NCBI GenBank assembly: GCA_017416805.1
Contig: JAFQBB010000038.1
Location: 26,587-90,586 of the forward strand
DNA: 64,000 bases
Reading direction: 5' to 3'
Origin: Bacteroidaceae bacterium
GTDB taxonomy: Bacteria > Bacteroidota > Bacteroidia > Bacteroidales > Bacteroidaceae
Positions 1 through 64,000 of the stretch are shown here, in pieces (the stretch's first letter is position 1; each line of letters begins with the position of its first letter). The notes under the pieces were generated by a model. It made no database searches, had not been told where the DNA came from, and worked only from the letters and a program-made list of their open reading frames with translations. A program made the translations under genes and the position numbers.

Positions 1-233
1 TCAAAGCAAGAAAAACAGACACAACAAGTCCCCTTAGAAATGAACTATAAGCGGCTTGATAAGTGAACTATTATTCACTTATCAAGCCGCTTATAGTTCA
101 TTTACCAAGCCGTAAATAGTTCACTTAGGGTAGCCGTAAGTAGTTCACTTGGGTAAGCCGCAAGTAATTCATTTGACATTCTATAAACTGCTCATTCTGA
201 GAGGTATCAATAGCCGCTTTCTCATAAGACTTC
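1..233. other. Intergenic stretch at left window edge
   Basis: No gene is visible. It holds a perfect 30-bp inverted repeat and an array of 23-24 bp units (described separately) lying 3' of the DUF2461 gene. The left 37 bases are A-rich and show nothing further. Confidence 0.8.
38..172. repeat. Repeat array A: 30-bp perfect hairpin plus 23-24 bp units
   Basis: Positions 38-67 and 74-103 are exact reverse complements of each other (30 bp) around a 6-base loop, 68-73. From about 72 the same unit then repeats in one direction with AGTTCA-type cores at 72, 95, 118, 142 and 166, so the period is 23, 23, 24 and 24 bp. Each unit also carries an AAGCCG-type (once TAGCCG) segment between cores. The left arm is therefore an inverted copy of the unit. 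Function unknown. Read directly from the sequence. Confidence 0.9.
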
Positions 234-911
234 TTACCCTTCTCTTGAGTAGGCTATACTTCTATTGAGATATTGCAAGAACGGGTATGTCAATCTGAAA
301 AGTCCAGCTACACGTTGGGGCAGATTCTCTGAGAGGAAAAACAGGTCATCAGGAATATGACAAAGGCAGAACTTCTTCAAACGGATATATTCCTCGTAAG
401 GAGTTCCTTCGGGAAATCCCTTAGGATTCCGTTTCAAACTTCCATCACAATCAAGGCAGAAATAAGGAGCTGCCTGCTGTAGCGTCTGTTCAAAATCACC
501 CTGCCCATAGGCTATATCCTCGCGCAGGATACGGAGCGCTTCAGGAGTGCAGCAATAGTCTCCCACAGCCAACATGTGATTGTCCGGATAACCTTCTCCA
601 CCGGTAGCGACATGAAAATAATAGCCCGAGAATCCCGATTTCTTTCCTCCTGGAGCGATGAAAGCTCCAAAGTGAGTCTTATAAGGACTTTTATCTTCCG
701 AGAAACGCACATCACGATAAATACGATACGTGCAATCCTTGGCTGTAAGTCCAGCAACTGAAGGGTCAAAAGTAGAAATCTCACTTATCAACTCATCCAC
801 AAGCCGTTGGAACTTTCCCTGCACATAAAGATACTGCCCCTTATGGGCATTGAACCACGTACGGTCATTATTCTGCTTCAGCTCGCGAAGAAATGCAATA
901 ACATCTTTCAT
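234..911 (-). CDS. DUF2461 domain protein
   Basis: A 225-residue protein with the features of the DUF2461 (TIGR02453) family. These are an N-terminal FLRELKQNNDRTWF segment (residues 7-20), in the usual position for 'leucine-rich helix, NN, WF', and a central YRIYRDVRFSEDKSPYKTH region (about 62-80). There is no signal peptide or membrane segment, so it is probably cytoplasmic. The family has no established biochemical function. The length is normal. The start is an ATG, and a TACCTTTG -7 box lies about 29 bases upstream. The gene stands alone: the next gene upstream (1046-3469) runs in the same direction but ends in its own terminator. Confidence 0.85.
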   Translation of the reverse strand: MKDVIAFLRELKQNNDRTWFNAHKGQYLYVQGKFQRLVDELISEISTFDPSVAGLTAKDCTYRIYRDVRFSEDKSPYKTHFGAFIAPGGKKSGFSGYYFHVATGGEGYPDNHMLAVGDYCCTPEALRILREDIAYGQGDFEQTLQQAAPYFCLDCDGSLKRNPKGFPEGTPYEEYIRLKKFCLCHIPDDLFFLSENLPQRVAGLFRLTYPFLQYLNRSIAYSREG

Positions 912-939
912 AACTCTACATCTATTGGATTATTGGTGG

Positions 940-947
940 CAAAGGTA
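940..947 (-). promoter_or_regulatory. -7 box for the DUF2461 gene
   Basis: On the minus strand this reads TACCTTTG, an exact match to the Bacteroidetes -7 consensus TAnnTTTG, 29 bases before the start codon. I see no clear -33 TTTG at the usual spacing. Confidence 0.55.
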
Positions 948-980
948 GCACTTTTTAATTGTTGAACCTTCCTAAAACAG

Positions 981-1018
981 AAAAAAAAGGCCGTCCCAAC
1001 TCTTTGAGACGACCCTTT
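981..1018 (-). terminator. Rho-independent terminator of the 807-residue protein gene
   Basis: On the minus strand a GC-rich stem (GGGTCGTC pairing with GACGGCC, allowing G-U pairs) is followed by a run of eight T. It lies 28 bases after the stop codon at 1046. Confidence 0.75.
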
Positions 1019-1045
1019 CACGAGAAAAAAATAATTACTAACTAT

Positions 1046-3469
1046 TTACTTAACCAAAATCTTTTTACCTTTCAATATGTAGATGCCACCCTTCTTGAGA
1101 GCCGTTACACGACGTCCCATAAGGTCGTAGTAGATAGCCTCAGCCTCTTCAGCCTGATACTGATTCAACTGAATACCTTCACCCGGTTTCTCACCCACTT
1201 CACCATCTTCAGGATAATAGATAGGCTCCTGTCCGGGCAGGAATGAGAAGGTATATTTCTCGGGTGCAACCCATGATGAATCCTTGGCAAGGTGATCTTC
1301 CTTGGTTGTGCGGAAGTATCCGCTGAATGCATCTACTACAGGAATACTGTCGCGTACCATGCAGATGTTTCCTTCAGTGTCAAGTCCCAAGGTATAGTAC
1401 TCGTAGCGAGCCTTGCTGTCGGTCACCTTTGTTCTGCCAGACACTCCATAGAGTTGTGTGCTGTGAACATCGAAGTTAGAAGTAGCCGATGCAGTTGCAG
1501 GTACGGGGTTGAAAGCTACACCGCTCTTAGCCTTGATAAGTACCGGAGTAGCAACGGGCACTACACCGTCCTGAATGAGGGTCAAGTTGATAACACCATT
1601 ATTTACTGTATCTTCCTCAACAGTATAAGCCTGCACCTCGATTGGCAACTCTACGCTGTCGGTAGGATTGTAGTAAACGCTCCATCCCTTCAAGTCGGCC
1701 GATGTAGTCATCTTAGTATCGTAAATGGTGATGTAGTTCAAACGAGGACCTGTATTGGCTGTCTTTCCAGTCTCGAAAAGGAAGTCACCGTCCTTCTCCA
1801 CACGGAATTCGAAGTATCCGTTAGCTGCATGGAAGTTGTCAGCAACAGCCACATCGTTCATGGCTACAGGTGCCATGTTGGTTCCATAAATCTCAATCAT
1901 TTGTCCCTTCTTCAGGCCGCAAACACCTACATAACCGTTTTCATAGAGGCAACGCAAAGCACTGCTGTTGAAGGTCCATCCGTGTTGAGTGTTTCCGTGA
2001 GTATATGCAATGTCCACCAATCCAATACGTGTTTCGGGCAATACAATATTCTCGCCAGTAATGGTATCCAGACCTACAACAATTTCCTGTACGTCGTAAG
2101 TCAAAGTGTCATTAATCTGCTGTGAGAAAAGAACCTCACCAAATCCAGTATAACCAGAGTAGCCATCGATGGTCATGTAGGTAGCCACCTCAATGCGGTC
2201 GGCAGCCATGCGGCTGTAAGGAGCAAGAGCTGTTCCTGTAAGCGTGTCAGAATTTACATAACCAATAGCCTCGGCATAAGCTGTGAATTTTTGACCAACG
2301 GGGACAGTGATAGTAGTATTGTTCACCACTTCCTTTGTTTCTCCACCCATAGTCCAAATGATAAGAGCATCGGGGTTGCAAAGAATACTTGAAGTAGTTG
2401 TACTCAATGTAGCTGTATATGATTGGGTTGCGGGGTCAAACACTGGACTCTTGATAGTTACGGGATTCAAGGCTATTTCTGTACCGGCATCAAACTTCAA
2501 CGTATCGCTCTCGGCAGAAACAGAACCCTTTGTAGCACGAACAAGCAGTTTCACATTGTTGGCAATGGTGATAGGTCTGCTTCCGTATGCAATCCAGTCA
2601 GAGAAGGGTTCGTAATAAGCCGTATCGTTCACTTCGTCATATACACGGTTACTGATAATGTAGTCAAGAGTCACACCCGGTGTTACACAAGCAAGGGTAA
2701 TATCACGCTCAGTACCATAAACGAACGAAATCTCTGCCGTTGGAACTTCTACATGTTCGAGAGAAACCACCTTATAGACATTCAAATTATCAAGTTGAAT
2801 CTTACCTCCATTCGTACCCGGATGAACCTGTATCTGGCGGAACAATCCAACAGAGTCCATTTGGATATCATAAGTTTTGTTGAAAGCCTCGACTGAGCTG
2901 TTTTTATCAGTAATGGTAAAGGTCGCTTTTTCACCTTCTACTGCCAACTCATAATGATAGTACAAAGCAGGATCGATGACTACAGTTCCCAAAGTATCAT
3001 ACTTTGCATTAGCATAACTATACAACACATTGTACACCGAATCATTGGCAGCAATCTGACGGAGTACAACATAACTGGTTGTATTTTTCGGAAGGTTATT
3101 GTTTTTGGTTCCTCCTTTTGTTCCCATCAAAAAGAAACCACCATAATTCTTTTTCTTGTCATACTCCAATAGCATGTCAAATTCCACTCCCCAATTCTCA
3201 ATTCCACCTAATTCTTCATCCAAACTTTTCCAAGCTTTAAAAGATGGACGGGGATTCGAAGCATGCTTATTTACCACCTGAAGGAATTTGTTGCCGGTAG
3301 CTTCCTCCGTTTCCACGGTTACAGTTGTGGTATAAGTATTCCATCCATGATTGTCCGAGGCCATCGTCTCGTAATCCTCAGTAAGCACACTTTGCTTAAT
3401 GGTTGTTTGCGCCATCGCCCCCATTCCCATCAAAAGGGCAAGAGCTGAAGTCAATGTAATTTTTCTCAT
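1046..3469 (-). CDS. Secreted multidomain protein with sorting-type C-terminal tail
   Basis: An 807-residue exported protein. Residues 1-20 form a signal peptide ending AMA-Q. About 30-235 looks like a jelly-roll, LamG-type domain (GVEFDMLLEY, GGFFLMGTKGG, then LDNLNVYKV at its end). About 240-420 appears to hold two chitobiase/hexosaminidase C-terminal-like modules, judged by repeated 'ITLA..PGVTLDY' and 'SDTLKF/SDTLTG' strands. The last ~35 residues have the pattern IYYDLMGRRV...GIYILKGKKILVK, like type IX secretion/sorting tails of Bacteroidetes. I recognise no catalytic domain. It follows the second SusD gene after 190 bp but has its own -7 box and a leader hairpin, so it can be expressed separately. 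A role in binding a glycan is inference. Confidence 0.6.
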   Translation of the reverse strand: MRKITLTSALALLMGMGAMAQTTIKQSVLTEDYETMASDNHGWNTYTTTVTVETEEATGNKFLQVVNKHASNPRPSFKAWKSLDEELGGIENWGVEFDMLLEYDKKKNYGGFFLMGTKGGTKNNNLPKNTTSYVVLRQIAANDSVYNVLYSYANAKYDTLGTVVIDPALYYHYELAVEGEKATFTITDKNSSVEAFNKTYDIQMDSVGLFRQIQVHPGTNGGKIQLDNLNVYKVVSLEHVEVPTAEISFVYGTERDITLACVTPGVTLDYIISNRVYDEVNDTAYYEPFSDWIAYGSRPITIANNVKLLVRATKGSVSAESDTLKFDAGTEIALNPVTIKSPVFDPATQSYTATLSTTTSSILCNPDALIIWTMGGETKEVVNNTTITVPVGQKFTAYAEAIGYVNSDTLTGTALAPYSRMAADRIEVATYMTIDGYSGYTGFGEVLFSQQINDTLTYDVQEIVVGLDTITGENIVLPETRIGLVDIAYTHGNTQHGWTFNSSALRCLYENGYVGVCGLKKGQMIEIYGTNMAPVAMNDVAVADNFHAANGYFEFRVEKDGDFLFETGKTANTGPRLNYITIYDTKMTTSADLKGWSVYYNPTDSVELPIEVQAYTVEEDTVNNGVINLTLIQDGVVPVATPVLIKAKSGVAFNPVPATASATSNFDVHSTQLYGVSGRTKVTDSKARYEYYTLGLDTEGNICMVRDSIPVVDAFSGYFRTTKEDHLAKDSSWVAPEKYTFSFLPGQEPIYYPEDGEVGEKPGEGIQLNQYQAEEAEAIYYDLMGRRVTALKKGGIYILKGKKILVK

Positions 3470-3525
3470 ACGCTTTAAGTTTTTAGATTATAATTATTGT
3501 TCTTAATTTATCTGGTTTCGGGGTA

Positions 3526-3556
3526 GGGTGTGGGGCAAGCCTCTTGCCCCTCACCC
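3526..3556 (-). repeat. Hairpin in the 5' leader of the 807-residue protein gene
   Basis: GGGGCAAG (3532-3539) and CTTGCCCC (3543-3550) are perfect inverted repeats around three bases, extended by GGGTG (3526-3530) and CACCC (3552-3556) beyond one mismatch. It would lie in the transcribed leader if the -7 box at 3581-3588 is used. No T-run follows on either strand, so it is not a simple terminator. Confidence 0.7.
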
Positions 3557-3580
3557 ACTCCATTTTCATTATTCTGTCGG

Positions 3581-3588
3581 CAAAGGTA
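3581..3588 (-). promoter_or_regulatory. -7 box for the 807-residue protein gene
   Basis: The minus strand reads TACCTTTG, a full match to TAnnTTTG, inside the 190-bp gap after the second SusD gene. The expected transcript would have a leader of roughly 100 bases. No good -33 element is seen. Confidence 0.5.
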
Positions 3589-3660
3589 GGCGGTTTTCCC
3601 TATACTCTCCTTGTACTTTTTATCGTAATATATGGACATTTTTTATCTATCACCCCTCTT

Positions 3661-5340
3661 TTAGTGCACGGATGACTTCTTTTTCAAATCCCAAGGTACA
3701 AAATAGCCTCCATCCAAGATGCGCTGACGCACGGTATTCTGCTGAGCCATCGGATATTTGGGACAAACAAAATCAGCGATAATGGAATAGTCTCCATATC
3801 GGCGTGCTACACGCAACATGGCCTCGTACGTCTTACCCTCGCCCGGTTGTTCAAGGGTACGCTCACGCAGCATCAGTGTGTCGTTGCGGAGCAATGTATC
3901 CATGATTTGCACCTCTGAGTATATCTCGGTATTTTTAAAGAATGAAAATCTGAGGCTGTCCAGTCCCGCATTGCCTCGGATACCCGTATCGGGATATACG
4001 CGGCTTCCACGTAACGGCTTGGTTGTCCACTCATTGAACAACGGATGGTAAAGTACTCCATCATTCAAGAACTTGGCATTGATACCATTATTGATAAGCG
4101 ATGAAGATACCTCCGGCTGCTGTAGCTGGTTGAATGCCTCGGCCAACATGAAGTAAAGATCTACGCTGCGATAGAGGTAGATGTGTACATCATCCTGCAA
4201 CGGATTGCTGCGGGCCGAACCACTCAAACGGCGGTATTTGTGGAAATAGAGTTGTCCGTCGCGTTCACCTATAAAGTTGGTGTACCGGCGATCCACTTTA
4301 TCATCTGCACGAGGATTGAATTTATAATCGCTATAACGGGATGCCCCCACTACGGAGGGACGCAACATATAGTCGTTGTAGAAATGCTGAATCAGGTAGT
4401 TGCGCTGTCCGTTGGCATAATCATAGGTTATGACATCCACTGCAGTCAGAGAGTTTGGTGTTGTAGCGTCAAAGAACTTGGAATAGTTACTCCCATAACT
4501 TCCTGCACAGAGCCAAGTCACCGAGCCGCTACGCAATTCTGTTGTTATCAACACCTCGTTCATGGCCGGCAGAATCAGGTCTATCACCTTCTGGTACTCG
4601 CCACGCCACAAAGCAATATCGGCAGCCAATACAAAGTAGTCGGGTACCATCTTGTTCCAGTAATAATAGTCTCCGGCCGTGGCATCAGCAGCGTTCACAC
4701 TAAGTATCCATTCCGCCCAATCCATTGTGTGGGTTCCATCCACTCCGTCATATCCATTTTCAAGCAATAGGGCACAGCACGCAAGCGTTTCATCCAAGTC
4801 GAGTGTTTCGTATGATGCAATGTCCTGCAATGTCAGCATGGGGTCGTCAAACCAAACCACCTGCCCATAAATTTTGGCCATGGTGAAGTAGGTCCAAGCC
4901 TTCAGGCGGACAATACACGAAATAAGACCCTGATAGTGGTCCTCATCAATAGCCTCTTCGTGTGCATCCTTGTACGCCTTTGCCTTTGCCAAATAATCGT
5001 TGCAAGCTATTATCAAGTCGTAGTATTTGGCCGGATCGGCATAAGAGTTCCCCGCCAAGTCCGGTTCGTAGTTGTAAATAGCCACCAGTTCGTCGTTGTT
5101 TCCCGTAGGCTCCAACAGTTCGGCACGTGTGTCGGTCAGGTAAATGGCCTTATCGCCAACATCCTGCAATTTGTTGATAACTCCCAAGTAGCCCGAATAC
5201 AACTCGCTTTGCTCCTTGATGTAGTTGTCTCCATCAAGCACCGTTGCGTTGTCAGGTTCGAAATAGTCGTCGCACGAGGTTACGGCCAGAGCTGTCATGC
5301 AGCAAAGACCCCAACGAATGATATTCTTTACTTTTTTCAT
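3661..5340 (-). CDS. SusD/RagB-family outer-membrane lipoprotein (second pair)
   Basis: A 559-residue SusD-like protein. The signal peptide ends in a lipobox (ALAVTSC, acylated Cys23), followed by acidic residues (CDDYFEPDN) as expected for surface-exposed Bacteroidetes lipoproteins. The body carries the helical, tetratricopeptide-like pattern of the family (YYDLIIACNDYLAKAKAY, LKAWTYFTMAKIYGQVVW). The conserved C-terminal part includes VDLYFMLAEAFNQ at about residue 390. SusD-like proteins cap the partner SusC channel and bind its ligand. The gene starts 12 bp after the second SusC gene, so the two are co-transcribed. The ligand is unknown. No truncation is visible. Confidence 0.93.
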   Translation of the reverse strand: MKKVKNIIRWGLCCMTALAVTSCDDYFEPDNATVLDGDNYIKEQSELYSGYLGVINKLQDVGDKAIYLTDTRAELLEPTGNNDELVAIYNYEPDLAGNSYADPAKYYDLIIACNDYLAKAKAYKDAHEEAIDEDHYQGLISCIVRLKAWTYFTMAKIYGQVVWFDDPMLTLQDIASYETLDLDETLACCALLLENGYDGVDGTHTMDWAEWILSVNAADATAGDYYYWNKMVPDYFVLAADIALWRGEYQKVIDLILPAMNEVLITTELRSGSVTWLCAGSYGSNYSKFFDATTPNSLTAVDVITYDYANGQRNYLIQHFYNDYMLRPSVVGASRYSDYKFNPRADDKVDRRYTNFIGERDGQLYFHKYRRLSGSARSNPLQDDVHIYLYRSVDLYFMLAEAFNQLQQPEVSSSLINNGINAKFLNDGVLYHPLFNEWTTKPLRGSRVYPDTGIRGNAGLDSLRFSFFKNTEIYSEVQIMDTLLRNDTLMLRERTLEQPGEGKTYEAMLRVARRYGDYSIIADFVCPKYPMAQQNTVRQRILDGGYFVPWDLKKKSSVH

Positions 5341-5352
5341 ATATCTCTGAGA

Positions 5353-8300
5353 TTAGAATTTCAAGTTAACACCAAATTTTACACTGCTCGGTTGTTGTAC
5401 CTTGGAGAGGTCCAATCCTTGATAGGCTTCTCCGTATCCGTATGCAGCCATGGGTGAAAGGCCGGAGTATTCGGTCCAAGTGAAAAGGTTTTCACCCGTT
5501 ACATACAGTGTTCCCGAACGGAAGAATCTCAAGAATGTCTTGTCGAAGGAGTAGGAGAAGGTCAACTCTTGCAAGCGCAGGTACGAAGCATCTTCCAACC
5601 AACGGCTTGAAAAAGCTGAATTACCCAAAGGATCGCCATAAGTGGCTTGGGGCACATTGGTTACATCGCCCTGATCCCTCCAACGGCGGTTCACGGCTTC
5701 CGACTGGTTATCAAAACTTTTCATCGACTCCATCTGACGGCGAACAGCATTGTAAATCTTGCCACCATAAGCAAAGTTGAAGTCGGCAGTCAGGGCAAAC
5801 CCTTTGTAGCGCAATTCTGTATAGAAACCTCCAAAGAAATCGGGTTGAGCTGTTCCTAACATCACACGGTCGCTGTCGGTAATCTTTCCGTCATTATTCC
5901 GGTCCAGATAGTGTACATCACCTGCCTTGAAGGGTTCTCCTGTCGAGTTTGTCAGGTAGGTTGTCCTTTGCTTTTCACCCGGCGCAGAGGGTATCGAGTA
6001 GGCTTTCTCTGCCTCCTCATTCGTAGAGAAGACCCCCAACATCTCCCAGCCGTAGAACTGGTAAGGAGCCTCGCTTTCCACAGTTATCAGCTGCATTCCG
6101 TCGTCTCCCTTGGTTATGATGGGTTCATTGCTTCCTGTCGAGGTGATTTCGTTCACGGGCAGGGCTATATTACCTCCTACTTTCCACTCAAATCCTCCAA
6201 TGCGTACCGGCACGACCTCTGCCGAGAACTCCCAACCTTGGTTGTTCATTTCGCCGATGTTGGCATAGTAGGGAGAAGAGCCGAACACAGACTCGGTGGG
6301 TTGCAACATTATCATGTCGGTCACCCGATTGCGGAAATAGTCAACGGTGAACGACAGGCGATTCTGCAACAAAGCCGCGTTCAGTCCTACGTTGAACAGG
6401 TTTACCCGCTCAGGTTTCAGACTGGTATTGGGCACTCCCTGACGCTCAATGGTAGAAATGGAACTGTATGCCCCTGCATAGTAGTTATATCGGGAAAGTT
6501 CGCTGGCAAAACGAGAGTTTCCGCTCCAACCATATTCTGCACGCACATCCAAACGGTTTAACCAAGTCAAGTCCTGCAAAGCCACATTCCCTTTACCCAA
6601 CCAGGCGGCCGTGAATGAGGGATAGAATTGCATGCATGTGGCATCGTTGCCGGTCGAAGAGGCTCCGTCCAACGACAGATTGATGCCTCCCTGCCATTGG
6701 CGGGCATAGGTATAACCGGCATGAGCATAGAGGTTCAGCCAGTTCCAGGTATCCAGGTATCCGAAGAAGTGACGGCCCACTTCATTGGTATAGTTGAGTG
6801 TACGGTAGAAATCGTTGGGCGTATTGCGTCCTTCACCGGCATCATACTCCTTGCGGGTGATAAGTCCCTGCACACCGGCCAGAGCATCCAGACTGTGCAC
6901 ATCGTCAAAGACGCGGTTGTAACGGGCATTTACCCCGTAAAACATGTTCAGGGTCTCAGCCACACCGCTACGCGACAAGTTACGGGCTGTGCCATAGGCA
7001 TCGGTCACGGGAATGATAGTCATCTCTGTCGAACCTGGGACAAACAGCTTCTCGGAGTTGTAGTTGTAGAACAAGCCTCCAATTCCTGAAAAACTCCAAT
7101 AAGGTGTAGGTTTGTAATTGACAGCCGCCTTCATATTCACCTCCAGCTGCTGGTTGGCAGTTTCGAGCGTATTTACAATAGCCAAGGGATTGGACACCGC
7201 AAACGTTGTTGAGGTATTATGCCCGTAATAATAGGGAGAGTAAGAGGAAATCAAGTTTCCGTCGCGATCTTTATTGAATGGCGACAATACCGGTGCCTTG
7301 GCCAGAGCCGCCAACATCGGATTGTATGAGATGTTCATACCCTGAATCTGATAATCGCCCGCAAGGTAAGCCATATCTATCGAGGCTGAGATATTGACAG
7401 TCTTGCTTACAAGGATGTTACCGTTCAATCCCAAGTTGAAACGCTGCTGTCCGGTATTCCGCAAGATACCTTCCTCATCGCTGTATCCCAACGACAAGTC
7501 GTATTTGGCAATGTTGTCACCTCCCTCCACACGCAACAGGTGGCTGTGAGAGAGTGTACGGTCATAAATCTCGTCCTGCCAGTCGGTCTGGTTGTTATAG
7601 TAGTCACCATACACCTTGTCGGCCGGATCGTTCAGGAAGGGAAAGTGTCCGAACATCGTCCCTTGGTCAGGAAAAGCAGTTCTTCCCAAATCTGTCAGGT
7701 AATCATTGTAAGCCGCTCCCGACAATATGGGATAATTCTTGGCAGCCCATCCCATACCTACTTGACCGTAGTAGCTTACTTGAGTCTCCATATCGTTCGA
7801 GGTAGCACCATCCGTTTCAATCAGGATGACACCGTTAGAGCCTAACGAACCGTACAAGGAGGCTTCAACACCCTTCAGCACCGTAATGTTCTGGATATTC
7901 TGAATGTGGAAAGCCTGAAACAGGTCGCGTGCATACCCTTCCGTCACTTGCGACATGGCCTTGTCGGGCATATAGGGAATGCCATTTACCACAATCAACG
8001 GCGCATTGTCGGCAGTCATGGATCGGATACCACGCAGATTCAGGTAACTACCTTCACCGGGCATACCACTCATGCGGCGTTGGAACAGACCTGCAAAACG
8101 TCCGTTCAAGGTTCCATCTATCCGGTTGGAAGTCAGGCTGAAATCCTTTTTTGCCACATTCTGTGCAGCCACTGCTTCAAGGTGCGACTGCCGATTGTCT
8201 TCCCGTTGGGGAAGTATCAGTTCTTCGTTGTATCTCGACCGTTTCTCACTGACAAGGAGCACCGTAACCTCTTTACGTCCATTAACCAACTGGTCAACCG

Positions 8301-8526
8301 AATAGTATCCGGTGGCCCAGACATTGAAAGTGGAAACCCCATCCTTAATCTCCAATGTGAAGTATCCATTCTCATCGGTCACCACCGAAGGGCTCATGGG
8401 AGCACTTACTATAGCTTCCGCTACCGGTTGGTTTCCCAAGGTCAGGACACGTCCCCGGATTTCCTCAGCATATATCGAAGTTGCCGCAACAAGTACAGAC
8501 AACGTACCAACTAATATTCTTTTCAT
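5353..8526 (-). CDS. SusC/RagA-family TonB-dependent receptor (second pair)
   Basis: A 1057-residue outer-membrane receptor. It has a signal peptide (cleavage after YA, about residue 20), then a carboxypeptidase-regulatory-like domain (about 22-90: IRGRVLTLGNQPVAEAIVSA, DENGYFTLEI). The plug domain follows (about 125-245: GRFAGLFQRR, YLNLRGIRSM, LIVVNGIPY, ITVLKGVEASLYGSLGSNGV), and then a long beta-barrel ending in an aromatic residue (GVNLKF). It imports a ligand, usually an oligosaccharide, using TonB energy. The length is typical. It forms a pair with the SusD gene 12 bp downstream and follows a FAS1 lipoprotein gene by 26 bp. The ligand cannot be told from sequence. Confidence 0.95.
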   Translation of the reverse strand: MKRILVGTLSVLVAATSIYAEEIRGRVLTLGNQPVAEAIVSAPMSPSVVTDENGYFTLEIKDGVSTFNVWATGYYSVDQLVNGRKEVTVLLVSEKRSRYNEELILPQREDNRQSHLEAVAAQNVAKKDFSLTSNRIDGTLNGRFAGLFQRRMSGMPGEGSYLNLRGIRSMTADNAPLIVVNGIPYMPDKAMSQVTEGYARDLFQAFHIQNIQNITVLKGVEASLYGSLGSNGVILIETDGATSNDMETQVSYYGQVGMGWAAKNYPILSGAAYNDYLTDLGRTAFPDQGTMFGHFPFLNDPADKVYGDYYNNQTDWQDEIYDRTLSHSHLLRVEGGDNIAKYDLSLGYSDEEGILRNTGQQRFNLGLNGNILVSKTVNISASIDMAYLAGDYQIQGMNISYNPMLAALAKAPVLSPFNKDRDGNLISSYSPYYYGHNTSTTFAVSNPLAIVNTLETANQQLEVNMKAAVNYKPTPYWSFSGIGGLFYNYNSEKLFVPGSTEMTIIPVTDAYGTARNLSRSGVAETLNMFYGVNARYNRVFDDVHSLDALAGVQGLITRKEYDAGEGRNTPNDFYRTLNYTNEVGRHFFGYLDTWNWLNLYAHAGYTYARQWQGGINLSLDGASSTGNDATCMQFYPSFTAAWLGKGNVALQDLTWLNRLDVRAEYGWSGNSRFASELSRYNYYAGAYSSISTIERQGVPNTSLKPERVNLFNVGLNAALLQNRLSFTVDYFRNRVTDMIMLQPTESVFGSSPYYANIGEMNNQGWEFSAEVVPVRIGGFEWKVGGNIALPVNEITSTGSNEPIITKGDDGMQLITVESEAPYQFYGWEMLGVFSTNEEAEKAYSIPSAPGEKQRTTYLTNSTGEPFKAGDVHYLDRNNDGKITDSDRVMLGTAQPDFFGGFYTELRYKGFALTADFNFAYGGKIYNAVRRQMESMKSFDNQSEAVNRRWRDQGDVTNVPQATYGDPLGNSAFSSRWLEDASYLRLQELTFSYSFDKTFLRFFRSGTLYVTGENLFTWTEYSGLSPMAAYGYGEAYQGLDLSKVQQPSSVKFGVNLKF

Positions 8527-8552
8527 AGTTCCTATACCTTATTATATGTGTA

Positions 8553-10271
8553 TTAATAGCAATTGGCTGTCGGACGGAATGTGAAATGTTGGGGATTGAT
8601 GCGGTTGCCCATATCGCCCCACCCGTACGCTTGGAATCGTATTTCCAACCGTTGCATCTCTTCTATGGTAAAAATGCACAATTCCTTTCCGTCACGGTCG
8701 TACTTATCGTTCAGGCTCTTATTATATCCTTCCGGATACCCGCCCGAGCCTCTGTCACGGCTGAAGTTGCTCATGTTTGCAGCCGAAATGGTTCCGGCCT
8801 TCTTTCCATTCACAAAGACATCCAACGGTCCGTGCATATTCTTGATGTTACCAAACCCTATGTGAAGTGTGTATTCACCGGGCGGTATCATGTAGGGCTG
8901 TGCAGCATACGAGTTGTCAGCATTCAAATGGAAATGATAAGGATAAAACGTAATGGCGCAATTCTGCGTTGTCTGGTCGGCACAGTCAAACCATACGGAG
9001 ATGTCTTCGTGTATTGGCCAACCTTCACCCGGAGTCCAAGCTGCAGCATCGGTCGATACGCGGTTGTACGTCATATTATCCAACACATAAAAAGCAGCCT
9101 TGTCGGCTTCCGTAAGGTATTGATAATACCTTGCATAGTCCTTGATGCGGTAAATCAGTACATTCTGTGGCACCTTCAGCGAAGTCATGTAATAGGCAGT
9201 TCCGTTGCTCATCGGCACGGGATTATCGGTATCTACCTTGTTTACGGTCGTTCGCCACTGCTTGCCAAATGTGGATGTAAGGTCTATCTCCTCGCTGTTG
9301 TGGAATGCTTCGGGCTTCAGTTCCTCGTTGAAGAATGCACATTGGAAACACCATTGTTCTATGATGGAATCGGCTCGAGAATAGCCTGTAATCTGCCCGT
9401 TAGGGTCGCATCCAAGTTCTGCGGCCACATTCTCCTCAAACTCGTTCCACGAAGCTATCTCGGCTTTGGCACCTTCAATGGCCTGAGTCAGCACATCGTT
9501 GTTGGGAATGAGCATGGTCATCCGCGCCGAGGCAGAGGTCAGGTCGATGCCATTCTTTTCGAAATAGGGATAACGGACCACCACAACTGAGTCGTAAATG
9601 GAGTTTCCGGCATCGTCAATACCGAGAACCTTGCTGGCTTCACGGTCAAATATCTTTTGGGCATATTTCCCAACCATTCCCTTGAAGAGCGAATATTCCT
9701 CGTCGGGCAAGCGTTCAAGTATCTCTAACAGGGAACGGGGTATCTCAATCAGTCTGTCCAACTCATAGATATAGGCATCCTGCACCTTGAACATGCGCTT
9801 CACCATAACACCGGATATGGCAATCGAATCCTGACCGATATTTTCACCATTATCCTCATTCTTGGCATAAACCGACTTTTCCACATCCACGTATCGACCG
9901 GTCCATGTAAGCAGGCGGCTGCCGTCTGTAAGCGATGATGGAGTGAACAATCCTGTGGTTATGTGGGTCTGAGCCGTATATAGCGAATCCTCTGTCAATG
10001 TATTCAAGTTCTCGTTTCCCACCACAAAAAGGGTGTATTTCATTCCGCGTTGCTGCATTTCGTCCAAGATTCCTTGACTCTGGAACAGCTGCAACATCTG
10101 TGAGTAGCCCGCTTCAGACTTCAAGAAGTCGGCAGCCGACATCCCCACCTCCTCCACCTGTTTGTTGTTTCCTGTCAGGGATTCTTCGGTGTACCATTCG
10201 TCGTCACACGCCGTACCTCCACACATCAGGAAGAGGGAGGCACAAATTATATTCCAATACTTCTTTTTCAT
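8553..10271 (-). CDS. FAS1 (fasciclin)-domain lipoprotein, third of the operon
   Basis: A 572-residue lipoprotein (lipobox GGTAC, Cys22, then DDEW). Residues about 40-200 form a FAS1 module (SQMLQLFQSQGILDEM, KYTLFVVGNENLN, YIYELDRLIEI). A second, more divergent module follows (about 205-400: KYAQKIFD, ARMTMLIPNNDVL, NVLIYRIKDY). The C-terminal ~150 residues look like a beta-sandwich of the glycan-binding type (IPPGEYTLHIGFGN, PLDVFVNGKKAG), and the neighbouring 581-residue protein has a similar module. FAS1 domains mediate adhesion in other organisms; in Bacteroidetes such proteins often sit beside SusC/SusD pairs. Here it may take the place of a surface glycan-binding protein (inference). 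Its start is 16 bp after the preceding FAS1 gene. Confidence 0.8.
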   Translation of the reverse strand: MKKKYWNIICASLFLMCGGTACDDEWYTEESLTGNNKQVEEVGMSAADFLKSEAGYSQMLQLFQSQGILDEMQQRGMKYTLFVVGNENLNTLTEDSLYTAQTHITTGLFTPSSLTDGSRLLTWTGRYVDVEKSVYAKNEDNGENIGQDSIAISGVMVKRMFKVQDAYIYELDRLIEIPRSLLEILERLPDEEYSLFKGMVGKYAQKIFDREASKVLGIDDAGNSIYDSVVVVRYPYFEKNGIDLTSASARMTMLIPNNDVLTQAIEGAKAEIASWNEFEENVAAELGCDPNGQITGYSRADSIIEQWCFQCAFFNEELKPEAFHNSEEIDLTSTFGKQWRTTVNKVDTDNPVPMSNGTAYYMTSLKVPQNVLIYRIKDYARYYQYLTEADKAAFYVLDNMTYNRVSTDAAAWTPGEGWPIHEDISVWFDCADQTTQNCAITFYPYHFHLNADNSYAAQPYMIPPGEYTLHIGFGNIKNMHGPLDVFVNGKKAGTISAANMSNFSRDRGSGGYPEGYNKSLNDKYDRDGKELCIFTIEEMQRLEIRFQAYGWGDMGNRINPQHFTFRPTANCY

Positions 10272-10287
10272 AAAGTTCTCTCTTTAT

Positions 10288-12033
10288 TTAGTTCAAGCTC
10301 TCTTCACCCCCAATGAGCGGAATGAACCTGAAATGATCCAACAAAATGTAATACTTGTTCGAGTTGCTGGCTGCTGGGTCGGCAAACTGCACCTTCAAGG
10401 TATGGCGGCCAGCTTCCAGAAACTCCACCTCCGAAGCCACTTCCAGTTCAAAGAAGAAGGTATTCAACTCAGTTTCGGAAATGGAAGAGTAAATCAATTT
10501 GCTTGCTTTCTCGGGTTGGTTGTCCAGTTGCACCGTGGTGAGCCCACCGTTGCTTCCGTTCTTGTAGGTACGGAAGTTGGCTTGGTCAGGGCTGTAGATG
10601 TAGGACATGACAATGCGGTAGCGGCCGGGCAACAGGACAGGCGTTTCAAACGTTGCCTCACCCATGTAGCCCAAGTTGAACTGCAAGTAGTCATGATTCA
10701 ATGCACGGTAGGCACTGGCAGAGGTTCCTGCCGTACAATAGACAGCCGGACTATTTGCTGCTGTTCCTTGAGGACCGTATGTATATTTATACCCTAACCC
10801 TACGGGAACGGATGTTGAAACATTCTTGACCGATGACTGGAACACCTGTCCGTTGGCACTGTAACGTTCCACATACGAACGTACCAGTCCGCAATCGGTC
10901 ACGTCGTAACAAAGACGATCCGGCTGCAACGAGGTTGGAACGGGCAGCATGGCTGTCAACTGATGGACAAGTCCGTTACGCACTTTATAATCGGCAGAGC
11001 TTTCTTCTATCCAAGCACAGCCCTCAGGACCAGTCTCTCCGTTCATGATAAAGATACTGTCCACTGACATTGTCACCTTTATCGGCATATTGGCCTTGGT
11101 ATCCCACAAACGGGCATGTACCAATTGGGTAGAATCGCCCATAGGCACATCAAACTGGCGGAGCGACTCTACAGAACGAACTCCGTCCATAATGTGGTAG
11201 GCCATATATTGATAAAGGGGATTGGTGGGATTGGTATAATCCTCGTTTGCTCCTAACTTGGCAGCCAGTTCCTGCCATGTTCCAATTCCATTGTCATTAA
11301 ACACCTCGTCCGGCACAGCCAACAGTGTGTAGTAGTTGGTCAGTGTCCGTCCGTCGGCAAGTAGCGTTTCATGGTTGGCCAGCACATCGGCCCATCCTGT
11401 CACGTTCAATGCCTCGCACATGATGTCGTTGCGTCCCAATTCATGCAACTGGCTGACCATGGGGTCTATCATGGGACGCAGCACATCGTCAAGTGTATAT
11501 ATAACTCCATTGACTACAGAAATAGCCCACTCTCCCACATGAGCCTCACCGTTGACATAGAAAGCATCGAATCCCGAATGTCCCTCACTACCATAACGGA
11601 CTTCCAAGTAGTCGCCCGTGTAAGTGGGTTTGCTCAACTGTCCGCCTTGCACGAACTCATCCACCGAGATACTGTCTGTCAGTATGTGATAGAGCACCAA
11701 CTGACGCAGGTACTCGTGCCCCAGAACCGAGTCGAGCTCGGCCGCCGAACTAACTCGTTTGTTCTCGTAGAATTGTCGCACTGCTGCGTTGGTCGGTGCA
11801 AACAGTGTATAGGATGAAGTGGCAATGTTCAACGCATTGTACAAGTCAGCCTGCTTGAGCACCTGCACCCACTCCGAATAGAGTTCCGGCTCACTGTCCA
11901 GATAGGCCGATATGGGCATGACGTCATACACCAAGAAGGTTTCGTCTTGATAAGGGTCTTCGCACGAAGTGGCACACACCATGCACCATCCTCCTACGAA
12001 CAGACCCAGAATCTTCAATAGAATGTGTTTCAT
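10288..12033 (-). CDS. FAS1 (fasciclin)-domain lipoprotein, second of the operon
   Basis: A 581-residue lipoprotein (CATSC, Cys24, followed by EDPYQDE). The first FAS1 module (about 40-195) is clear: WVQVLKQADLYNAL, SYTLFAPTNAAV, LVLYHILTDSI, and the closing strand VVNGVIYTLDDVL. A second FAS1-like module spans about 205-375 (WADVLAN, YYTLLAVPDEVF, VRNGLVHQLTAML). The C-terminal ~150 residues (from about 425) form a beta-rich module (ETPVLLPGRYRIVMSYIY, FLEAGRHTLKVQF) resembling jelly-roll binding domains. It lies between the first SusD gene (30 bp upstream) and the third FAS1 gene (16 bp downstream). Surface adhesion or ligand capture for the SusCD pairs is inferred from context only. Confidence 0.82.
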   Translation of the reverse strand: MKHILLKILGLFVGGWCMVCATSCEDPYQDETFLVYDVMPISAYLDSEPELYSEWVQVLKQADLYNALNIATSSYTLFAPTNAAVRQFYENKRVSSAAELDSVLGHEYLRQLVLYHILTDSISVDEFVQGGQLSKPTYTGDYLEVRYGSEGHSGFDAFYVNGEAHVGEWAISVVNGVIYTLDDVLRPMIDPMVSQLHELGRNDIMCEALNVTGWADVLANHETLLADGRTLTNYYTLLAVPDEVFNDNGIGTWQELAAKLGANEDYTNPTNPLYQYMAYHIMDGVRSVESLRQFDVPMGDSTQLVHARLWDTKANMPIKVTMSVDSIFIMNGETGPEGCAWIEESSADYKVRNGLVHQLTAMLPVPTSLQPDRLCYDVTDCGLVRSYVERYSANGQVFQSSVKNVSTSVPVGLGYKYTYGPQGTAANSPAVYCTAGTSASAYRALNHDYLQFNLGYMGEATFETPVLLPGRYRIVMSYIYSPDQANFRTYKNGSNGGLTTVQLDNQPEKASKLIYSSISETELNTFFFELEVASEVEFLEAGRHTLKVQFADPAASNSNKYYILLDHFRFIPLIGGEESLN

Positions 12034-12063
12034 ATCTTATTATTCCTTTAACTGTTACTTATA

Positions 12064-13689
12064 TTAATTCGAAGCGGAAGTAGAAGCATAGTAGGGGTTC
12101 TGCTCCAACAGCGGATTGCTCTCAATATCGCTCTGCATGATGGGCAGGTACCAACCGTAGGGGTCGCCCAATGCTGTTTCCAACCAAGCATCGTCGGCCG
12201 ATTCGTTGCACTCCTTAAGCAAAGCAATGAAGTTTTCCTTGTACCTGTAGTTCTGGCTACGGCCGAAACGCATCAGGTCGTACCAACGTTTTCCTTCAGC
12301 GGCAAACTCCATGTCGCGCTCATTGAGGATAGCAGTCAACATCTCCAACTGGTCATCCACATTCACTTCGATTACACCTGGCAAAGGTTCCTCTTCAGAA
12401 CCTACAGCCGCATAGCCGGGAAGCCCTGCACGGGTGCGCACCTGGTGCATCAAATCGATGGCTACAAGGCCGTTTTCATGACTTCCCTTCCACACCAATG
12501 CCTCAGCCTTCATCAGCATCACATCGGCCATGCGGTAAACAATCCAATTGGCATCCTTGTACAGACGGGTCTGGCTGACCGTTGTTTCACCAGGCAGTCC
12601 GTTGTATTTCCACACGCAGTGTTGGGATTCGCCCTCAGTAATGATCGCATAAGTACCCCACGAAGCACGAACCGGGTTCAACCCAGTCTCTATAGCCAAA
12701 GCATTTTCCTCTTCCAGACGGGCACTCATAGTCGGAGAAAATTGGTAAGCAGCCGAAGAACCTACGGTGAAAATATTGGAAGGGCTACCGGCCGTTTGGT
12801 CGTACAGGTTTGATTGCCAATTCAATTCAAAGATTCCTTCATTCGTATTTCCTAAGTAGAAAATATTGAACCACTGTGCAGACTCGGCCATGAACACGGG
12901 AAAATATCCCGACTGCGACTCTTGGCGTGCATTCAGCAGGTGGTTGCAGGCATCGATGCAGGCATCGTAATCGCCGCTCCACAAGGCCACATCGGCCAAT
13001 AGGGCATAAAGGCTCCACTTGGTGGCACGTCCCTTGGATGCTCCGGTCCATTCGGTATCTTCGTAAAACTCCTTGGCTGCCCCGGACTGCAAAGCCCAAT
13101 CGATATCTGCACGAATCTGTGCCAGAACCTCCTCTTCCGAACTTTTCGGTTTCTCGAAAGATTGTGCATCATCCACATAGGGTTGAACAATCAGAGGTAC
13201 CTCCTTGAAATTGCGCACCAGGTAGAAATAGGTCAATGCCCGCAAGAAACGTGCCTCCACAAGGTGGGCATTCATGTAGGCGGTATAGTAGGTTTCGTCC
13301 TTTCCCTGCACTTCGGGCGCATAATGTATCACCGAATTCACGTAATTGAGAATCTTGTACATGCTTGCCCAACTGCACAACTTGTTGTCCGAAGTCAACT
13401 TGAATTGCTGCATTTTCTGCCTGTTGGTATTTGAACGCGACATGATGGAACCACCGCGCAACTCGCTCCAGTCAACCAGACTGCCGGACACTTGGGCACG
13501 CAGTTCCTCGTAACCGGCAGCCAACACTGCCTCGACATCCTCTTTGGACTGCCAGAAGCGGGGAGTCACCTGTTCGTTCACCGGATAAACTTCCAACCAA
13601 TCGTTGCAGGAAGTGAAGAACAACGCGCAAAAGCCCCAAAGTAATGTGCGGACTTTTGACTTCTGAATGAGATATTTCAATTCTTTCAT
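12064..13689 (-). CDS. SusD/RagB-family outer-membrane lipoprotein (first pair)
   Basis: A 541-residue SusD homologue. The lipobox FFTSC gives acylated Cys28, followed by NDWLEVYP, the usual N-terminus of the family. Helical repeats contain the conserved segments VEARFLRALTYFYLVRNF (about 145-162) and ATKWSLYALLADVALWSG (about 220-237). The C-terminal RagB-type region includes RMADVMLMKAEALVW and ILNERDMEFAAEGKRWYDLMRFG, both strongly typical. It forms the lid of the SusC channel encoded 24 bp upstream. No mutation or break is seen. The substrate is unknown. Confidence 0.95.
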   Translation of the reverse strand: MKELKYLIQKSKVRTLLWGFCALFFTSCNDWLEVYPVNEQVTPRFWQSKEDVEAVLAAGYEELRAQVSGSLVDWSELRGGSIMSRSNTNRQKMQQFKLTSDNKLCSWASMYKILNYVNSVIHYAPEVQGKDETYYTAYMNAHLVEARFLRALTYFYLVRNFKEVPLIVQPYVDDAQSFEKPKSSEEEVLAQIRADIDWALQSGAAKEFYEDTEWTGASKGRATKWSLYALLADVALWSGDYDACIDACNHLLNARQESQSGYFPVFMAESAQWFNIFYLGNTNEGIFELNWQSNLYDQTAGSPSNIFTVGSSAAYQFSPTMSARLEEENALAIETGLNPVRASWGTYAIITEGESQHCVWKYNGLPGETTVSQTRLYKDANWIVYRMADVMLMKAEALVWKGSHENGLVAIDLMHQVRTRAGLPGYAAVGSEEEPLPGVIEVNVDDQLEMLTAILNERDMEFAAEGKRWYDLMRFGRSQNYRYKENFIALLKECNESADDAWLETALGDPYGWYLPIMQSDIESNPLLEQNPYYASTSASN

Positions 13690-13713
13690 TTTATTATTCT
13701 TTTATATAACTGG

Positions 13714-16700
13714 TTAGAAATTCAGGTTTATACCGGTTGATATACGGATGGCCGAAGGGGTCTGTGCAGTATCCTCGGCGTAGTCGAACGCACTGCTCGG
13801 GGTCTTCACTTCGGGATCCTGTCCGCTGTAATCGGTCCATGTAAAGAGGTTGTAGCCCGTGACGAACACGCCTAATGACTGTACCCCGATGCTCTTGCAC
13901 ATCCGTTTGGGCAGGTTGTAGTTGACGGTCAGAGTCTTAAGGCGGATGTAGTTGGCCTCTTCCACAAAGCGGTCAGAGCCAAGGTAGTTCAAACCCTCGT
14001 TGTAAAGTGCCCGAGGTATATCGGTCACATCGCCCTCGCTACGCCAACGGCGGAGAACCGCAGTTGACTGGTTGCTCTTTCCGTACATACTCTCATTGTT
14101 CATACGGGTAGAGTTCACGATAGACTGTCCGAAACGTCCGTGGAACGATGCGCGGAGCGACCATGCCTTGTAACGTACGGTAAAGTTGGCACCTCCCGTA
14201 AGGATAGGTTGCGAGTTGCCCAAATAGACAATGTCATAATGGTTGATGACGCCATCGTGGTTGATGTCTTCGTAGATAGCATCGCCCGGATAACAGATTT
14301 CCGCACCGTTGCGCATAATGACAGGATTTCCCCCGACATCACGCATGATGGTTCCATCTGCTGTACGTGCATAAGTATCTTCCTGAGTAGAATAGACCCC
14401 CTTGTAGCGGTATCCATAGAAGCCACCGATGGGTTGCCCCACTATCACACGGGCGGCATAGGTTCCGTTCTTCATGTCAGTAGAGCCCTCTACATAAGAG
14501 GCTTCGGACATATTGACCGGCATTTCCAGAATTTTGGAACGGTTACGGGCAGCATTGAACGAACCCGTCACATTCCAGTCCTTGTTCTTGAAGAAGGTTA
14601 TGTCTGTGCGGAACTCGATACCTTGGTTCTGGATTTCACCGGAGTTGAAGTACTTGATGGTGCTGTATCCCGTGGTACTGGGTATTGTCACATTCTTCTG
14701 CAACAGATCCGAGGTACGCTTGTCGTAATAATCGACAACAACAGACCAGCGCGAATCGAATGCCGAGAAGTTGAACCCGACGTTATACTCCTTGGAGGTC
14801 TCCCACTTCAACTTGTCCAGCTGCATGCGGGTAGGGGTGATGGAAGACATATTCATATAAGGGTCGCCTGCCGCAAAAGCTCCCAGATAGACCGAATTAC
14901 CCTTCGGGGCATTGCCACTCTCACCGTAGCTGAAGCGGAGTTTCAATTCGTCCAACCAACTCTCGTGGGCTTTCCTCAACCACGGTTCATTCTGAATATT
15001 CCAAGAAACACCGGCACCAGGGAAATATCCGGTGCGCATAGAGCGACCGAATGCAGTGTTACCCTCGATGGCCAAAGAGGCCTGGAGCACAAAACGACGC
15101 ATCAGGCTATAGTTGACCAAAGCCACGCCTGAGTAGCTCCTTCCTTCCGATTCGCCCGATGACATTTCCTGCACGGCCGGACTGACAATGGGGTCGGACA
15201 AATCGCTGGAGGCCATACCCGACGTAGAAGAGGCATAGCTCGAACTGTTGGACTGCGACGTACGGAACACTGCCGAGGCAATCACTTGATGGGTATTCTC
15301 GCGCCAGTTCTTGATGTAGTTCAAACGGTTTTCCGTCTGGATAGAGAGACTCTTGCTATTGGAGTCGTAGCCCAAATTGGCATATTCACTATTCCAAGCC
15401 ACACCCGTCACACTCTGCGGAAGGAACTTCTGCACTTTGGTTGACGACATGGACAACGAAGCGTAAGCCGAATAGGTCAATTCGGGCAATATCTTATACT
15501 TTGTGTCCAAAATAATTTTGGTTGATCGCGAATCGGTATGGTTTATTGCTTCGTTGGCCATCGCTACGGGGTTGAAATTGTTTTTCCCGTTGAAGGTACC
15601 TTCCCAATCGCTGGTCTGATAGACGAAGTAATCTCCCGTAGGTTCCCCGTTGGAACCGATTACGTAAGGCGACTTGTTGGGCATCTTCTTGAATGCCTCA
15701 CTGCGGACGTTGTTGTTCCAGTTGGCATCTTTCGACACATCGGAGAACGAGAAGTTGGCACCAAACTTCAGTTTCTTGGAAAAGTTGTAATCCACACGGA
15801 GCGAAGTGTTGAAACGGTCCAACGAGGTACCAACCGTTGTTCCACCCTCGCTGATATATCCCAACGACAGGCGGTAAGTGGCCTTTTCGCCACCACCACT
15901 CATTGAGAAGGTGTTTTCCCACGTAGAGGTGTTTTGGCGTACAGCATCCAGCCAATCGGTCGATACATTGAACTCGTCGAAATATTGCCACTTGGGGTCG
16001 TAACCAATCTCGGGCGTATCAAACAGCAGGCGCAGGTAATCGTTGGCATTGCTGTAGCCCACGTAGTCGGCCGCATTCCAGATGGCATCCTGCATCAAGG
16101 CCGTATATTGGTCACCGTCCAACATCGGAATGGTGTTAGGCTCGAACTTGAGTGTATATTTGGACGAGAAAGAGAAGCGGGTTTTTCCCACCACACCCTT
16201 CTTGGTATTTATCATCAACACACCGTTTGCACCCTTGGCACCCCAAATGGCAGTGGCCGAAGCATCTTTCAATACCTCGACCGACTCGATGTCGGAAGGC
16301 GAGATGCCCAACAGGGCGCCCAAGTCCTCCTCGTTGGCATTCTGCAGGTCGAAGTCATCGCTCATGTCGGTCTGTACGGGTACACCGTCAATAACGAACA
16401 ACGGTTCGGCAGAGCTACTCAGTGTATTCATACCACGGATACGGATGGCACTGCGTGCTCCCGGGTCGCCTCCCATGGTGATGTCCACACCGGCCAGTTG
16501 GCCTTGCAAAGCCTCCTCGACGGTGGATACGGGAACAGTTTCGACCAGTTCCTTCATCTCTATCTTCTGGGTGGAGGATACCATTTCGCGGGCAGAGATA
16601 CCAAACTCGTTTCGGTCGAGCTTCTTGGCCGAGATTTCCACCTCCTGTATCTGGGTGGCCTCTGACGACATTTCAATGTTCTGCACCTTCTGTCCCTTGT

Positions 16701-16992
16701 AGGGGATGCGTTGGGTCTTCATTCCGATGAACGAATAAACCACAGTCAGGTTCTTCTCTCCTTCGGGTATTTCGAGAATGTATTTTCCAAACATGTCTGT
16801 GATGACTCCATTCAGGGTACGTCCCTGATTGTTTTCCACATAGACATTGACACCCGGTATTTCACCCATGTTGTCCTTGACCACACCGGTCAGGACCTGC
16901 TGGGCCAGCATCTGCTGAACCATGAGCACCATCAGCAGGGCACAGGTTCCAAGCACCTTCTTGGTGCGGCTGGTAGTCGTTGATATTGCCAT
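13714..16992 (-). CDS. SusC/RagA-family TonB-dependent receptor (first pair)
   Basis: A 1092-residue receptor. It has an N-terminal signal peptide (about 1-30) and a carboxypeptidase-like domain (about 32-115: VLTGVVKDNMGEIPGVNVYV, GKYILEIPEG). A SusC-type plug follows (about 150-265: STVEEALQGQLAGVDI, AIRIRGMNTL, PLFVIDGVPVQ, SIEVLKDASATAIWGAKGANGV), then a beta-barrel ending ISTGINLNF. The motifs ALQGQLAGV and KDASATAIWGA are hallmarks of the SusC group. The gene begins 13 bp after the four-module FAS1 lipoprotein gene and is followed by its SusD partner. Energy comes from TonB. The ligand is not deducible. Confidence 0.96.
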   Translation of the reverse strand: MAISTTTSRTKKVLGTCALLMVLMVQQMLAQQVLTGVVKDNMGEIPGVNVYVENNQGRTLNGVITDMFGKYILEIPEGEKNLTVVYSFIGMKTQRIPYKGQKVQNIEMSSEATQIQEVEISAKKLDRNEFGISAREMVSSTQKIEMKELVETVPVSTVEEALQGQLAGVDITMGGDPGARSAIRIRGMNTLSSSAEPLFVIDGVPVQTDMSDDFDLQNANEEDLGALLGISPSDIESVEVLKDASATAIWGAKGANGVLMINTKKGVVGKTRFSFSSKYTLKFEPNTIPMLDGDQYTALMQDAIWNAADYVGYSNANDYLRLLFDTPEIGYDPKWQYFDEFNVSTDWLDAVRQNTSTWENTFSMSGGGEKATYRLSLGYISEGGTTVGTSLDRFNTSLRVDYNFSKKLKFGANFSFSDVSKDANWNNNVRSEAFKKMPNKSPYVIGSNGEPTGDYFVYQTSDWEGTFNGKNNFNPVAMANEAINHTDSRSTKIILDTKYKILPELTYSAYASLSMSSTKVQKFLPQSVTGVAWNSEYANLGYDSNSKSLSIQTENRLNYIKNWRENTHQVIASAVFRTSQSNSSSYASSTSGMASSDLSDPIVSPAVQEMSSGESEGRSYSGVALVNYSLMRRFVLQASLAIEGNTAFGRSMRTGYFPGAGVSWNIQNEPWLRKAHESWLDELKLRFSYGESGNAPKGNSVYLGAFAAGDPYMNMSSITPTRMQLDKLKWETSKEYNVGFNFSAFDSRWSVVVDYYDKRTSDLLQKNVTIPSTTGYSTIKYFNSGEIQNQGIEFRTDITFFKNKDWNVTGSFNAARNRSKILEMPVNMSEASYVEGSTDMKNGTYAARVIVGQPIGGFYGYRYKGVYSTQEDTYARTADGTIMRDVGGNPVIMRNGAEICYPGDAIYEDINHDGVINHYDIVYLGNSQPILTGGANFTVRYKAWSLRASFHGRFGQSIVNSTRMNNESMYGKSNQSTAVLRRWRSEGDVTDIPRALYNEGLNYLGSDRFVEEANYIRLKTLTVNYNLPKRMCKSIGVQSLGVFVTGYNLFTWTDYSGQDPEVKTPSSAFDYAEDTAQTPSAIRISTGINLNF

Positions 16993-17005
16993 ATCTCTTT
17001 ATTCC

Positions 17006-19363
17006 TTATTTTAATAATCCATCAATAATGTGCATCGAACCGTCGGCAAAACAGAAGGGCAGACAGCCATAGTCCTCAACCACCCGGCAGGGAGTGGTAT
17101 TCTCGCCATCTTTCAGAACAATGGAGAGTCCGCTGCCATCGTCGGTGTAAAGCAAGGTAGAACGGACAGGCACCTTGTTGTTCGTATTGGTCCCGTCGTC
17201 TTCAAGCTGAGCCAGACTGTAATATTCGCCCGACTTCATTTCCGAACCCACGTACGGACAAGTGGGAATAGCGGCAGCATCGACAAAGAACGACTTCAAG
17301 AAACTCTGCAACTCCTCGGGGTAACGCACCGTCAAAGTAAGTCCATTAGAGCCCTTTCTGTAGGCCAACACTCCTGGCACATTTCTTCTTGATAAGGCTT
17401 CATACAACACCTCGTTGGAGGGGATAAAGGCAATGTATCGCCCGGCCCCCTCAAACAGGGACACGTTATTTCCATCCACCATATTGGCGGCTGCCAGCAG
17501 TTTCGAGAAGACGTAGTAGGGATAGCGTTCGTCGTTGCATACAGCCAGACGCTTTTGCAAATTGTCCTCGACTATGGAAGTGCCCAACAGACCCTTCAAG
17601 TTGGTAGCATCGTAGGTATAAACCTTTCCGTTGCTCCATGCCGTACCGTCGTTTGTCAGCACCTCGGAAAGTGGAGCAAAGGGATTGACAACCTCATGGC
17701 CTGATTCCATCGGTTCCAACAACTGATTGAAGCGGCTGGAGTAGGTAATCTCTCCGTCGCGCACAAACCAATAGCGGTATGGCTTAGCCAAAGGCACCAC
17801 TTGAGTCCCCTCGGCCATCAAGTCGTACTCGCCAATGGCATAATGAGTAGAGACAATTTCGGAAAGAGCAGAATTGCTGAGCGAAGCGGCCGTACCGTCT
17901 GCTTCCACAGTTTGCAGGCTGTTGCCGTTTGCATACTCCATCAAGTGGATATCTTCAAGGGCAAAAGTGGCTTCGGAAGGCATCAGCACGGTATAGGCCA
18001 ACTTGTCTGAGGCCAAAGCTACCAGAGTCTCCTCGTCGGCATGAAGGGCATAGAGGAATGGCAGGTAGTTACGGTCGGAGAAGGCCGGACCCGTTACGGC
18101 ATCGAACAGGCGGGGAGCCTGGAACTGCCCGACCCCGTAGAATGCACCGTTTGTACAGATTGTGCGGTCCTCTATCTCCGCGGGATTGAAGTTGTACTTC
18201 ATTCCCCAACGGTTCAGGGCCTTGCCCGATGTAATCTCCTCAGGGAAGATGATTGAACCGCTATTGACACACTCGGCCAGCAGATACTGTACCACCAGTC
18301 TGTCCAGCGACTCCAAGTCGGCATACCCGTTTCCTGCCCAATAGGAGTCAAAGAAGTCGGCCAATGCCTCGTTGGTAGGGGCGAACAGGCTGTATGCCTT
18401 GTAGGCCAATGTGTCGAGGCGCACATAGTCGGTTGTAGGCCAATCCATTGCTATAGGAGCAAGCGGTTCGGCATGACTGTGTACAAACAGGGAGTCGGCA
18501 CCCAAGGCCTCGCCATAGTCGGCGGTCAGAGTGGCATCGTAGATATATTCCGAGAAACGGTCGTACAACGAAAGGAAACGACTGTACTCCGGATGTTCCA
18601 ACAGATGTCCGTGAAGGGTCTCTTCCGGCTCCAGCACCTTGTCAATCTTGTATATATACCCGTTGGAAGTAGGCACGGCATACTTTTCGACCGTGGCTCC
18701 GGCAATATTGAAGCCATCATCTCCCGTCCACAACGAACTGGGGTAGAAGTATTCATAGTTCGACTTGGCATCGATACCCTTGGTCTTGAAGAAGAGATGA
18801 GAAAAAACCGGAACAAAACGTTCCTGGTGATAGATGGTAATCTCTTTGCCCGTGGTGGGGTGTATGGCCTTGGTTGTGGGTGCCGACGAGTGTGAACGGA
18901 ACTTGTAGTAGAGTCCCTTGTCGGTCATGGTGGCCGTATCTGTATTGGTGGCTATCTGCCCTTCGGGACGGAAATTCTCCATCTTGCTCTTGTTGTACGA
19001 GTAGTAGAGCAGGTGATACCCTACCAACTCCTGCAACTCTTCCTTGGACATATCCCCTATCGAGGCATAGCCATGTTCCTGCAGGTAAGTGTTCATGGCC
19101 TCATCGTCGGGAGCCAACGTAGTGGTGATACCTTTCCCGTAGAGGTAGGGCTTGAAACCTGCCCGTTCGACCGCTTGAAGGAACGAGTTGTAGTTGCCCG
19201 CCTCAGCAAGCATGTCCCACGTGTTCCCCTTCTGGTCGGGCAATGGCTCGTAGTGTTCTTCCAGTTTGTCGTCGCAACCGGGCGCAAACAGAAGCAGTGC
19301 AGCCGAGAACAGCAGCAACCTGCCCGATGTTTTCATTCTTTTCATTGTAATCTGCGCTATCAT
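17006..19363 (-). CDS. Four-module FAS1 (fasciclin) lipoprotein, first gene of the operon
   Basis: A 785-residue lipoprotein (LFAPGC, Cys30, then DDKLEEHYE). I count four FAS1-like modules. They run about 45-245 (SFLQAVERAGF, TTTLAPDDEAM, LVGYHLLYYS), 250-430 (FLSLYDRF, YSLFAPTNEAL, LVVQYLLAECV), 435-600 (FLYALHADEETLVAL, YTVLMPSEATF) and 620-785 (FSKLLAAANMV, YIAFIPSNEVL, MHIIDGLLK). Met7 or Met10 could also be the start, since the hydrophobic signal begins after Met10. Being first in the operon, it is probably the most strongly expressed and a likely surface adhesin or ligand-capture protein (inference). A -7 box lies 29 bases upstream. No regulator gene is adjacent. Confidence 0.85.
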   Translation of the reverse strand: MIAQITMKRMKTSGRLLLFSAALLLFAPGCDDKLEEHYEPLPDQKGNTWDMLAEAGNYNSFLQAVERAGFKPYLYGKGITTTLAPDDEAMNTYLQEHGYASIGDMSKEELQELVGYHLLYYSYNKSKMENFRPEGQIATNTDTATMTDKGLYYKFRSHSSAPTTKAIHPTTGKEITIYHQERFVPVFSHLFFKTKGIDAKSNYEYFYPSSLWTGDDGFNIAGATVEKYAVPTSNGYIYKIDKVLEPEETLHGHLLEHPEYSRFLSLYDRFSEYIYDATLTADYGEALGADSLFVHSHAEPLAPIAMDWPTTDYVRLDTLAYKAYSLFAPTNEALADFFDSYWAGNGYADLESLDRLVVQYLLAECVNSGSIIFPEEITSGKALNRWGMKYNFNPAEIEDRTICTNGAFYGVGQFQAPRLFDAVTGPAFSDRNYLPFLYALHADEETLVALASDKLAYTVLMPSEATFALEDIHLMEYANGNSLQTVEADGTAASLSNSALSEIVSTHYAIGEYDLMAEGTQVVPLAKPYRYWFVRDGEITYSSRFNQLLEPMESGHEVVNPFAPLSEVLTNDGTAWSNGKVYTYDATNLKGLLGTSIVEDNLQKRLAVCNDERYPYYVFSKLLAAANMVDGNNVSLFEGAGRYIAFIPSNEVLYEALSRRNVPGVLAYRKGSNGLTLTVRYPEELQSFLKSFFVDAAAIPTCPYVGSEMKSGEYYSLAQLEDDGTNTNNKVPVRSTLLYTDDGSGLSIVLKDGENTTPCRVVEDYGCLPFCFADGSMHIIDGLLK

Positions 19364-19391
19364 GTTTTTATTAATTTTTCATGAATTTGCG

Positions 19392-19399
19392 CAAAATTA
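19392..19399 (-). promoter_or_regulatory. -7 box of the FAS1/SusCD operon
   Basis: The minus strand reads TAATTTTG, fitting TAnnTTTG, 29 bases before the first start codon of the seven-gene run. No clear -33 box is seen. The region upstream carries no ECF sigma or regulator gene. Confidence 0.45.
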
Positions 19400-19560
19400 C
19401 ATTTATAGCTATATACTTATATGGATTATTTGTTTCATCGTATGGATTATTTCGCGAAACACTGATTTTATCAGCATTCTGGCCAAATAGAGCGTCCTAT
19501 CTGCCATTATGTTTTTATGATACCTCTGCCCCGAAAAACAACAAAAAATCGGACTTTTCC

Positions 19561-19648
19561 ATAAAGTTTAAGCCTTATACTTATAATGTTTAAGCCTTAT
19601 ACTTTATAAGTTTAAGCCTTAAACTTTATAGGTTTAAGCCTTATACTT
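19561..19648. repeat. Repeat array B: four 22-bp palindromic units
   Basis: Four head-to-tail units of exactly 22 bp start at 19561, 19583, 19605 and 19627. The third contains a perfect 19-bp palindrome with a one-base centre (AAGTTTAAG-C-CTTAAACTT). The others differ from it by one or two bases. Same geometry as arrays C, D and E but a different sequence. Confidence 0.92.
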
Positions 19649-19740
19649 TTATTCAAGTAGGCACTTTAATCCCATAAAATGCCGTTCGAATGGTGTTCAA
19701 ACGGCATTCTAAAGCAGGTTTTCTTGTCGCGAACTGTAGG

Positions 19741-19900
19741 GGGGGTGTCAAAATGCAGCCATTTGTTTTTTTAGGCACGGATTTTTCGCTTTGCTCAAGG
19801 GAACTCCGCGGATTACACGGATAAATTATAACCGTTCGGGTATAAAAATGAAATATAAATCCGTGCAATCCGTGCCTAAATTTATTTTTGACACACCCCC
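19741..19900. repeat. Nested hairpin element with GGCACGGATT arms (copy 1)
   Basis: Outer arms GGGGGTGTCAAAA (19741-19753) and TTTTGACACACCCCC (19886-19900) are near-perfect inverted repeats. Inside them TTAGGCACGGATT (19771-19783) pairs with AATCCGTGCCTAA near 19867-19879. A further CGGATTACACGGAT segment near 19808 repeats the same word. A second copy of the inner part lies at 50341-50432. It looks like a dispersed non-coding element. Confidence 0.75.
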
Positions 19901-20111
19901 GCCTCCGAATCCGCAATGCCCGATATTGAATCGGACGCTGCACGCAGCGTCCCTACAAGAGGTACGGATGAGAAATCCTCGATTTCTTACCGGACACCAA
20001 TAGACGGAAATAAGAATCCCCGGGGCATACCCCAGAGATTCTTTATTGCGATGCAGAAGGCAAACATCTGCCTCGGCATCATTACAGTGTGTATGTAAAT
20101 ACTGAGTTCTT

Positions 20112-21953
20112 TTATTCTGTTCCACCAGCAGCCTCTTCTTCGGCTATGATTTCGGACCACTTTGTACCCTCTGCGTTTACCAATTTGATACGTTTTGCAT
20201 AATCACCACTTTCAACTCCTGAAATATTTGTTGTCAGATAATCATAGCCTTCTTTTGTAACATAGACAGGTATAGGTTTACTTGATGTACTGTAAGCTAC
20301 TTGATATAAGAAATTAGACACAGTCGGCATAGATTCAAATGAGAAATTAGTCAAATCAAGTTCTTGCATCAAATTGCATTTACCAAACATATATTCCAAA
20401 CTCTCAACATTAGAAATATTAAAACTCCTTACATTTACATTTGTAAGTGCACCTGCTTCACGAAACATCTCTTTCATAGTAGTCACTTTTTCTGTATTGA
20501 AATTGCTTAAATCAAGAGTTGTCAATTTAGAACACTTATAAAATAAACTGCTCATATTCGTTACATTAGTAGTATTGAATCCACTTAAATTAAGAACTGT
20601 CAGCCCCGAGCAACCACGGAAGAACCGATACATACTCGTAACACTTCCTGTATTAAAGTTACAACCAAAATCTATACCGATTAAAGAAGAAAGGGTATAA
20701 AACATTTCCGAACAGTTGCTATTTGCCATGAACTCTTTAGCCGAAGTGTGAATCTCAAGCCAATCACCATTAGAAACAATATAGGCTGTCGTCCCAGTTG
20801 TATTCCCAAAGGTTGTTTCAGAAGTCTTGGCACTTCCTGCCACAAAACGTACTTTCGTACAATCCCCTAATGCTGCATTCAGATTGGTTTTAAAAGTACT
20901 TCCTTTAGGCAACGTACAAGCAGTCTCGTTCAATTCAGGGATTGTCAGCGTGAATCCATAGAACTCGCCGGCCTGCCAGTCGTAGGTTTCAACTTCGGTC
21001 CTGGCCTTCAATTGTTCACCAGAGAGGGTGTAGAGGGTGTAAGTTCCATCAGTAGTAGTGACACGGACACGCAGATAGGCGTTTTGCAAAGCAGCGTCGG
21101 TGCCTAAGGGGAGCACCAAGGCATAGGCAAGGTAGCTGCTTGAGGCATCGATAGTTACACCTTCGGAGCCTCCCAACACGGTGGTCACGGCAGTATGGGG
21201 AGTCTCAGTACTGTAAGCCAGACCGCTGGCAGCTGAATAGGTGGCCATAGCCGATGAGAGGGGAGCGGCAATGACACCGTTCGTAGCCTCGACGGCATCG
21301 ATTGTCACACTCTTCACGGTAACGGCTGATGCCCCGCTGTTCACAATATTGAAGCCGAGCGTGGCAGGAATGTGATTGAACGCCAAGTTGTTGTCGCCTG
21401 CATTCAGTGTGGCTGTGGCATACATCTGCATGTAGGGTTGCAGGTGCATAAGGTCGCCGCTTGCCGTCTGCGTAAAGCTTGCGGGCATCGGCATCTCTAC
21501 TGAGAAACCATTGGCGGTAGTGGTCACTTTATCGCTCGATACGGGGGTTACGGCATGAATGGTCTGTCCGGTAAGAGCTGCGTCCTTGTGGAAACTGTTC
21601 ACCGTGGTGAAGGTGGCAGTTCCGGCATTGTCAGTACCCGGCGCGATAGTGAGGTATGAGGCATATTGGGCCTCGCCCACTTCGTCGCCATCAACTTTGT
21701 AACTGGGCGTGAAGGTTCCTTCCGAAACGATGGCACATACCAATTCCGTACCAACCTGGTCCTCGTCCCAAGCAAAGGTCAAGCTGGTTTCTCCATCCAC
21801 CCAGTGAGCACGTGTTGCAGTCGTACCGAACACCAATTGTTGCAACTCGGATGCAGCAGGCTTACCAGCCGGTGGCGTCATCTGTGTGGTGTCATCACTG
21901 CTACAGCCTGCCACTATCGCGGCAGCTGCCAAAAGAAATAGGTTCTTTTTCAT
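20112..21953 (-). CDS. Fimbrillin-like lipoprotein with BspA-type leucine-rich repeats
   Basis: A 613-residue lipoprotein (lipobox VAGC, Cys17, then SSDDT, an export signal typical of surface lipoproteins). Residues about 25-335 resemble the fimbrillin family: TRAHW, LTFAWDEDQVG, and long Ala/Thr-rich beta strands ending YDWQAGEFYGFTLTI. Residues about 385-570 hold repeats of the DUF285/BspA type (GCSGLTVLNLSGFNTTNVTNM, CSKLTTLDLSNFNTEKVTTM). The gene follows a 55-residue peptide gene by 21 bp containing AGGAGGA. The C-terminal half is visibly richer in A and T than the N-terminal half, which suggests a mosaic gene. Pilus subunit or adhesin is the likely role; which one is not decided by sequence. 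Confidence 0.78.
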   Translation of the reverse strand: MKKNLFLLAAAAIVAGCSSDDTTQMTPPAGKPAASELQQLVFGTTATRAHWVDGETSLTFAWDEDQVGTELVCAIVSEGTFTPSYKVDGDEVGEAQYASYLTIAPGTDNAGTATFTTVNSFHKDAALTGQTIHAVTPVSSDKVTTTANGFSVEMPMPASFTQTASGDLMHLQPYMQMYATATLNAGDNNLAFNHIPATLGFNIVNSGASAVTVKSVTIDAVEATNGVIAAPLSSAMATYSAASGLAYSTETPHTAVTTVLGGSEGVTIDASSSYLAYALVLPLGTDAALQNAYLRVRVTTTDGTYTLYTLSGEQLKARTEVETYDWQAGEFYGFTLTIPELNETACTLPKGSTFKTNLNAALGDCTKVRFVAGSAKTSETTFGNTTGTTAYIVSNGDWLEIHTSAKEFMANSNCSEMFYTLSSLIGIDFGCNFNTGSVTSMYRFFRGCSGLTVLNLSGFNTTNVTNMSSLFYKCSKLTTLDLSNFNTEKVTTMKEMFREAGALTNVNVRSFNISNVESLEYMFGKCNLMQELDLTNFSFESMPTVSNFLYQVAYSTSSKPIPVYVTKEGYDYLTTNISGVESGDYAKRIKLVNAEGTKWSEIIAEEEAAGGTE

Positions 21954-21974
21954 AGCATGTTCCTCCTAATCCGA

Positions 21975-22142
21975 TTAATCAAACCACCAGGTTTTGTCTG
22001 CATCATTGGCCGAACCGCTCAGGGTCTGCACTTCGTAATCGCCCGAAGAGGCAAAGCCCTTCTCTACGGCCACTTCAATAATTTCTACGTGCGGAGCTAC
22101 GTATGCCCCCACCATCAATTTGTTTTCTCTAATGTTTTTCAT
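21975..22142 (-). CDS. 55-residue peptide gene preceding the fimbrillin-like gene
   Basis: A complete ORF with an ATG start: MKNIRENKLMVGAYVAPHVE, then ..EVAVEKGFASSGDY and a C-terminus rich in D, W and F (DKTWWFD). The pattern 'YxAPxVEIIEVxVEKGFA.S' is what I recall from short Bacteroidetes peptides encoded beside fimbrillin genes. It has no signal peptide or membrane segment. The stop codon is 21 bp from the fimbrillin start, with an AGGAGGA ribosome site between, so the two are probably translated from one message. Function unknown. Its acidic, aromatic tail and the conserved 'APxVE' segment argue for a real gene and not a chance ORF. Confidence 0.7.
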   Translation of the reverse strand: MKNIRENKLMVGAYVAPHVEIIEVAVEKGFASSGDYEVQTLSGSANDADKTWWFD

Positions 22143-22207
22143 TCTTTTTGTTTTTTATTTAATCAGTAATTGTTTAAGTCTTGTAAGCTCAACTTTTTTG
22201 TAGATTA

Positions 22208-22357
22208 CAGGAGTTCAGGAGTTACAGGAGTTACAGGAGTTCAGACGATAGTACAGCAAAACTATTGGCTTTAACTCCTAACGGAGCGAAGCGAAGTGAT
22301 AACTCCTTTAACTCCCTTTATCTCCCTTTATATCTCTTTAACTCCTTTATCTCCTTA
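22208..22357. repeat. GGAGTTA-type hairpin element upstream of the peptide/fimbrillin genes
   Basis: The left part repeats (A/T)CAGGAGTT at a 10-11 bp period. The right part repeats its complement (TAACTCC, TTTAACTCC, TATCTCC). The two could pair into a long imperfect hairpin around GAGCGAAGCGAAG. A related element with perfect 19-bp arms lies at 46689-46827. Confidence 0.7.
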
Positions 22358-22386
22358 TTTCCTACTTGCAAAAGCTGAGTAATATT

Positions 22387-25300
22387 TCATTTCACATGCA
22401 CAAGAAAATCCACTTCGCGGATACGGAGGTCGCCCCTTCGCGCCTTGGCCACTTTCTCCTCTTGCGCAGCATCCAGTTCTACAATTTGTCCGAAGGCTTC
22501 CTGGTCCTTGGCCTGACCAATCTGACGAATGGTGTAGCGGAGTGCCTTGACGGGGTTCTTAATGTCCAACGACACGTATCCTAACGATTTGGGAGTGGTC
22601 CCCTTCCAAACGACCACATTGTCACCCTTCTTTCCTATGCCCTCCACGTCTTCAACCAGTTCGGCAGCCACCTCCAACGGATAACTGCGCTGACGCCACC
22701 CGGTAAGTTTGATACTGATTTCATCAATAGCCGCTGCGTCGGCCAGTTCGAAGGTTATCCAAGCCGTCTGCCGCTTGCCATCGTTACTCCATCCGGAAAG
22801 TTCATTGTCATCGAAAGCTTTCACCTCGGTACCATCGTTGGCAGCACTTTCGGCTTTGACAATATCGACAGTCAGTTTCTTGTCGGTATAGGAAGGTGTA
22901 AGCGGTGTTTCGCCACGGTCAAGAATACATGGCAATTCACGACCAGCCATGTAAGCAGATAAGCCATTGACCGTTTCAATCGGCTTCGTTTCCCATTGGA
23001 TAGTCTGTGCAGGTAACCCCTTAGCCTCAGCCTTGAGAGTAATGACACCGGCCTTGCAGGTAGAGCGCACCAGTACGCGATTCACACCTGCCTCGACAGG
23101 AAACATGGTATCCAGAATGTGATTGTCAAGGTCTCCACTACGAGCAATTCCGCCACGCCATGTAGCTTCGCCCGTAAGAGTCCAGTCAATCATACGGTTG
23201 TCGAGCGGGCACCGACGACCGTCCTTATCGACCACCTCTACCTCAACCAAAGCCAAGTCGCTTCCATCGGCCTTCATGCCCGTAGGGCTTTGGATGAGTT
23301 TGAGACGGAGGGCAGCAGGTGTGCCAGCCGTACTCAAAGTATATTCTGAAAGGATGTTGCCCTCGGAATCCTTACCTACCGCACGCAACGTGCCGGGTTG
23401 GAAAGAAACATTATCGAACGAGAATAGGAACGTATGCTTACGTGTGCCCTGTCCAAGTGACTTATTGTTGAGGAAAAGTTCCACCTGCTCGCAGTTTGAA
23501 ACCACATGGACGGGCTTCACAATGCCCACCTGATAGTTCCAATGCCCAATAATATAGGTACGCGGGTTTTCGATATCCACCCATCCGTCCCACATTACCT
23601 GATGGGCAAAGAATCCGTCCTTGGGAATACGCATGGCATCGACCACCCCACTGACACGGTAGTTGAACTCGGAGCGGTCGTGGGTATTCGTTTCGCTGAA
23701 GATAATCTTCACCCCACCCGAAGAGACGCGCTTGCCCATACCGGGACGCAACACGTAATAATCGTTCCAACGCTCAATCTGCTCAATAGTGAGCGAATCC
23801 TGATTCTGATTGTAAGAAGAAGCACTGGCATTGCGATGAAGCGGACCTGCTCCATGCTGATGCCACGGATAGGACCAGTTGTCCCAATACATGCGGTAGC
23901 CTTCATCACGGCAATACTCCATAGCCCACATAGGGTGTTTGGCACTCTTGTTGAGATAGAGCATCTCTCCTCCATACTCGGCTTCGTCAATATCGAGCAT
24001 TTCACGACTTCCGATGGCACGTCCGCCATAAGGGTCGTACTTGTCACGGATAGCTTTCATCTCAATCATGTGTTCGCGACTGATGCTTTCATTGCCACAC
24101 TCATAGAAGATGACACTGGGATTGTTGCGGTTATAGATGATAGCATCACGCATCAGTTCGGTGCGCTGCTCCCACTGGCGACCTTGGCAATCCTTTTCGG
24201 CATCGCCTGCAGGCATGGCTTGAATCAGGCCCACGCGGTCGCACGACTCGATATCCTGCTTGCTGGGAGTGACATGCATCCAACGCACCAGGTTGGCATT
24301 GGTCTTCACCATCAGGTCGTTGGAATAGTCGCTCAACCAGGCCGGTACATCCTGCCCCACGGAAGGCCATTCGTTGGACGAACGTTGGGCAAAGCCCTTG
24401 AGTTGGATAACACGGTCGTTCAACCACACTTTGCCCTCCCCGAAACGGGTTTTTCGGAAACCTGTACGGATAATGACCTCATCGGCCACATCGCCACCTG
24501 CTACCAACATGCTCTTCACGGTGTAAAGATAACCATATCCCCACGACCAGAAGTGCAGGTCGGAAAGACGTTTCTGTGCCTTCACCACAGCTGTATCGCC
24601 AGCAGCAACCGTCAGACTCTTTCCACTGAAACGCGCCACACTCTTTCCTTCGGCATCGAGTACCTCAATTTGAAGTTTCACACGCTGAGGGGTAGCACTG
24701 CCGTTAATCACCTGCGACTCGACATTCACCGTAGCACGGTGCTTTTTAATGTCGTAATCGGTACCATACACATAAGTGCCTACTGTTCCCAAATTGGAAT
24801 AAAGCGGAAGGGTCTGATAGACATCGCCCTTGAAATGCAACCACACGTTTTTGGTTATACCTCCGTAATTGACATTGAAATTACGGTTGTTCCACTGATG
24901 CTTGGTGTTCGTAGCTTTTTCGCGGTAATCCCAATCGTTATCAATACGCACGGAGAGTTCGTTGCTTCCCTCCTTCAAGTAGGGAGTCAGATTAAATCCA
25001 AACGCCATTACACCATTCTCGCTAAGACCTACGTATTTACCATTCAAATAGACTTCGGCCGCCTGACGCACTCCCTCGAACTCGACAAACACCTGCTTGT
25101 CCTTAGCCTCAGCTGGGAGTTCGAAGTGCTTGTACCACCATGACACCGTATCGCGATGACGAGCTATCTCCACACGAAAAGCATCGTCCTCATTGAACGC
25201 ACGGGGCAAGGAGACTGCAACACCCCCCTTACGGGCTTCGGCAGGTACTGCATGGAATTCTTCAGCACTCTTGTCACCAACTATGTAGTGCCAATCCATA

Positions 25301-25395
25301 TTGAAATTGTAACGAAACTCTTCGGCAATGGCCAAAGAGGAGACAGCCAGCATAAAAGCCAGTAGAGAAATTCTTGAAATGAACTGTTTTATCAT
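22387..25395 (-). CDS. Exported glycoside hydrolase family 2 enzyme
   Basis: A 1002-residue GH2 protein, probably a beta-galactosidase or related glycosidase. It has a signal peptide (about 1-24). An N-terminal jelly-roll follows (about 75-195: WWYKHFELPAEA, AAEVYLNGKYVG, FNVNYGGITKNVWLH), then an immunoglobulin-like domain (about 215-315) and a TIM barrel (about 320-600). The acid/base is E436 in YECGNES. E493 in PMWAMEYCRD is the likeliest nucleophile, with E568 (FSETN) as an alternative. C-terminal Ig-like domains follow, and a discoidin-like module (about 860-950: LSGWSNDGKRQTAWITFELAD). It lies 67 bp after the PL11 lyase gene in the same direction, so it probably trims galactose or uronic side groups of rhamnogalacturonan (inference). 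Confidence 0.88.
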   Translation of the reverse strand: MIKQFISRISLLAFMLAVSSLAIAEEFRYNFNMDWHYIVGDKSAEEFHAVPAEARKGGVAVSLPRAFNEDDAFRVEIARHRDTVSWWYKHFELPAEAKDKQVFVEFEGVRQAAEVYLNGKYVGLSENGVMAFGFNLTPYLKEGSNELSVRIDNDWDYREKATNTKHQWNNRNFNVNYGGITKNVWLHFKGDVYQTLPLYSNLGTVGTYVYGTDYDIKKHRATVNVESQVINGSATPQRVKLQIEVLDAEGKSVARFSGKSLTVAAGDTAVVKAQKRLSDLHFWSWGYGYLYTVKSMLVAGGDVADEVIIRTGFRKTRFGEGKVWLNDRVIQLKGFAQRSSNEWPSVGQDVPAWLSDYSNDLMVKTNANLVRWMHVTPSKQDIESCDRVGLIQAMPAGDAEKDCQGRQWEQRTELMRDAIIYNRNNPSVIFYECGNESISREHMIEMKAIRDKYDPYGGRAIGSREMLDIDEAEYGGEMLYLNKSAKHPMWAMEYCRDEGYRMYWDNWSYPWHQHGAGPLHRNASASSYNQNQDSLTIEQIERWNDYYVLRPGMGKRVSSGGVKIIFSETNTHDRSEFNYRVSGVVDAMRIPKDGFFAHQVMWDGWVDIENPRTYIIGHWNYQVGIVKPVHVVSNCEQVELFLNNKSLGQGTRKHTFLFSFDNVSFQPGTLRAVGKDSEGNILSEYTLSTAGTPAALRLKLIQSPTGMKADGSDLALVEVEVVDKDGRRCPLDNRMIDWTLTGEATWRGGIARSGDLDNHILDTMFPVEAGVNRVLVRSTCKAGVITLKAEAKGLPAQTIQWETKPIETVNGLSAYMAGRELPCILDRGETPLTPSYTDKKLTVDIVKAESAANDGTEVKAFDDNELSGWSNDGKRQTAWITFELADAAAIDEISIKLTGWRQRSYPLEVAAELVEDVEGIGKKGDNVVVWKGTTPKSLGYVSLDIKNPVKALRYTIRQIGQAKDQEAFGQIVELDAAQEEKVAKARRGDLRIREVDFLVHVK

Positions 25396-25462
25396 GTTTT
25401 TATGTTATATGTTTTATTGTTATGATAGTTTTTAGAATACAGAGGTTTCCCTTACCTCCTTG

Positions 25463-28400
25463 TCAATAGAGTCTCTTCTTACCATTAATTATATACATCT
25501 TTCCTTTTTCAGGATTCACCACCCGACGACCAGAAAAATCATAGACGACTCCTACGCCGGTGGTTTCTGCCTCAACAGAGTCTATGCCTTCCGTTCCGGC
25601 CACTACAATCACACCTTCAGAGGCCAAGCGTGAGGTATCCCAATAAAGGCCATCGGGCAGATTGCTTTGGATAGTCACACCCTCATTGGTAATCTTGCCG
25701 CTTCCTGACATGGTGAAGAGATAAAGTACATCGCCCGATTTGAGCGGTGCAGCCGTTTCGTAGTCTTCAACAACTATCACAGTTCCACTTTTCAAGGTTA
25801 CATTGCCCGATGTCATATAAATCCGGTCGCACCCCACAAGGTTGCGGTGGAAAACGATGCGCGAATTACCTTGTGCCAACAGATTACCTTGTCCATAAAC
25901 TTGGGTAGTACGGCCATTACCCGTAGCTCCCAGTAACAGGGTGGCGCCATTGGAGAGGTTCAACTGATTGACCTTGCAGCCCACCAGTTGGATGGTGGCA
26001 TTCTCGCCATTCACACCTACAGCTTTGGTCGAAGGAGTGGTGTTGCAATAAAGCGAACCTTCGCGAATGTAGATGAGACTGTTCTGAGTCTTGGACAAGG
26101 TCATCTGTCCCGTTCCCCACTTGTGGCAGACAATGCTTTCGTCAAACGTTCCGCCAAAGGTGAAGTCGGTATTGTCATAGCCTACGTACCAAGTACCATT
26201 CTGAATGGAATTTGTACCCGTCAGCGAACCCACGTAATGACTGTAACTCTTTGCACTACCACCACCAACGGCATATCCGCCAATGGCATTCTTATCGACA
26301 TGCAAGCGGCCTTTGCGCATTTCCAGTCCCTTGCCAAGGCGAAGTGTACGCTCTTCAACACTACCTACAGCCAGCGTGCCTTCAAACTCGGAAAAATCGC
26401 CCAACAGATTATGACGCACATAACGGGGGGAGAACGTCACCGTTCCCTTTCCTAACCACTTACCGTTGATTCTGTCTTGTCCGTTTGTTATATAGGTGAA
26501 GGAGTTGCTGGTTTCCGGAACATACACCGTATGGTTGAAATTTGTCAAAGCGCCAGTAGTTGTTCCATAATAATCTTGAAAAGAACCATTATATACAGTC
26601 CACACGGTCTTGTCATCTGCACCTATAACAGTAGAATTGTCTCCACGACAGACTGTACCGCCCTTGATGACCAGACCACCGGTCCAGTCGTTGGACGATG
26701 AGACAAGCGTCCATTGTCCGGCACCTTCCTTCACGATGGTTCCTGTACCCGTTACCTTACCATGGAAGGTCAGCAGGTGATCGGTATCGACAACCAAACA
26801 TACGGTATCCGAAACGGTCATGCCGCGATTGGTCGCCGCACTCAGATGGTCGCTCACCAGTTTCACGTTCTTCATCTGGAAGTTGCTGACACTGGCTGTA
26901 GCCGCTCCAATGGAACTGGCCACACCTGCCGGAGCAAACTCGGCCACATGAACAGTTCCTCCTTCGAGGATGGTAGGACCGGTATAGGTTGATTTGTAAC
27001 CATTCAGCCGCAACACGCCTGTACCGCGCTTGGTCAGTCCGCCTTCGCCTGAGAAGCCTCCGCTCTTGCCGGCTATGATATATTCTTTCTGGTTATTCTC
27101 GAATACGACTCCACTGATAGGGAACATTTCGTTAAGCGTTATGGAGGTAACGACTGCCTCGTCGCCCAGCAACACCTGGTCGCCCGACACGAATGTGGTA
27201 TCTGCCCCGGCAAGGGAGAAATTCAAGGTATTGTAATCCCACATACCATTTTTGGAACCTGTCCACTTCACTCCCTGCATGGCAACACGCGCTTCGGGCA
27301 CAACAAGACACAAAGCACCTTGCTGTACCTCCATGTGGCAAGCCTGACCATCCATGCCCATTATGGTGCATTGGGTTACCTCACCTGTCAGCGCTCCTGT
27401 ATATTCCAGCAAACGATAGGTCCCGGCAGGCAGTACACTGTTTGCACGTTTGATATTGAAAACCAACGTTCCACCTAAGGTCAAATCACCATTCACCTTG
27501 ACAAGGTCGTGCTGTAAGCCATCGGCAGAAAAGTCTATTTCCGCATATACCTTCTTTCCTGTGGTCAGTGCAGTATTGAAAGTTATCGTTCCGAAAGGAG
27601 CACTCTCCGTACCCGGCTTCAGACGACAACCTTCGTAGTTCAGCGCCTCCTCGAAGGAGATAGCACCATTCAACACCGCATTTCCGGCTATGGTCCCTTT
27701 GGCACGAAGGTCAACAGGACCACTGACCGTGGTATTGAGTTCCAGAACACCTTCCGAAACATACGTAGTCCGAGGAGTGGTCAAAGGAATATTCACAACG
27801 GCATGCCCCTCGCCCGACTTCCATATCTCGCCACCGGCAATGGAGCCTGTACCAGCAAAGATATAAGGCTGAAGTTCTTTCCCTCTCGGGTTGAGCGGTG
27901 CCATGATGAAAGTGGTATCGGGAGCTACGTCTCCCTCCACTGTCACCGCACGGGCACCATCCAGTCCGAAGATTACGGTTTCGCCATCCTGGTAGGTCAC
28001 AGCCTGTGTACGGCTCATATCAGTAAACCCGGCCGAACCGTTCTTCCATGTTTGTCCGTCCTTACCCCAGACATTCTTGGCCACCATAAAAGGCGGTAGC
28101 GGAGGAGTAGGCATATCGTATCCCAAATAGAAGGAGGTCATAGGCGACTGGTAATAACCACGGTTTGTACACTGTCCGCGATAGTTGGGGTCCTGCTGAA
28201 GGCAGTATATATTAGAAACATTTGTGGTGTAGTTGGTTGTGTAACCTACTATAGCCGTATTATAGCTGTAGCCTGACTCTGTTTCACGCTCACGCAAGAT
28301 AATTTCTTCGCGCCAATCACCATATATATCGCCCCAAAACACACCGCGGATGGCAGCGTTGGCAAAGACTTTCCAACCGGATTCACGGCTGAACTCTATC

Positions 28401-30175
28401 AGTCGGCTGCCACCACTCGTCCCGTTATGTTTACGGATATCCACATTCACTGTAGGGTGCGAACCTCCGGGCGACATCACAGCCTCGCGGTCCAAATCGC
28501 CATCCCACCAAAGTCCTTCGGTAGGATAGGTATAGTTGGTCTTATAGTTTCCGGCAATGGCCACATCGCCCTGTGCGGTGTACATGTTGGGCATGGTTGA
28601 CCACATTTCGTAGCCTTTGTATTCTTTCAGCACATCCATGCACTCGCCACGGCCCACATCGACAACCGAACCCAGATACCACTTCTTGATAGATTCGCCT
28701 GTGCGTGCACTGTAGATTATCTGTCCCAACATGTCATGGGCACTCTGCTGGATAGCAAATATCTCTTGTCCGGGACGCTCAGGGTCGATATCCGACATAC
28801 GGAAACGGTCACCATGGCTTATTCCTGATGACCAAAGCATGGTACCATCATCATCGACACAGATGACCCCATTCATGATTTCGTCCTTGCCATCGCCATC
28901 CACATCGCCAATACGGATATGATGAAAACGGCTATGGCCATCAATGCCCGGTTCGTTATTGAAACTGAATTGCCACATCTCATGCCAATCGGTACGATTT
29001 CCGTTGTGGTCGAAATAGCTGTAGGCTGATGTATAGAAATTGTGGTTTCCCGCATTGGCTCCTGCCGCTTCACTGTTACGGTTGCAATACTCCATAACAA
29101 TGCTGGGATGAATACCATCCAAATAGGCCACACCCATCTTTCCCGTCAAGAAAGAATACTCATCGCCCATATAATTCTTTTTATTGTCGCGCGTATAAGT
29201 ATCAATCTTGTCCGAAGGATAATTCATCTCTATAATATCCTTCTGTGCACCGGTCATACCATCGACCACAACAATGTATTGGGGAGCGTTACGTGTTTTT
29301 GAAGTCTTGTAGTCTAATATTCCATCACCATCAGAGTCAGGAGTGTCACCACCTCCACCTGCTGGTGTCACCAGATATTTGCCCCAATTATTGGCAGCCT
29401 GATTCCAGAAACGGGTACCATCAGAACCTTTCAGGATGACTTCGGCACGACCGTCCAAATCAATATCGGCCACACAGACTTTGTCATTCTGACCAGAAGA
29501 TATATAGACATTGGGACCCATCTCGATGGTCCACAGATAAGTTCCATCGGCAAGATAACCCTCTAACTTGTCAATATTAGAAGGATTTGGAGCAGTCTCT
29601 TCACCACCGACAGTCTCATCTTCAGCCACATCATCACGATCGGCATCGGCATTGTCGGTAAATCCGCCCGTCATACGTTTGCGGTCCACAATATAGTCGT
29701 ACTCACCATCGCCATCCAAATCTACCGGCCAGACAAAAGCAGTACGCACCGTACGGTAATCTATCGGAGAGCCACCATTCACAAAGTCTATGCGCATATA
29801 CTCATTGGCATAAGTGGGAGTGACGTACTTGAAGGGTTTTGAATAGTCACCTACCTCTACACCATCAACGACCAACTTTACTGCAATCTCCGTTCCACCG
29901 GCCAGTACCGTTGACAGCTGGTAATTGCTCACACCAAGCGGAGTGGCATTCAGCAATTTCCACGCTTCACCCTCACCCGAACGGGTATAAACATTGTATT
30001 TGGCATTCTCAGGCTCTTGTGCCAACTTGCGCCACGTAATGGTCGTTTTATTGTTTCGGGCTGTGGCCACGACTCCTCGTCCCAACTGCGGATATATGCG
30101 TTGGGCAGACAACGGACAGTACAGACTGCTTACAAAAAACAGCAAGACTGCCATCATGCAATTAATTCTTTTCAT
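25463..30175 (-). CDS. PL11 rhamnogalacturonan lyase with beta-strand repeats and sorting tail
   Basis: A 1570-residue exported enzyme. After the signal peptide (about 1-24), QRIYPQLGRGVVAT and the FN3-like part (about 25-115) match the N-terminus of PL11 lyases. Residues about 120-680 form the eight-bladed propeller with acidic calcium loops (DLDGDGEYDY, DIDLDGRAEV, DSDGDGILDY, DVDGDGKDEI). Such lyases cut the rhamnose-galacturonic acid backbone of rhamnogalacturonan I. Known PL11 enzymes stop near here. This one continues for ~850 residues with autotransporter-associated beta-strand repeats (GGLTKRGTGVLRLNG..TYTGPTILEGGTVHV, GTIVKEGAGQWTL..NDWTGGLVIKGGTV) and ends in a sorting-type tail (VVYDFSGRRV...YIINGKKRLY). 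Its promoter faces away from the divergent regulator gene. Confidence 0.88.
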   Translation of the reverse strand: MKRINCMMAVLLFFVSSLYCPLSAQRIYPQLGRGVVATARNNKTTITWRKLAQEPENAKYNVYTRSGEGEAWKLLNATPLGVSNYQLSTVLAGGTEIAVKLVVDGVEVGDYSKPFKYVTPTYANEYMRIDFVNGGSPIDYRTVRTAFVWPVDLDGDGEYDYIVDRKRMTGGFTDNADADRDDVAEDETVGGEETAPNPSNIDKLEGYLADGTYLWTIEMGPNVYISSGQNDKVCVADIDLDGRAEVILKGSDGTRFWNQAANNWGKYLVTPAGGGGDTPDSDGDGILDYKTSKTRNAPQYIVVVDGMTGAQKDIIEMNYPSDKIDTYTRDNKKNYMGDEYSFLTGKMGVAYLDGIHPSIVMEYCNRNSEAAGANAGNHNFYTSAYSYFDHNGNRTDWHEMWQFSFNNEPGIDGHSRFHHIRIGDVDGDGKDEIMNGVICVDDDGTMLWSSGISHGDRFRMSDIDPERPGQEIFAIQQSAHDMLGQIIYSARTGESIKKWYLGSVVDVGRGECMDVLKEYKGYEMWSTMPNMYTAQGDVAIAGNYKTNYTYPTEGLWWDGDLDREAVMSPGGSHPTVNVDIRKHNGTSGGSRLIEFSRESGWKVFANAAIRGVFWGDIYGDWREEIILRERETESGYSYNTAIVGYTTNYTTNVSNIYCLQQDPNYRGQCTNRGYYQSPMTSFYLGYDMPTPPLPPFMVAKNVWGKDGQTWKNGSAGFTDMSRTQAVTYQDGETVIFGLDGARAVTVEGDVAPDTTFIMAPLNPRGKELQPYIFAGTGSIAGGEIWKSGEGHAVVNIPLTTPRTTYVSEGVLELNTTVSGPVDLRAKGTIAGNAVLNGAISFEEALNYEGCRLKPGTESAPFGTITFNTALTTGKKVYAEIDFSADGLQHDLVKVNGDLTLGGTLVFNIKRANSVLPAGTYRLLEYTGALTGEVTQCTIMGMDGQACHMEVQQGALCLVVPEARVAMQGVKWTGSKNGMWDYNTLNFSLAGADTTFVSGDQVLLGDEAVVTSITLNEMFPISGVVFENNQKEYIIAGKSGGFSGEGGLTKRGTGVLRLNGYKSTYTGPTILEGGTVHVAEFAPAGVASSIGAATASVSNFQMKNVKLVSDHLSAATNRGMTVSDTVCLVVDTDHLLTFHGKVTGTGTIVKEGAGQWTLVSSSNDWTGGLVIKGGTVCRGDNSTVIGADDKTVWTVYNGSFQDYYGTTTGALTNFNHTVYVPETSNSFTYITNGQDRINGKWLGKGTVTFSPRYVRHNLLGDFSEFEGTLAVGSVEERTLRLGKGLEMRKGRLHVDKNAIGGYAVGGGSAKSYSHYVGSLTGTNSIQNGTWYVGYDNTDFTFGGTFDESIVCHKWGTGQMTLSKTQNSLIYIREGSLYCNTTPSTKAVGVNGENATIQLVGCKVNQLNLSNGATLLLGATGNGRTTQVYGQGNLLAQGNSRIVFHRNLVGCDRIYMTSGNVTLKSGTVIVVEDYETAAPLKSGDVLYLFTMSGSGKITNEGVTIQSNLPDGLYWDTSRLASEGVIVVAGTEGIDSVEAETTGVGVVYDFSGRRVVNPEKGKMYIINGKKRLY

Positions 30176-30222
30176 TGGTTATCTTTTTATTATAATTATA
30201 GTAAGCACACTTTAAACCGTGG

Positions 30223-30230
30223 CAAAAGTA
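30223..30230 (-). promoter_or_regulatory. -7 box for the PL11 lyase gene
   Basis: The minus strand reads TACTTTTG, matching TAnnTTTG, 47 bases before the start codon. It probably serves PL11 and the GH2 gene, and is the likely target region of the adjacent hybrid two-component regulator. Confidence 0.5.
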
Positions 30231-30355
30231 TGGAAAAGCAACAAGTGAAATATGGAAAATCTAACGGATGACATGGATAAATTATACCCATTTGCTTTTT
30301 TCTTACATCTATTCATTTTTTCTCTCCAAAACAATTATGAACAAAAAAAAACAAT

Positions 30356-30363
30356 TATCTTTG
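30356..30363 (+). promoter_or_regulatory. -7 box for the hybrid two-component regulator gene
   Basis: TATCTTTG fits TAnnTTTG, 73 bases before the ATG. A small hairpin (TGGCAA 30372-30377, TTGCCA 30387-30392) lies at the start of the predicted leader. Confidence 0.5.
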
Positions 30364-30436
30364 CCGTGAAATGGCAACAATCAGCCTTGCCATCAATACA
30401 ACATGAATGAGTTTACAATCAAATCCGGACTGAAAA

Positions 30437-33400
30437 ATGGAAATAAGACATGCGTCCCTATGTTACAATATGTTAAAATCGGGAGGGGTGATTTTTCTCC
30501 TCGTCCTTCTGATTTCATCCTCTGCAACGCTTCGGGCCAGCCCTCAATCTGACAGTATCGTCCTAACAGACATCATCAAACTGAATGCCCGGCACTACAC
30601 CATGGCTGACGGACTGCCAAGCAACACCATCAGGTGTATTCATCAGGACAAACAAGGGTTCATTTGGATTGGCACTTCAAACGGACTATGCCGGTATGAC
30701 GGATATAACTTCAACATATTTCTGCCACTTCCACCCGACAGTGACGAACCGGGATTGGCCTCAAACTCCGTAATAGCCATTTCTGAAGACAGTAACGAGC
30801 ATTTGTGGATACAATGTTCGCCACGAAGACTCTGCTGTTTTGACTTGAGGCAAGGACGATTTGTGGATTTCACAGGCATAGGGGCATACAGCGATTTTTT
30901 TGAAGTCCCTACCTTGTTGGACAATGGAGATGTATGGGTCTGGAACGAAGATTATGTTTATGGCATCAGCTACACTCCATCAGGAGAACTCCAAACTGTG
31001 CCATACAAACGTTCTGAAAAAAGATTATCCAAAGGAACAATCCGTTTTATCAACAAAGAACAGGACGGATGGACATGGATAGGAGCCACATCGGGACTAG
31101 CCTGCATCAGTCCGGAGGGTGAAGTCCATCTGGTTGATTCCACACGAAATTGGATACAATCCCATTTGTGGCAAGACGAGATACATTTCGTCACCATAGA
31201 CGGTACTGTTTGGTACAACCCTGACAACTCGCCCCATATCGAACAAACCACAACGTTAGAAGGGATGTCAACCAAAGATAAAGTGGTAAATGACAACAAG
31301 ACACACAACGAATGGCTCATCATTACAAACCGAAGGGCTTACAGCTACGATATGAAGAGCCGTACAGCCACCCGCAAGAAGGAGTTCAAGTTCCCTACCC
31401 CACGCCTTGTACACATTTCTAGCAGAAAAGACATCTTGATATATAACCAACCGGAAAGTGCCTACCACATAGACAGTACCTACACGGATGTCACTCCGCT
31501 TCCTTTAAGGAAAATACAAGGAGGAAGTTTAGGCTACGAAAGTTACAGAACCAGTACCGACCGGAATGGGAACCTTTGGATTACAACTGGCGAAAGCGGA
31601 CTATTCATTTTCAATCCGAAAAACAAACAGCTACAACATCTGAGCCATAAGGATAATCCGGACTTGCTTCAGACAGACGTGCTGCACAATATCTGTATAG
31701 ACCGAGAGGGGGTCATCTGGATAGCTACAAACAATGCCGGACTCACCAAACTGTCACATACCAAACAGCCTGTCCATAAACGCATATTGTCCATCGACAC
31801 AGAAGAAAAAGGATACGAGAACTACATTCGTCTGCTGAATTGGCAGAATGACACTCTCTGGGTTGGAACCCGCCGCAACCTCCTGCAAAGTTACGACAAA
31901 GACCTCAACCTCTTGTCCGCTGAAAATGTAGCCACCAATATCTATGCCATGGAGACTGACACACTGGGTACTTTGTGGAAAGGAACACGCGGAAAAGGGC
32001 TTATCATCAACGGGAAAGAAATCAAACACAGAAGAGAGGTTGACAAAGCGCTGCAAAATGGCGACATCTTCAAGATTCTTAAAGACAGTAAAGGCCGAAT
32101 GTGGTTGGCCACATTTGGCGGAGGATTATGCCTTGTAACCAAAGACAGCACAACTACAGACGGCTATGCATTCCAACATTTCCTGACAAAAAGTTTTGGA
32201 ATGCTTAGGGTTCGCGATCTCATAGAAGACAGAAAAGGACGTATGTGGGCAGCCACCAACGACGGATTATGCATTTTCCATCCCGACTCACTAATTGCTA
32301 ATCCCACGGCATACCGGCACTATAGCTATACTAACGGAAATTTCCCCGCAACAGAAATTCATGCTTTGCTGCCTGACATTTCAGGGGGAAGCGTATGGAG
32401 CGGCACCATAGGGCAAGGACTGATACGGTGTATGCTTGAAGAAAACGGGGATTTCAGTTATACAACTTTTACCGAAGAGGACGGATTGGCATCCAATACC
32501 GTCACCTCACTCATTCACGATGACTTAGGTTTCATCTGGGTAGGTACCAGTCAAGGACTTTCAAGGTTGGATCCCGGAATAAACTCTTTGCACAGTTTTT
32601 CTCTCAGTAAAGATCCACAAGGAAATTGTTTCTCGGAAGGAACTTCTTGCAAACTGCCTGACGGCCGTTTGGTATTCGGCACCATACACGGCATGGTCAT
32701 TCTGGATCCACGGACTATCAACGTCACCAAATCGTCCGCCAATATCATTATAACCGAACTATGGATTAATGGCAGACCTACACCTTATATAAAAAAAGAG
32801 GAGAGAAGTTCGTCAGTACCTCATGCACGCCATATCAAGCTGCAACATACACAGAATTCCTTCGAACTGCATTTTTCTGATATGATTTTCAACGAAGGTC
32901 ATAAAAAGCGTTTCCGTTGGTACATGGAAGGATATGATAAGGAATGGAAACAATCATCCACCCGCAACTATGCTTCCTATCAATATTTGCAACCGGGCAC
33001 ATACACATTCCATGTCGAAACAACCGATAATGACGGATTGTGGAGCGAACAGCAGGCAATATTGAAAATCACTATTCTCCCTCCCTGGTGGCAAACCTGG
33101 TGGTTCAACATTCTATGTATATTAATTTTAAGTAGTATCATATATATAATATTCAAACAGGTTGACCGCATAGCCAAACTAAGAAGACGTATCAAGGTGG
33201 AGAAGGAGCTTTCCAACTTCAAGACCTCGCTATTTACTAACCTGTCGCATGAATTCCGCACACCGTTGACCCTTATCCAAGTAGCTTTGGGAAGGTTGAA
33301 GGAAGTAGTTCCACAGACAAAAGTTGCCCGACAAGCCATTGACACCATGCAGCAGGGCACCGACCGTATGGCACGGCTTTCTTATGAAATCATGCAGTTC

Positions 33401-34819
33401 CACAAAATGGAAGCCGGACAACTGTCGTTGGCTCTACAACCCACCGATATCGTAGCCTTCGCACATAACATAGCAAAGAGTTTCAACGAATTGGCACAAC
33501 AAAAAGGCATAAGTCTGGATTTCAAGAGCTGGGAAGAAACATTCACACTCCCCATTGACAGGAATCACATAGACAAGATTGTATATAACCTGCTTTCAAA
33601 TGCCTTCAAATATACGCCATCAAATAGTGGATGCCGCATCACTGTTGAGTTATGCCTGAAAAATGAAAAAACCTTGATGCTGACAGTAACCGATACCGGA
33701 ATCGGAGTACCTGCCGAGAAAAGGAAGGAACTGTTCTCACGATACATGCAAACACGTATGAGCGGAAACAGCATCGGTATAGGGCTGAACCTTTCTGCCG
33801 AATTGGCACGTGTACATCACGGAGCATTGGAGTATCGGCCAAACATAATCATAAACAGTGACAAACAGGCAGAAGAGAAAGGAAGCATTTTCACGCTCTG
33901 TTTGCCAACTTCGACAGAGACATACACAGACGAGGATTTTCTCAAAGCAGATGAAGGTATGCCCTTAGACTCCATCATTCCTGCTAAAGAAAAAGAAGAA
34001 AAGAGAGAAGAGCTGATGAAAACGGAGGAGATGCCAATAGAAGCAGATTCTCCAATCAATTCACAACGGTTACTCGTGGTAGAGGACGACATGGATATAC
34101 GGAATATGCTCGTAGAGGAATTGGGAGATCTTTTCGAGGTATTCACCGCCATCGATGGACAAGAAGGAATAGAAAAAGCCAAGGAACTGATGCCAGATTT
34201 GATTATCAGCGATGTCATGATGCCACGTGTGGACGGGTTCGAACTGACCCGGAAACTGAAAAAGGAGTTCACGACTTCACATATCCCCATAGTCCTGCTC
34301 ACGGCACTATACACACCTGAAAAGCAGACAAAAGGATTTGAAGAGGGAGCAGATGCATACATCCCCAAACCTTTCAACAGAGATGTTCTGAGGGCACGCA
34401 TCATACAACTTATCAACCAACGGCAACAATTGCGCGAAAAATTCTCAAAGGAACCAAGAACACGAAGTACAGAAATCTGCACCACTAATCAAGACCGCGA
34501 ATTCCTGATACAATTGGACAACCTTATCGATCAGAACATTGCCAATTCTGATTTACGGATAGAAGATTTGGCACGCGAGTTAAATATGAGCCGCACTGTT
34601 TTCTATAACAAAATCAAAGGAATTACAGGAAGTGTCCCTGTAGAATATCTCCGTCTGGCACGCTTGAAGAAAGCTTCGGAACTGCTACTGAGCCAACCGG
34701 AATTAAGCATGGCCGATGTAAGTTTCTTAGTAGGATTCAACGATTCCCTCTACTTCAGCCGCGTATTCAAAAAGCACTTCGGAGTATCGCCCAGCAATTA
34801 CAAGCGAAAGGCGGAATGA
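30437..34819 (+). CDS. Hybrid two-component system sensor/regulator (HTCS)
   Basis: A 1460-residue one-protein sensor and regulator of the type controlling polysaccharide loci in Bacteroidetes. A signal segment is followed by a periplasmic two-propeller region with many 'GxxWIGTxxGL' blades (GFIWIGTSNGLCRYDG, GWTWIGATSGL, GVIWIATNNAGL, GRMWLATFGGGL, GFIWVGTSQGLSRLD). Then come a Y_Y_Y domain (about 790-885) and one membrane segment (about 888-910). The histidine kinase has its H-box at His938 (NLSHEFRTPL), with NLLSNAFKY and DTGIGVP for ATP binding. The receiver domain has phospho-acceptor Asp1259 (IISDVMMP). A C-terminal AraC-type HTH (about 1345-1458) completes it. All catalytic residues are present. 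It is divergent from PL11 and so probably senses rhamnogalacturonan fragments. Met12 (30470) is an alternative start closer to the signal peptide. Confidence 0.95.
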   Translation: MEIRHASLCYNMLKSGGVIFLLVLLISSSATLRASPQSDSIVLTDIIKLNARHYTMADGLPSNTIRCIHQDKQGFIWIGTSNGLCRYDGYNFNIFLPLPPDSDEPGLASNSVIAISEDSNEHLWIQCSPRRLCCFDLRQGRFVDFTGIGAYSDFFEVPTLLDNGDVWVWNEDYVYGISYTPSGELQTVPYKRSEKRLSKGTIRFINKEQDGWTWIGATSGLACISPEGEVHLVDSTRNWIQSHLWQDEIHFVTIDGTVWYNPDNSPHIEQTTTLEGMSTKDKVVNDNKTHNEWLIITNRRAYSYDMKSRTATRKKEFKFPTPRLVHISSRKDILIYNQPESAYHIDSTYTDVTPLPLRKIQGGSLGYESYRTSTDRNGNLWITTGESGLFIFNPKNKQLQHLSHKDNPDLLQTDVLHNICIDREGVIWIATNNAGLTKLSHTKQPVHKRILSIDTEEKGYENYIRLLNWQNDTLWVGTRRNLLQSYDKDLNLLSAENVATNIYAMETDTLGTLWKGTRGKGLIINGKEIKHRREVDKALQNGDIFKILKDSKGRMWLATFGGGLCLVTKDSTTTDGYAFQHFLTKSFGMLRVRDLIEDRKGRMWAATNDGLCIFHPDSLIANPTAYRHYSYTNGNFPATEIHALLPDISGGSVWSGTIGQGLIRCMLEENGDFSYTTFTEEDGLASNTVTSLIHDDLGFIWVGTSQGLSRLDPGINSLHSFSLSKDPQGNCFSEGTSCKLPDGRLVFGTIHGMVILDPRTINVTKSSANIIITELWINGRPTPYIKKEERSSSVPHARHIKLQHTQNSFELHFSDMIFNEGHKKRFRWYMEGYDKEWKQSSTRNYASYQYLQPGTYTFHVETTDNDGLWSEQQAILKITILPPWWQTWWFNILCILILSSIIYIIFKQVDRIAKLRRRIKVEKELSNFKTSLFTNLSHEFRTPLTLIQVALGRLKEVVPQTKVARQAIDTMQQGTDRMARLSYEIMQFHKMEAGQLSLALQPTDIVAFAHNIAKSFNELAQQKGISLDFKSWEETFTLPIDRNHIDKIVYNLLSNAFKYTPSNSGCRITVELCLKNEKTLMLTVTDTGIGVPAEKRKELFSRYMQTRMSGNSIGIGLNLSAELARVHHGALEYRPNIIINSDKQAEEKGSIFTLCLPTSTETYTDEDFLKADEGMPLDSIIPAKEKEEKREELMKTEEMPIEADSPINSQRLLVVEDDMDIRNMLVEELGDLFEVFTAIDGQEGIEKAKELMPDLIISDVMMPRVDGFELTRKLKKEFTTSHIPIVLLTALYTPEKQTKGFEEGADAYIPKPFNRDVLRARIIQLINQRQQLREKFSKEPRTRSTEICTTNQDREFLIQLDNLIDQNIANSDLRIEDLARELNMSRTVFYNKIKGITGSVPVEYLRLARLKKASELLLSQPELSMADVSFLVGFNDSLYFSRVFKKHFGVSPSNYKRKAE

Positions 34820-34902
34820 GAAACGTGAGCCCCCACAAGGAGTAAAAGCAACAAATTGCACTTGCTTCCTGTAAATGGTAAATTATACATGCAAAAGTGT
34901 CT

Positions 34903-35925
34903 TCATTTCATCCACCGCTCAAACCCTTCGCTATAGCAAGCAGCAAACTCGCCTTGTTCATTAGCATAGATAAAGTAGCCTTGCAATTCGGGATGACGGT
35001 CGCAGATGGCCAAAGCAGAATCAAGCCCCAACACCATGAACGAGGTGGCATAGGCATCCGCCACAGCACAAGTCGGGGCAAGAACGGTGGCTGAAAGGAT
35101 GGAATGCTGCACAGGATACCCCGTCCGCGGATCAATGGTATGGGCATACTTCTTACCATCGCGATAATAATAGTTACGGTAATTCCCCGATGTGGCCATA
35201 GCTATGTCTGTAACCCGCAAGACAGTCTGCAATTCGTTGGCCAAAGCCAATGAGTCTTCAATAGGCTTATTTATCCCTATACTCCATTGACTACGTTTCG
35301 GGTTCATACCTTTTACTATAATCTCGCCCCCTATTTCCACCATGTAGTTACGGACTCCACAACGGTCAAACAAAGTTGCCACAACATCGCATCCATATCC
35401 CTTGGCTATGGCACTGCAATCCAATTTTACGCATGAATCGGACTTAATGATGCACTCTCCATCATATAGTACACCAGTCATACCGACATACTGAAGCAAG
35501 GAATCTATAGTCAGTGAATCTACTTCCCCACTCTTCTCAAAGCCGAATCCCCAAGCATTGACAAGGGGAGCCACGGTAATGTCAAACGCTCCATGTGTGT
35601 CGGCAAAAATATTCTCGGCCAGACGGAATACATGAAGAAACAAACTGTCAGGTTTCACCGTAGGATCATTACCATTAATGCGACTGATGACAGAACCTTT
35701 GTTGAAAGGAGAAAGCGAAGCGTTTACCTTGCTCAGTTCCTCCTTGATTTGCGGATGAAGGTCCTCTGCATATTGATAGGTTATTTTATAAACCGTCCCG
35801 AACACAAAGCCCTCATTGGTGCGGTATGGCGAACGGTCTTGCTTGCTCAGAATTATGACTGTACCCACAATCAGCAGTGCAAGGAAAGGCAATTGCCAAC
35901 GTAATTTTTTTCTTTTATCGTCCAT
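34903..35925 (-). CDS. apbE: FAD:protein FMN transferase ApbE
   Basis: A 340-residue ApbE-family protein that attaches FMN to threonine in subunits of flavin redox pumps such as Rnf or Nqr. An N-terminal membrane anchor (about 10-26, PFLALLIVGTVIILS) puts it on the periplasmic side. Family motifs are present: NASLSPFNKGSVISRIN (about 68-84), CVKLDCSAIAKGYGCD, VEIGGEIIVKGMNP, and the C-terminal ATSGNYRNYYYRDGKKYAHTIDPRTG with the metal-binding Asp/Thr region. The length is typical. It is the second gene after mntP (51 bp gap) and converges on the HTCS gene. Confidence 0.93.
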   Translation of the reverse strand: MDDKRKKLRWQLPFLALLIVGTVIILSKQDRSPYRTNEGFVFGTVYKITYQYAEDLHPQIKEELSKVNASLSPFNKGSVISRINGNDPTVKPDSLFLHVFRLAENIFADTHGAFDITVAPLVNAWGFGFEKSGEVDSLTIDSLLQYVGMTGVLYDGECIIKSDSCVKLDCSAIAKGYGCDVVATLFDRCGVRNYMVEIGGEIIVKGMNPKRSQWSIGINKPIEDSLALANELQTVLRVTDIAMATSGNYRNYYYRDGKKYAHTIDPRTGYPVQHSILSATVLAPTCAVADAYATSFMVLGLDSALAICDRHPELQGYFIYANEQGEFAACYSEGFERWMK

Positions 35926-35976
35926 ATTTTCAATTGACTATTATTCTCTTCCCTTCCAAGGGAGATAGACGGGGGC

Positions 35977-36549
35977 TTACCCCATCAAATGCTCATACAA
36001 TATCCGACACCCGATAGCAATCAGTATCAGTCCGCCAAGAGGTTCTACAGGCAAACGGAAGCGCTTACCGAACCCTACTCCTACCGCATAACCCAACAGG
36101 GAAAGCACGCCCGACACTAATGTAATGACAAGCAAAGGAAAGATCATCTCGTTCAAACCGGCAATACCGACACAGGCAAATGATATGCCTATAGCCAAAG
36201 CATCAATGCTGACAGCAATGCCCAACAGAAGGATTGTCCACAAATCTGAAGGATCGAAATGGTGTTCACTCTTCTCACCCTTCATTCCTTCATACACCAT
36301 ACGCCCACCCAAGAATAAGAGCAGGCCAAAAGCTATCCAATGGTCAAAAGCCTCTATCACTCCATGCAGATAGCGGGTACACATCCATCCCAAAAGGGGC
36401 ATCAATCCTTGAAACAGACCGAAAGAAAGTGTCACCCAAAAAGCTGTCCTGCCACACCACCGACGTTGGATAATACCTGCAGCCACAGCCACAGTCAGGC
36501 AATCCATAGCCAAAGCCAAGGCCAAAAGCCAGATTTCAAGCGACGACAT
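35977..36549 (-). CDS. mntP: Manganese efflux pump MntP
   Basis: A 190-residue inner-membrane protein with six predicted membrane segments, the size of MntP (formerly DUF204). The two acidic half-motifs of the family are visible: ALAMDCLTVAVAAG (about 11-24) and IAVSIDALAIGISFA (about 111-125). These contain the membrane aspartates needed for Mn2+ export. Upstream is 137 bp without a gene. I looked there for the yybP-ykoY manganese riboswitch that precedes mntP in several phyla and did not see its conserved sequence. ApbE follows 51 bp downstream, probably on the same transcript. Confidence 0.92.
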   Translation of the reverse strand: MSSLEIWLLALALAMDCLTVAVAAGIIQRRWCGRTAFWVTLSFGLFQGLMPLLGWMCTRYLHGVIEAFDHWIAFGLLLFLGGRMVYEGMKGEKSEHHFDPSDLWTILLLGIAVSIDALAIGISFACVGIAGLNEMIFPLLVITLVSGVLSLLGYAVGVGFGKRFRLPVEPLGGLILIAIGCRILYEHLMG

Positions 36550-36686
36550 ACTTATCTTTATATTTAGGGAATTCTGTCATGATTCACCTCTCATTCACAG
36601 ATGATGCAGAGTTTCTGATTCAAAGTTCAATACAAACTGCACTATTGTTTTTTATCTCCTTTTATTCATTCAATCCTCCATCCCTT

Positions 36687-37409
36687 TCACTTCTTATACG
36701 GGATGCAATAGACCAAGTCATAAGTAGCTCCGAAACGGGTATTGTCGTTTTCGCCAAATCCCGGGATGTACCATGGTTCTGCATTAGGACTATTTTCCAC
36801 ACTGAAGCGTATCTTGTATCGGAAAGTCCATCCCATGTGAAGGTTCTTGTAAATTTGGGCACGTACTCCCACCAGCAGTTCGCCCCACCAGGCATGACTC
36901 TTTATCCCCTCGAAATGAAAAGGAGCCTCACCTCCCCAGACCGGATCGGTCAGCGGAGGGCCGTCTATATCATATTCGAATGCGGTATATCCCACACGCA
37001 AACCTGCCAAAATGTATCCGGGACGCTTTTTCTTGTATTGCACATTATAGTTTGCACCCAGCCGGAAATAAGGAGCTGCAGTCTTATAATGAAGTTCCGT
37101 ATCCTCGTTTATAGCATCCGTACTGCCATAACCGGCCTCCACAATGGGATAGAAACGGTTGTATAGGTTCACCTCCAAGGCAGCCTCGACACTGAAAAAA
37201 TCTCCACCCAGTACAGACCAGCCGGGTCCTACAAGATCGGTCATGACATTCACCCCTTGAAAAGCAGGAATGGTATCCGTCAGATCAAGCCATTGGGCTA
37301 TCTTGCTACGCTCCGGTTCCACGGGTTTGCGTTGTTTACGCATCTGCGCACCTGCCGGAAGTATGGCCAATAAGGCACTAATTGCTAACAGTATAATAGA
37401 TCTTGACAT
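36687..37409 (-). CDS. DUF6048-type secreted protein
   Basis: A 240-residue protein with a signal peptide (MSRSIILLAISALLAILPAGA). The mature part is rich in beta-strands and aromatic residues (VEAGYGSTDAINEDTELHYKT, FRLGANYNVQYKK, GYILAGLRVGYTAFEYD, HMGWTFRYKIRFS), like a small outer-membrane beta-barrel. I recognise it as the DUF6048 family, which in Bacteroides usually sits after a DUF6452 lipoprotein, as here. Its first 32 bases overlap the end of the DUF6452 gene in another frame, so translation is probably coupled. Function unknown. Confidence 0.65.
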   Translation of the reverse strand: MSRSIILLAISALLAILPAGAQMRKQRKPVEPERSKIAQWLDLTDTIPAFQGVNVMTDLVGPGWSVLGGDFFSVEAALEVNLYNRFYPIVEAGYGSTDAINEDTELHYKTAAPYFRLGANYNVQYKKKRPGYILAGLRVGYTAFEYDIDGPPLTDPVWGGEAPFHFEGIKSHAWWGELLVGVRAQIYKNLHMGWTFRYKIRFSVENSPNAEPWYIPGFGENDNTRFGATYDLVYCIPYKK

Positions 37410-37965
37410 TTTCTCGTAAGGTATTAGTTACTCCTGCATCTACTACTAGTACTGAGTCTATCAGATGGCGGGTCGATTCCACCCGTTGCAAAGCATAATG
37501 CATCACTGTCCCACACTCCATCGAAGTAAAATAAGGCAGATTCTCGTGCCATACCCACAAAGTGTCGGCCAACCGGTCACTGTACTGCAAAAAGAATGTA
37601 TCCACTCCTACCGTATAAGAGAGCGGGATATCCATCTCCTTGGCGCCCACTTTGCGATTAAGCAGGACTCCTTGTTTGCGCGTCACCTCTATCTCCTCGC
37701 CATAGCCTTTATAGGCTAACGAATCTATAGGCTGGGAGCTGACCACTGTATCCGTATCGCAACGGTAGATGAACAGGCTGTCATACCCCGCAAGGTTAAG
37801 AGATACGGTCAAGGTGTCATTGATTTGCACAGCCTTCCCCTCTGCATCGACAAAGGAAAGACGGCAGTAGGAATCGCTAGTCAGCAGGCAATCATTGCTT
37901 TCACAACCGACCACGAAAAGCGAAACTCCCAACAGACAAGCAATGACATTCAGAATTTTTCTCAT
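37378..37965 (-). CDS. DUF6452-type lipoprotein
   Basis: A 195-residue lipoprotein (FVVGC, Cys21, then ESNDCLL). The N-terminal 'C.SNDCLLTSDSYC.LSF' with paired cysteines is what I associate with the DUF6452 family, the usual partner of DUF6048. There is no catalytic motif. The start overlaps the end of the glycosyltransferase gene by four bases (ATGA), and its own end overlaps the DUF6048 start. Coupled translation of the trio suggests a shared envelope role, which is inference. Confidence 0.65.
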   Translation of the reverse strand: MRKILNVIACLLGVSLFVVGCESNDCLLTSDSYCRLSFVDAEGKAVQINDTLTVSLNLAGYDSLFIYRCDTDTVVSSQPIDSLAYKGYGEEIEVTRKQGVLLNRKVGAKEMDIPLSYTVGVDTFFLQYSDRLADTLWVWHENLPYFTSMECGTVMHYALQRVESTRHLIDSVLVVDAGVTNTLRENVKIYYTVSN

Positions 37966-38951
37966 ATCACCTTCTCTATTTGATATTTATTACGTTCTGC
38001 CGAGTTGCGGGTCACCAATTCGGCCACAAAACCCGTCAGGAAGAGCTGAGTACCCAAAATCATGGCCACTAAAGCCAAATAGAAATAAGGAGAATCGGTC
38101 ACCAAACGGGCTGGGGCTCCAACCGACAAAGCATAGAGTTTGCTCCCCCCGACCACACATACGGCTATGAAACCCAAAAAGAACATTAAAGAGCCCAACA
38201 GACCGAAAATGTGCATAGGCTTGACCCCGAAACGAGAAAGGAACCATAGTGAAAGCAAATCCAAATAGCCATTGACAAAACGGTCCAACCCAAATTTTGT
38301 CGAGCCATATTTGCGTGCCTGATGCTGGACCACCTTCTCGCCTATCCGCTTGAATCCGGCCTCCTTGGCCAAATAGGGAATGTAGCGGTGCATCTCGCCA
38401 TACACTTCAATGGTCTTCACCACTTCACGCCGATAAGCCTTCAACCCACAGTTGAAGTCGTGCAGATTACGGATTCCTGACACCTGGCGGGCCGTGGCAT
38501 TGAACAGTTTGGTCGGGATTGTCTTCGAAAGAGGGTCATACCGCTTTTGTTTCCAACCGGACACGAGGTCATACCCTTCTTCCGTAATCATGCGGAAAAG
38601 TTCCGGTATCTCATCCGGACTGTCCTGCAGATCGGCATCCATCGTAATGACCACCCGGCCTTTTGCAAGTTCAAACCCACAATACAAAGCCGGCGACTTG
38701 CCATAATTACGACGGAACTTTATGCCTTTCACCTGGGACGACTCAGCACACAATTTTTCTATCACCTCCCACGAACGGTCGGTACTGCCATCATTTACAA
38801 AAATCACCTCGAAAGAAAAGCCCTTTTCCTTCATCACACGTTCTATCCACGCATACAGTTCAGGCAGGGACTCCTCTTCGTTGTAAAGAGGAACAACGAC
38901 AGAAATGTCCAACTCCTCGTTGCAGACCGTCTCCTTCTCTTTTGTTTCCAT
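37962..38951 (-). CDS. GT2 polyprenyl-phosphate glycosyltransferase
   Basis: A 329-residue glycosyltransferase of the DPM1/ArnC/GtrB type. The N-terminal GT-A fold has VVPLYNEEESLPEL (about 20-33) and VIFVNDGSTDRSWEV (about 49-63). The metal-binding DAD motif lies in ITMDADLQDSPDEI (about 100-113). The GLKAYRREVV segment is typical of this subgroup. Two C-terminal membrane segments follow (about 240-263 and 290-312). It probably moves a sugar from a nucleotide donor to a polyprenyl-phosphate carrier on the cytoplasmic face of the inner membrane. It follows DUF4199 by 4 bp and overlaps the DUF6452 start. The sugar is not deducible. Confidence 0.88.
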   Translation of the reverse strand: METKEKETVCNEELDISVVVPLYNEEESLPELYAWIERVMKEKGFSFEVIFVNDGSTDRSWEVIEKLCAESSQVKGIKFRRNYGKSPALYCGFELAKGRVVITMDADLQDSPDEIPELFRMITEEGYDLVSGWKQKRYDPLSKTIPTKLFNATARQVSGIRNLHDFNCGLKAYRREVVKTIEVYGEMHRYIPYLAKEAGFKRIGEKVVQHQARKYGSTKFGLDRFVNGYLDLLSLWFLSRFGVKPMHIFGLLGSLMFFLGFIAVCVVGGSKLYALSVGAPARLVTDSPYFYLALVAMILGTQLFLTGFVAELVTRNSAERNKYQIEKVI

Positions 38952-38955
38952 TATT

Positions 38956-39519
38956 TCATTCTTTAATTTTTTCTCTCTTCCTGCGCCACATCGAAGCGAC
39001 TAACGCTGTGGGCAGAGCCAGAATCATGCCATAAAACAAGTTATTCACTATCATCTGGACAGTCAAATCAATCGGCGACATGGCCACCAACAGTTCTGCC
39101 GCCTTCTTGTATTCAGCCACAGCCTCTGCCAATTCCGGCTGCAGCTGCCCCAACTGTTCCAACTGCTCCACATAAGTGCCTAACAAAGCACCTCCATCCA
39201 CATAGGCGAAATATACATAATGGGCCACAGAGGCAAGCAAGGAGGCAAAGGCATACATCAAGAGAGTGAACATCCATGCCTGAACAAAGGCAATCCGACC
39301 TTCCAGGCAATAGCGCTCACGAAAGTGGCGCACAAAAAAATAACCCACGAACGGGACAGCTGCCGTCAGCCCCAAAAAGAGGAGCGAAGCCAACGGGACA
39401 GTGAACATCAACGGCACCAACATGAATTTAAGCATCCAATAGATACCCATCCAGGTGCCATACATCATAGCACCATTCACTATATTCTTCATCGGAGATT
39501 CCTGTTCCATATTTCCCAC
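38956..39519 (-). CDS. DUF4199 membrane protein
   Basis: A 187-residue protein with four hydrophobic segments (about 28-48, 50-68, 88-110 and 155-178), matching the size and shape of DUF4199 proteins. In Bacteroidetes these commonly precede a GT2 gene of the kind found here. It may assist the glycosyltransferase or its lipid carrier, but the family has no proven function. Met4 or Met10 could also be the start. A -7 box lies 38 bp upstream. It is first in a four-gene run with two overlapping starts. Confidence 0.75.
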   Translation of the reverse strand: MGNMEQESPMKNIVNGAMMYGTWMGIYWMLKFMLVPLMFTVPLASLLFLGLTAAVPFVGYFFVRHFRERYCLEGRIAFVQAWMFTLLMYAFASLLASVAHYVYFAYVDGGALLGTYVEQLEQLGQLQPELAEAVAEYKKAAELLVAMSPIDLTVQMIVNNLFYGMILALPTALVASMWRRKREKIKE

Positions 39520-39556
39520 AGAATACCCTTATTTATCAAGACATACATATGATTTG

Positions 39557-39564
39557 CAAAGATA
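39557..39564 (-). promoter_or_regulatory. -7 box for the DUF4199-GT2-DUF6452-DUF6048 operon
   Basis: The minus strand reads TATCTTTG, a full TAnnTTTG match, 38 bases before the start. A second minus-strand match, TACCTTTG at 39733-39740, could be an alternative far-upstream promoter. Confidence 0.5.
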
Positions 39565-39636
39565 CGAAAAAACACACATATAGCAGTCGTATTGACACAA
39601 GAATTATACCAAACAATGAAAAACTTTCCATTTTTC

Positions 39637-39667
39637 TTGGCCAAATAAACAAAAAGCCCTACCTTTG
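39637..39667 (+). promoter_or_regulatory. Promoter for tRNA-Thr
   Basis: TTGG (39637-39640) and TACCTTTG (39660-39667) are 19 bp apart, the best -33/-7 pair in the window. The predicted leader to the tRNA is about 105 bases and contains nested inverted repeats. Confidence 0.6.
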
Positions 39668-39779
39668 CAGCCGCAAAACGGGCAAGTCCTATACGGTCAG
39701 CTCCTTTCGAATCCTCCAGGGCTTGACCGCAGCAAAGGTAGAAGGTTGTAGCGACGCGATATAGCAAGCTTGCCCACCC

Positions 39780-39853
39780 GCCTCTTTAGCTCAGTTGGCC
39801 AGAGCACGTGATTTGTAATCTCGGGGTCGTTGGTTCGAATCCGACAAGAGGCT
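39780..39853 (+). tRNA. tRNA-Thr (anticodon TGT)
   Basis: A 74-base cloverleaf. The acceptor GCCTCTT pairs with AAGAGGC, followed by discriminator T. The D-arm is GCTC..GAGC. The anticodon loop TTTGTAA (39812-39818) has anticodon TGT at 39814-39816. The T-arm is GTTGG-TTCGAAT-CCGAC. The CCA end is not encoded. The anticodon stem CGTGA/TCTCG has a central T-T mismatch. Decodes ACA and probably other Thr codons by wobble. Confidence 0.95.
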
Positions 39854-39858
39854 CAAGG

Positions 39859-39900
39859 AAAAAGAAATGAGGGCATGTTAAAATGCCCTCATTTCTTTTT
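39859..39900 (+). terminator. Rho-independent terminator after tRNA-Thr
   Basis: A perfect 16-bp stem (39861-39876 with 39883-39898), extendable to 18 bp, encloses a six-base loop GTTAAA and runs into six T. It starts 6 bases after the tRNA. Because its left flank is A-rich it could also work on the opposite strand. Confidence 0.92.
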
Positions 39901-40039
39901 TAGATGTGTTTTTCATTCTTCACCCCCTTCCCTACAACATCCTTACGCCTTACAGCACACAATACAACTTGTCATCACACCAACGGATGGGGTCTTTAAC
40001 AATATAACAGAAAATCAACTCATTGCATTGTCTTTCGGA

Positions 40040-40097
40040 AAGATACGTATCTTGGCGCGCAAAGATCCGTATCTTGAGACCTGAAGATCCGTATCTT
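40040..40097. repeat. Repeat array C: three 14-bp palindromes at 22-bp period
   Basis: AAGATACGTATCTT (40040-40053, perfect palindrome) is followed by AAGATCCGTATCTT at 40062-40075 and 40084-40097 (one base off palindrome). Start-to-start distance is 22 bp both times. The 8-base spacers GGCGCGCA and GAGACCTG are unrelated. Confidence 0.92.
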
Positions 40098-40123
40098 CAA
40101 CGGATTCCAAATAATAGCGAGCC

Positions 40124-40437
40124 ACAAGTGATGAGCGACCATGCGGTCTGCCCCCACAAGCAATCATTCACAAAAAAAAGATTAAAATCACATAAAAACA
40201 CCCAGCTTGCCGCCGAGCCGCCTTATAATGCGAAAATATATATCGGTGGCTCGGTGGCAAGGCTGGCAAAAAGTTAGCGGCGGAGTAACTCGAGAAATCC
40301 CCATCTAAAGTTAATAAATGTGCATAAAAAGGGATTCCTACGAGAGTTTATCCCCTTATTCGCAGATTTTTCAGTAACTTTGCAACATAATTGATAGCTA
40401 CGAGTGATGAGCTACGAACTACAAGTGATGAGTGACC
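40124..40437. repeat. Pair of GTGATGAGYGACC direct repeats
   Basis: ACAAGTGATGAGCGACC (40124-40140) and ACAAGTGATGAGTGACC (40421-40437) differ at one base. The same word, inverted, occurs at 53388-53412, where it overlaps the end of blaI. It looks like a dispersed short repeat. Confidence 0.7.
40375..40382 (+). promoter_or_regulatory. -7 box for the antiporter gene
   Basis: TAACTTTG fits TAnnTTTG, 78 bases before the ATG at 40461. No convincing -33 box. Confidence 0.45.
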
Positions 40438-40460
40438 AATTCATAAATCATAATTCATAA

Positions 40461-42572
40461 ATGCCCATAGCCTCAATCTTTCCTATAACGGACCCTACGT
40501 GGATATTCTTCCTCGTACTCTGCATCATCCTGTTTGCCCCTATCCTGCTCAACAGGTTGCACATCCCCCACATTGTGGGCATGCTGCTAGCCGGAGTACT
40601 GATAGGGCCACACGGCTTGGACCTGCTGCAACGGGACAGCAGTTTCGAGATATTCGGCAACGTGGGACTGCTCTACATCATGTTTCTGGCCGGAGTAGAG
40701 ATTGATTTGGCCGACTTCAACAAGAACAAGAACAAGAGCTTCGTTTTCGGCCTCACCACTTTCATTTTCCCTTTCGCTATAGGAGGACTGCTGTGTCACT
40801 ACTTCCTTCAGATGGACTGGACAGGGTCACTATTGGTTGCCTCTATGTTCTCATCGCACACGTTAGTTTCCTATGCCATTGTGAGCCGTTACGGTCTGAG
40901 CCATAACCGCTCGGTAAACATGGCTGTTGGGGGAACTATCATTACTGACACACTTTCGCTCATCGTACTGGCCGTTATCTCACAATTGGTGCATGGTCAT
41001 AACGACCCACATTTCTGGATTTGGATGACCGTGGGTGTGATGCTGTTCATTACAGGTGTCATCTACCTGTTCCCCCGTATAGCCCGTTTCTTCTTCCGTA
41101 CATTCAACGACCCCGTGCAGCAGTTTATTTTCGTCATGGCCATGATGTTTTTGGCCGCTATCGGCGCACACATAGCCGGACTTGAAGGACTGTTGGGAGC
41201 CTTTTTTGCCGGCATCGTGCTGAACAGGCTCATCCCTGCAGGTTCCCCGCTGATGGGACGTATCGAATTTGTGGGCAATGCCATCTTTATCCCCTATTTC
41301 CTCATAGGAGTGGGAATGCTCATTGATATGAGCGTGTTCATAAAAGGCATTGATGCCATCATTGTGGCCATAGTAATGGTGGCGGGTGGCACGTTGGGAA
41401 AATACTTGGCCGCCTGGATACCACAAAAGATATACCACCTGCACAAGGAAGAGGGACTGATGCTGTTCGGTCTGAGCGAAGCACATGCAGCCGGCACGTT
41501 GGCCGTAGTAATGGTGGGCTATGAATTGGGACTGTTCAACGAGACCATACTGAATGCCACATTGGTATTCATACTGATGACCTGCATTATCAGCTCACTG
41601 GCCGTAGAAAAGGCTTCACGCCAGTTAGTGGTAAACGAGGAACTGACTTCAACCCCCACCAACAAGGGCGACGATGAGAAAATTCTCATTCCCATGGTGG
41701 CCAACCAGAATGTGGAAAACCTGATACAGGTAGCCATGATGATGCGAAACCCCAAACTGAACCGTGGCCTCATCGGACTGAACGTGGTGTATGACAATAG
41801 CAGTCCAAAAGCCCTTGAAGACGGACGAAAATGCCTGCTGCAGGCCGAAAAGATAGCCAACTCGGCCGATGTGAGAATGCAGACACAGAGCCGTCTGGCT
41901 ACAAACCTGTCTAATGGCATCATACATGCCTTGCGGGAAAATGATGCTTCAGAGCTTATTCTTGGCATGCATAAACGGGAGCGGGAGAGCGACTCCTCGT
42001 TCTTTGGTCCCGTCACTTTGGGACTGTTGGCCGGCACGTCGCGCCAGATTATCCTGGTACGTGCCACAATGCCTGTCAACACCCTGCGCCGCATCCACGT
42101 GGTAGTTCCCAACAAGGCCGAGTTTGAAGCCGGATTCTTCCGGTGGGTTGACCGCTTGTCGCGCATGGCAGGCATTTTAGGATGCCGGGTCATTTTCCAC
42201 ACGTATGCCCATACATGGGATGTTCTGTCACGGTACCTCGCGACATACTTCCCCAAGATACGGGCCGAGCATGTGATTTCTGCAGGAAACAGCGAGTTGA
42301 GACGTATGGCCAACGAGGTGAACGAAGACCACCTGCTGGTGGTGGTATGTGCCCGCAAAGACAGTATCTCGTACCGTCCGGCTTTCGAACATATACCCGA
42401 ACAGGTTGAGGAATATTACCCGAACGTAAGCCTGATGATGATTTTCCCCGATGAATATGCCGAGGACAAGGATTCACCCACCCTTTTCGACCCACGCACC
42501 ATAGCCACCCATGAGGGATATGAGACACACAAGGGATGGTTGGCCGCCGTGATGAAAAAATGGAGGAGATAA
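40461..42572 (+). CDS. CPA2-type cation/proton antiporter with stress-protein domain
   Basis: A 703-residue membrane protein. Residues about 10-395 form a Na+(K+)/H+ exchanger domain of the Kef/CPA2 type with about 12 hydrophobic segments. Visible motifs are LHIPHIVGMLLAGVLIGPHGL (about 32-52), ASMFSSHTLVSYAIVSRYGL, GLEGLLGAFFAGIVLNRLIP and LSEAHAAGTLAVVMVGYELG. Residues about 410-700 look like a pair of UspA-like nucleotide-binding domains (LIQVAMMMRNPKLN, ELILGMHKR, LLVVVCARKDSISYRPAF), which may regulate transport. It probably balances pH and cations. Single gene with its own -7 box. The cation cannot be assigned from sequence. Confidence 0.88.
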   Translation: MPIASIFPITDPTWIFFLVLCIILFAPILLNRLHIPHIVGMLLAGVLIGPHGLDLLQRDSSFEIFGNVGLLYIMFLAGVEIDLADFNKNKNKSFVFGLTTFIFPFAIGGLLCHYFLQMDWTGSLLVASMFSSHTLVSYAIVSRYGLSHNRSVNMAVGGTIITDTLSLIVLAVISQLVHGHNDPHFWIWMTVGVMLFITGVIYLFPRIARFFFRTFNDPVQQFIFVMAMMFLAAIGAHIAGLEGLLGAFFAGIVLNRLIPAGSPLMGRIEFVGNAIFIPYFLIGVGMLIDMSVFIKGIDAIIVAIVMVAGGTLGKYLAAWIPQKIYHLHKEEGLMLFGLSEAHAAGTLAVVMVGYELGLFNETILNATLVFILMTCIISSLAVEKASRQLVVNEELTSTPTNKGDDEKILIPMVANQNVENLIQVAMMMRNPKLNRGLIGLNVVYDNSSPKALEDGRKCLLQAEKIANSADVRMQTQSRLATNLSNGIIHALRENDASELILGMHKRERESDSSFFGPVTLGLLAGTSRQIILVRATMPVNTLRRIHVVVPNKAEFEAGFFRWVDRLSRMAGILGCRVIFHTYAHTWDVLSRYLATYFPKIRAEHVISAGNSELRRMANEVNEDHLLVVVCARKDSISYRPAFEHIPEQVEEYYPNVSLMMIFPDEYAEDKDSPTLFDPRTIATHEGYETHKGWLAAVMKKWRR

Positions 42573-42685
42573 AGAGCACTTCCTCCTGCCCATCCACAAG
42601 GGAGGGGAGTGAATAATAATCGGCTGCGAAGATAATCCTCCAAAAAGGCTTTGTGCCTTTGTTCCCTAAAGAAAACTCCCAAACA

Positions 42686-43468
42686 ATGGATTGTAACACA
42701 CACACACCAACCCAGCCCTCACCTCTTGAAGAAGTCAGAGGAGATGGGAATTGGCAACAACGGACCGAGCAACTTTTCGGCGCCGAAGGGTATGAGCGCC
42801 TGCAAAATGCCCACGTAATGGTGGTAGGTGTAGGCGGTGTGGGAGCCTATGCTGCCGAAATGCTATGCCGTGCAGGCATCGGAAAACTGACTCTGATAGA
42901 CGCCGACACTGTGCAACCCAGCAACATAAACCGCCAACTACCGGCCTTGCACTCCACCATAGGACGCCCCAAGGCTGCGGTATTGGCCGAACGGTTCCGT
43001 GACATCAACCCTGACGTAATGCTGGACATCAGGATAGAATATATCGAGCCTGCCACCATACCCGCCTTGCTTGATGAAACAAGACCGGACTTCATAGTTG
43101 ATGCCATAGACACCATACAGCCTAAATGCCATCTGATTGCCGAGGCTTGGAAAAGGCACATACGCATCGTATCAAGCATGGGGGCCGGTGCCAAAAGTGA
43201 CATCACACAGATACGTTTGGCCGACCTATGGGATACATATCATTGCGGATTGGCCAAGGCTGTACGAAACGGACTAAAGCGTATAGGCATGAAACGCAGC
43301 CTGCCCGTAGTGTTCAGCACCGAACAGGCACATCCTGAGGCCATCATCCGGGTGGATGACGAGCGAAACAAGAAATCGACCACCGGCACCGTCAGCTATA
43401 TGCCTGCCACCTTTGGGTGCTATCTGGCAGGGTATGTGATAAAGGAACTTGTTTTTTTGAGGAGTTAA
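42686..43468 (+). CDS. tcdA: tRNA threonylcarbamoyladenosine dehydratase TcdA
   Basis: A 260-residue E1-like (ThiF/MoeB) protein of the TcdA group, which cyclises t6A37 to ct6A in tRNAs reading ANN codons. The ATP site GVGGVGAYAAEM, LTLIDADTVQPSNINRQ and DAIDTIQPKCHLI are all in place, as is the C-terminal TGTVSYMPATFGCYLAGYVI. The ORF can be extended to an upstream ATG at 42653. I prefer 42686 because neither extension resembles the family, whose homologues begin near NWQQRTEQLFG (about residue 23 here). LolD-like ATPase follows 17 bp later. The neighbouring tRNA-Thr decodes ACA, a substrate class of this enzyme, but that is probably coincidence. Confidence 0.9.
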   Translation: MDCNTHTPTQPSPLEEVRGDGNWQQRTEQLFGAEGYERLQNAHVMVVGVGGVGAYAAEMLCRAGIGKLTLIDADTVQPSNINRQLPALHSTIGRPKAAVLAERFRDINPDVMLDIRIEYIEPATIPALLDETRPDFIVDAIDTIQPKCHLIAEAWKRHIRIVSSMGAGAKSDITQIRLADLWDTYHCGLAKAVRNGLKRIGMKRSLPVVFSTEQAHPEAIIRVDDERNKKSTTGTVSYMPATFGCYLAGYVIKELVFLRS

Positions 43469-43485
43469 AGAATACTTAAGAAACT

Positions 43486-44136
43486 ATGATTGAACTGAAA
43501 GGAATCACCAAGAGTTTCGGCTCGTTGCAGGTATTGAAAGGAATAGACCTCACCATCGGAAAGGGAGAGGTTGTCAGTATTGTAGGCCCCAGTGGAGCAG
43601 GGAAAACCACGCTGTTGCAAATTATGGGTACTTTGGACAAAGCCGATACCGGAACAGTAGCCATCAATGGCATGGAAGTAAGCACGTTGAACGAGCGTGA
43701 ACTGTCTGCCTTCCGAAACCGCTATATAGGCTTCGTCTTCCAGTTCCACCAACTACTGCCCGAGTTTACAGCTTTGGAGAATGTCATGATTCCTGCCTAC
43801 ATAGCCAAAGTCCCACACAAGGAGGCACACAGACATGCCACGGAGGTCTTGGAGCTGTTGGGACTGGCCGACCGCGCTGGCCACAAGCCCAATGAACTGT
43901 CTGGCGGAGAGAAGCAACGGGTAGCCGTGGCACGTGCACTGATAAACCGTCCTTCGGTCATTTTTGCCGATGAGCCGTCCGGAAGTCTGGACACAAAAAA
44001 CAAAGAGGACCTACACCGACTGTTCTTTGAACTTAGAGACAAATTGCAACAAACCTTCGTCATAGTCACCCACGACGAAGGTTTGGCCAAACTCACCGAC
44101 CGTACCATCCACATGCTGGACGGACGGATATCATAA
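43486..44136 (+). CDS. LolD-like ABC transporter ATPase
   Basis: A 216-residue ATP-binding subunit of the LolD/MacB/FtsE type. Walker [12 protein letters not shown] (about 35-45), the Q-loop in [20 protein letters not shown], signature [15 protein letters not shown], Walker [13 protein letters not shown] and the switch His (VTHD) are intact. Lipoprotein-releasing transport from the inner membrane is the most likely role, since the '[16 protein letters not shown]' segment is typical of LolD. No permease gene is adjacent, so the partner must be encoded elsewhere. Its end is 8 bp from the convergent thrC end. Confidence 0.88.
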
Positions 44137-44144
44137 TAAAAATC

Positions 44145-45446
44145 TTATTGTCCTAACAGATACTGTTTGAAGTCGGCAAACTCCTTGCTCATAGGAACAC
44201 TCTGCTTGGTGCCCTGCATGAAGGCCTGCAACTTGGCAGGAATTTCCACTTTGTCACCAATGATGCCCTCAACCGTATCAAGGAACTTGGCGGGATGGGC
44301 CGTCTCGAGGAATACACCCACTTCACCGGGCTGCAATCCTTCGGCCAAGGCACGATAGCCGCATGCGCCATGCGGATCGAGCAAATAACCTGTCTCTGTA
44401 TATGTTTGTTTTACTGTCTCACGAATCTGCTCGTCGGTGTAGGTCGCACCACTAATCTCAGCCTTAATAGCGGCATGACTGTTGCCATACAGTTCAACGA
44501 CACGGGCAAAGTTACTGGGATCTCCCACATCCATAGCATTGGCAATGGTAGCCACAGAAGGTTTGGGCGAATAGACTCCCGTCTGCAGATAGTTGTAGAA
44601 AATGTCGTTGCGATTGTTGGCTGCAATGAAGCGCTTCACGGGCAATCCCATGTGCTTGCCGAAGAGACCAGCAGTGATATTTCCAAAGTTTCCACTGGGC
44701 ACACAGACAACCAACTGGTCGGCCTTGCCCAACTTCTTCAACTGGGCATATGCATAGAAATAATAGAATGCCTGCGGCAAGAAACGGGCCACATTGATGG
44801 AATTGGCCGAAGTCAGTTTCATGTGGGCATTCAGTTCCTTGTCCATAAAGGCATTTTTCACCAGTGCCTGACAGTCGTCGAACACGCCATCGACCTCGAT
44901 GGCGGTAATGTTTTGCCCAAGAGTGGTAAACTGTTTTTCCTGAATTTCGCTGACCTTACCTTTGGGATAGAGCACATACACATGGATGCCTTCTACACCC
45001 AAGAAGCCATTGGCCACGGCACTACCCGTATCACCCGAAGTTGCAACTAAGACGTTCACCTGCTCCTGCCCTTCCTGACGGATGAAGTAACCAAGCAGAC
45101 GGGCCATAAAGCGGGCACCCACATCCTTGAATGCCAATGTAGGGCCATGAAACAATTCCAGTGAATAGATGGTATCTGTCACACGCACGGCCGGCACATC
45201 GAAACTGAGCGTATCATACACAATATGTTTCAACACATCGGCCGGAACATCTTCGCCAAAGAAGGCATCGGCCACGCGATAAGCAATCTCTTGGAAGGAA
45301 AGATTCTCAATCTCATCAAAGAACTCCTTGGGGAGCGGTTTGATGGCCTCAGGCATATAGAGGCCCTTGTCTGAAGCCAGTCCCTTCACCACTGCCTCGT
45401 GCAGGGTAGCCATGGGGGCCTGGCGGTTGGTGCTGTAGTATTTCAT
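44145..45446 (-). CDS. thrC: Threonine synthase
   Basis: A 433-residue PLP enzyme converting O-phosphohomoserine to threonine. The N-terminal MKYYSTN, the PLP-binding Lys107 in GPTLAFKDVGARFM, ATSGDTGSAVANGF and VPSGNFGNITAGLFGKHMGLPV are all family marks of ThrC. The length is typical of the longer bacterial type. It is the last gene of a thrA-apgM-thrC run, beginning 7 bp after the apgM-like gene, so the enzymes for the last steps from aspartate to threonine are made together. Confidence 0.97.
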   Translation of the reverse strand: MKYYSTNRQAPMATLHEAVVKGLASDKGLYMPEAIKPLPKEFFDEIENLSFQEIAYRVADAFFGEDVPADVLKHIVYDTLSFDVPAVRVTDTIYSLELFHGPTLAFKDVGARFMARLLGYFIRQEGQEQVNVLVATSGDTGSAVANGFLGVEGIHVYVLYPKGKVSEIQEKQFTTLGQNITAIEVDGVFDDCQALVKNAFMDKELNAHMKLTSANSINVARFLPQAFYYFYAYAQLKKLGKADQLVVCVPSGNFGNITAGLFGKHMGLPVKRFIAANNRNDIFYNYLQTGVYSPKPSVATIANAMDVGDPSNFARVVELYGNSHAAIKAEISGATYTDEQIRETVKQTYTETGYLLDPHGACGYRALAEGLQPGEVGVFLETAHPAKFLDTVEGIIGDKVEIPAKLQAFMQGTKQSVPMSKEFADFKQYLLGQ

Positions 45447-45453
45447 AATTTTA

Positions 45454-46677
45454 TTATTCTTTCATAAATTCTTTCATAAACTCTCCACTTTCCATCACGC
45501 CACAGGCTCCCTGCTTACAGGCCACTTCGTCAAAAGTCTGCACTGAGTCTGCCTCAATGCCGGAATAGTAGATTAGGAAAGGAACTGGGTCTGCTGTGTG
45601 GGTACGATGTTCGCACGGTGTGGGATGATCGGGCAGAATGGCAATGGCAACGGGCTCGTCCCAACGGCTAACCTCTTCAACGATAGGTCCCACCACCCGA
45701 CTATCCAGATACTCGATAGTACGCAGTTTCAAAGGTATATCACCTTCATGGCCGGCCTCATCACTGGCTTCAATGTGAAGATAGACAAAGTCATCGGTAC
45801 GCAAAGCCTCCAAGGCGGCTTCTGTCTTTCCCTCATAATTGGTATTATAAAGCCCCGTAGCACCCTCCACCTCAATATTGCGCAGGCCTGCATAGTGACC
45901 TATACCTTTAATGAGGTCAACGGCCGAAATGACGGCTCCACTCTTGATGACCGGATAGGTCTCTGTCAGCGGCACCATACTCGGACGGTAACCAGGCGAC
46001 CAGGGCCACAGGCTATTGGCCGGGTCTTTACCTTCGGCCACACGCTTGAGGTTGAGCGGATGGTCAGCCAACAACTCTTGTGAACGCAGAATCATACGGT
46101 TGATAAGGTCTGCCGTAGGTTGGGCTTCCATCAACTTGGGTTTCACCAACAGGGGCATGAACTCCTGTCCGGGCACATCGTGTGGAGCGGTACAACGCAA
46201 ACGTTTGTCGCCCCCTTTGATAACAAGCAGATGGCGATACTGAATACCTGTGGTCAAGGTTACATTGGCAAACTGTTCGTCCTTGGCCAACTCTTCTTGC
46301 AAAAAACGGATAAGCACATCAGCTTCTTCGGTAGTAATGTGTCCTGCCGAATGATTCTTGATACGTCCGTCTGCCACACAGATGAGGTTGCAACGCATGG
46401 CCATATCTCCAGGCTTCAGTTCGTAACCGATACTGGCAGCCTCCAACGAACCACGCCCCTCATAAACCTGTTTCAGGTCGTAGCCAAGAATAGCCGTATT
46501 GGCCACCTCACTACCGGGATGGAATCCTACAGGTACTGTTTTCAACATTCCTGTACGTCCCATGCGGGCCAACTTGTCCATATGAGGTGTCTGGGCATAT
46601 TGCAGCAGTGTTTTTCCACCTAAGGAAGCCACAGGCCAATCGGCCATACCATCACCTAAGATTATCAGATGTTTCAT
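45454..46677 (-). CDS. ApgM-like phosphomutase, probable homoserine kinase
   Basis: A 407-residue protein of the cofactor-independent phosphoglycerate mutase (ApgM) superfamily. The metal site starts at ILGDGMADWP (about 5-14). Further marks are GVTGLYNTNYEGKTEAAL-like regulatory residues (about 277-292), HIEASDEAGHEGD and AILPDHPTPCEHRTHTADPVPF with the other metal ligands. In many anaerobes lacking ThrB, an ApgM-like protein encoded between thrA and thrC supplies homoserine kinase activity. The position here, 7 bp before thrC and with no thrB in the window, fits that role better than glycolysis. Assignment to homoserine kinase is by context. Confidence 0.85.
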   Translation of the reverse strand: MKHLIILGDGMADWPVASLGGKTLLQYAQTPHMDKLARMGRTGMLKTVPVGFHPGSEVANTAILGYDLKQVYEGRGSLEAASIGYELKPGDMAMRCNLICVADGRIKNHSAGHITTEEADVLIRFLQEELAKDEQFANVTLTTGIQYRHLLVIKGGDKRLRCTAPHDVPGQEFMPLLVKPKLMEAQPTADLINRMILRSQELLADHPLNLKRVAEGKDPANSLWPWSPGYRPSMVPLTETYPVIKSGAVISAVDLIKGIGHYAGLRNIEVEGATGLYNTNYEGKTEAALEALRTDDFVYLHIEASDEAGHEGDIPLKLRTIEYLDSRVVGPIVEEVSRWDEPVAIAILPDHPTPCEHRTHTADPVPFLIYYSGIEADSVQTFDEVACKQGACGVMESGEFMKEFMKE

Positions 46678-46688
46678 GTTCTTTATAT

Positions 46689-46827
46689 GGAGTTAAAGGA
46701 GTTATCGCTTCGCTGGAAGTTAAAGAAGTTATCGCAGGCTTTGCCTGCTAGCCAAATGTTTTGCCTACATAGCATCACTATCGGCTTTAACTCCCAGGCC
46801 CATCGGGCCGATAACTCCTTTAACTCC
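46689..46827. repeat. GGAGTTAAA-type hairpin element inside the threonine operon
   Basis: GGAGTTAAAGGAGTTATCG (46689-46707) and its exact complement at 46809-46827 form 19-bp arms. A second internal hairpin (GCAGGC/GCCTGC near 46734) lies between them. It occupies nearly the whole 163-bp gap between thrA and the apgM-like gene. Confidence 0.88.
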
Positions 46828-46840
46828 TCTTACTCCTTAA

Positions 46841-49273
46841 TTATATATTCGCAATACTCATAATGTCAGCAAACACACCGGCAGCTGTCACCCCTGCACC
46901 AGCTCCGTAGCCCTGGATAAGCATAGGGTATTCCTTATAGCGTTCAGTCGTGAGCAGAATGATATTGTTACTGCCTTCCAACATATAGAAAGGATGGTCC
47001 TTATCCACTTCACACAATGATACGGAGGTATTGCCATTCTCCATTTTGGCTACAAAGCGCCAACGCTTGCCTTCGCTTTCCAAACGACGGCGACGCTCTT
47101 CGAAATCTGCATCCAGTGTCGGCAGGTTCTTCCAGAAGTCGTCCAACGAACCATCGAAGAAGTCTTGAGGAATAAAGAGATGCTTCTCCACATCCTCCTG
47201 TTCTACGCGATAGCCGGCTTCACGGGCCAGAATGACCAACTTACGGACTACATCCTTTCCACTGAGATCAATACGCGGATCCGGTTCTGAATAGCCCTGT
47301 TCCTTGGCACGACGAACCGTCTCACTGAAGGGAACCTCGGCACTCAGTTCGTTAAAGATAAAGTTGAGTGTACCACTGAGCACAGCCTCAATTTTCAATA
47401 TCTTGTCTCCACTGGCTATCAGGTTGTTGATAGTATTGATAATGGGCAATCCGGCACCCACATTGGTCTCGAAGAGATATTTCACGCCACGTACACGGGC
47501 CGTCTGCTTCAAGTTGGCATAGTTTTCGTAGGCCGATGATGCAGCGACTTTATTGGCAGCCACCACAGAAATGTTCTTTTGCAAGAAATCTCCATAGAGC
47601 GAAGCTACTTCGGCACTGGCCGTACAATCTACAAACACCGAGTTGAAAATGTTCATACCTATCACCTCATCATGCAGGCGTTGTATGTTGCTTGGTTGGC
47701 TCTCAGCCAACAGTTGGCGGTAATTGTCCAAATCTATACCTTCACGGCAGAAAAGAGCATTATGTCCACTGGCTATACCCACCACATTCAGTTTCAATCC
47801 ACGTTCGTCCATCAGTTTCTGACGTTGCTGACGAATCTGCTCCAACAGACTGCCACCTACCGTACCCACACCACAGATAAAGAGGTTGAGCACCTGATAT
47901 TCAGAAAGGAAAAAACTGTCGTGGATAACATTCAGCGTCTTACGTAATGATTCACGAGCCACAACAAAAGAGATGTTCGTCTCACTGGCTCCCTGCGCAC
48001 AGGCAATCACGTTGATACCGTTGCGACCCAACGTGCCGAACAGTTTACCGGCAATACCGGGCGTATGCTTCATGTTTTCGCCCACAATGGCCACAGTAGC
48101 CAAGTTGCATTCTGCCGTTACGGTTCCCAATTCTCCCATCTCTATTTCCTTGGCAAACTCTGCGTTCAACACTTCGCAAGCCAATGCGGCATCTTCGTTA
48201 CGTACACCGATAGAGGTGCTGTTCTCCGAAGAGGCTTGAGAAACGAGGAAAACACTGATACCATTCTCTGCCAAAGCCTTAAAAATGCGGTAATTGATAC
48301 CGATAACTCCCACCATACCAAGTCCCTGCACGGTTATCAGGCTGGTATTGTTGATAGACGATATACCCTTGATGGCCTTCTGTCCGTCCTTTGTCTCACT
48401 ACTGATAATGGTACCCGCTCCCTCGGGGTTGAAAGTGTTCTTGATAAGAATGGGAATATTTTTGTGGCAAACAGGATAGATGGTAGGCGGATAGACAACC
48501 TTGGCACCAAAATTGCAAAGCTCGGTAGCCTCCACATAGCTCAGTTCGTTGATGGTGTAAGCACTGCTGATGACGCGCGGGTCGGCTGTCATGAAGCCAT
48601 CCACATCGGTCCATATCTCCAGGCAATCAGCATCCAAGGCGGCCGCAATGATTGCAGCAGTATAGTCAGAGCCTCCCCGTCCGAGATTGGTTACCTCGCC
48701 TGTATTCTTGTCGGTAGAGATAAATCCAGGAACCAAAGCAATTTTAGAGGTCAGATTTCCAAATGTCTCACATACCAATTTATTGGTCAGTTCCGAATCC
48801 AGAATATGCTTGCCCTGTTTCTGCTCTGTCTTGATGAAGTTGCGCGAATCGAACCATTCTGCCCCTTCGATAAGGGTGGTGACGATACGTGATGAAATGC
48901 GTTCGCCATAGCTGACGATGGTAGCCAGCGTCTTAGCCGACAAATCGCGAATGAGGTAGAGTCCCTGATAGATACCTCCCAACTCTGTCAGCAATTGGTT
49001 GGCTATAAGCAAAAGGTTCTCCTTTTGTCCACCATCGGGGATAAGAGCCTCTATCATGTCTATATGGCGTTTCTTGATTTCTGCCAGCGACACCTCATAA
49101 CTGCTGTCGCCACCCGCAGCCATTTGTGATGTCGCAATCAGTTTGTCGGTGATACCACCAAGTGCCGACACGACCACAATGACCGGCTCCTGCTCGGCCT
49201 CCACTATCTTCTTTACATTCAGAATACTGTTCACGGAACCTACGGATGTTCCGCCGAATTTCATTACTTTCAT
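46841..49273 (-). CDS. thrA: Bifunctional aspartokinase/homoserine dehydrogenase
   Basis: An 810-residue fusion enzyme catalysing the first and third steps from aspartate to homoserine. The aspartokinase half (about 1-300) begins with MKVMKFGGTSVGS and includes LGRGGSDYTAAIIAAAL. Two ACT regulatory modules lie in the middle (about 310-460: LITVQGLGMVGVIG, VAIVGENMKHTPGIAGKLFGTL). The dehydrogenase half (about 462-810) has the nucleotide site LFICGVGTVGGSLLEQI and the catalytic region VLSGTLNFIFNE, GYSEPDPRIDLSGKDVVRK. The size matches E. coli ThrA. It is the first gene of the thr run. I saw no leader-peptide attenuator in the 102 bp upstream. Confidence 0.97.
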   Translation of the reverse strand: MKVMKFGGTSVGSVNSILNVKKIVEAEQEPVIVVVSALGGITDKLIATSQMAAGGDSSYEVSLAEIKKRHIDMIEALIPDGGQKENLLLIANQLLTELGGIYQGLYLIRDLSAKTLATIVSYGERISSRIVTTLIEGAEWFDSRNFIKTEQKQGKHILDSELTNKLVCETFGNLTSKIALVPGFISTDKNTGEVTNLGRGGSDYTAAIIAAALDADCLEIWTDVDGFMTADPRVISSAYTINELSYVEATELCNFGAKVVYPPTIYPVCHKNIPILIKNTFNPEGAGTIISSETKDGQKAIKGISSINNTSLITVQGLGMVGVIGINYRIFKALAENGISVFLVSQASSENSTSIGVRNEDAALACEVLNAEFAKEIEMGELGTVTAECNLATVAIVGENMKHTPGIAGKLFGTLGRNGINVIACAQGASETNISFVVARESLRKTLNVIHDSFFLSEYQVLNLFICGVGTVGGSLLEQIRQQRQKLMDERGLKLNVVGIASGHNALFCREGIDLDNYRQLLAESQPSNIQRLHDEVIGMNIFNSVFVDCTASAEVASLYGDFLQKNISVVAANKVAASSAYENYANLKQTARVRGVKYLFETNVGAGLPIINTINNLIASGDKILKIEAVLSGTLNFIFNELSAEVPFSETVRRAKEQGYSEPDPRIDLSGKDVVRKLVILAREAGYRVEQEDVEKHLFIPQDFFDGSLDDFWKNLPTLDADFEERRRRLESEGKRWRFVAKMENGNTSVSLCEVDKDHPFYMLEGSNNIILLTTERYKEYPMLIQGYGAGAGVTAAGVFADIMSIANI

Positions 49274-49278
49274 ATTGT

Positions 49279-49378
49279 TAATGTGCTAATGTGCTAATGT
49301 GACAATGTGCTAATGTGATTAATAACCCAAGCCACATGAGGCATTGGCAAATTAGCACATTGGCATATTGACACATTA
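49279..49378. repeat. TAATGTGC-type hairpin element upstream of thrA
   Basis: The left arm (49279-49317) is built of (C/A)TAATGTG words at a 10-bp period. The right arm (49341-49378) carries the complement (TTAGCACATTGGC, TTGACACATTA). The right end runs exactly into the stop codon (49376-49378) of the upstream lipoprotein gene. Confidence 0.75.
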
Positions 49379-50212
49379 TTTATTGTTTTCTTTCATTTTT
49401 CTCTCCACAAAGGCAATCTTGCGCAGTGCCTCTTCGCGTTCCTTCTTGGTCTGCTCCAAAGCCGTGAGCACTTGCGACAACTGATAGAGCTTCACAATAG
49501 CCTCGCTATCCTCGGGGCGCAAATTGATGACATAAGCACGTTCGCCCACATAGTGCACCTTCATAGTCTGCACACCATGATTCATGGCGATGAAGGCGAT
49601 CACTCCCCCATCCTTTCCAAGGGGATAATCGGCCTTCTCTACCAGATAGCCCAAATCTGTTGTCTTATAGACATCCTCAGAAACAGGTGTTTCAGCATAA
49701 GTGCCATCCTTAGCCACCACCTTCACGGCATGATGATTGGCATTGCGACCGCCCCAATAGATGGAGGTCAGGGTCATACCTCCCACCTCATCCACTTGTC
49801 CACGCAGAAAAGAACGATACAATGTGCGCTCCACCGTCTGCTTGGGATGGAAGTAGTTACCCAATTCCTGATAAGCGGTATCTTTCTCCAATACCAATCC
49901 CTCCTTAGCCGCATCTGCAGCCTGCTGCTGTACGACCAGCATACTGTCCAGATAAGACAATGTCTGCTGCTGTTCGGCCAAATCAATCTGCTGCATCAGG
50001 CTGATGCCCTCTTTGCGGGCCTCGAAAGCTTTGGGATACTGTGTACGGATGCTATCAATCTGCAACTTCGCCTCACTGAACTTACCGTTCTGCAAGGCGG
50101 CCCGAGCCTTCTCTATATGCTGCCGGGCCTGCCCCTCGCCATTGTCGCTACAAGCTGCTACAAGAACAACTCCCAGCAAGAGCAGGCCTGCCCATACTGT
50201 CTTTTTTTTCAT
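49376..50212 (-). CDS. Lipoprotein with coiled-coil region, function unknown
   Basis: A 278-residue lipoprotein (MKKKTVWAGLLLLG..AAC, Cys21). Residues about 25-110 are helical and rich in A, E, K and Q (IEKARAALQNGKFSEAKLQID, a TPR-like start, then QQQTLSYLDSMLVVQQQAAD). The rest is beta-rich (VGGMTLTSIYWGGRNANHHAV, GGVIAFIAMNHGVQTMKVHYVG), and a second short helix closes the protein. I do not recognise the family. The ORF could be extended 13 codons upstream (to 50251), but a TATTTTTG -7 box lies inside that extension, so 50212 is preferred. The stop overlaps the repeat element before thrA. Confidence 0.75.
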   Translation of the reverse strand: MKKKTVWAGLLLLGVVLVAACSDNGEGQARQHIEKARAALQNGKFSEAKLQIDSIRTQYPKAFEARKEGISLMQQIDLAEQQQTLSYLDSMLVVQQQAADAAKEGLVLEKDTAYQELGNYFHPKQTVERTLYRSFLRGQVDEVGGMTLTSIYWGGRNANHHAVKVVAKDGTYAETPVSEDVYKTTDLGYLVEKADYPLGKDGGVIAFIAMNHGVQTMKVHYVGERAYVINLRPEDSEAIVKLYQLSQVLTALEQTKKEREEALRKIAFVERKMKENNK

Positions 50213-50232
50213 AAGCTTTGCCTTTAAGTGAA

Positions 50233-50240
50233 CAAAAATA
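50233..50240 (-). promoter_or_regulatory. -7 box for the lipoprotein gene at 49376-50212
   Basis: The minus strand reads TATTTTTG, fitting TAnnTTTG, 21 bases before the ATG at 50212. It decides the choice of start, since a longer ORF would place it inside the coding sequence. Confidence 0.5.
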
Positions 50241-50340
50241 CTACTTTCCATCCTTTTAGCTTACACTTAGACTTCTCATTTAACCAACATTAACGGAGGA
50301 GAGAGGGGTGAAGGGAAGCCTCGAAGATGATGCCATTGCT

Positions 50341-50432
50341 TTTTAGGCACGGATTTCATGGATTACACGGATAAATTTATAACCTGTCAGAGAAATAAGA
50401 ATCCGTGTAATCCGTGAAATCCGCGCCTAAAA
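50341..50432. repeat. GGCACGGATT hairpin element (copy 2)
   Basis: Positions 50341-50372 and 50401-50432 are inverted repeats of 32 bp with two differences, both compatible with G-U pairs, around a 28-base loop. The arm repeats the word ACGGATT/ATGGATT at about 10-bp intervals. It shares TTAGGCACGGATT and ATTACACGGATAAATT with the element at 19741-19900. Confidence 0.85.
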
Positions 50433-50640
50433 TAAGGACCACATTGAATGTAAATAAAAATAACCACACCGTTTCCATCTGCCAAACATTGTCATGCAGG
50501 GTGGAAGGTAAGGGATGAAGTGGCTTCCTATTTGAAGGAGGTTGGAGAGGAACTCTTTCATCGGAAGTTTCGAGGCTCTCAAATATCTATTGATTATCAG
50601 ATTGTTACACTACAGAAAAAGAAACACCTGAGTCACCTGC

Positions 50641-50804
50641 AGAGAGTAGGCCGAGTCGTGAGTGGTGACTCGGCCTACTCTCTCCCGATGACTCAGGTAT
50701 CTCTCCCTTGATGACTCAGGCATCTCTCCGTTCATGACACAGGTGGGTCTCGGCAAACGACCCACGTGGGTCTCTGGCCAAGACCCACCTGTCTCTTTCG
50801 GGGG
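50641..50804. repeat. Repeat array D: 17-bp perfect hairpin plus six 23-bp units
   Basis: Positions 50641-50657 and 50667-50683 are exact reverse complements around nine bases. From 50667 six units follow with starts at 50667, 50690, 50713, 50736, 50759 and 50782, a constant 23 bp. Each begins with GAC and ends its first 14 bases in TC. The fifth is a perfect 14-bp palindrome (GACCCACGTGGGTC). As in array A, the left arm is an inverted copy of the first unit. Confidence 0.9.
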
Positions 50805-50831
50805 CTCTTTCCCGAGCTTATAATTGTAAGA

Positions 50832-53303
50832 TTATTTTGACGTATTTCTTATCTCCTCTACAACCCTTTTCCTTGCAGCATCAATCTCCTCCTTGGTCGC
50901 ATTGGCCGGAAGCATGACTTCAGAGAGGACCCGGCCTTCGGAGTCCTTGGTGACGAGTTTATTCTCCACTTTCGTCTGCCCCATCACGGTGAGTTCGTTG
51001 GGACGGGCTATTTTCTCTGCTTCCTTTTTCATCATGCCCTTCGGGGATGCCAGGCGGAACTGGATGGGCAGCGTGAACTTCACATTCACAGGTACCCCCT
51101 TCTGCTCGCCGGGAGTCCATAGGGGCATGGAGTTGACCACGCGGACAGCCTCAGCATCCAGTTCGGGCGATACGCTGCGCATGATGCTGGGATTGGTGAC
51201 TTTGCCCGTCTTAGAAATGACAAACTGCACGATGACGCGGCCCTGAATGCTGTCCCTCATGGCCGCCTTGGGATACTTGACAGTCTTTGTCAGGTAGTTC
51301 ATCAACTCACCCATTCCACCAGGGAATTGGGGCATCTTTTCGACGACCTGGAAAACTTCGTCCGGGTCCGTCCTGCGGTAGTCCATCTGCAGGACATAGA
51401 TTCCCCGGAGTGTTTCCTTCAACTTGTCAACACTCTCTTGAGGGGCGCCTTTATCGGCCACTATCTGCACCTTGAAGTGTGCACCGTTACCTGCCGAATT
51501 GCTCTCCTTCCGTCGGTCGTTGACATAGTTGGCTACTTCCTCCAACGAACCTTCTCTCATAGCCCCTTCCGCACCATACTGATATCCGCCTTTGCTGTCC
51601 ACAAGTACGATGCACGCCGGAGCTTGCTTTGGTCCGTGAAGGTCTTCTGAAAAGGCTACTGCCTGTATGACATTTGCTCCTTCCTTATCGGCCTCAGTTC
51701 CCTGCAGACTGAAGGAGACGGGGAGAGTGAACCTGCAATCCACCGCCTTGCCGCGTTGCTTACCAGGTTTCCAGTCGGGCATCTCCTTGACCACACGGAC
51801 GGCTTCGGCATCCAAAGCGGCCGATACGCTACGCTTCACCTCAAAGTCGCGCAACTTGCCATCTTTACCCACAATGAAGGATACGACGACACGTCCTTGC
51901 TCGCCCTTCTGCTTGGCCTCGGCAGGGTACTTGATATGGCGCGAGAGGAACTTCATCATCTCGCCCATTCCGCCAGGGTATTCGGGCATTTCCTCGACTA
52001 TCATGAATACCTCGCCATCGTCTTCCGATTCCGTCTTCTTTGTCGTAATGAGGATGGCTCCAAAGACTTCGGCAGTACCCACGTCCCACTTTGATGACAG
52101 CTTTGCCAATGCCCCAGTGTCCTTTATCACCTCTATGTGGGCAATCTCCTCAGGGGCAATGCCACCAAGTCCGGCAAGATCTTCTTCTGTGTAATCATTC
52201 TGCTCCGAATCCTGTATGGCGGCAAGCTCACCGTCCACGACAATCAGGACTTTTCTGCCTTTTTCCGAAAATTTCGCCATAGAAGTTTGGTCGTTTGCTG
52301 AAACTTCTGTACCTTTGGCCTCTGAAATGCCGTTACTGTTGTTCGCGGCTTCAGTGTGGGCAAACGCTACCATTGAGATAGCGGCCAACGGGAGTACATA
52401 GAGGTACTTCAACCGTGCCCATGGATGTGACTTTTCTTTCATCATCATAGTTAAACGTTGTTTAAGTGAACTGTGATTAAGGCTGTTGGCAAGAGAGTAG
52501 AGCCTTGCGCCGACGGCCTTTTTTATAATCAATAATTGGTATTCCTTGGCATTGATGCCCTGGCGAAGCACGGTGTCGTCGGCCTCGTACTCATGGACAT
52601 TCTGCAACTCCTGGCGGAGCAGCCAGGCTGCGGGGTTGAACCATTGGGCCAGCAGGCAGACTTCGACCAGCAGCAGGTCCCACGAATGGCGGTTGCTGAT
52701 GTGGGCCTGTTCGTGAGCCACTATCTGCCGCCCATTCTCGCGGTAGTCCGCCTCGGAGATGACAATGCACTTCATCCAACTGAAAGGTGCAATGTCCGAC
52801 TGTTGATGGAGGTAGAGTCGGGTGCCATCGTCAAGCCGTTGCATCTTGCCCTGCCTGAGCAGACTAAAAAGGCGGACAAGTGAAGCCGCGTGGCGTCCTA
52901 TCAGGAACAGGATACCCGCCACATAGAGCAGGAAGAGCAGGTCGCCCCAATGTTCGTTCAGAAAATCACCGAGCGAAAAGACCGGAGCAACTTCTGGTGC
53001 ATCGTCAATAAAGGGCATAGCAAGCTCCATTTCTGCCCAACCTGCATCAGCTACAACCGTAGCAGCTACGGCCTCTTGTCCCGTCAGCCAATGTTCCCAC
53101 CGCTGGTAGAGCTGGCTCAGCAGCATGGGTTCCTCGGTGGTGATGCGGCAGGCAGGAATGATGACCGATGCCAGCAGGATACTGATAAGTGCCATGCGGT
53201 TGAAGCGATGGAACGTCTCACGGCTGAGCAGCACCATGTAGAACGGGTAGAACAGTGCCAAACAGAGCACCGATTTCATCAGGTACAGGAAGAAGGTTAT
53301 CAT
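50832..53303 (-). CDS. blaR1: BlaR1-family M56 membrane peptidase with two TonB C-terminal domains
   Basis: An 823-residue sensor protease. The N-terminal membrane part (about 1-305) has hydrophobic segments near 1-20, 33-52 and 118-138. It carries the M56 zinc motif VAHEQAHISNRH (about 194-205), with the conserved NPAAWLLRQELQNVHEYEAD downstream. Periplasmic residues include a TonB-plug-like stretch (GGIAPEEIAHIEVIKD, about 380-395) and two TonB C-terminal domains (about 430-525 and 640-740). Each domain begins with MPxxPGGMGE and contains (R/K)YPxxA and a 'LDAEAVRVV..MPxW.PG' strand. Such proteins sense an envelope signal and inactivate the BlaI repressor by proteolysis. Beta-lactam sensing is not proven here, since the penicillin-binding sensor domain is absent and no beta-lactamase gene is adjacent. 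Confidence 0.85.
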   Translation of the reverse strand: MITFFLYLMKSVLCLALFYPFYMVLLSRETFHRFNRMALISILLASVIIPACRITTEEPMLLSQLYQRWEHWLTGQEAVAATVVADAGWAEMELAMPFIDDAPEVAPVFSLGDFLNEHWGDLLFLLYVAGILFLIGRHAASLVRLFSLLRQGKMQRLDDGTRLYLHQQSDIAPFSWMKCIVISEADYRENGRQIVAHEQAHISNRHSWDLLLVEVCLLAQWFNPAAWLLRQELQNVHEYEADDTVLRQGINAKEYQLLIIKKAVGARLYSLANSLNHSSLKQRLTMMMKEKSHPWARLKYLYVLPLAAISMVAFAHTEAANNSNGISEAKGTEVSANDQTSMAKFSEKGRKVLIVVDGELAAIQDSEQNDYTEEDLAGLGGIAPEEIAHIEVIKDTGALAKLSSKWDVGTAEVFGAILITTKKTESEDDGEVFMIVEEMPEYPGGMGEMMKFLSRHIKYPAEAKQKGEQGRVVVSFIVGKDGKLRDFEVKRSVSAALDAEAVRVVKEMPDWKPGKQRGKAVDCRFTLPVSFSLQGTEADKEGANVIQAVAFSEDLHGPKQAPACIVLVDSKGGYQYGAEGAMREGSLEEVANYVNDRRKESNSAGNGAHFKVQIVADKGAPQESVDKLKETLRGIYVLQMDYRRTDPDEVFQVVEKMPQFPGGMGELMNYLTKTVKYPKAAMRDSIQGRVIVQFVISKTGKVTNPSIMRSVSPELDAEAVRVVNSMPLWTPGEQKGVPVNVKFTLPIQFRLASPKGMMKKEAEKIARPNELTVMGQTKVENKLVTKDSEGRVLSEVMLPANATKEEIDAARKRVVEEIRNTSK

Positions 53304-53387
53304 GTTCTTGAGAATGTTTTTAGAAGGACTTTAAGGACATTAAGGACCTTAGGAGTTAGAATATTAAAGCGATATCATTATCCATAA

Positions 53388-53412
53388 CTTGTAGCTCGTC
53401 ACTCATCACTCG
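53388..53412. repeat. Inverted copy of the GTGATGAGYGACC repeat at the end of blaI
   Basis: The minus strand reads CGAGTGATGAGTGACGAGCTACAAG. It supplies the last codons and stop of blaI (Ser-Asp-Glu-stop). Related copies are at 40124-40140 and 40421-40437. Confidence 0.65.
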
Positions 53413-53767
53413 CACTTTCCTCCACCTGCCGTATCAGTTCCTTCAACTCATCAAGGGATATCTCTTCCTCTTTCACCAAAGAAGAGACAAGCCCCATATA
53501 GGAGTTGTTGAAATACTTGGTGATGACATTGCGCACAGTACGCTTGTGGTACTCCGCACGACTGATGAGCGGATGGTACTGGTGCGAAGTGCCGAAAGTG
53601 CGGTGGCCCACATAGCCCTGCTCCTCCAACATTCGCACATAAGTGGACACGGTGTTGAAGTGAGGCTTCGGCTCCTCATACAGTTCAATAAGTTCCTTCA
53701 CAAACATGGCACCGTGTTCCCAGAACAGGTTCATGATTTGTTCTTCCTTGGGGGTCAGATTCTTCAT
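53399..53767 (-). CDS. blaI: BlaI/MecI/CopY-family transcriptional repressor
   Basis: A 122-residue winged-helix repressor. MKNLTPKEEQIMNLFWEHG opens the typical BlaI fold, followed by FVKELIELYEEPKPHFNTVSTYVRMLEEQGYVGHRTFG, which contains the recognition helix and wing. A C-terminal dimer helix (about 75-115) completes it. A longer ORF (start 53812) would overlap the promoter, so the ATG at 53767 is chosen. BlaR1 follows 95 bp downstream, the normal pair. A 17-bp inverted repeat in the promoter is the likely operator, giving autorepression until BlaR1 cleaves the repressor. Confidence 0.92.
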   Translation of the reverse strand: MKNLTPKEEQIMNLFWEHGAMFVKELIELYEEPKPHFNTVSTYVRMLEEQGYVGHRTFGTSHQYHPLISRAEYHKRTVRNVITKYFNNSYMGLVSSLVKEEEISLDELKELIRQVEESASDE

Positions 53768-53809
53768 TGTTTCCTTGTCTTTTACTGAGGTTGAACTAAA
53801 ACTTCGCTG

Positions 53810-53838
53810 CAAAGAAACTAAAAAGTTTAGTTACTCAA
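53810..53838 (-). promoter_or_regulatory. blaI promoter with nested operator
   Basis: On the minus strand TTG (53836-53838) and TTTCTTTG (53810-53817) are 18 bp apart, a fair -33/-7 pair. Between and across them lies AACTAAA-AAG-TTTAGTT (53816-53832), a perfect 7-bp inverted repeat with three-base spacer. A dimeric repressor bound there would block RNA polymerase. Half-sites (AACTAAA, TTAGTTA) recur near 53793 and 53849. Confidence 0.55.
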
Positions 53839-53909
53839 CGAAGAATATTAGTTAAAAGATACAAATAAGGGGAAAAATAGAGGGGAAGCCCAAGAGAAGT
53901 CTGATGAGA

Positions 53910-55364
53910 TTACTGCTTTTTCCAGAATCCGGGAGTAAACAGGAGGAGCACACTGAACAGTTCCAAACGCCCTATGAGCATCAGGAAGGAACTGAACCAC
54001 TTGGCCGCATCGGGCATGTGGGCCCATGAATATGCAGGGCCATAGGTTCCCAATGCAGGACCTATATTGCCGATAGAAGAAACCACCACCCCATAAGCAT
54101 CAGTCATATCCAAGCCCAAAGCCACCATGACTCCCCATCCACCTATAACCACACCTACATAAAGGGCAAAGAATGCCAACAAGGTGATTTTGGCCTTTGA
54201 ATGGATAACCTGCCCGCTGATGCGCAAAGGAATAATGGCATTAGGATGGACAATGCGCAGGAACTCATTGCGGACAAGCTTGAACAGCATGGCGATGCGG
54301 ATACATTTGAAGGCTCCACTGGTAGAACCGGCACAAGCCCCGGCATACATAAGCAAAGAAATCAAAAACCAAAGTACGGGAGGCCACAAGGTATAGTCGG
54401 CCGACATGAATCCCGTAGTGGTCTGAACAGAGACCACCTGAAAAAGGGCCTCACGAAACGAACCTTCCAAGTCCCCGCCACGCTGGACAGCCAACACCGC
54501 TGCTATAACCAGAGTAAAGGAGAGCACGATACCCGCATACCAACGGAACTCGGTATCCTTCAACAGCTTATGGACACGACCTTTGAACAGGAGAAAGAAA
54601 AGCAACGTGAAGTTGATACCAGACAAGAACATGAACAGTATGGTGACATACTCTATATAGGGCGAGTTATAGGCCGCAATGCTTGCCTGCCTGGTAGAAT
54701 AGCCACCAGTAGCCGTAGTGGTAAGCGAATGGCATACACTGTCAAACCAACCCATTCCTCCTTGCGAAAGGAGAAACGTCTGCACAACAGTCAACCCCAA
54801 GTAGATACTCCATATCCATTTGGCCGTCACTTCTATACGCGGATGGACTTTATCGTGCTTGGGTCCCGTAGCCTCGGCGGCAAACAGCTGGACACCATTA
54901 GCCCCAAAGATAGGCAGGACGGCGATAGTGAAGAATATTATCCCCAATCCGCCAATCCATTGTGTCATGCTCCGCCAGAAAAGAAGCCCATGAGGCAATG
55001 ACTCTATATTATTAAGGATAGAAGCTCCCGTAGTGGTAAATCCAGACATCGTCTCAAAGAAGGCATCAGTCACAGAAGGAATATATCCACTGATAATATA
55101 AGGAAGCATACCGACAAGCGAGAAGACAATCCATGAAGTACTGACTATGATATAACCGTCCCTACGACTGAACCGCTTTTCAGCCTTACGACCCAAATAA
55201 GAGAACAGGCCACCGACAAGGATGGAAATCCCACCTGCTACGGTAAAGGCCACATTGTCATCCTCGTGGTAATAGAAACCGAAAGCACTACAGAAAAGCA
55301 ACATAAGCGCCTCTATGTAGAGAAGGAATCCTAAGATGCGGAAGATTATCTTCTGGTTTATCAT
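53910..55364 (-). CDS. trkH: Trk-type potassium uptake membrane protein TrkH
   Basis: A 484-residue inner-membrane K+ channel subunit. About ten hydrophobic segments are arranged as four pore repeats. Selectivity-filter regions are recognisable: FETMSGFTTTGASIL (about 103-117), CHSLTTTATGGYSTR, VVSVQTTTGFMSADY and VVSSIGNIGPALGTYGPA. The length fits the family. It follows trkA by 44 bp in the dxs-trkA-trkH run, so pore and gating protein are made together. K+ passes through TrkH under control of the TrkA ring. Confidence 0.96.
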   Translation of the reverse strand: MINQKIIFRILGFLLYIEALMLLFCSAFGFYYHEDDNVAFTVAGGISILVGGLFSYLGRKAEKRFSRRDGYIIVSTSWIVFSLVGMLPYIISGYIPSVTDAFFETMSGFTTTGASILNNIESLPHGLLFWRSMTQWIGGLGIIFFTIAVLPIFGANGVQLFAAEATGPKHDKVHPRIEVTAKWIWSIYLGLTVVQTFLLSQGGMGWFDSVCHSLTTTATGGYSTRQASIAAYNSPYIEYVTILFMFLSGINFTLLFFLLFKGRVHKLLKDTEFRWYAGIVLSFTLVIAAVLAVQRGGDLEGSFREALFQVVSVQTTTGFMSADYTLWPPVLWFLISLLMYAGACAGSTSGAFKCIRIAMLFKLVRNEFLRIVHPNAIIPLRISGQVIHSKAKITLLAFFALYVGVVIGGWGVMVALGLDMTDAYGVVVSSIGNIGPALGTYGPAYSWAHMPDAAKWFSSFLMLIGRLELFSVLLLFTPGFWKKQ

Positions 55365-55408
55365 AATTTCGTGCGTAAATTAAGAGGAAGACAGGCTATG
55401 GTATTGGT

Positions 55409-56746
55409 TTAAAAGAATTTCTCTATCTTCTTTATCATCAGTCCCATGCAGAAGACTACGACATGGTCGCCTGCCTGAATCTTGGTATTACCGGTGATGA
55501 GCATACCCTCGCCATCCCTTATCAGGCCGCCCAATGCCACGCCTTTGGGAAGGCCCAAGTCCTTGACGGCCTTGCGGGTGACAGGAGCCTTTTCCTTGAC
55601 CGTAAATTCGGCCACATCGGCATTGGCCAACGTCAGGCACTTCACATTGCTCACATCCGCATCCAACATCATCTGATAGATATGGCTGGCGGCTATTATC
55701 TTTTTATTGATAATCGTACCGATGTCAAGGCCTTCGGCCATATCTATATAATCGAGGTTTTCTATCTTGGCTACCGTCTTGCTCACGCCCATTCTCTTCG
55801 CGGTAAGACATGCCAGGATGTTTGTCTCCGAATTCTCGGTCAGGGCGACAAAGGCATCTGTGGTCTCCAGACCTTCCTCAACAAGAAGGCTCAAATCACG
55901 TCCGTCACCATTTATCACCATCACTTTGTTGTCCACGAGTTCGGTCAGCCGGTTGCACTGATGCCGGTTGCTCTCAATAATGGTCAGCTTCATGTCGGAA
56001 GGGATGATGTTTGCCGCACGGACAGCAATCCGGCCTCCTCCCATTATCATCACACGGTGAACATCGGCATATTTCTCCTTGCCTGCAATCTTGCGGATAT
56101 AGGGAATATCCTCCTTCTTGGTCATGAAATAGACGATGTCATTCTCGTGTATGCAATCACTTCCGCGAGGGATGATAGTCTCGTGCCCACGCTTTATAGC
56201 CACCACGTGATAAGGGATATCGGGGCCACCAAGTTCAAAAAAAGGAATATTCAGGATTTCAGCACCTGCCCTCAACTTCACGCCTATCAGCACCAATGCC
56301 CCATCGCGCACTTCCCACCATTGGCGAATCCAACTCATCTTGACGGCATCCACAATCTCTTTGGCGGCCAACATCTCGGGAAAGATGAGTGAATCTATGC
56401 CTAACTTCTTCCAGAACTCTTGGTGCTTGGGCAAGAGGTATTCGTAATTGTCAATACGGGCCACGGTCTTATGTGCTCCCAGATTATGCGCTATCATGCA
56501 GGCCGTCATATTGCGGCTTTCGTCGGGAGTAACGGCTATGAACAGGTCAGCATCCTGCACTCCCACCTCTTTCAGGCTGGCAATGGACGAGGGTGAGGCA
56601 TGAACAGTCATCAAGTCAAAATAGCCGTCAAGCTTGTTCAACTTGTCTTCATCTTCATCCATGAGGATGATGGATTGCTTCTCTTTTGAAAGAAGTGTGG
56701 CCAAGTGTGTACCGACCTCCCCTGCTCCGGCAATAATTATCTTCAT
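55409..56746 (-). CDS. trkA: Trk potassium uptake regulatory protein TrkA
   Basis: A 445-residue cytoplasmic protein with two RCK units. Each has a Rossmann nucleotide-binding half (MKIIIAGAGEVGTHLATLL at 1-19, and RVMIMGGGRIAVRAANII at about 230-247) and a TrkA-C half (about 140-220 and 365-445). The acidic ends that bind the nicotinamide ribose (IILMDEDEDKLNKL, LTIIESNRHQCNRL) are present. It gates TrkH in response to nucleotides. The start is 4 bp after the dxs stop. Confidence 0.96.
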   Translation of the reverse strand: MKIIIAGAGEVGTHLATLLSKEKQSIILMDEDEDKLNKLDGYFDLMTVHASPSSIASLKEVGVQDADLFIAVTPDESRNMTACMIAHNLGAHKTVARIDNYEYLLPKHQEFWKKLGIDSLIFPEMLAAKEIVDAVKMSWIRQWWEVRDGALVLIGVKLRAGAEILNIPFFELGGPDIPYHVVAIKRGHETIIPRGSDCIHENDIVYFMTKKEDIPYIRKIAGKEKYADVHRVMIMGGGRIAVRAANIIPSDMKLTIIESNRHQCNRLTELVDNKVMVINGDGRDLSLLVEEGLETTDAFVALTENSETNILACLTAKRMGVSKTVAKIENLDYIDMAEGLDIGTIINKKIIAASHIYQMMLDADVSNVKCLTLANADVAEFTVKEKAPVTRKAVKDLGLPKGVALGGLIRDGEGMLITGNTKIQAGDHVVVFCMGLMIKKIEKFF

Positions 56747-56750
56747 ACCT

Positions 56751-58655
56751 TCAATCTGCTTTACATTTCATTAAGACCTGAACGATACCCTCTTCATCCA
56801 TACCACACAAGCGATGCAGTTCTCTCACGTTGCCGTGTTCTATGAACTTGTCGGGTATGCCTATGCGGCTGACATGTACTCCATATCCCCTGTCGGCCAT
56901 ATATTCAAGTACAGCCGTGCCCATTCCCCCTTGCAAGACACCATCTTCGGCGGTGACTATACGGGTAAAATGTGCGGCCACTTCTTCAAGTATCTCTTCG
57001 TCCAAAGGTTTGAGGAAGCGCATGTCATAATGGGCCACACTCAACCCTGTCTTCTGTTCAAATCGGGCTATAGCCTTGATAGCGGTATTTCCTATTGCGC
57101 CAATGGAGAGGAAGGCGATGTCTTTTCCCCCCTTCAGTTTACGTCCTTTACCTACGGGGAGTTCAACCAACGGGCATTGCCAATCGACTTTGACTCCACG
57201 CCCACGCGGATAGCGGATTACGAAGGGACCTTTCCCCTCCAACTGGGCCGTGTACATCAACCGGCGCAGTTCATGTTCGTCCATAGGCGCGGCAATGGTC
57301 AATCCCGGTATAGGACGAAGGTAGGCCATATCAAATGCACCGTGGTGCGTAGGGCCGTCTTCTCCAACCAGCCCGGCCCTGTCCAGACAGAGCACAACGG
57401 GCAGTTTGAGGATGGCCACATCGTGAATCAGATTGTCGTATGCCCGTTGCATAAAGGAGGAGTATATGTTACAGAAAGGAAGCATCCCTTCCTTGGCCAT
57501 ACCGGCCGAAAAGGTGACGGCATGCCCCTCGGCAATACCCACATCGAATGCCCGTTCAGGCATAGCCTTCATCAGAATGTTCATCGAGCAACCACTGGGC
57601 ATGGCCGGAGTCACACCGACAATACGGGGATTCTCAGTGGCAAGTTCAAGGAGGGTACGGCCGAAAACATCTTGAAAGAGAGGGGGAAGCCCTTCCGTAT
57701 CAGAAACTATGCGTTCGCCCGTTTCCTTATCAAAGATACCCGGCGCATGCCAGACGGTGGCGGCCTGTTCGGCCGGTGCGAATCCCTTACCTTTGGTCGT
57801 ATGTACATGCAGCAATTTGGGGCCTTCCATATCCTTGATGGTGTCAAGCACCTGCACCAGATTCTTGACGTTATGCCCATCCACAGGGCCGAAATATCGG
57901 ATGTCCATCCCTTCAAACACATTCTGTTGGTTCGAGAACAAGGCTTTCAGACTGTTGTTGAACCGCAAGATGCGTTTCTTCATCTTCAGTGTCATCCATC
58001 CCCACTCCATGAACTTTTGCGAAACCCTGTACCGCCAAAGGTTATACCAACGGGAAGTGTTCAAATCGACCAGATATTGCTTCATTCCTCCCACACTCCT
58101 GTCGATAGCCATATCATTGTCGTTAAGGATAATGAGCAGATTATTCGGAGTAATGGATGCATTGTTCAGCCCCTCGAATGCCAATCCGCCACTCATAGAG
58201 CCGTCACCGATGACGGCTACCACACGCCGTTTCTTCTCCTCCCGCTTGTTGGCCACGGCCATACCCAACGCGGCCGATATGGAATTGGAGGCATGCCCGC
58301 CAATGAAAGCGTCATACTCGCTCTCTTCGGGCGAAGGGAAAGGCCGGACGCCACCCAATTTGCGATTGGTACAGAAAGCATCCCTTCTTCCAGTCAGGAT
58401 TTTATGTCCGTAAGCCTGATGTCCGACATCCCAGACTATACGGTCGTGAGGTGTATCAAAAACATAATGCAAAGCCACCGTCAGTTCTACCACCCCGAGA
58501 CTTGACCCGAAATGGCCGGGATTCTTCGATACCTCATCAATGATATCCTGCCTCAACTCCGCACACAGTTGGGGGAGCTGTTCAGGCTTCAGCCGCTTCA
58601 TATCCGTTGGGGTATCAATGCCTTCCAGCAAGCTATATTTTGATTTATCGTTCAT
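56751..58655 (-). CDS. dxs: 1-deoxy-D-xylulose-5-phosphate synthase
   Basis: A 634-residue thiamine-diphosphate enzyme making the first intermediate of the MEP isoprenoid pathway from pyruvate and glyceraldehyde 3-phosphate. Visible marks are [31 protein letters not shown], the ThDP/Mg site [18 protein letters not shown], the transketolase part [21 protein letters not shown], and the C-terminal [10 protein letters not shown]. An ORF three codons longer would begin with GTG at 58664. I chose the ATG at 58655, which leaves a 20-base gap to a TACTTTTG -7 box. It leads the dxs-trkA-trkH run. Confidence 0.97.
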
Positions 58656-58675
58656 TTTTGCCACAAATAGTCGTG

Positions 58676-58683
58676 CAAAAGTA
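58676..58683 (-). promoter_or_regulatory. -7 box for dxs-trkA-trkH
   Basis: The minus strand reads TACTTTTG, 20 bases before the dxs ATG. It is 21 bp from the divergent -7 box at 58705-58712, so the two promoters overlap. Confidence 0.6.
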
Positions 58684-58704
58684 GCAAAATAACCTTAATA
58701 TGTT

Positions 58705-58712
58705 TACTTTTG
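58705..58712 (+). promoter_or_regulatory. -7 box for the GSCFA-murF/alr-endonuclease genes
   Basis: TACTTTTG, a full match to TAnnTTTG, 22 bases before the ATG at 58735. It faces away from the dxs promoter and the two must share the same stretch of DNA. Confidence 0.6.
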
Positions 58713-58734
58713 CACTGTTTTTTTGTTCAATTCT

Positions 58735-59736
58735 ATGTATAATACATTCAGGACTCGGGTTGAGATGCCCGAAAATCATGCCAGAATTGCCTACGATGAT
58801 TCCATTATGCTCATGGGGTCATGCTTTGCCGAACACATTGCAACCAGGTTGTCCGAAGGGAAGTTCAAATGCGCTACCAATCCATTCGGAGTGCTATACA
58901 ACCCCGTCAGTATAGCAGAAGCGCTCCGCCAGCTGGCCGGTGGACGCAGATACGATGCTGATGCCCCCGAACTGTTGGAGCACGATGGTTTATGGCATAG
59001 CCTCATGCATCACAGTTCCTTCTCGGCCACGACCAAAGAGGAGTGTCTGGATCGCATCAACAACAGGTTGCAAGAATCTGCACTCCTGTTGAAACAAGCC
59101 CACATATTGTTCATCACTTTCGGAAGCGCTTATGTCTATCGCCACAAGGCTACAGGGCTGATTGTCGGCAATTGCCATAAGTTTCCCGAACGGGAGTTCG
59201 TACGCGAGCGCCTTTCACCTGAGGAGATTGTAGAGGATTATACCAGACTTATCAGCGAATTGCATCACGAAAACCCTACGTTGCATCTGGTTTTCACCGT
59301 CAGCCCTATCCGCCATTTGCGCGATGGTTTGCACAAGAATCAGGTGAGCAAAGCCACACTATTGCTGGCCATTGAGCGGATTGTCGAGCTTCACCCCGAG
59401 TGTTGCACCTACTTCCCGGCTTACGAACTGATGATGGACGACTTGCGCGACTATCGCTTCTATGCCGATGACATGATGCATCCTTCACCATTGGCCATCG
59501 AATATATCTGGAGCCATTTCGTGGACATTTTTTTTTCCACGTCTGCAAAAAATGTTTTTCAGGCATGGCAGGAAATCCGCAAAGGCATTGACCACCGGCC
59601 TTTCAATCCCGATTCAGAGAAGTATAAGCAGTTTTTAACTCAATTAGCGTTAAGAATTGACCGATTTAAAGAAAAATATCCGACCTTTGACGTCGAAAAC
59701 GAATTAGCCCTATGCCGTACACGACTCAACAAATAG
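58735..59736 (+). CDS. GSCFA-domain protein
   Basis: A 333-residue cytoplasmic protein named for the motif seen here at about 24-29 (MGSCFAEHI). Other conserved parts are NPFGVLYNPVSIAEALR (about 43-59), HSSFSATTKEECL, ILFITFGSAYVYRHKATG, and the C-terminal YRFYADDMMHPSPLAIEYIW. The GSCF and DxxHPS segments resemble the GDSL/SGNH catalytic blocks, so an esterase fold is likely though unproven. A TTG at 58723 could start a version four codons longer; ATG is preferred. Its end overlaps the MurF-Alr gene by 25 bp, a common arrangement in Bacteroides. Confidence 0.9.
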   Translation: MYNTFRTRVEMPENHARIAYDDSIMLMGSCFAEHIATRLSEGKFKCATNPFGVLYNPVSIAEALRQLAGGRRYDADAPELLEHDGLWHSLMHHSSFSATTKEECLDRINNRLQESALLLKQAHILFITFGSAYVYRHKATGLIVGNCHKFPEREFVRERLSPEEIVEDYTRLISELHHENPTLHLVFTVSPIRHLRDGLHKNQVSKATLLLAIERIVELHPECCTYFPAYELMMDDLRDYRFYADDMMHPSPLAIEYIWSHFVDIFFSTSAKNVFQAWQEIRKGIDHRPFNPDSEKYKQFLTQLALRIDRFKEKYPTFDVENELALCRTRLNK

Positions 59737-62177
59737 CCGGCTTGATGAATGCCGGCCTCATCGGAAATGGAGAACAATCCATCAACTGGATTCTTACAGA
59801 TAGCCGTTCGCTCTGTTTCCCCGAAGAAACCCTCTTTTTTGCCCTGAAGACAGGACGGGGCGATGGCCACCGTTATATCGAAGAACTATATGCACGCGGT
59901 GTAAGATCATTCGTAGTCGAGCACTTACCGGACAATGCTCCGCAAATGCCCGATGCCGGTTTCATCCTGTCGGCCAATCCCCTGAAAGCATTGCAGAGGT
60001 TAGCCAAAGAGCATCGGAGCAAGTTCAACATCCCCATAATAGGAGTAACGGGGAGCAATGGAAAGACCATTGTCAAAGAGTGGCTTTACCAGTTGTTGGC
60101 CGACACCAAACGCATTACCCGTTCGCCTCGTAGCTACAACTCACAGATAGGAGTACCATTGTCTGCCTGGCTCTTGAACGACCGAAGCGAATTGGGCATC
60201 TTCGAAGCCGGCATATCGGAAATGGGCGAAATGCAAGCACTCCAAGAGATTATCCATCCTACAATCGGTATCCTGACAAACATAGGAGGAGCACATCAGG
60301 AAAACTTCTATTCCCTGCAAGAGAAGTGCATGGAGAAACTCTCGCTTTTCAGGGATTGCGAAGTGGTCATCTACAACGGCGATGACGAACTCATCAGCGA
60401 GTGCGTGGCCAAATCCATGCTTACGGCCAAAGAGATAGCCTGGTCAGTCGAAGACGATGAGAAGCCTCTATACATCCGCTCTATCCGCAAGAACGAGTCG
60501 GAAACACATATCGCTTACCGCTACATTGGCTTCAACGGAGAATATTGCATCCCTTTCATAGACGATGCTTCCATCCAGAACTCGCTGAACTGTCTGGCTG
60601 CATGCCTGTACCTGATGATGACACCAGAGCAGATAGCCTCCCGGATGTCGCACCTCGAACCTGTTGCCATGCGACTGGAAGTGAAAGAAGGCCGCCATGG
60701 GTGTACGTTCATCAACGACAGTTACAATAGTGACCTCGCCTCATTGGACATCGCATTGGATTTCGTTGCACGCCGCCCTGACCGTGGAGGGCGGAAACGC
60801 ACTTTAATATTATCCGACATCCTACAAACCGGCCAAACGGCCAAGTTCCTTTATCGGCGTGTAGCCCAACTTGCCACCAACCGCGGTATAGAAAAGTTGA
60901 TTGGTGTAGGCGAAGAGATTTCTGCTTCTGCCGATTTCTTCCCCATGGAGAAATATTTCTTCCCCTCAACAGAATCGTTATTGGCATCAGGAATGTTGAA
61001 CGCTTTGCGCAACGAAGTGGTATTGGTAAAAGGAGCACGGCGTTTCAACTTTGACTCAATCACCGAATTGCTTGAGCAAAAGGTGCATGAAACAATTCTG
61101 GAAATTGACCTCGGAGCTTTGAGAGCCAACTACAACCACTATCGGGGCCTGCTTCAGCCGGGCACAAAGATGATCTGTATGGTAAAGGCTTCAGCCTATG
61201 GAGCCGGAGCTTACGAGATAGCCAAAACCTTGCAAGACAGTAAGGTCGATTACCTGGCCGTAGCTGTAGCCGATGAAGGGGTAGAGCTCCGAAAAGCCGG
61301 AATATCCTGCCCCATCATCATCATGAATCCTGAGCAAACGGCATTCAAAACCATGTTCGACTATCGGCTCGAGCCCGAGGTATATAGCTTCAGGCTGCTT
61401 GCAGGGATGATTAAGGCCGCCGAAAAAGAAGGGGTGACAAATTACCCTATCCATATCAAAGTGGACACAGGTATGCACCGTTTAGGCTTCGCACCCGAAG
61501 AAATGGGGACGCTTATAGATTGTCTGGCTGGACAATCAGCGGTAATACCCCGTTCAATCTTCTCCCATTTTGTAGGAAGCGACAATGGGGTCTTTGACTC
61601 CTTCAGCCAAAACCAATACACCCTTTTCAGCCAGGCAACCGAAGCCTTACAGGCTGCTTTCCCTCACAAAATCCTGCGTCATATCTGCAACTCGGCCGGC
61701 ATTGAGCGTTTCCCTGAGTTCCAATTGGATATGGTCCGTTTAGGATTAGGACTTTATGGTATCAACCCTGTTGACAACAGCATACTGGACAACGTCACGA
61801 CATTGCGTACTACCATACTTCAAATACACGAAGTACCGGCAAACGAGACGGTAGGTTACAGCCGACGAGGAGAATTGGTGCGACCTTCGCGCATCGCAGC
61901 TCTGCCCATCGGATATGCCGATGGCTTGAACCGCCGTTTGGGAAACAGGAAAGCCTATTGTCTGGTAAATGGCCAACGCGCTCCATACGTAGGAAACATC
62001 TGCATGGATGTCTGCATGATTGATGTGACGGATATCGATTGCAAGGAGGGAGATTCCGCCATCATATTCGGCAGCGAACTGCCCGTTACCACGTTGAGTG
62101 ACGTATTGGAAACAATCCCTTACGAGGTGCTCACAGGGGTCAGCAATCGGGTAAAACGTATATATTTCCAAGACTGA
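59712..62177 (+). CDS. Bifunctional MurF ligase / alanine racemase
   Basis: An 821-residue fusion. The first ~455 residues are MurF (UDP-MurNAc-tripeptide:D-Ala-D-Ala ligase), with the P-loop GVTGSNGKTIVKEW (about 114-127), GISEMGEMQ and INDSYNSDLASLD. The remaining ~365 are a PLP alanine racemase, with the PLP lysine in MVKASAYGAGAYEIA (about 488-502), HIKVDTGMHRLGF, HICNSAGIERFP, and ICMDVCMIDV. The racemase makes D-alanine, which after ligation to D-Ala-D-Ala is used by the MurF half, so the fusion links two peptidoglycan steps. The tyrosine candidate lies in VGYSRRGELV. This fusion is normal in Bacteroidetes. It overlaps the GSCFA gene end by 25 bp. Confidence 0.95.
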   Translation: MPYTTQQIAGLMNAGLIGNGEQSINWILTDSRSLCFPEETLFFALKTGRGDGHRYIEELYARGVRSFVVEHLPDNAPQMPDAGFILSANPLKALQRLAKEHRSKFNIPIIGVTGSNGKTIVKEWLYQLLADTKRITRSPRSYNSQIGVPLSAWLLNDRSELGIFEAGISEMGEMQALQEIIHPTIGILTNIGGAHQENFYSLQEKCMEKLSLFRDCEVVIYNGDDELISECVAKSMLTAKEIAWSVEDDEKPLYIRSIRKNESETHIAYRYIGFNGEYCIPFIDDASIQNSLNCLAACLYLMMTPEQIASRMSHLEPVAMRLEVKEGRHGCTFINDSYNSDLASLDIALDFVARRPDRGGRKRTLILSDILQTGQTAKFLYRRVAQLATNRGIEKLIGVGEEISASADFFPMEKYFFPSTESLLASGMLNALRNEVVLVKGARRFNFDSITELLEQKVHETILEIDLGALRANYNHYRGLLQPGTKMICMVKASAYGAGAYEIAKTLQDSKVDYLAVAVADEGVELRKAGISCPIIIMNPEQTAFKTMFDYRLEPEVYSFRLLAGMIKAAEKEGVTNYPIHIKVDTGMHRLGFAPEEMGTLIDCLAGQSAVIPRSIFSHFVGSDNGVFDSFSQNQYTLFSQATEALQAAFPHKILRHICNSAGIERFPEFQLDMVRLGLGLYGINPVDNSILDNVTTLRTTILQIHEVPANETVGYSRRGELVRPSRIAALPIGYADGLNRRLGNRKAYCLVNGQRAPYVGNICMDVCMIDVTDIDCKEGDSAIIFGSELPVTTLSDVLETIPYEVLTGVSNRVKRIYFQD

Positions 62178-62189
62178 TTCTCCCCCCAA

Positions 62190-63215
62190 ATGAGGTATTT
62201 GTCCCTTCTTGCTTTATTGGGCATTTCCATATGCCTTCAAGCACAATCTCCGTTAAAGCCTGACACCCTGCGGGTCATGTTTTACAATGTCGAGAACCTG
62301 TTTGATTGCAAGGACGACACCCTGAAAGACGATGCCGAGTTCCTGCCCAAAGGGGCAAAGAAATGGAGTCACTATCGCTATTGGAAAAAACAAAAAGCCA
62401 TAAGCCGGGTGATTGCCGCCGTTGGCGACAGACGTATGCCTGCTCTTGTAGGGCTCTGTGAGGTCGAGAATGATAGTGTACTATCGGACTTGACCAAACG
62501 CTCACCACTCCGTACCACCGGATACGATTATGTCATGACCTCATCGCCCGATGAACGGGGCATGGATGTAGCGTTGCTCTATCTGCCCGAATCCTTCCGC
62601 CTCCTTTCATGGAGGGAGATAAGGGTAAATGGACTTCGCCGGCCTACACGAAACATTCTTCACACTTCAGGGATACTTACTACTTCTGACACATTGGACG
62701 TTTTCGTCTGCCACCTCCCCTCACGTCGGGGCGGTATCCGCCAAAGCGCCCCTTCCCGCAAACAAGCGGCACATACGTTGCAACTTGCTATAGACTCATT
62801 GTTATCCATCCGCTCCGTGCCCCGCATAATCATTATGGGGGACTTCAATGATGAACTGAAGGGAGCTCCCTTGAAAGAAACATTACATGTAGTCCAACCC
62901 GGCGAGAAATATCCGCAGGAAAACGACCAGTTCCTCCTCGACCTGCTCGGAGCCGAAAAGAACGGAAGTTACTTCTACCAAGGCAAATGGGAGTTGATTG
63001 ACCACCTGTTGGTCTCCCCTTCTTTACTAAACCCCGAAAATAGCATATATACAAACGCCTCCTTGGCAAGAATTGCCAGATTTCCCTTCCTATTGGAACA
63101 CAATCCGAAATACGGTCTCTCCCAACCCTTCCGCACCTACTTGGGAGGTCATTATTTGGGTGGATACAGCGACCACTTGCCCATAGTGACAGATATTATT
63201 ATTGGTGTCCGTTAG
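62190..63215 (+). CDS. Exported endonuclease/exonuclease/phosphatase-family protein
   Basis: A 341-residue EEP-superfamily protein with a signal peptide (MRYLSLLALLGISICLQA). All catalytic blocks are visible: MFYNVENLFDCKDD (about 30-43), LVGLCEVENDSVL (metal-binding Glu), FVCHLPSRRGG, IIMGDFNDEL, and GYSDHLPIVTDII (final Asp-His). It acts outside the cytoplasm, most likely as a nuclease or a phosphodiesterase/phosphatase; the substrate is not decided by sequence. It starts 12 bp after the MurF-Alr stop, so it belongs to the same transcript. Confidence 0.9.
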   Translation: MRYLSLLALLGISICLQAQSPLKPDTLRVMFYNVENLFDCKDDTLKDDAEFLPKGAKKWSHYRYWKKQKAISRVIAAVGDRRMPALVGLCEVENDSVLSDLTKRSPLRTTGYDYVMTSSPDERGMDVALLYLPESFRLLSWREIRVNGLRRPTRNILHTSGILTTSDTLDVFVCHLPSRRGGIRQSAPSRKQAAHTLQLAIDSLLSIRSVPRIIIMGDFNDELKGAPLKETLHVVQPGEKYPQENDQFLLDLLGAEKNGSYFYQGKWELIDHLLVSPSLLNPENSIYTNASLARIARFPFLLEHNPKYGLSQPFRTYLGGHYLGGYSDHLPIVTDIIIGVR

Positions 63216-63251
63216 AACTTTTACGACCATTTAGACTTTAGGTTCATGCCG

Positions 63252-63399
63252 TTCTGTCACCCCGAGCGCAGTCGACCATACCTTGAGTAAAAAAATCAAA
63301 AGAGGTTTTCGATGAGGCAAGGCCGAATAAGGGGATCTGAGTATAGCATAGAGGCCATCAGTAAAACTCTGAGATCCTTCGACTGCGCTCAGGACAGAG
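63252..63399. repeat. MITE-like element with GAGCGCAGTCGA ends
   Basis: GAGCGCAGTCGA (63264-63275) and its exact complement TCGACTGCGCTC (63379-63390) are terminal inverted repeats, flanked further out by TTCTGTCA and (A)GGACAGA. The ~100 bp interior has no ORF of note. The word GATCCTTCGACTGCGCTC is familiar to me from dispersed Bacteroidetes intergenic repeats. No transposase is present. Confidence 0.7.
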
Positions 63400-63460
63400 A
63401 CAGCATAATTTACAACCGACTTTTCGGACCAAAAAATTGTAAAAAAACGGACCTGAAAAA

Positions 63461-63540
63461 TGAACATATGTTCAAGTGCCTCTGAACATATGTTCATGTG
63501 CCAACGAACATATGTTCGTGGCCATTTGAACCTATGTTCC
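63461..63540. repeat. Repeat array E: four 14-bp palindromes at 22-bp period
   Basis: TGAACATATGTTCA (63461-63474, 63483-63496), CGAACATATGTTCG (63505-63518) and TGAACCTATGTTCC (63527-63540). The first three are perfect palindromes. In unit 3 both outer bases have changed together, keeping the symmetry. Starts are exactly 22 bp apart. The 8-base spacers differ but share a TG.GCC-like word. Confidence 0.95.
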
Positions 63541-63648
63541 TATTTTTCCCCTAATTTCAACAAAAATGCAGAAGACCACTGAAATCAAGAAAAGACAAAT
63601 CACTAATAACTATTCACTAGCCGCTCATTACTAGTCACCCACTACACA

Positions 63649-63689
63649 AAGGCGGGAACCTCTGCCTTTTACAACAGGATTCCCGCCTT
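63649..63689 (-). terminator. Hairpin after the right-edge gene, possible terminator
   Basis: AAGGCGGGAA (63649-63658) and TTCCCGCCTT (63680-63689) form a perfect 10-bp stem, extended by CCT/AGG with a one-base bulge. It lies 44 bp past the stop codon at 63733. No T-run follows, so termination is uncertain. Confidence 0.5.
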
Positions 63690-63732
63690 CAGCGCTTATA
63701 AAACTTTGCGAATTTCCAGTTTTATTACAGGT

Positions 63733-64000
63733 TTACTTCACCAGAACTTTCTTACCCTGGATGAAGTAGAGGCCCTTATCAAGACCTTCGAGAGAAGTGG
63801 CAGCCTTCTTGATCATGCGACCGCTGAGGTCGTAGATGTCAGCAGGCCACTGAGTAGCCTCTACACGAACACCTTCAACAAGGTTGTACTCGAACTGCTC
63901 ACCTGCGATGAGGTAATCAACAGCGTTCACGAAGAGCTGTGCACCATCAGCTGTCAGGTAACCAGAGGGCTGGAGACCGTCAACAGGGATAATGATATAA
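63733..64000 (-). CDS. C-terminal part of a secreted protein with sorting-type tail (cut by window edge)
   Basis: The frame is open to the right edge, so only the last 88 residues are seen and the start lies outside. The visible part begins YIIIPVDGLQPSGYLTADGA, runs through FVNAVDYLIAG, and ends with a tail of the pattern IYDLSGRMIKKA...GLYFIQGKKVLVK. This tail matches those of the 807-residue protein and the PL11 lyase in this window. The main domain and therefore the function are not visible. An internal GTG at 63930 is not the true start. Confidence 0.75.
   Translation of the reverse strand, partial: YIIIPVDGLQPSGYLTADGAQLFVNAVDYLIAGEQFEYNLVEGVRVEATQWPADIYDLSGRMIKKAATSLEGLDKGLYFIQGKKVLVK

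Follow-up and report, generated by a model that had tools for sequence, protein, structure and literature searches.

Arrays of units set about two helical turns apart, usually three to five in number (up to about nine) and spaced by 21–24 bp with a mode of 22 bp, occur in most of the Bacteroidaceae that we sampled. They were first noticed as five arrays, A to E, in one window (the whole 64,000-nucleotide stretch analysed) from a Bacteroidaceae bacterium; that observation is confirmed, and it extends further than had been claimed. At roughly even odds (a probability of about 0.5), we consider such arrays to be phased sites for dimeric DNA-binding proteins, belonging to families scattered by MITEs whose copies are kept behind genes.

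All five arrays were found at the positions proposed for them in the original prediction. Their features are the following (a strand is given where the feature has one):

38..172, array A: a perfect 30-bp hairpin (38-67/74-103), then direct 23-24-bp units with the core GTTCACTT
19561..19649, array B: GTTTAAGCCTTATAC four times at 22 bp
40023..40111, array C: AAGAT-N4-ATCTT three times at 22 bp; conserved element of about 90 bp
50641..50804, array D: units of 23 bp together with an 18-bp hairpin
63462..63473, array E palindrome 1: GAACATATGTTC; conservation 100% in 20 copies
63484..63495, array E palindrome 2: conservation 99.6% in 20 copies
63506..63517, array E palindrome 3: conservation 99.6% in 20 copies
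63528..63539, array E palindrome 4, degenerate: GAACCTATGTTC; conservation 94.6% in 20 copies
63555..63578, minus strand, right terminal inverted repeat of the E-bearing MITE: 3 mismatches relative to GGNTCTTCTGCAATTTAGTTGAAA; located at G000:C5:90141-90164

TRF returned periods of 23/24 for A, 22 for B and E, and 23 for D, while C escapes TRF and is visible as three palindromes spaced 22 bp. The hairpin of A consists of 30 perfect pairs around a loop of 6 nt, and that of D of 18 pairs. The window copy of E has the right end alone, its left terminal inverted repeat not being recognised. The claim that the arrays share no unit is true within the window, but outside it, in the rest of the genome or in the genus, relatives exist for A, C, D and E. 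Similarly, the proposed location close behind the 3' end of a gene applies to A (62 bp) and D (28 bp) and roughly to E (246 bp), but neither to B, which is separated from the 3' end of 20112-21953 by about 460 bp and lies 198 bp before the start of 17006-19363, nor to C, located 187 bp past a tRNA. An inverted copy beside non-palindromic units, also proposed, proved common but not general: an inverted match of at least 12/14 was present inside the array or no more than 40 bp away in 11 of 26 such families, and shuffled units scored at least 12 in 3 of the 26.

A census of 2.51 Mb from this genome and its relatives, in stretches not sampled at random (some early own ones were picked at matches to array B, some of the relatives' at terminal-repeat matches, and a set of 80 loci, taken as the best of 268, lies entirely around one gene family), revealed that 119 of 160 tandem arrays had a period of 21–24 bp, 71 of them exactly 22. 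TRF rows with fewer than 2.4 copies, with periods outside 10–60 or overlapping and lower-scoring had been removed before counting, and 7-9-mer microsatellites were excluded (45 of 205 rows with identity above 0.6 at lag 7, 8 or 9). Outside crude ORFs, 102 of 105 periods fell near 11, 22, 33 or 44 bp (6 at 10–11, 86 at 21–24, 7 at 31–33, 3 at 44–46 and 3 others), so that, as predicted, other periods were rare and not widely spread. The census does not include stretches L316, L318, L319 and L331 (42 kb; G015, G017, G018 and G003), for which a separate count returned no arrays at 21–24 bp. No arrays were detected in 41 kb of three other Bacteroidaceae genera (G015, G017 and G018), and controls from E. 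coli (300 kb) and from other Bacteroidales families (160 kb) contained none at 21–24 bp. Abundance was also uneven, with none in 60 kb of G009 and one in 160 kb of G006.

Distances between palindromes led to the same spacing. In 304 kb they peaked at 22 bp, with 15 pairs versus 2.0 in shuffled sequence at a match of at least 6/7; perfect 7/7 palindromes gave four pairs at 22, one at 21 and two at 44 bp, compared with a mean of 0.0 in ten shuffles. Among equally spaced palindrome chains, 13 of 18 in 704 kb had a step of 21–24 bp, and the shuffles, made from 60-base blocks of the whole sequence and not of intergenic DNA alone, yielded few chains (1.9 per shuffle, at any period). One chain counted among the 13, L206:10020, looks like chance. 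The strict chain test was weak in the relatives (395 kb), where only 2 of 6 chains were at 21–24 bp and each shuffle gave 1.5 chains. The period remained at 22 bp at varying palindrome length, from a core of 12 bp in E to spans of 16 bp (L303) and 19 bp (L237). Geometry is thus kept while sequence is free, as originally proposed, across many unrelated unit sequences and several genera.

Palindromic symmetry of at least 0.75 was observed in 20 of 52 families, where a permuted null expects 2.0. About half of the 52 are not clearly palindromic, and for these the dimer sites are only putative. Symmetric two-sided changes numbered 36, compared with a null of 14.8 (sd 4.8, maximum 30 in 500), in a test whose register was chosen so as to favour symmetry. 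In L376, two three-unit arrays adjoin, one on AAGGTGTACACCTT and the other on AAGGTATATACCTT, with one imperfect unit each. A motif common to all families was discarded, since no shared k-mer exceeded shuffles in a weak test that used one array per family and over-merged them (one group held 58 of 121). Six of 119 arrays contained the heptamer TTGGCAC (0.7 on average and at most 4 in shuffles), namely four E copies and two G012 arrays inside elements with E-type ends; because all of them have these common ends, its recurrence reflects that group.

Some families have been dispersed by transposition. Array E is carried by a MITE whose inverted ends are 24 bp long and whose target duplications measure 8 bp; the array occupies 28 places in its own genome. 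Thirty elements with both ends, two of them sharing one right end, were collected from this genome and its relatives; they are 86-247 bp long, multi-copy and without coding capacity. Their 8-bp flanks matched at 5.33 positions versus 2.89 (sd 0.25), length 8 alone standing out, and the target duplication was perfect in 9 elements and retained at least 6/8 in 14. The terminal inverted repeat was present in 10 of 15 genus genomes, the own one included, and a reversed control gave none. E-type ends also bound a 1558-bp IS of a relative (G012:C6:21566-23123), whose ORFs carry DDE_Tnp_ISL3 (PF01610) and Zn_ribbon_ISL3 (PF14690); with its transposase divided among three ORFs, this IS may be dead, and no array was seen in it by eye. 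A target duplication of 8 bp is characteristic of the ISL3 family. The shared ends, the 8-bp duplications, the short length and the copy number therefore fit an ISL3-family MITE. The AAGTATCTTAAGATACTT arrays also lie within MITEs that share terminal repeats with E and have 8-bp target duplications, and different palindromes ride inside this one set of ends.

No ISL3-type ends were found at A, B, C or D, the sole end on contig C5 at no more than 3 mismatches being the one that adjoins E. Array A nevertheless occupies 17 places in its own genome (window copy included), five in G012 and two in G002; copies of C are mainly in G002 and G012, and relatives of D occur in the own genome, G005 and G011. 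The GAAATATATATTTC arrays form a dispersed family, as do A and C. Only one copy of B was found in the own genome, and we rejected B as a dispersed family, the next matches examined being 7-mer microsatellites or a tRNA region. With E and the AAGTATCTTAAGATACTT arrays in MITEs with shared ends, and with A, C and the GAAATATATATTTC arrays in dispersed families, the proposal that the common form does not reflect common descent is only half right.

In the families that could be scored, the palindromes are the conserved part. Among the best 20 E copies (of 28), conservation reached 99.6-100% in palindromes 1-3, 80-94% in spacers, and 73-79% in flanks and ends; because these copies were retrieved through the array, their conservation is biased upward, and the spacers and a set of elements found by their ends served as controls. 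In that second set, which required at most 6 end mismatches and two near-exact units, mismatch per site in E elements was 2.1% in palindromes and 17.8% in ends, and the spacing was exactly 22 bp in 28 of 28 gaps (E) and in 14 of 14 gaps. Conservation in palindromes, spacers and flanks with ends was 0.969, 0.874 and 0.733 in the AAGTATCTTAAGATACTT family, its broken middle unit being counted with the spacers, and 0.943, 0.833 and 0.81 in the AAACAATATTGTTT family of G008. In AAGTATCTTAAGATACTT elements, mismatch was only slightly lower in palindromes (6.8%) than in ends (8.1%), owing to a middle unit that is broken in 5 of 7. The automatic procedure left two families unscored, GAAATATATATTTC with 13 copies and A with 17, as their consensus shows only one palindrome centre.

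Gene positions, derived from a simple longest-ORF scheme, placed 63 arrays as 26 convergent, 30 tandem and 7 divergent (base shares 23/55/22%), a count that wrongly puts E in a divergent gap and leaves out 20 of 83 arrays (6 at stretch edges and 14 inside crude ORFs). Placement of the 20 best of 28 E copies showed that E lies behind a plus-strand gene and assigned 12 copies to convergent, 7 to tandem and none to divergent gaps, with 1 unplaced. At L275, a Penicillinase_R (BlaI) repressor gene is preceded, at a distance of 23 bp, by three palindromes spaced 21 bp.

Sites for dimeric proteins on one face of the helix, one of two explanations originally offered, fit these results best because periods lie near multiples of 11 bp, palindromes are conserved wherever they could be scored, and two-sided changes exceed the null; the binding is inferred and the proteins are putative. 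All of the exact TGAACATATGTTC matches listed (100 of 105) lay within E-type clusters and none at a regulator promoter, and a search through solo sites found no candidate gene for the binder.

The arrays could instead act in RNA, as bidirectional transcription terminators or 3'-end hairpins in which adjacent units pair. Such pairing needs form and not sequence, and it would account for the place behind genes and for the favoured convergent gaps. Folding was far above shuffles for E (z -10.3), A (-9.4), B (-6.7), L369 (-5.1) and L225 (-7.7), and less so for C (-3.1) and D (-3.0), but any palindrome array would fold well. One side of E bears a conserved A-run and the opposite side a T-run, and T-runs at both edges occurred in 7 of 86 arrays versus 1.2 expected; yet a T-run at one or both edges was not enriched (17 of 86 versus 18.8), and a pattern scan of 63200-63800 called no terminator-like site at E. 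Moreover, RNA hairpins do not need a constant 22-bp period at varying stem length or periods near 11, 22 and 33. By eye, the E spacers expected to pair in a long hairpin vary without matching changes, and in L233 and L235 the gene is followed directly by another, separate hairpin. Overall we regard this explanation as unlikely, although a terminator role for E in particular remains a rival. Somewhat less probable still is a mutational process without function, in which slippage or template switching at hairpins, with steps that favour about 22 bases and with arms copied from arms, builds the arrays. Unit number does vary among relatives (one unit, 3.7 copies in L237 and 6.7 in L238), arrays are similar within a site and different between sites (L233 versus L235), and non-palindromic arrays have the same period. 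However, copying of whole units should renew the spacers too, whereas E copies keep their palindromes at 22 bp in every gap while the spacers drift, and one would have to assume that the process is rare or does not occur in E. coli and in the other sampled families. Structure-driven copying, the second explanation originally offered, does not by itself explain why the rest of the E element decays faster than the palindromes.

That the palindromes serve the transposon, as sub-terminal sites for transposase or host factors that boost mobility, is improbable in our judgement. The confinement of the listed E sites to E-type clusters and the single set of ends around different arrays agree with it, but the full-length IS of the relative shows no array by eye, decay is more advanced in the ends, which are needed for transposase binding, than in the E palindromes, and arrays without E-type ends have the same geometry. 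Short palindromic repeats behind genes resemble REPs, and 22-bp tandem repeats resemble iterons; even so, an origin as RAYT-mobilised REP-like elements, or as remnants of plasmid or phage iterons, is very improbable in our view. A RAYT/REP origin was rejected because Y1_Tnp (PF01797) has no match in the own genome G000 (an assembly 91% complete) and a single one per genome in 5 of the 15 from the genus, and iterons because four comparisons (E with plasmids and with phages, A with plasmids, C with phages) returned no matches. An E pair scan of viral contigs matched 4 contigs. CRISPR arrays have repeats of about 23-50 bp, unique spacers of like length and cas genes; here the whole unit is only 22 bp and the 10-bp spacers are common to E copies, and this assignment was discarded. 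In passages on the Bacteroides sRNA families FopS and BatR, no link to the arrays was seen.

Tandem operator palindromes of a dimeric repressor are known from the MetJ met boxes, which lie in the promoters of regulated genes. The present arrays resemble such operators (MetJ, or the BlaI-type case at L275) in that several palindromes are set in phase at distances of one to two helical turns, but they lie mostly behind genes and partly form dispersed multi-copy families. The REP/BIME elements of enterobacteria are palindromic, dispersed, intergenic and often behind genes, features shared by the arrays, which differ in their tandem 22-bp phasing, in their many unrelated sequences and in that no Y1 transposase was found in the genome. 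The BrickBuilt MITE of Porphyromonas gingivalis is likewise intergenic, with an internal 23-nt minisatellite of strain-variable unit number, and other repeats of 22, 23 and 41 nt are also mentioned (PMC4596501). It has one unit family, a length of 84-991 nt, leader and tail segments, IS5-type ends and inconsistent duplications (PMC4596501), in contrast to the many, often palindromic, unit families described here, to E palindromes that outlast their ends and to the ISL3-type ends with 8-bp duplications of the E group. Compared by their ends alone, E elements carry GGNTCTTCTGCAATTTAGTTGAAA and BrickBuilt, as printed, the GAGACCTTTGCA type (PMC4596501). The E group is similar to non-autonomous ISL3-family elements in sharing its ends with an ISL3-type IS and in its 8-bp duplications, and differs from that IS in carrying interchangeable phased arrays.

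Under the preferred reading of phased dimer sites, every family would be the predicted site set for one dimeric DNA-binding protein, whose specificity differs per family and whose dimers would sit adjacent on one helix face and cooperate. MITEs would scatter some families, and copies landing behind genes, above all between convergent genes, would be retained, perhaps because they act as insulators or as roadblocks to read-through, or help to organise the chromosome. We advance more tentatively, at less than even odds, that each Bacteroidaceae genome may hold at least about 100 arrays in parallel lineage-specific families, each with its own putative dimeric protein and often MITE-dispersed, in which protein and palindrome change together at a constant two-turn geometry, and that these may constitute a new chromosome-wide system for insulating or organising the DNA behind genes. 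If this is right, a main family of gut bacteria would possess a widespread class of intergenic elements, with no description found in the literature searched, in which spacing and not sequence is conserved. It would also show clearly how transposons can assemble sets of protein-binding sites, and would provide a testable way to new DNA-binding proteins and to the separation of convergent genes in Bacteroides and its relatives.

The window (C5:26587–90586) belongs to a 3.16-Mb draft genome of 64 contigs (91% complete); MAGs of Bacteroidaceae from the guts of ruminants and deer are the nearest named relatives of one of its proteins. Direct inspection of the window sequence confirmed the five arrays as first described:

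38–172, array A
19561–19648, array B
40040–40097, array C
50641–50804, array D
63461–63540, array E

Arrays were called with Tandem Repeats Finder (score ≥50, at least 2.4 copies, period 10–60) in 704 kb of stretches from this genome, window included, in 1.3 Mb from nine other genomes, and in 80 loci (512 kb) of named Bacteroidaceae, with a small number of further Bacteroidales among them. Of 205 rows, 45 were discarded as microsatellites with units of 7 to 9 bases, which left 160 arrays in 2.51 Mb for the census. The original prediction had proposed a scan of the whole genome and related genomes for intergenic arrays with periods of 21–25 bp; in these samples, 119 of the 160 had a period of 21 (24 arrays), 22 (71), 23 (19) or 24 bp (5). 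Periods of the 105 arrays outside crude ORFs were 10–11 (n=6), 21–24 (n=86), 31–33 (n=7), 44–46 (n=3) and others (n=3); as the 31–33 bp class is small and mixed, it is chiefly the dominant peak, with almost no arrays on either side, that speaks for multiples of 11. Arrays of period 33, about three helical turns, lie clear of crude ORFs or on their margins at L011:15017–15102, L201:17718–17810 and L204:11234–11318 (sampled stretches).

The number of 21–24 bp arrays per Mb sampled was 50 in the own genome, 83 in G014, 75 in G007, 50 in G010, 42 in G008, 36 in G012, 15 in G001 and 6 in G006, with 33 in G016, a genome of another genus, and 68 in the 80 loci. A rough extrapolation from these densities, not a direct count, gives at least a hundred arrays per genome. 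None was found in 60 kb of G009. Both controls were empty as well (other families of the order, 160 kb; E. coli K-12, 300 kb), as were four further stretches outside the pooled 2.51 Mb, to which three other genera of the family contributed 41 kb. The own genome also carries a separate microsatellite class of 7-, 8-, 9- and 10-mers (CTTTGAACCTTAAA, CTCATCACTCGTAG, TAATGTGC, TAACTCCTTT), located, among other places, at:

L010:12064–12213, 7- to 10-mer microsatellite
L014:16083–16441, the same class
L016:2528–2589, the same class
window 22300–22357, the same class

Array E has 28 similar places in the own genome (E ≤ 1e-4) and matches in 5 of 14 other genomes of the genus (E ≤ 0.1), strong in three (G002, G006 and G012). 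In the alignment of its copies, likeness runs on into inverted ends, whose sequence occurs in the own genome at 25 forward and 26 reverse sites, whereas the reversed pattern has a single site in each direction. Between paired ends lie arrays of the E type, of the AAGTATCTTAAGATACTT type and of other types; in relatives, by eye, paired ends hold still others, of 1 to about 8 units. In 30 elements from the own genome and relatives, two of which have one right end in common, the 8 bases outside the ends matched at 5.33 of 8 positions versus 2.89 expected (9 perfect), and the signal appeared at length 8 only. The same ends bound a 1558-bp ISL3-type IS in G012 (L084:1001–2558). Its transposase is broken into three ORFs, with matches to DDE_Tnp_ISL3 (E 7.5e-10, 9.1e-12) and Zn_ribbon_ISL3 (1.2e-11). 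ISL3 elements have GG ends and 8-bp target duplications. Given the shared ends, the 8-bp duplications and the transposase ORFs, E and its sister arrays are MITEs of an ISL3-type IS.

Other families are also dispersed: in the own genome, array A occurs at 17 places and the GAAATATATATTTC family at about 14, with fewer for C and D. Of the 35 arrays in the 704-kb sample, 14 had a single occurrence. Thus, common descent, which the original prediction had denied, does account for the families; the denial holds for the geometry common to different families. Two GAAATATATATTTC arrays are surrounded by a second inverted motif, TTATCGGACACCAATA, perhaps another nested element:

L009:7416–7431 and 7651–7666, TTATCGGACACCAATA pair
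L011:8600–8611 and 8815–8826, TTATCGGACACCAATA pair

Among the 20 best-scoring of the 28 own E copies, aligned in a single orientation, palindromes 1 to 4 had mean identities of 1.000, 0.996, 0.996 and 0.946, and the spacers 0.84, 0.94 and 0.80; outside the array, identity fell to 0.733 (left flank) and 0.792 (right end). Since these copies had been found via the array itself, a second set was taken by the ends (≤6 mismatches, two near-exact units required). These 11 elements (39 units) showed 2.1% mismatch per palindrome site versus 17.8% per end site, and 28 of 28 gaps were exactly 22 bp despite element lengths of 122 to 176. In seven AAGTATCTTAAGATACTT elements, 14 of 14 gaps were 22 bp, and the palindromes (6.8% mismatch) fared little better than the ends (8.1%) because the middle unit is broken in 5 of 7. 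Palindromes were the most conserved part both in a 14-copy alignment (palindromes 0.969, spacers 0.874, outside 0.733, the broken middle unit scored as spacer) and in a 6-copy alignment of a G008 family (0.943, 0.833 and 0.81), a scoring that left out the GAAATATATATTTC family and array A. Target duplications are imperfect in 21 of 30 elements, many of them decayed, so many insertions are not young. The simplest reading is that selection kept the E palindromes after insertion.

Palindromic pairing of ≥0.75 was found in 20 of 52 array families (distinct by unit 8-mers), against 2.0 expected from column-permuted arrays; about half are not clearly palindromic. The inverted copy originally seen beside the non-palindromic units of A and D recurs in 11 of 26 such families (match ≥12/14 in or near the array; three with shuffled units) and is not general. 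In a stricter test, 13 of 18 equal-spaced palindrome chains in the own genome fell at 21–24 bp (shuffles, 1.9 chains each); in relatives the result was weak (2 of 6; shuffles, 1.5 each). Between units of 22 palindromic families, both mirror positions changed 36 times and a single position 136 times; the mean number of two-sided changes after shuffling was 14.8 (sd 4.8), with at most 30 in any of 500 shuffles, and as the register was picked for best pairing, which favours symmetry, these changes are support and not proof. By eye, mirror-matched changes appear in L274 (GATAA/TTATC versus GACAA/TTGTC) and L369 (AATGAACGTTCATT versus AACGAACGTTCGTT), and L376 has adjoining three-unit arrays on AAGGTGTACACCTT and AAGGTATATACCTT, each with one imperfect unit. 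The four-base centre is often non-palindromic (L284, GAAAC-AAAA-GTTTC). Four viral contigs (L342–L345) each carry two GAACATATGTTC palindromes 8–12 bp apart.

The original prediction called for the same intergenic site to be compared between strains; here the comparison was made between species. Stretches L233 and L235, from two other species, have a period-21 array behind the orthologue of D's neighbour gene, by eye apparently one shared site with a similar convergent neighbour beyond; their units differ (TTTCACACTGTGGAATATCTA versus TTTCATGACTTGAAATATATG types), yet are alike inside each array. L236 has no array behind this orthologue, and a different neighbouring gene. L237 and L238 share a unit at 3.7 versus 6.7 copies.

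In searches of open-access papers, which covered subscription literature only in small part and included passages of PMC11697453, PMC10861873 and PMC5771137, we found no description of such an array class. The closest system found is BrickBuilt of P. gingivalis, likewise a MITE with a minisatellite of similar period (23 nt), but a single family (PMC4596501).

The 20 best of the 28 E copies were convergent in 12 cases, tandem in 7, divergent in none and unplaced in one. With crude gene calls, 63 of 83 arrays could be placed (26 convergent, 30 tandem, 7 divergent), the corresponding shares of intergenic bases being 23%, 55% and 22%. This placement fits use behind genes, and also the mere loss of promoter insertions. 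Upstream of array C, at window 39673–39853, Rfam identified a Bacteroidales small SRP RNA with a tRNA gene directly behind it.

The main alternative is that the arrays are transcription terminators. E RNA folds as a single long hairpin (-42.1 kcal/mol, z -10.3) flanked by an A-run on one side and a T-run on the other, and T-runs at both edges occur in 7 of 86 arrays versus 1.2 expected; one-sided T-runs, however, are not enriched across all arrays (17 of 86 versus 18.8 expected). The helical repeat in living cells is about 11 bp per turn, and the near-two-turn step stays constant while palindrome length varies, which speaks for duplex DNA with proteins bound along a single face of the helix. 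Exact E-type matches outside E-type clusters were absent among 100 listed of 105. The data contain a direct precedent. In L275 (2042–2107), three palindromes AACTAAA..TTTAGTT lie 21 bp apart, with similar ones in L241 and L299, and the array ends 23 bp before a Penicillinase_R (BlaI-type) repressor gene (E 3.2e-26); from this typical position, it is probably the repressor's own operator. Its phased palindromes resemble those of the gene-trailing arrays, but stand ahead of the repressor gene. By analogy, the arrays behind genes may be similar sites for other, putative dimeric proteins.
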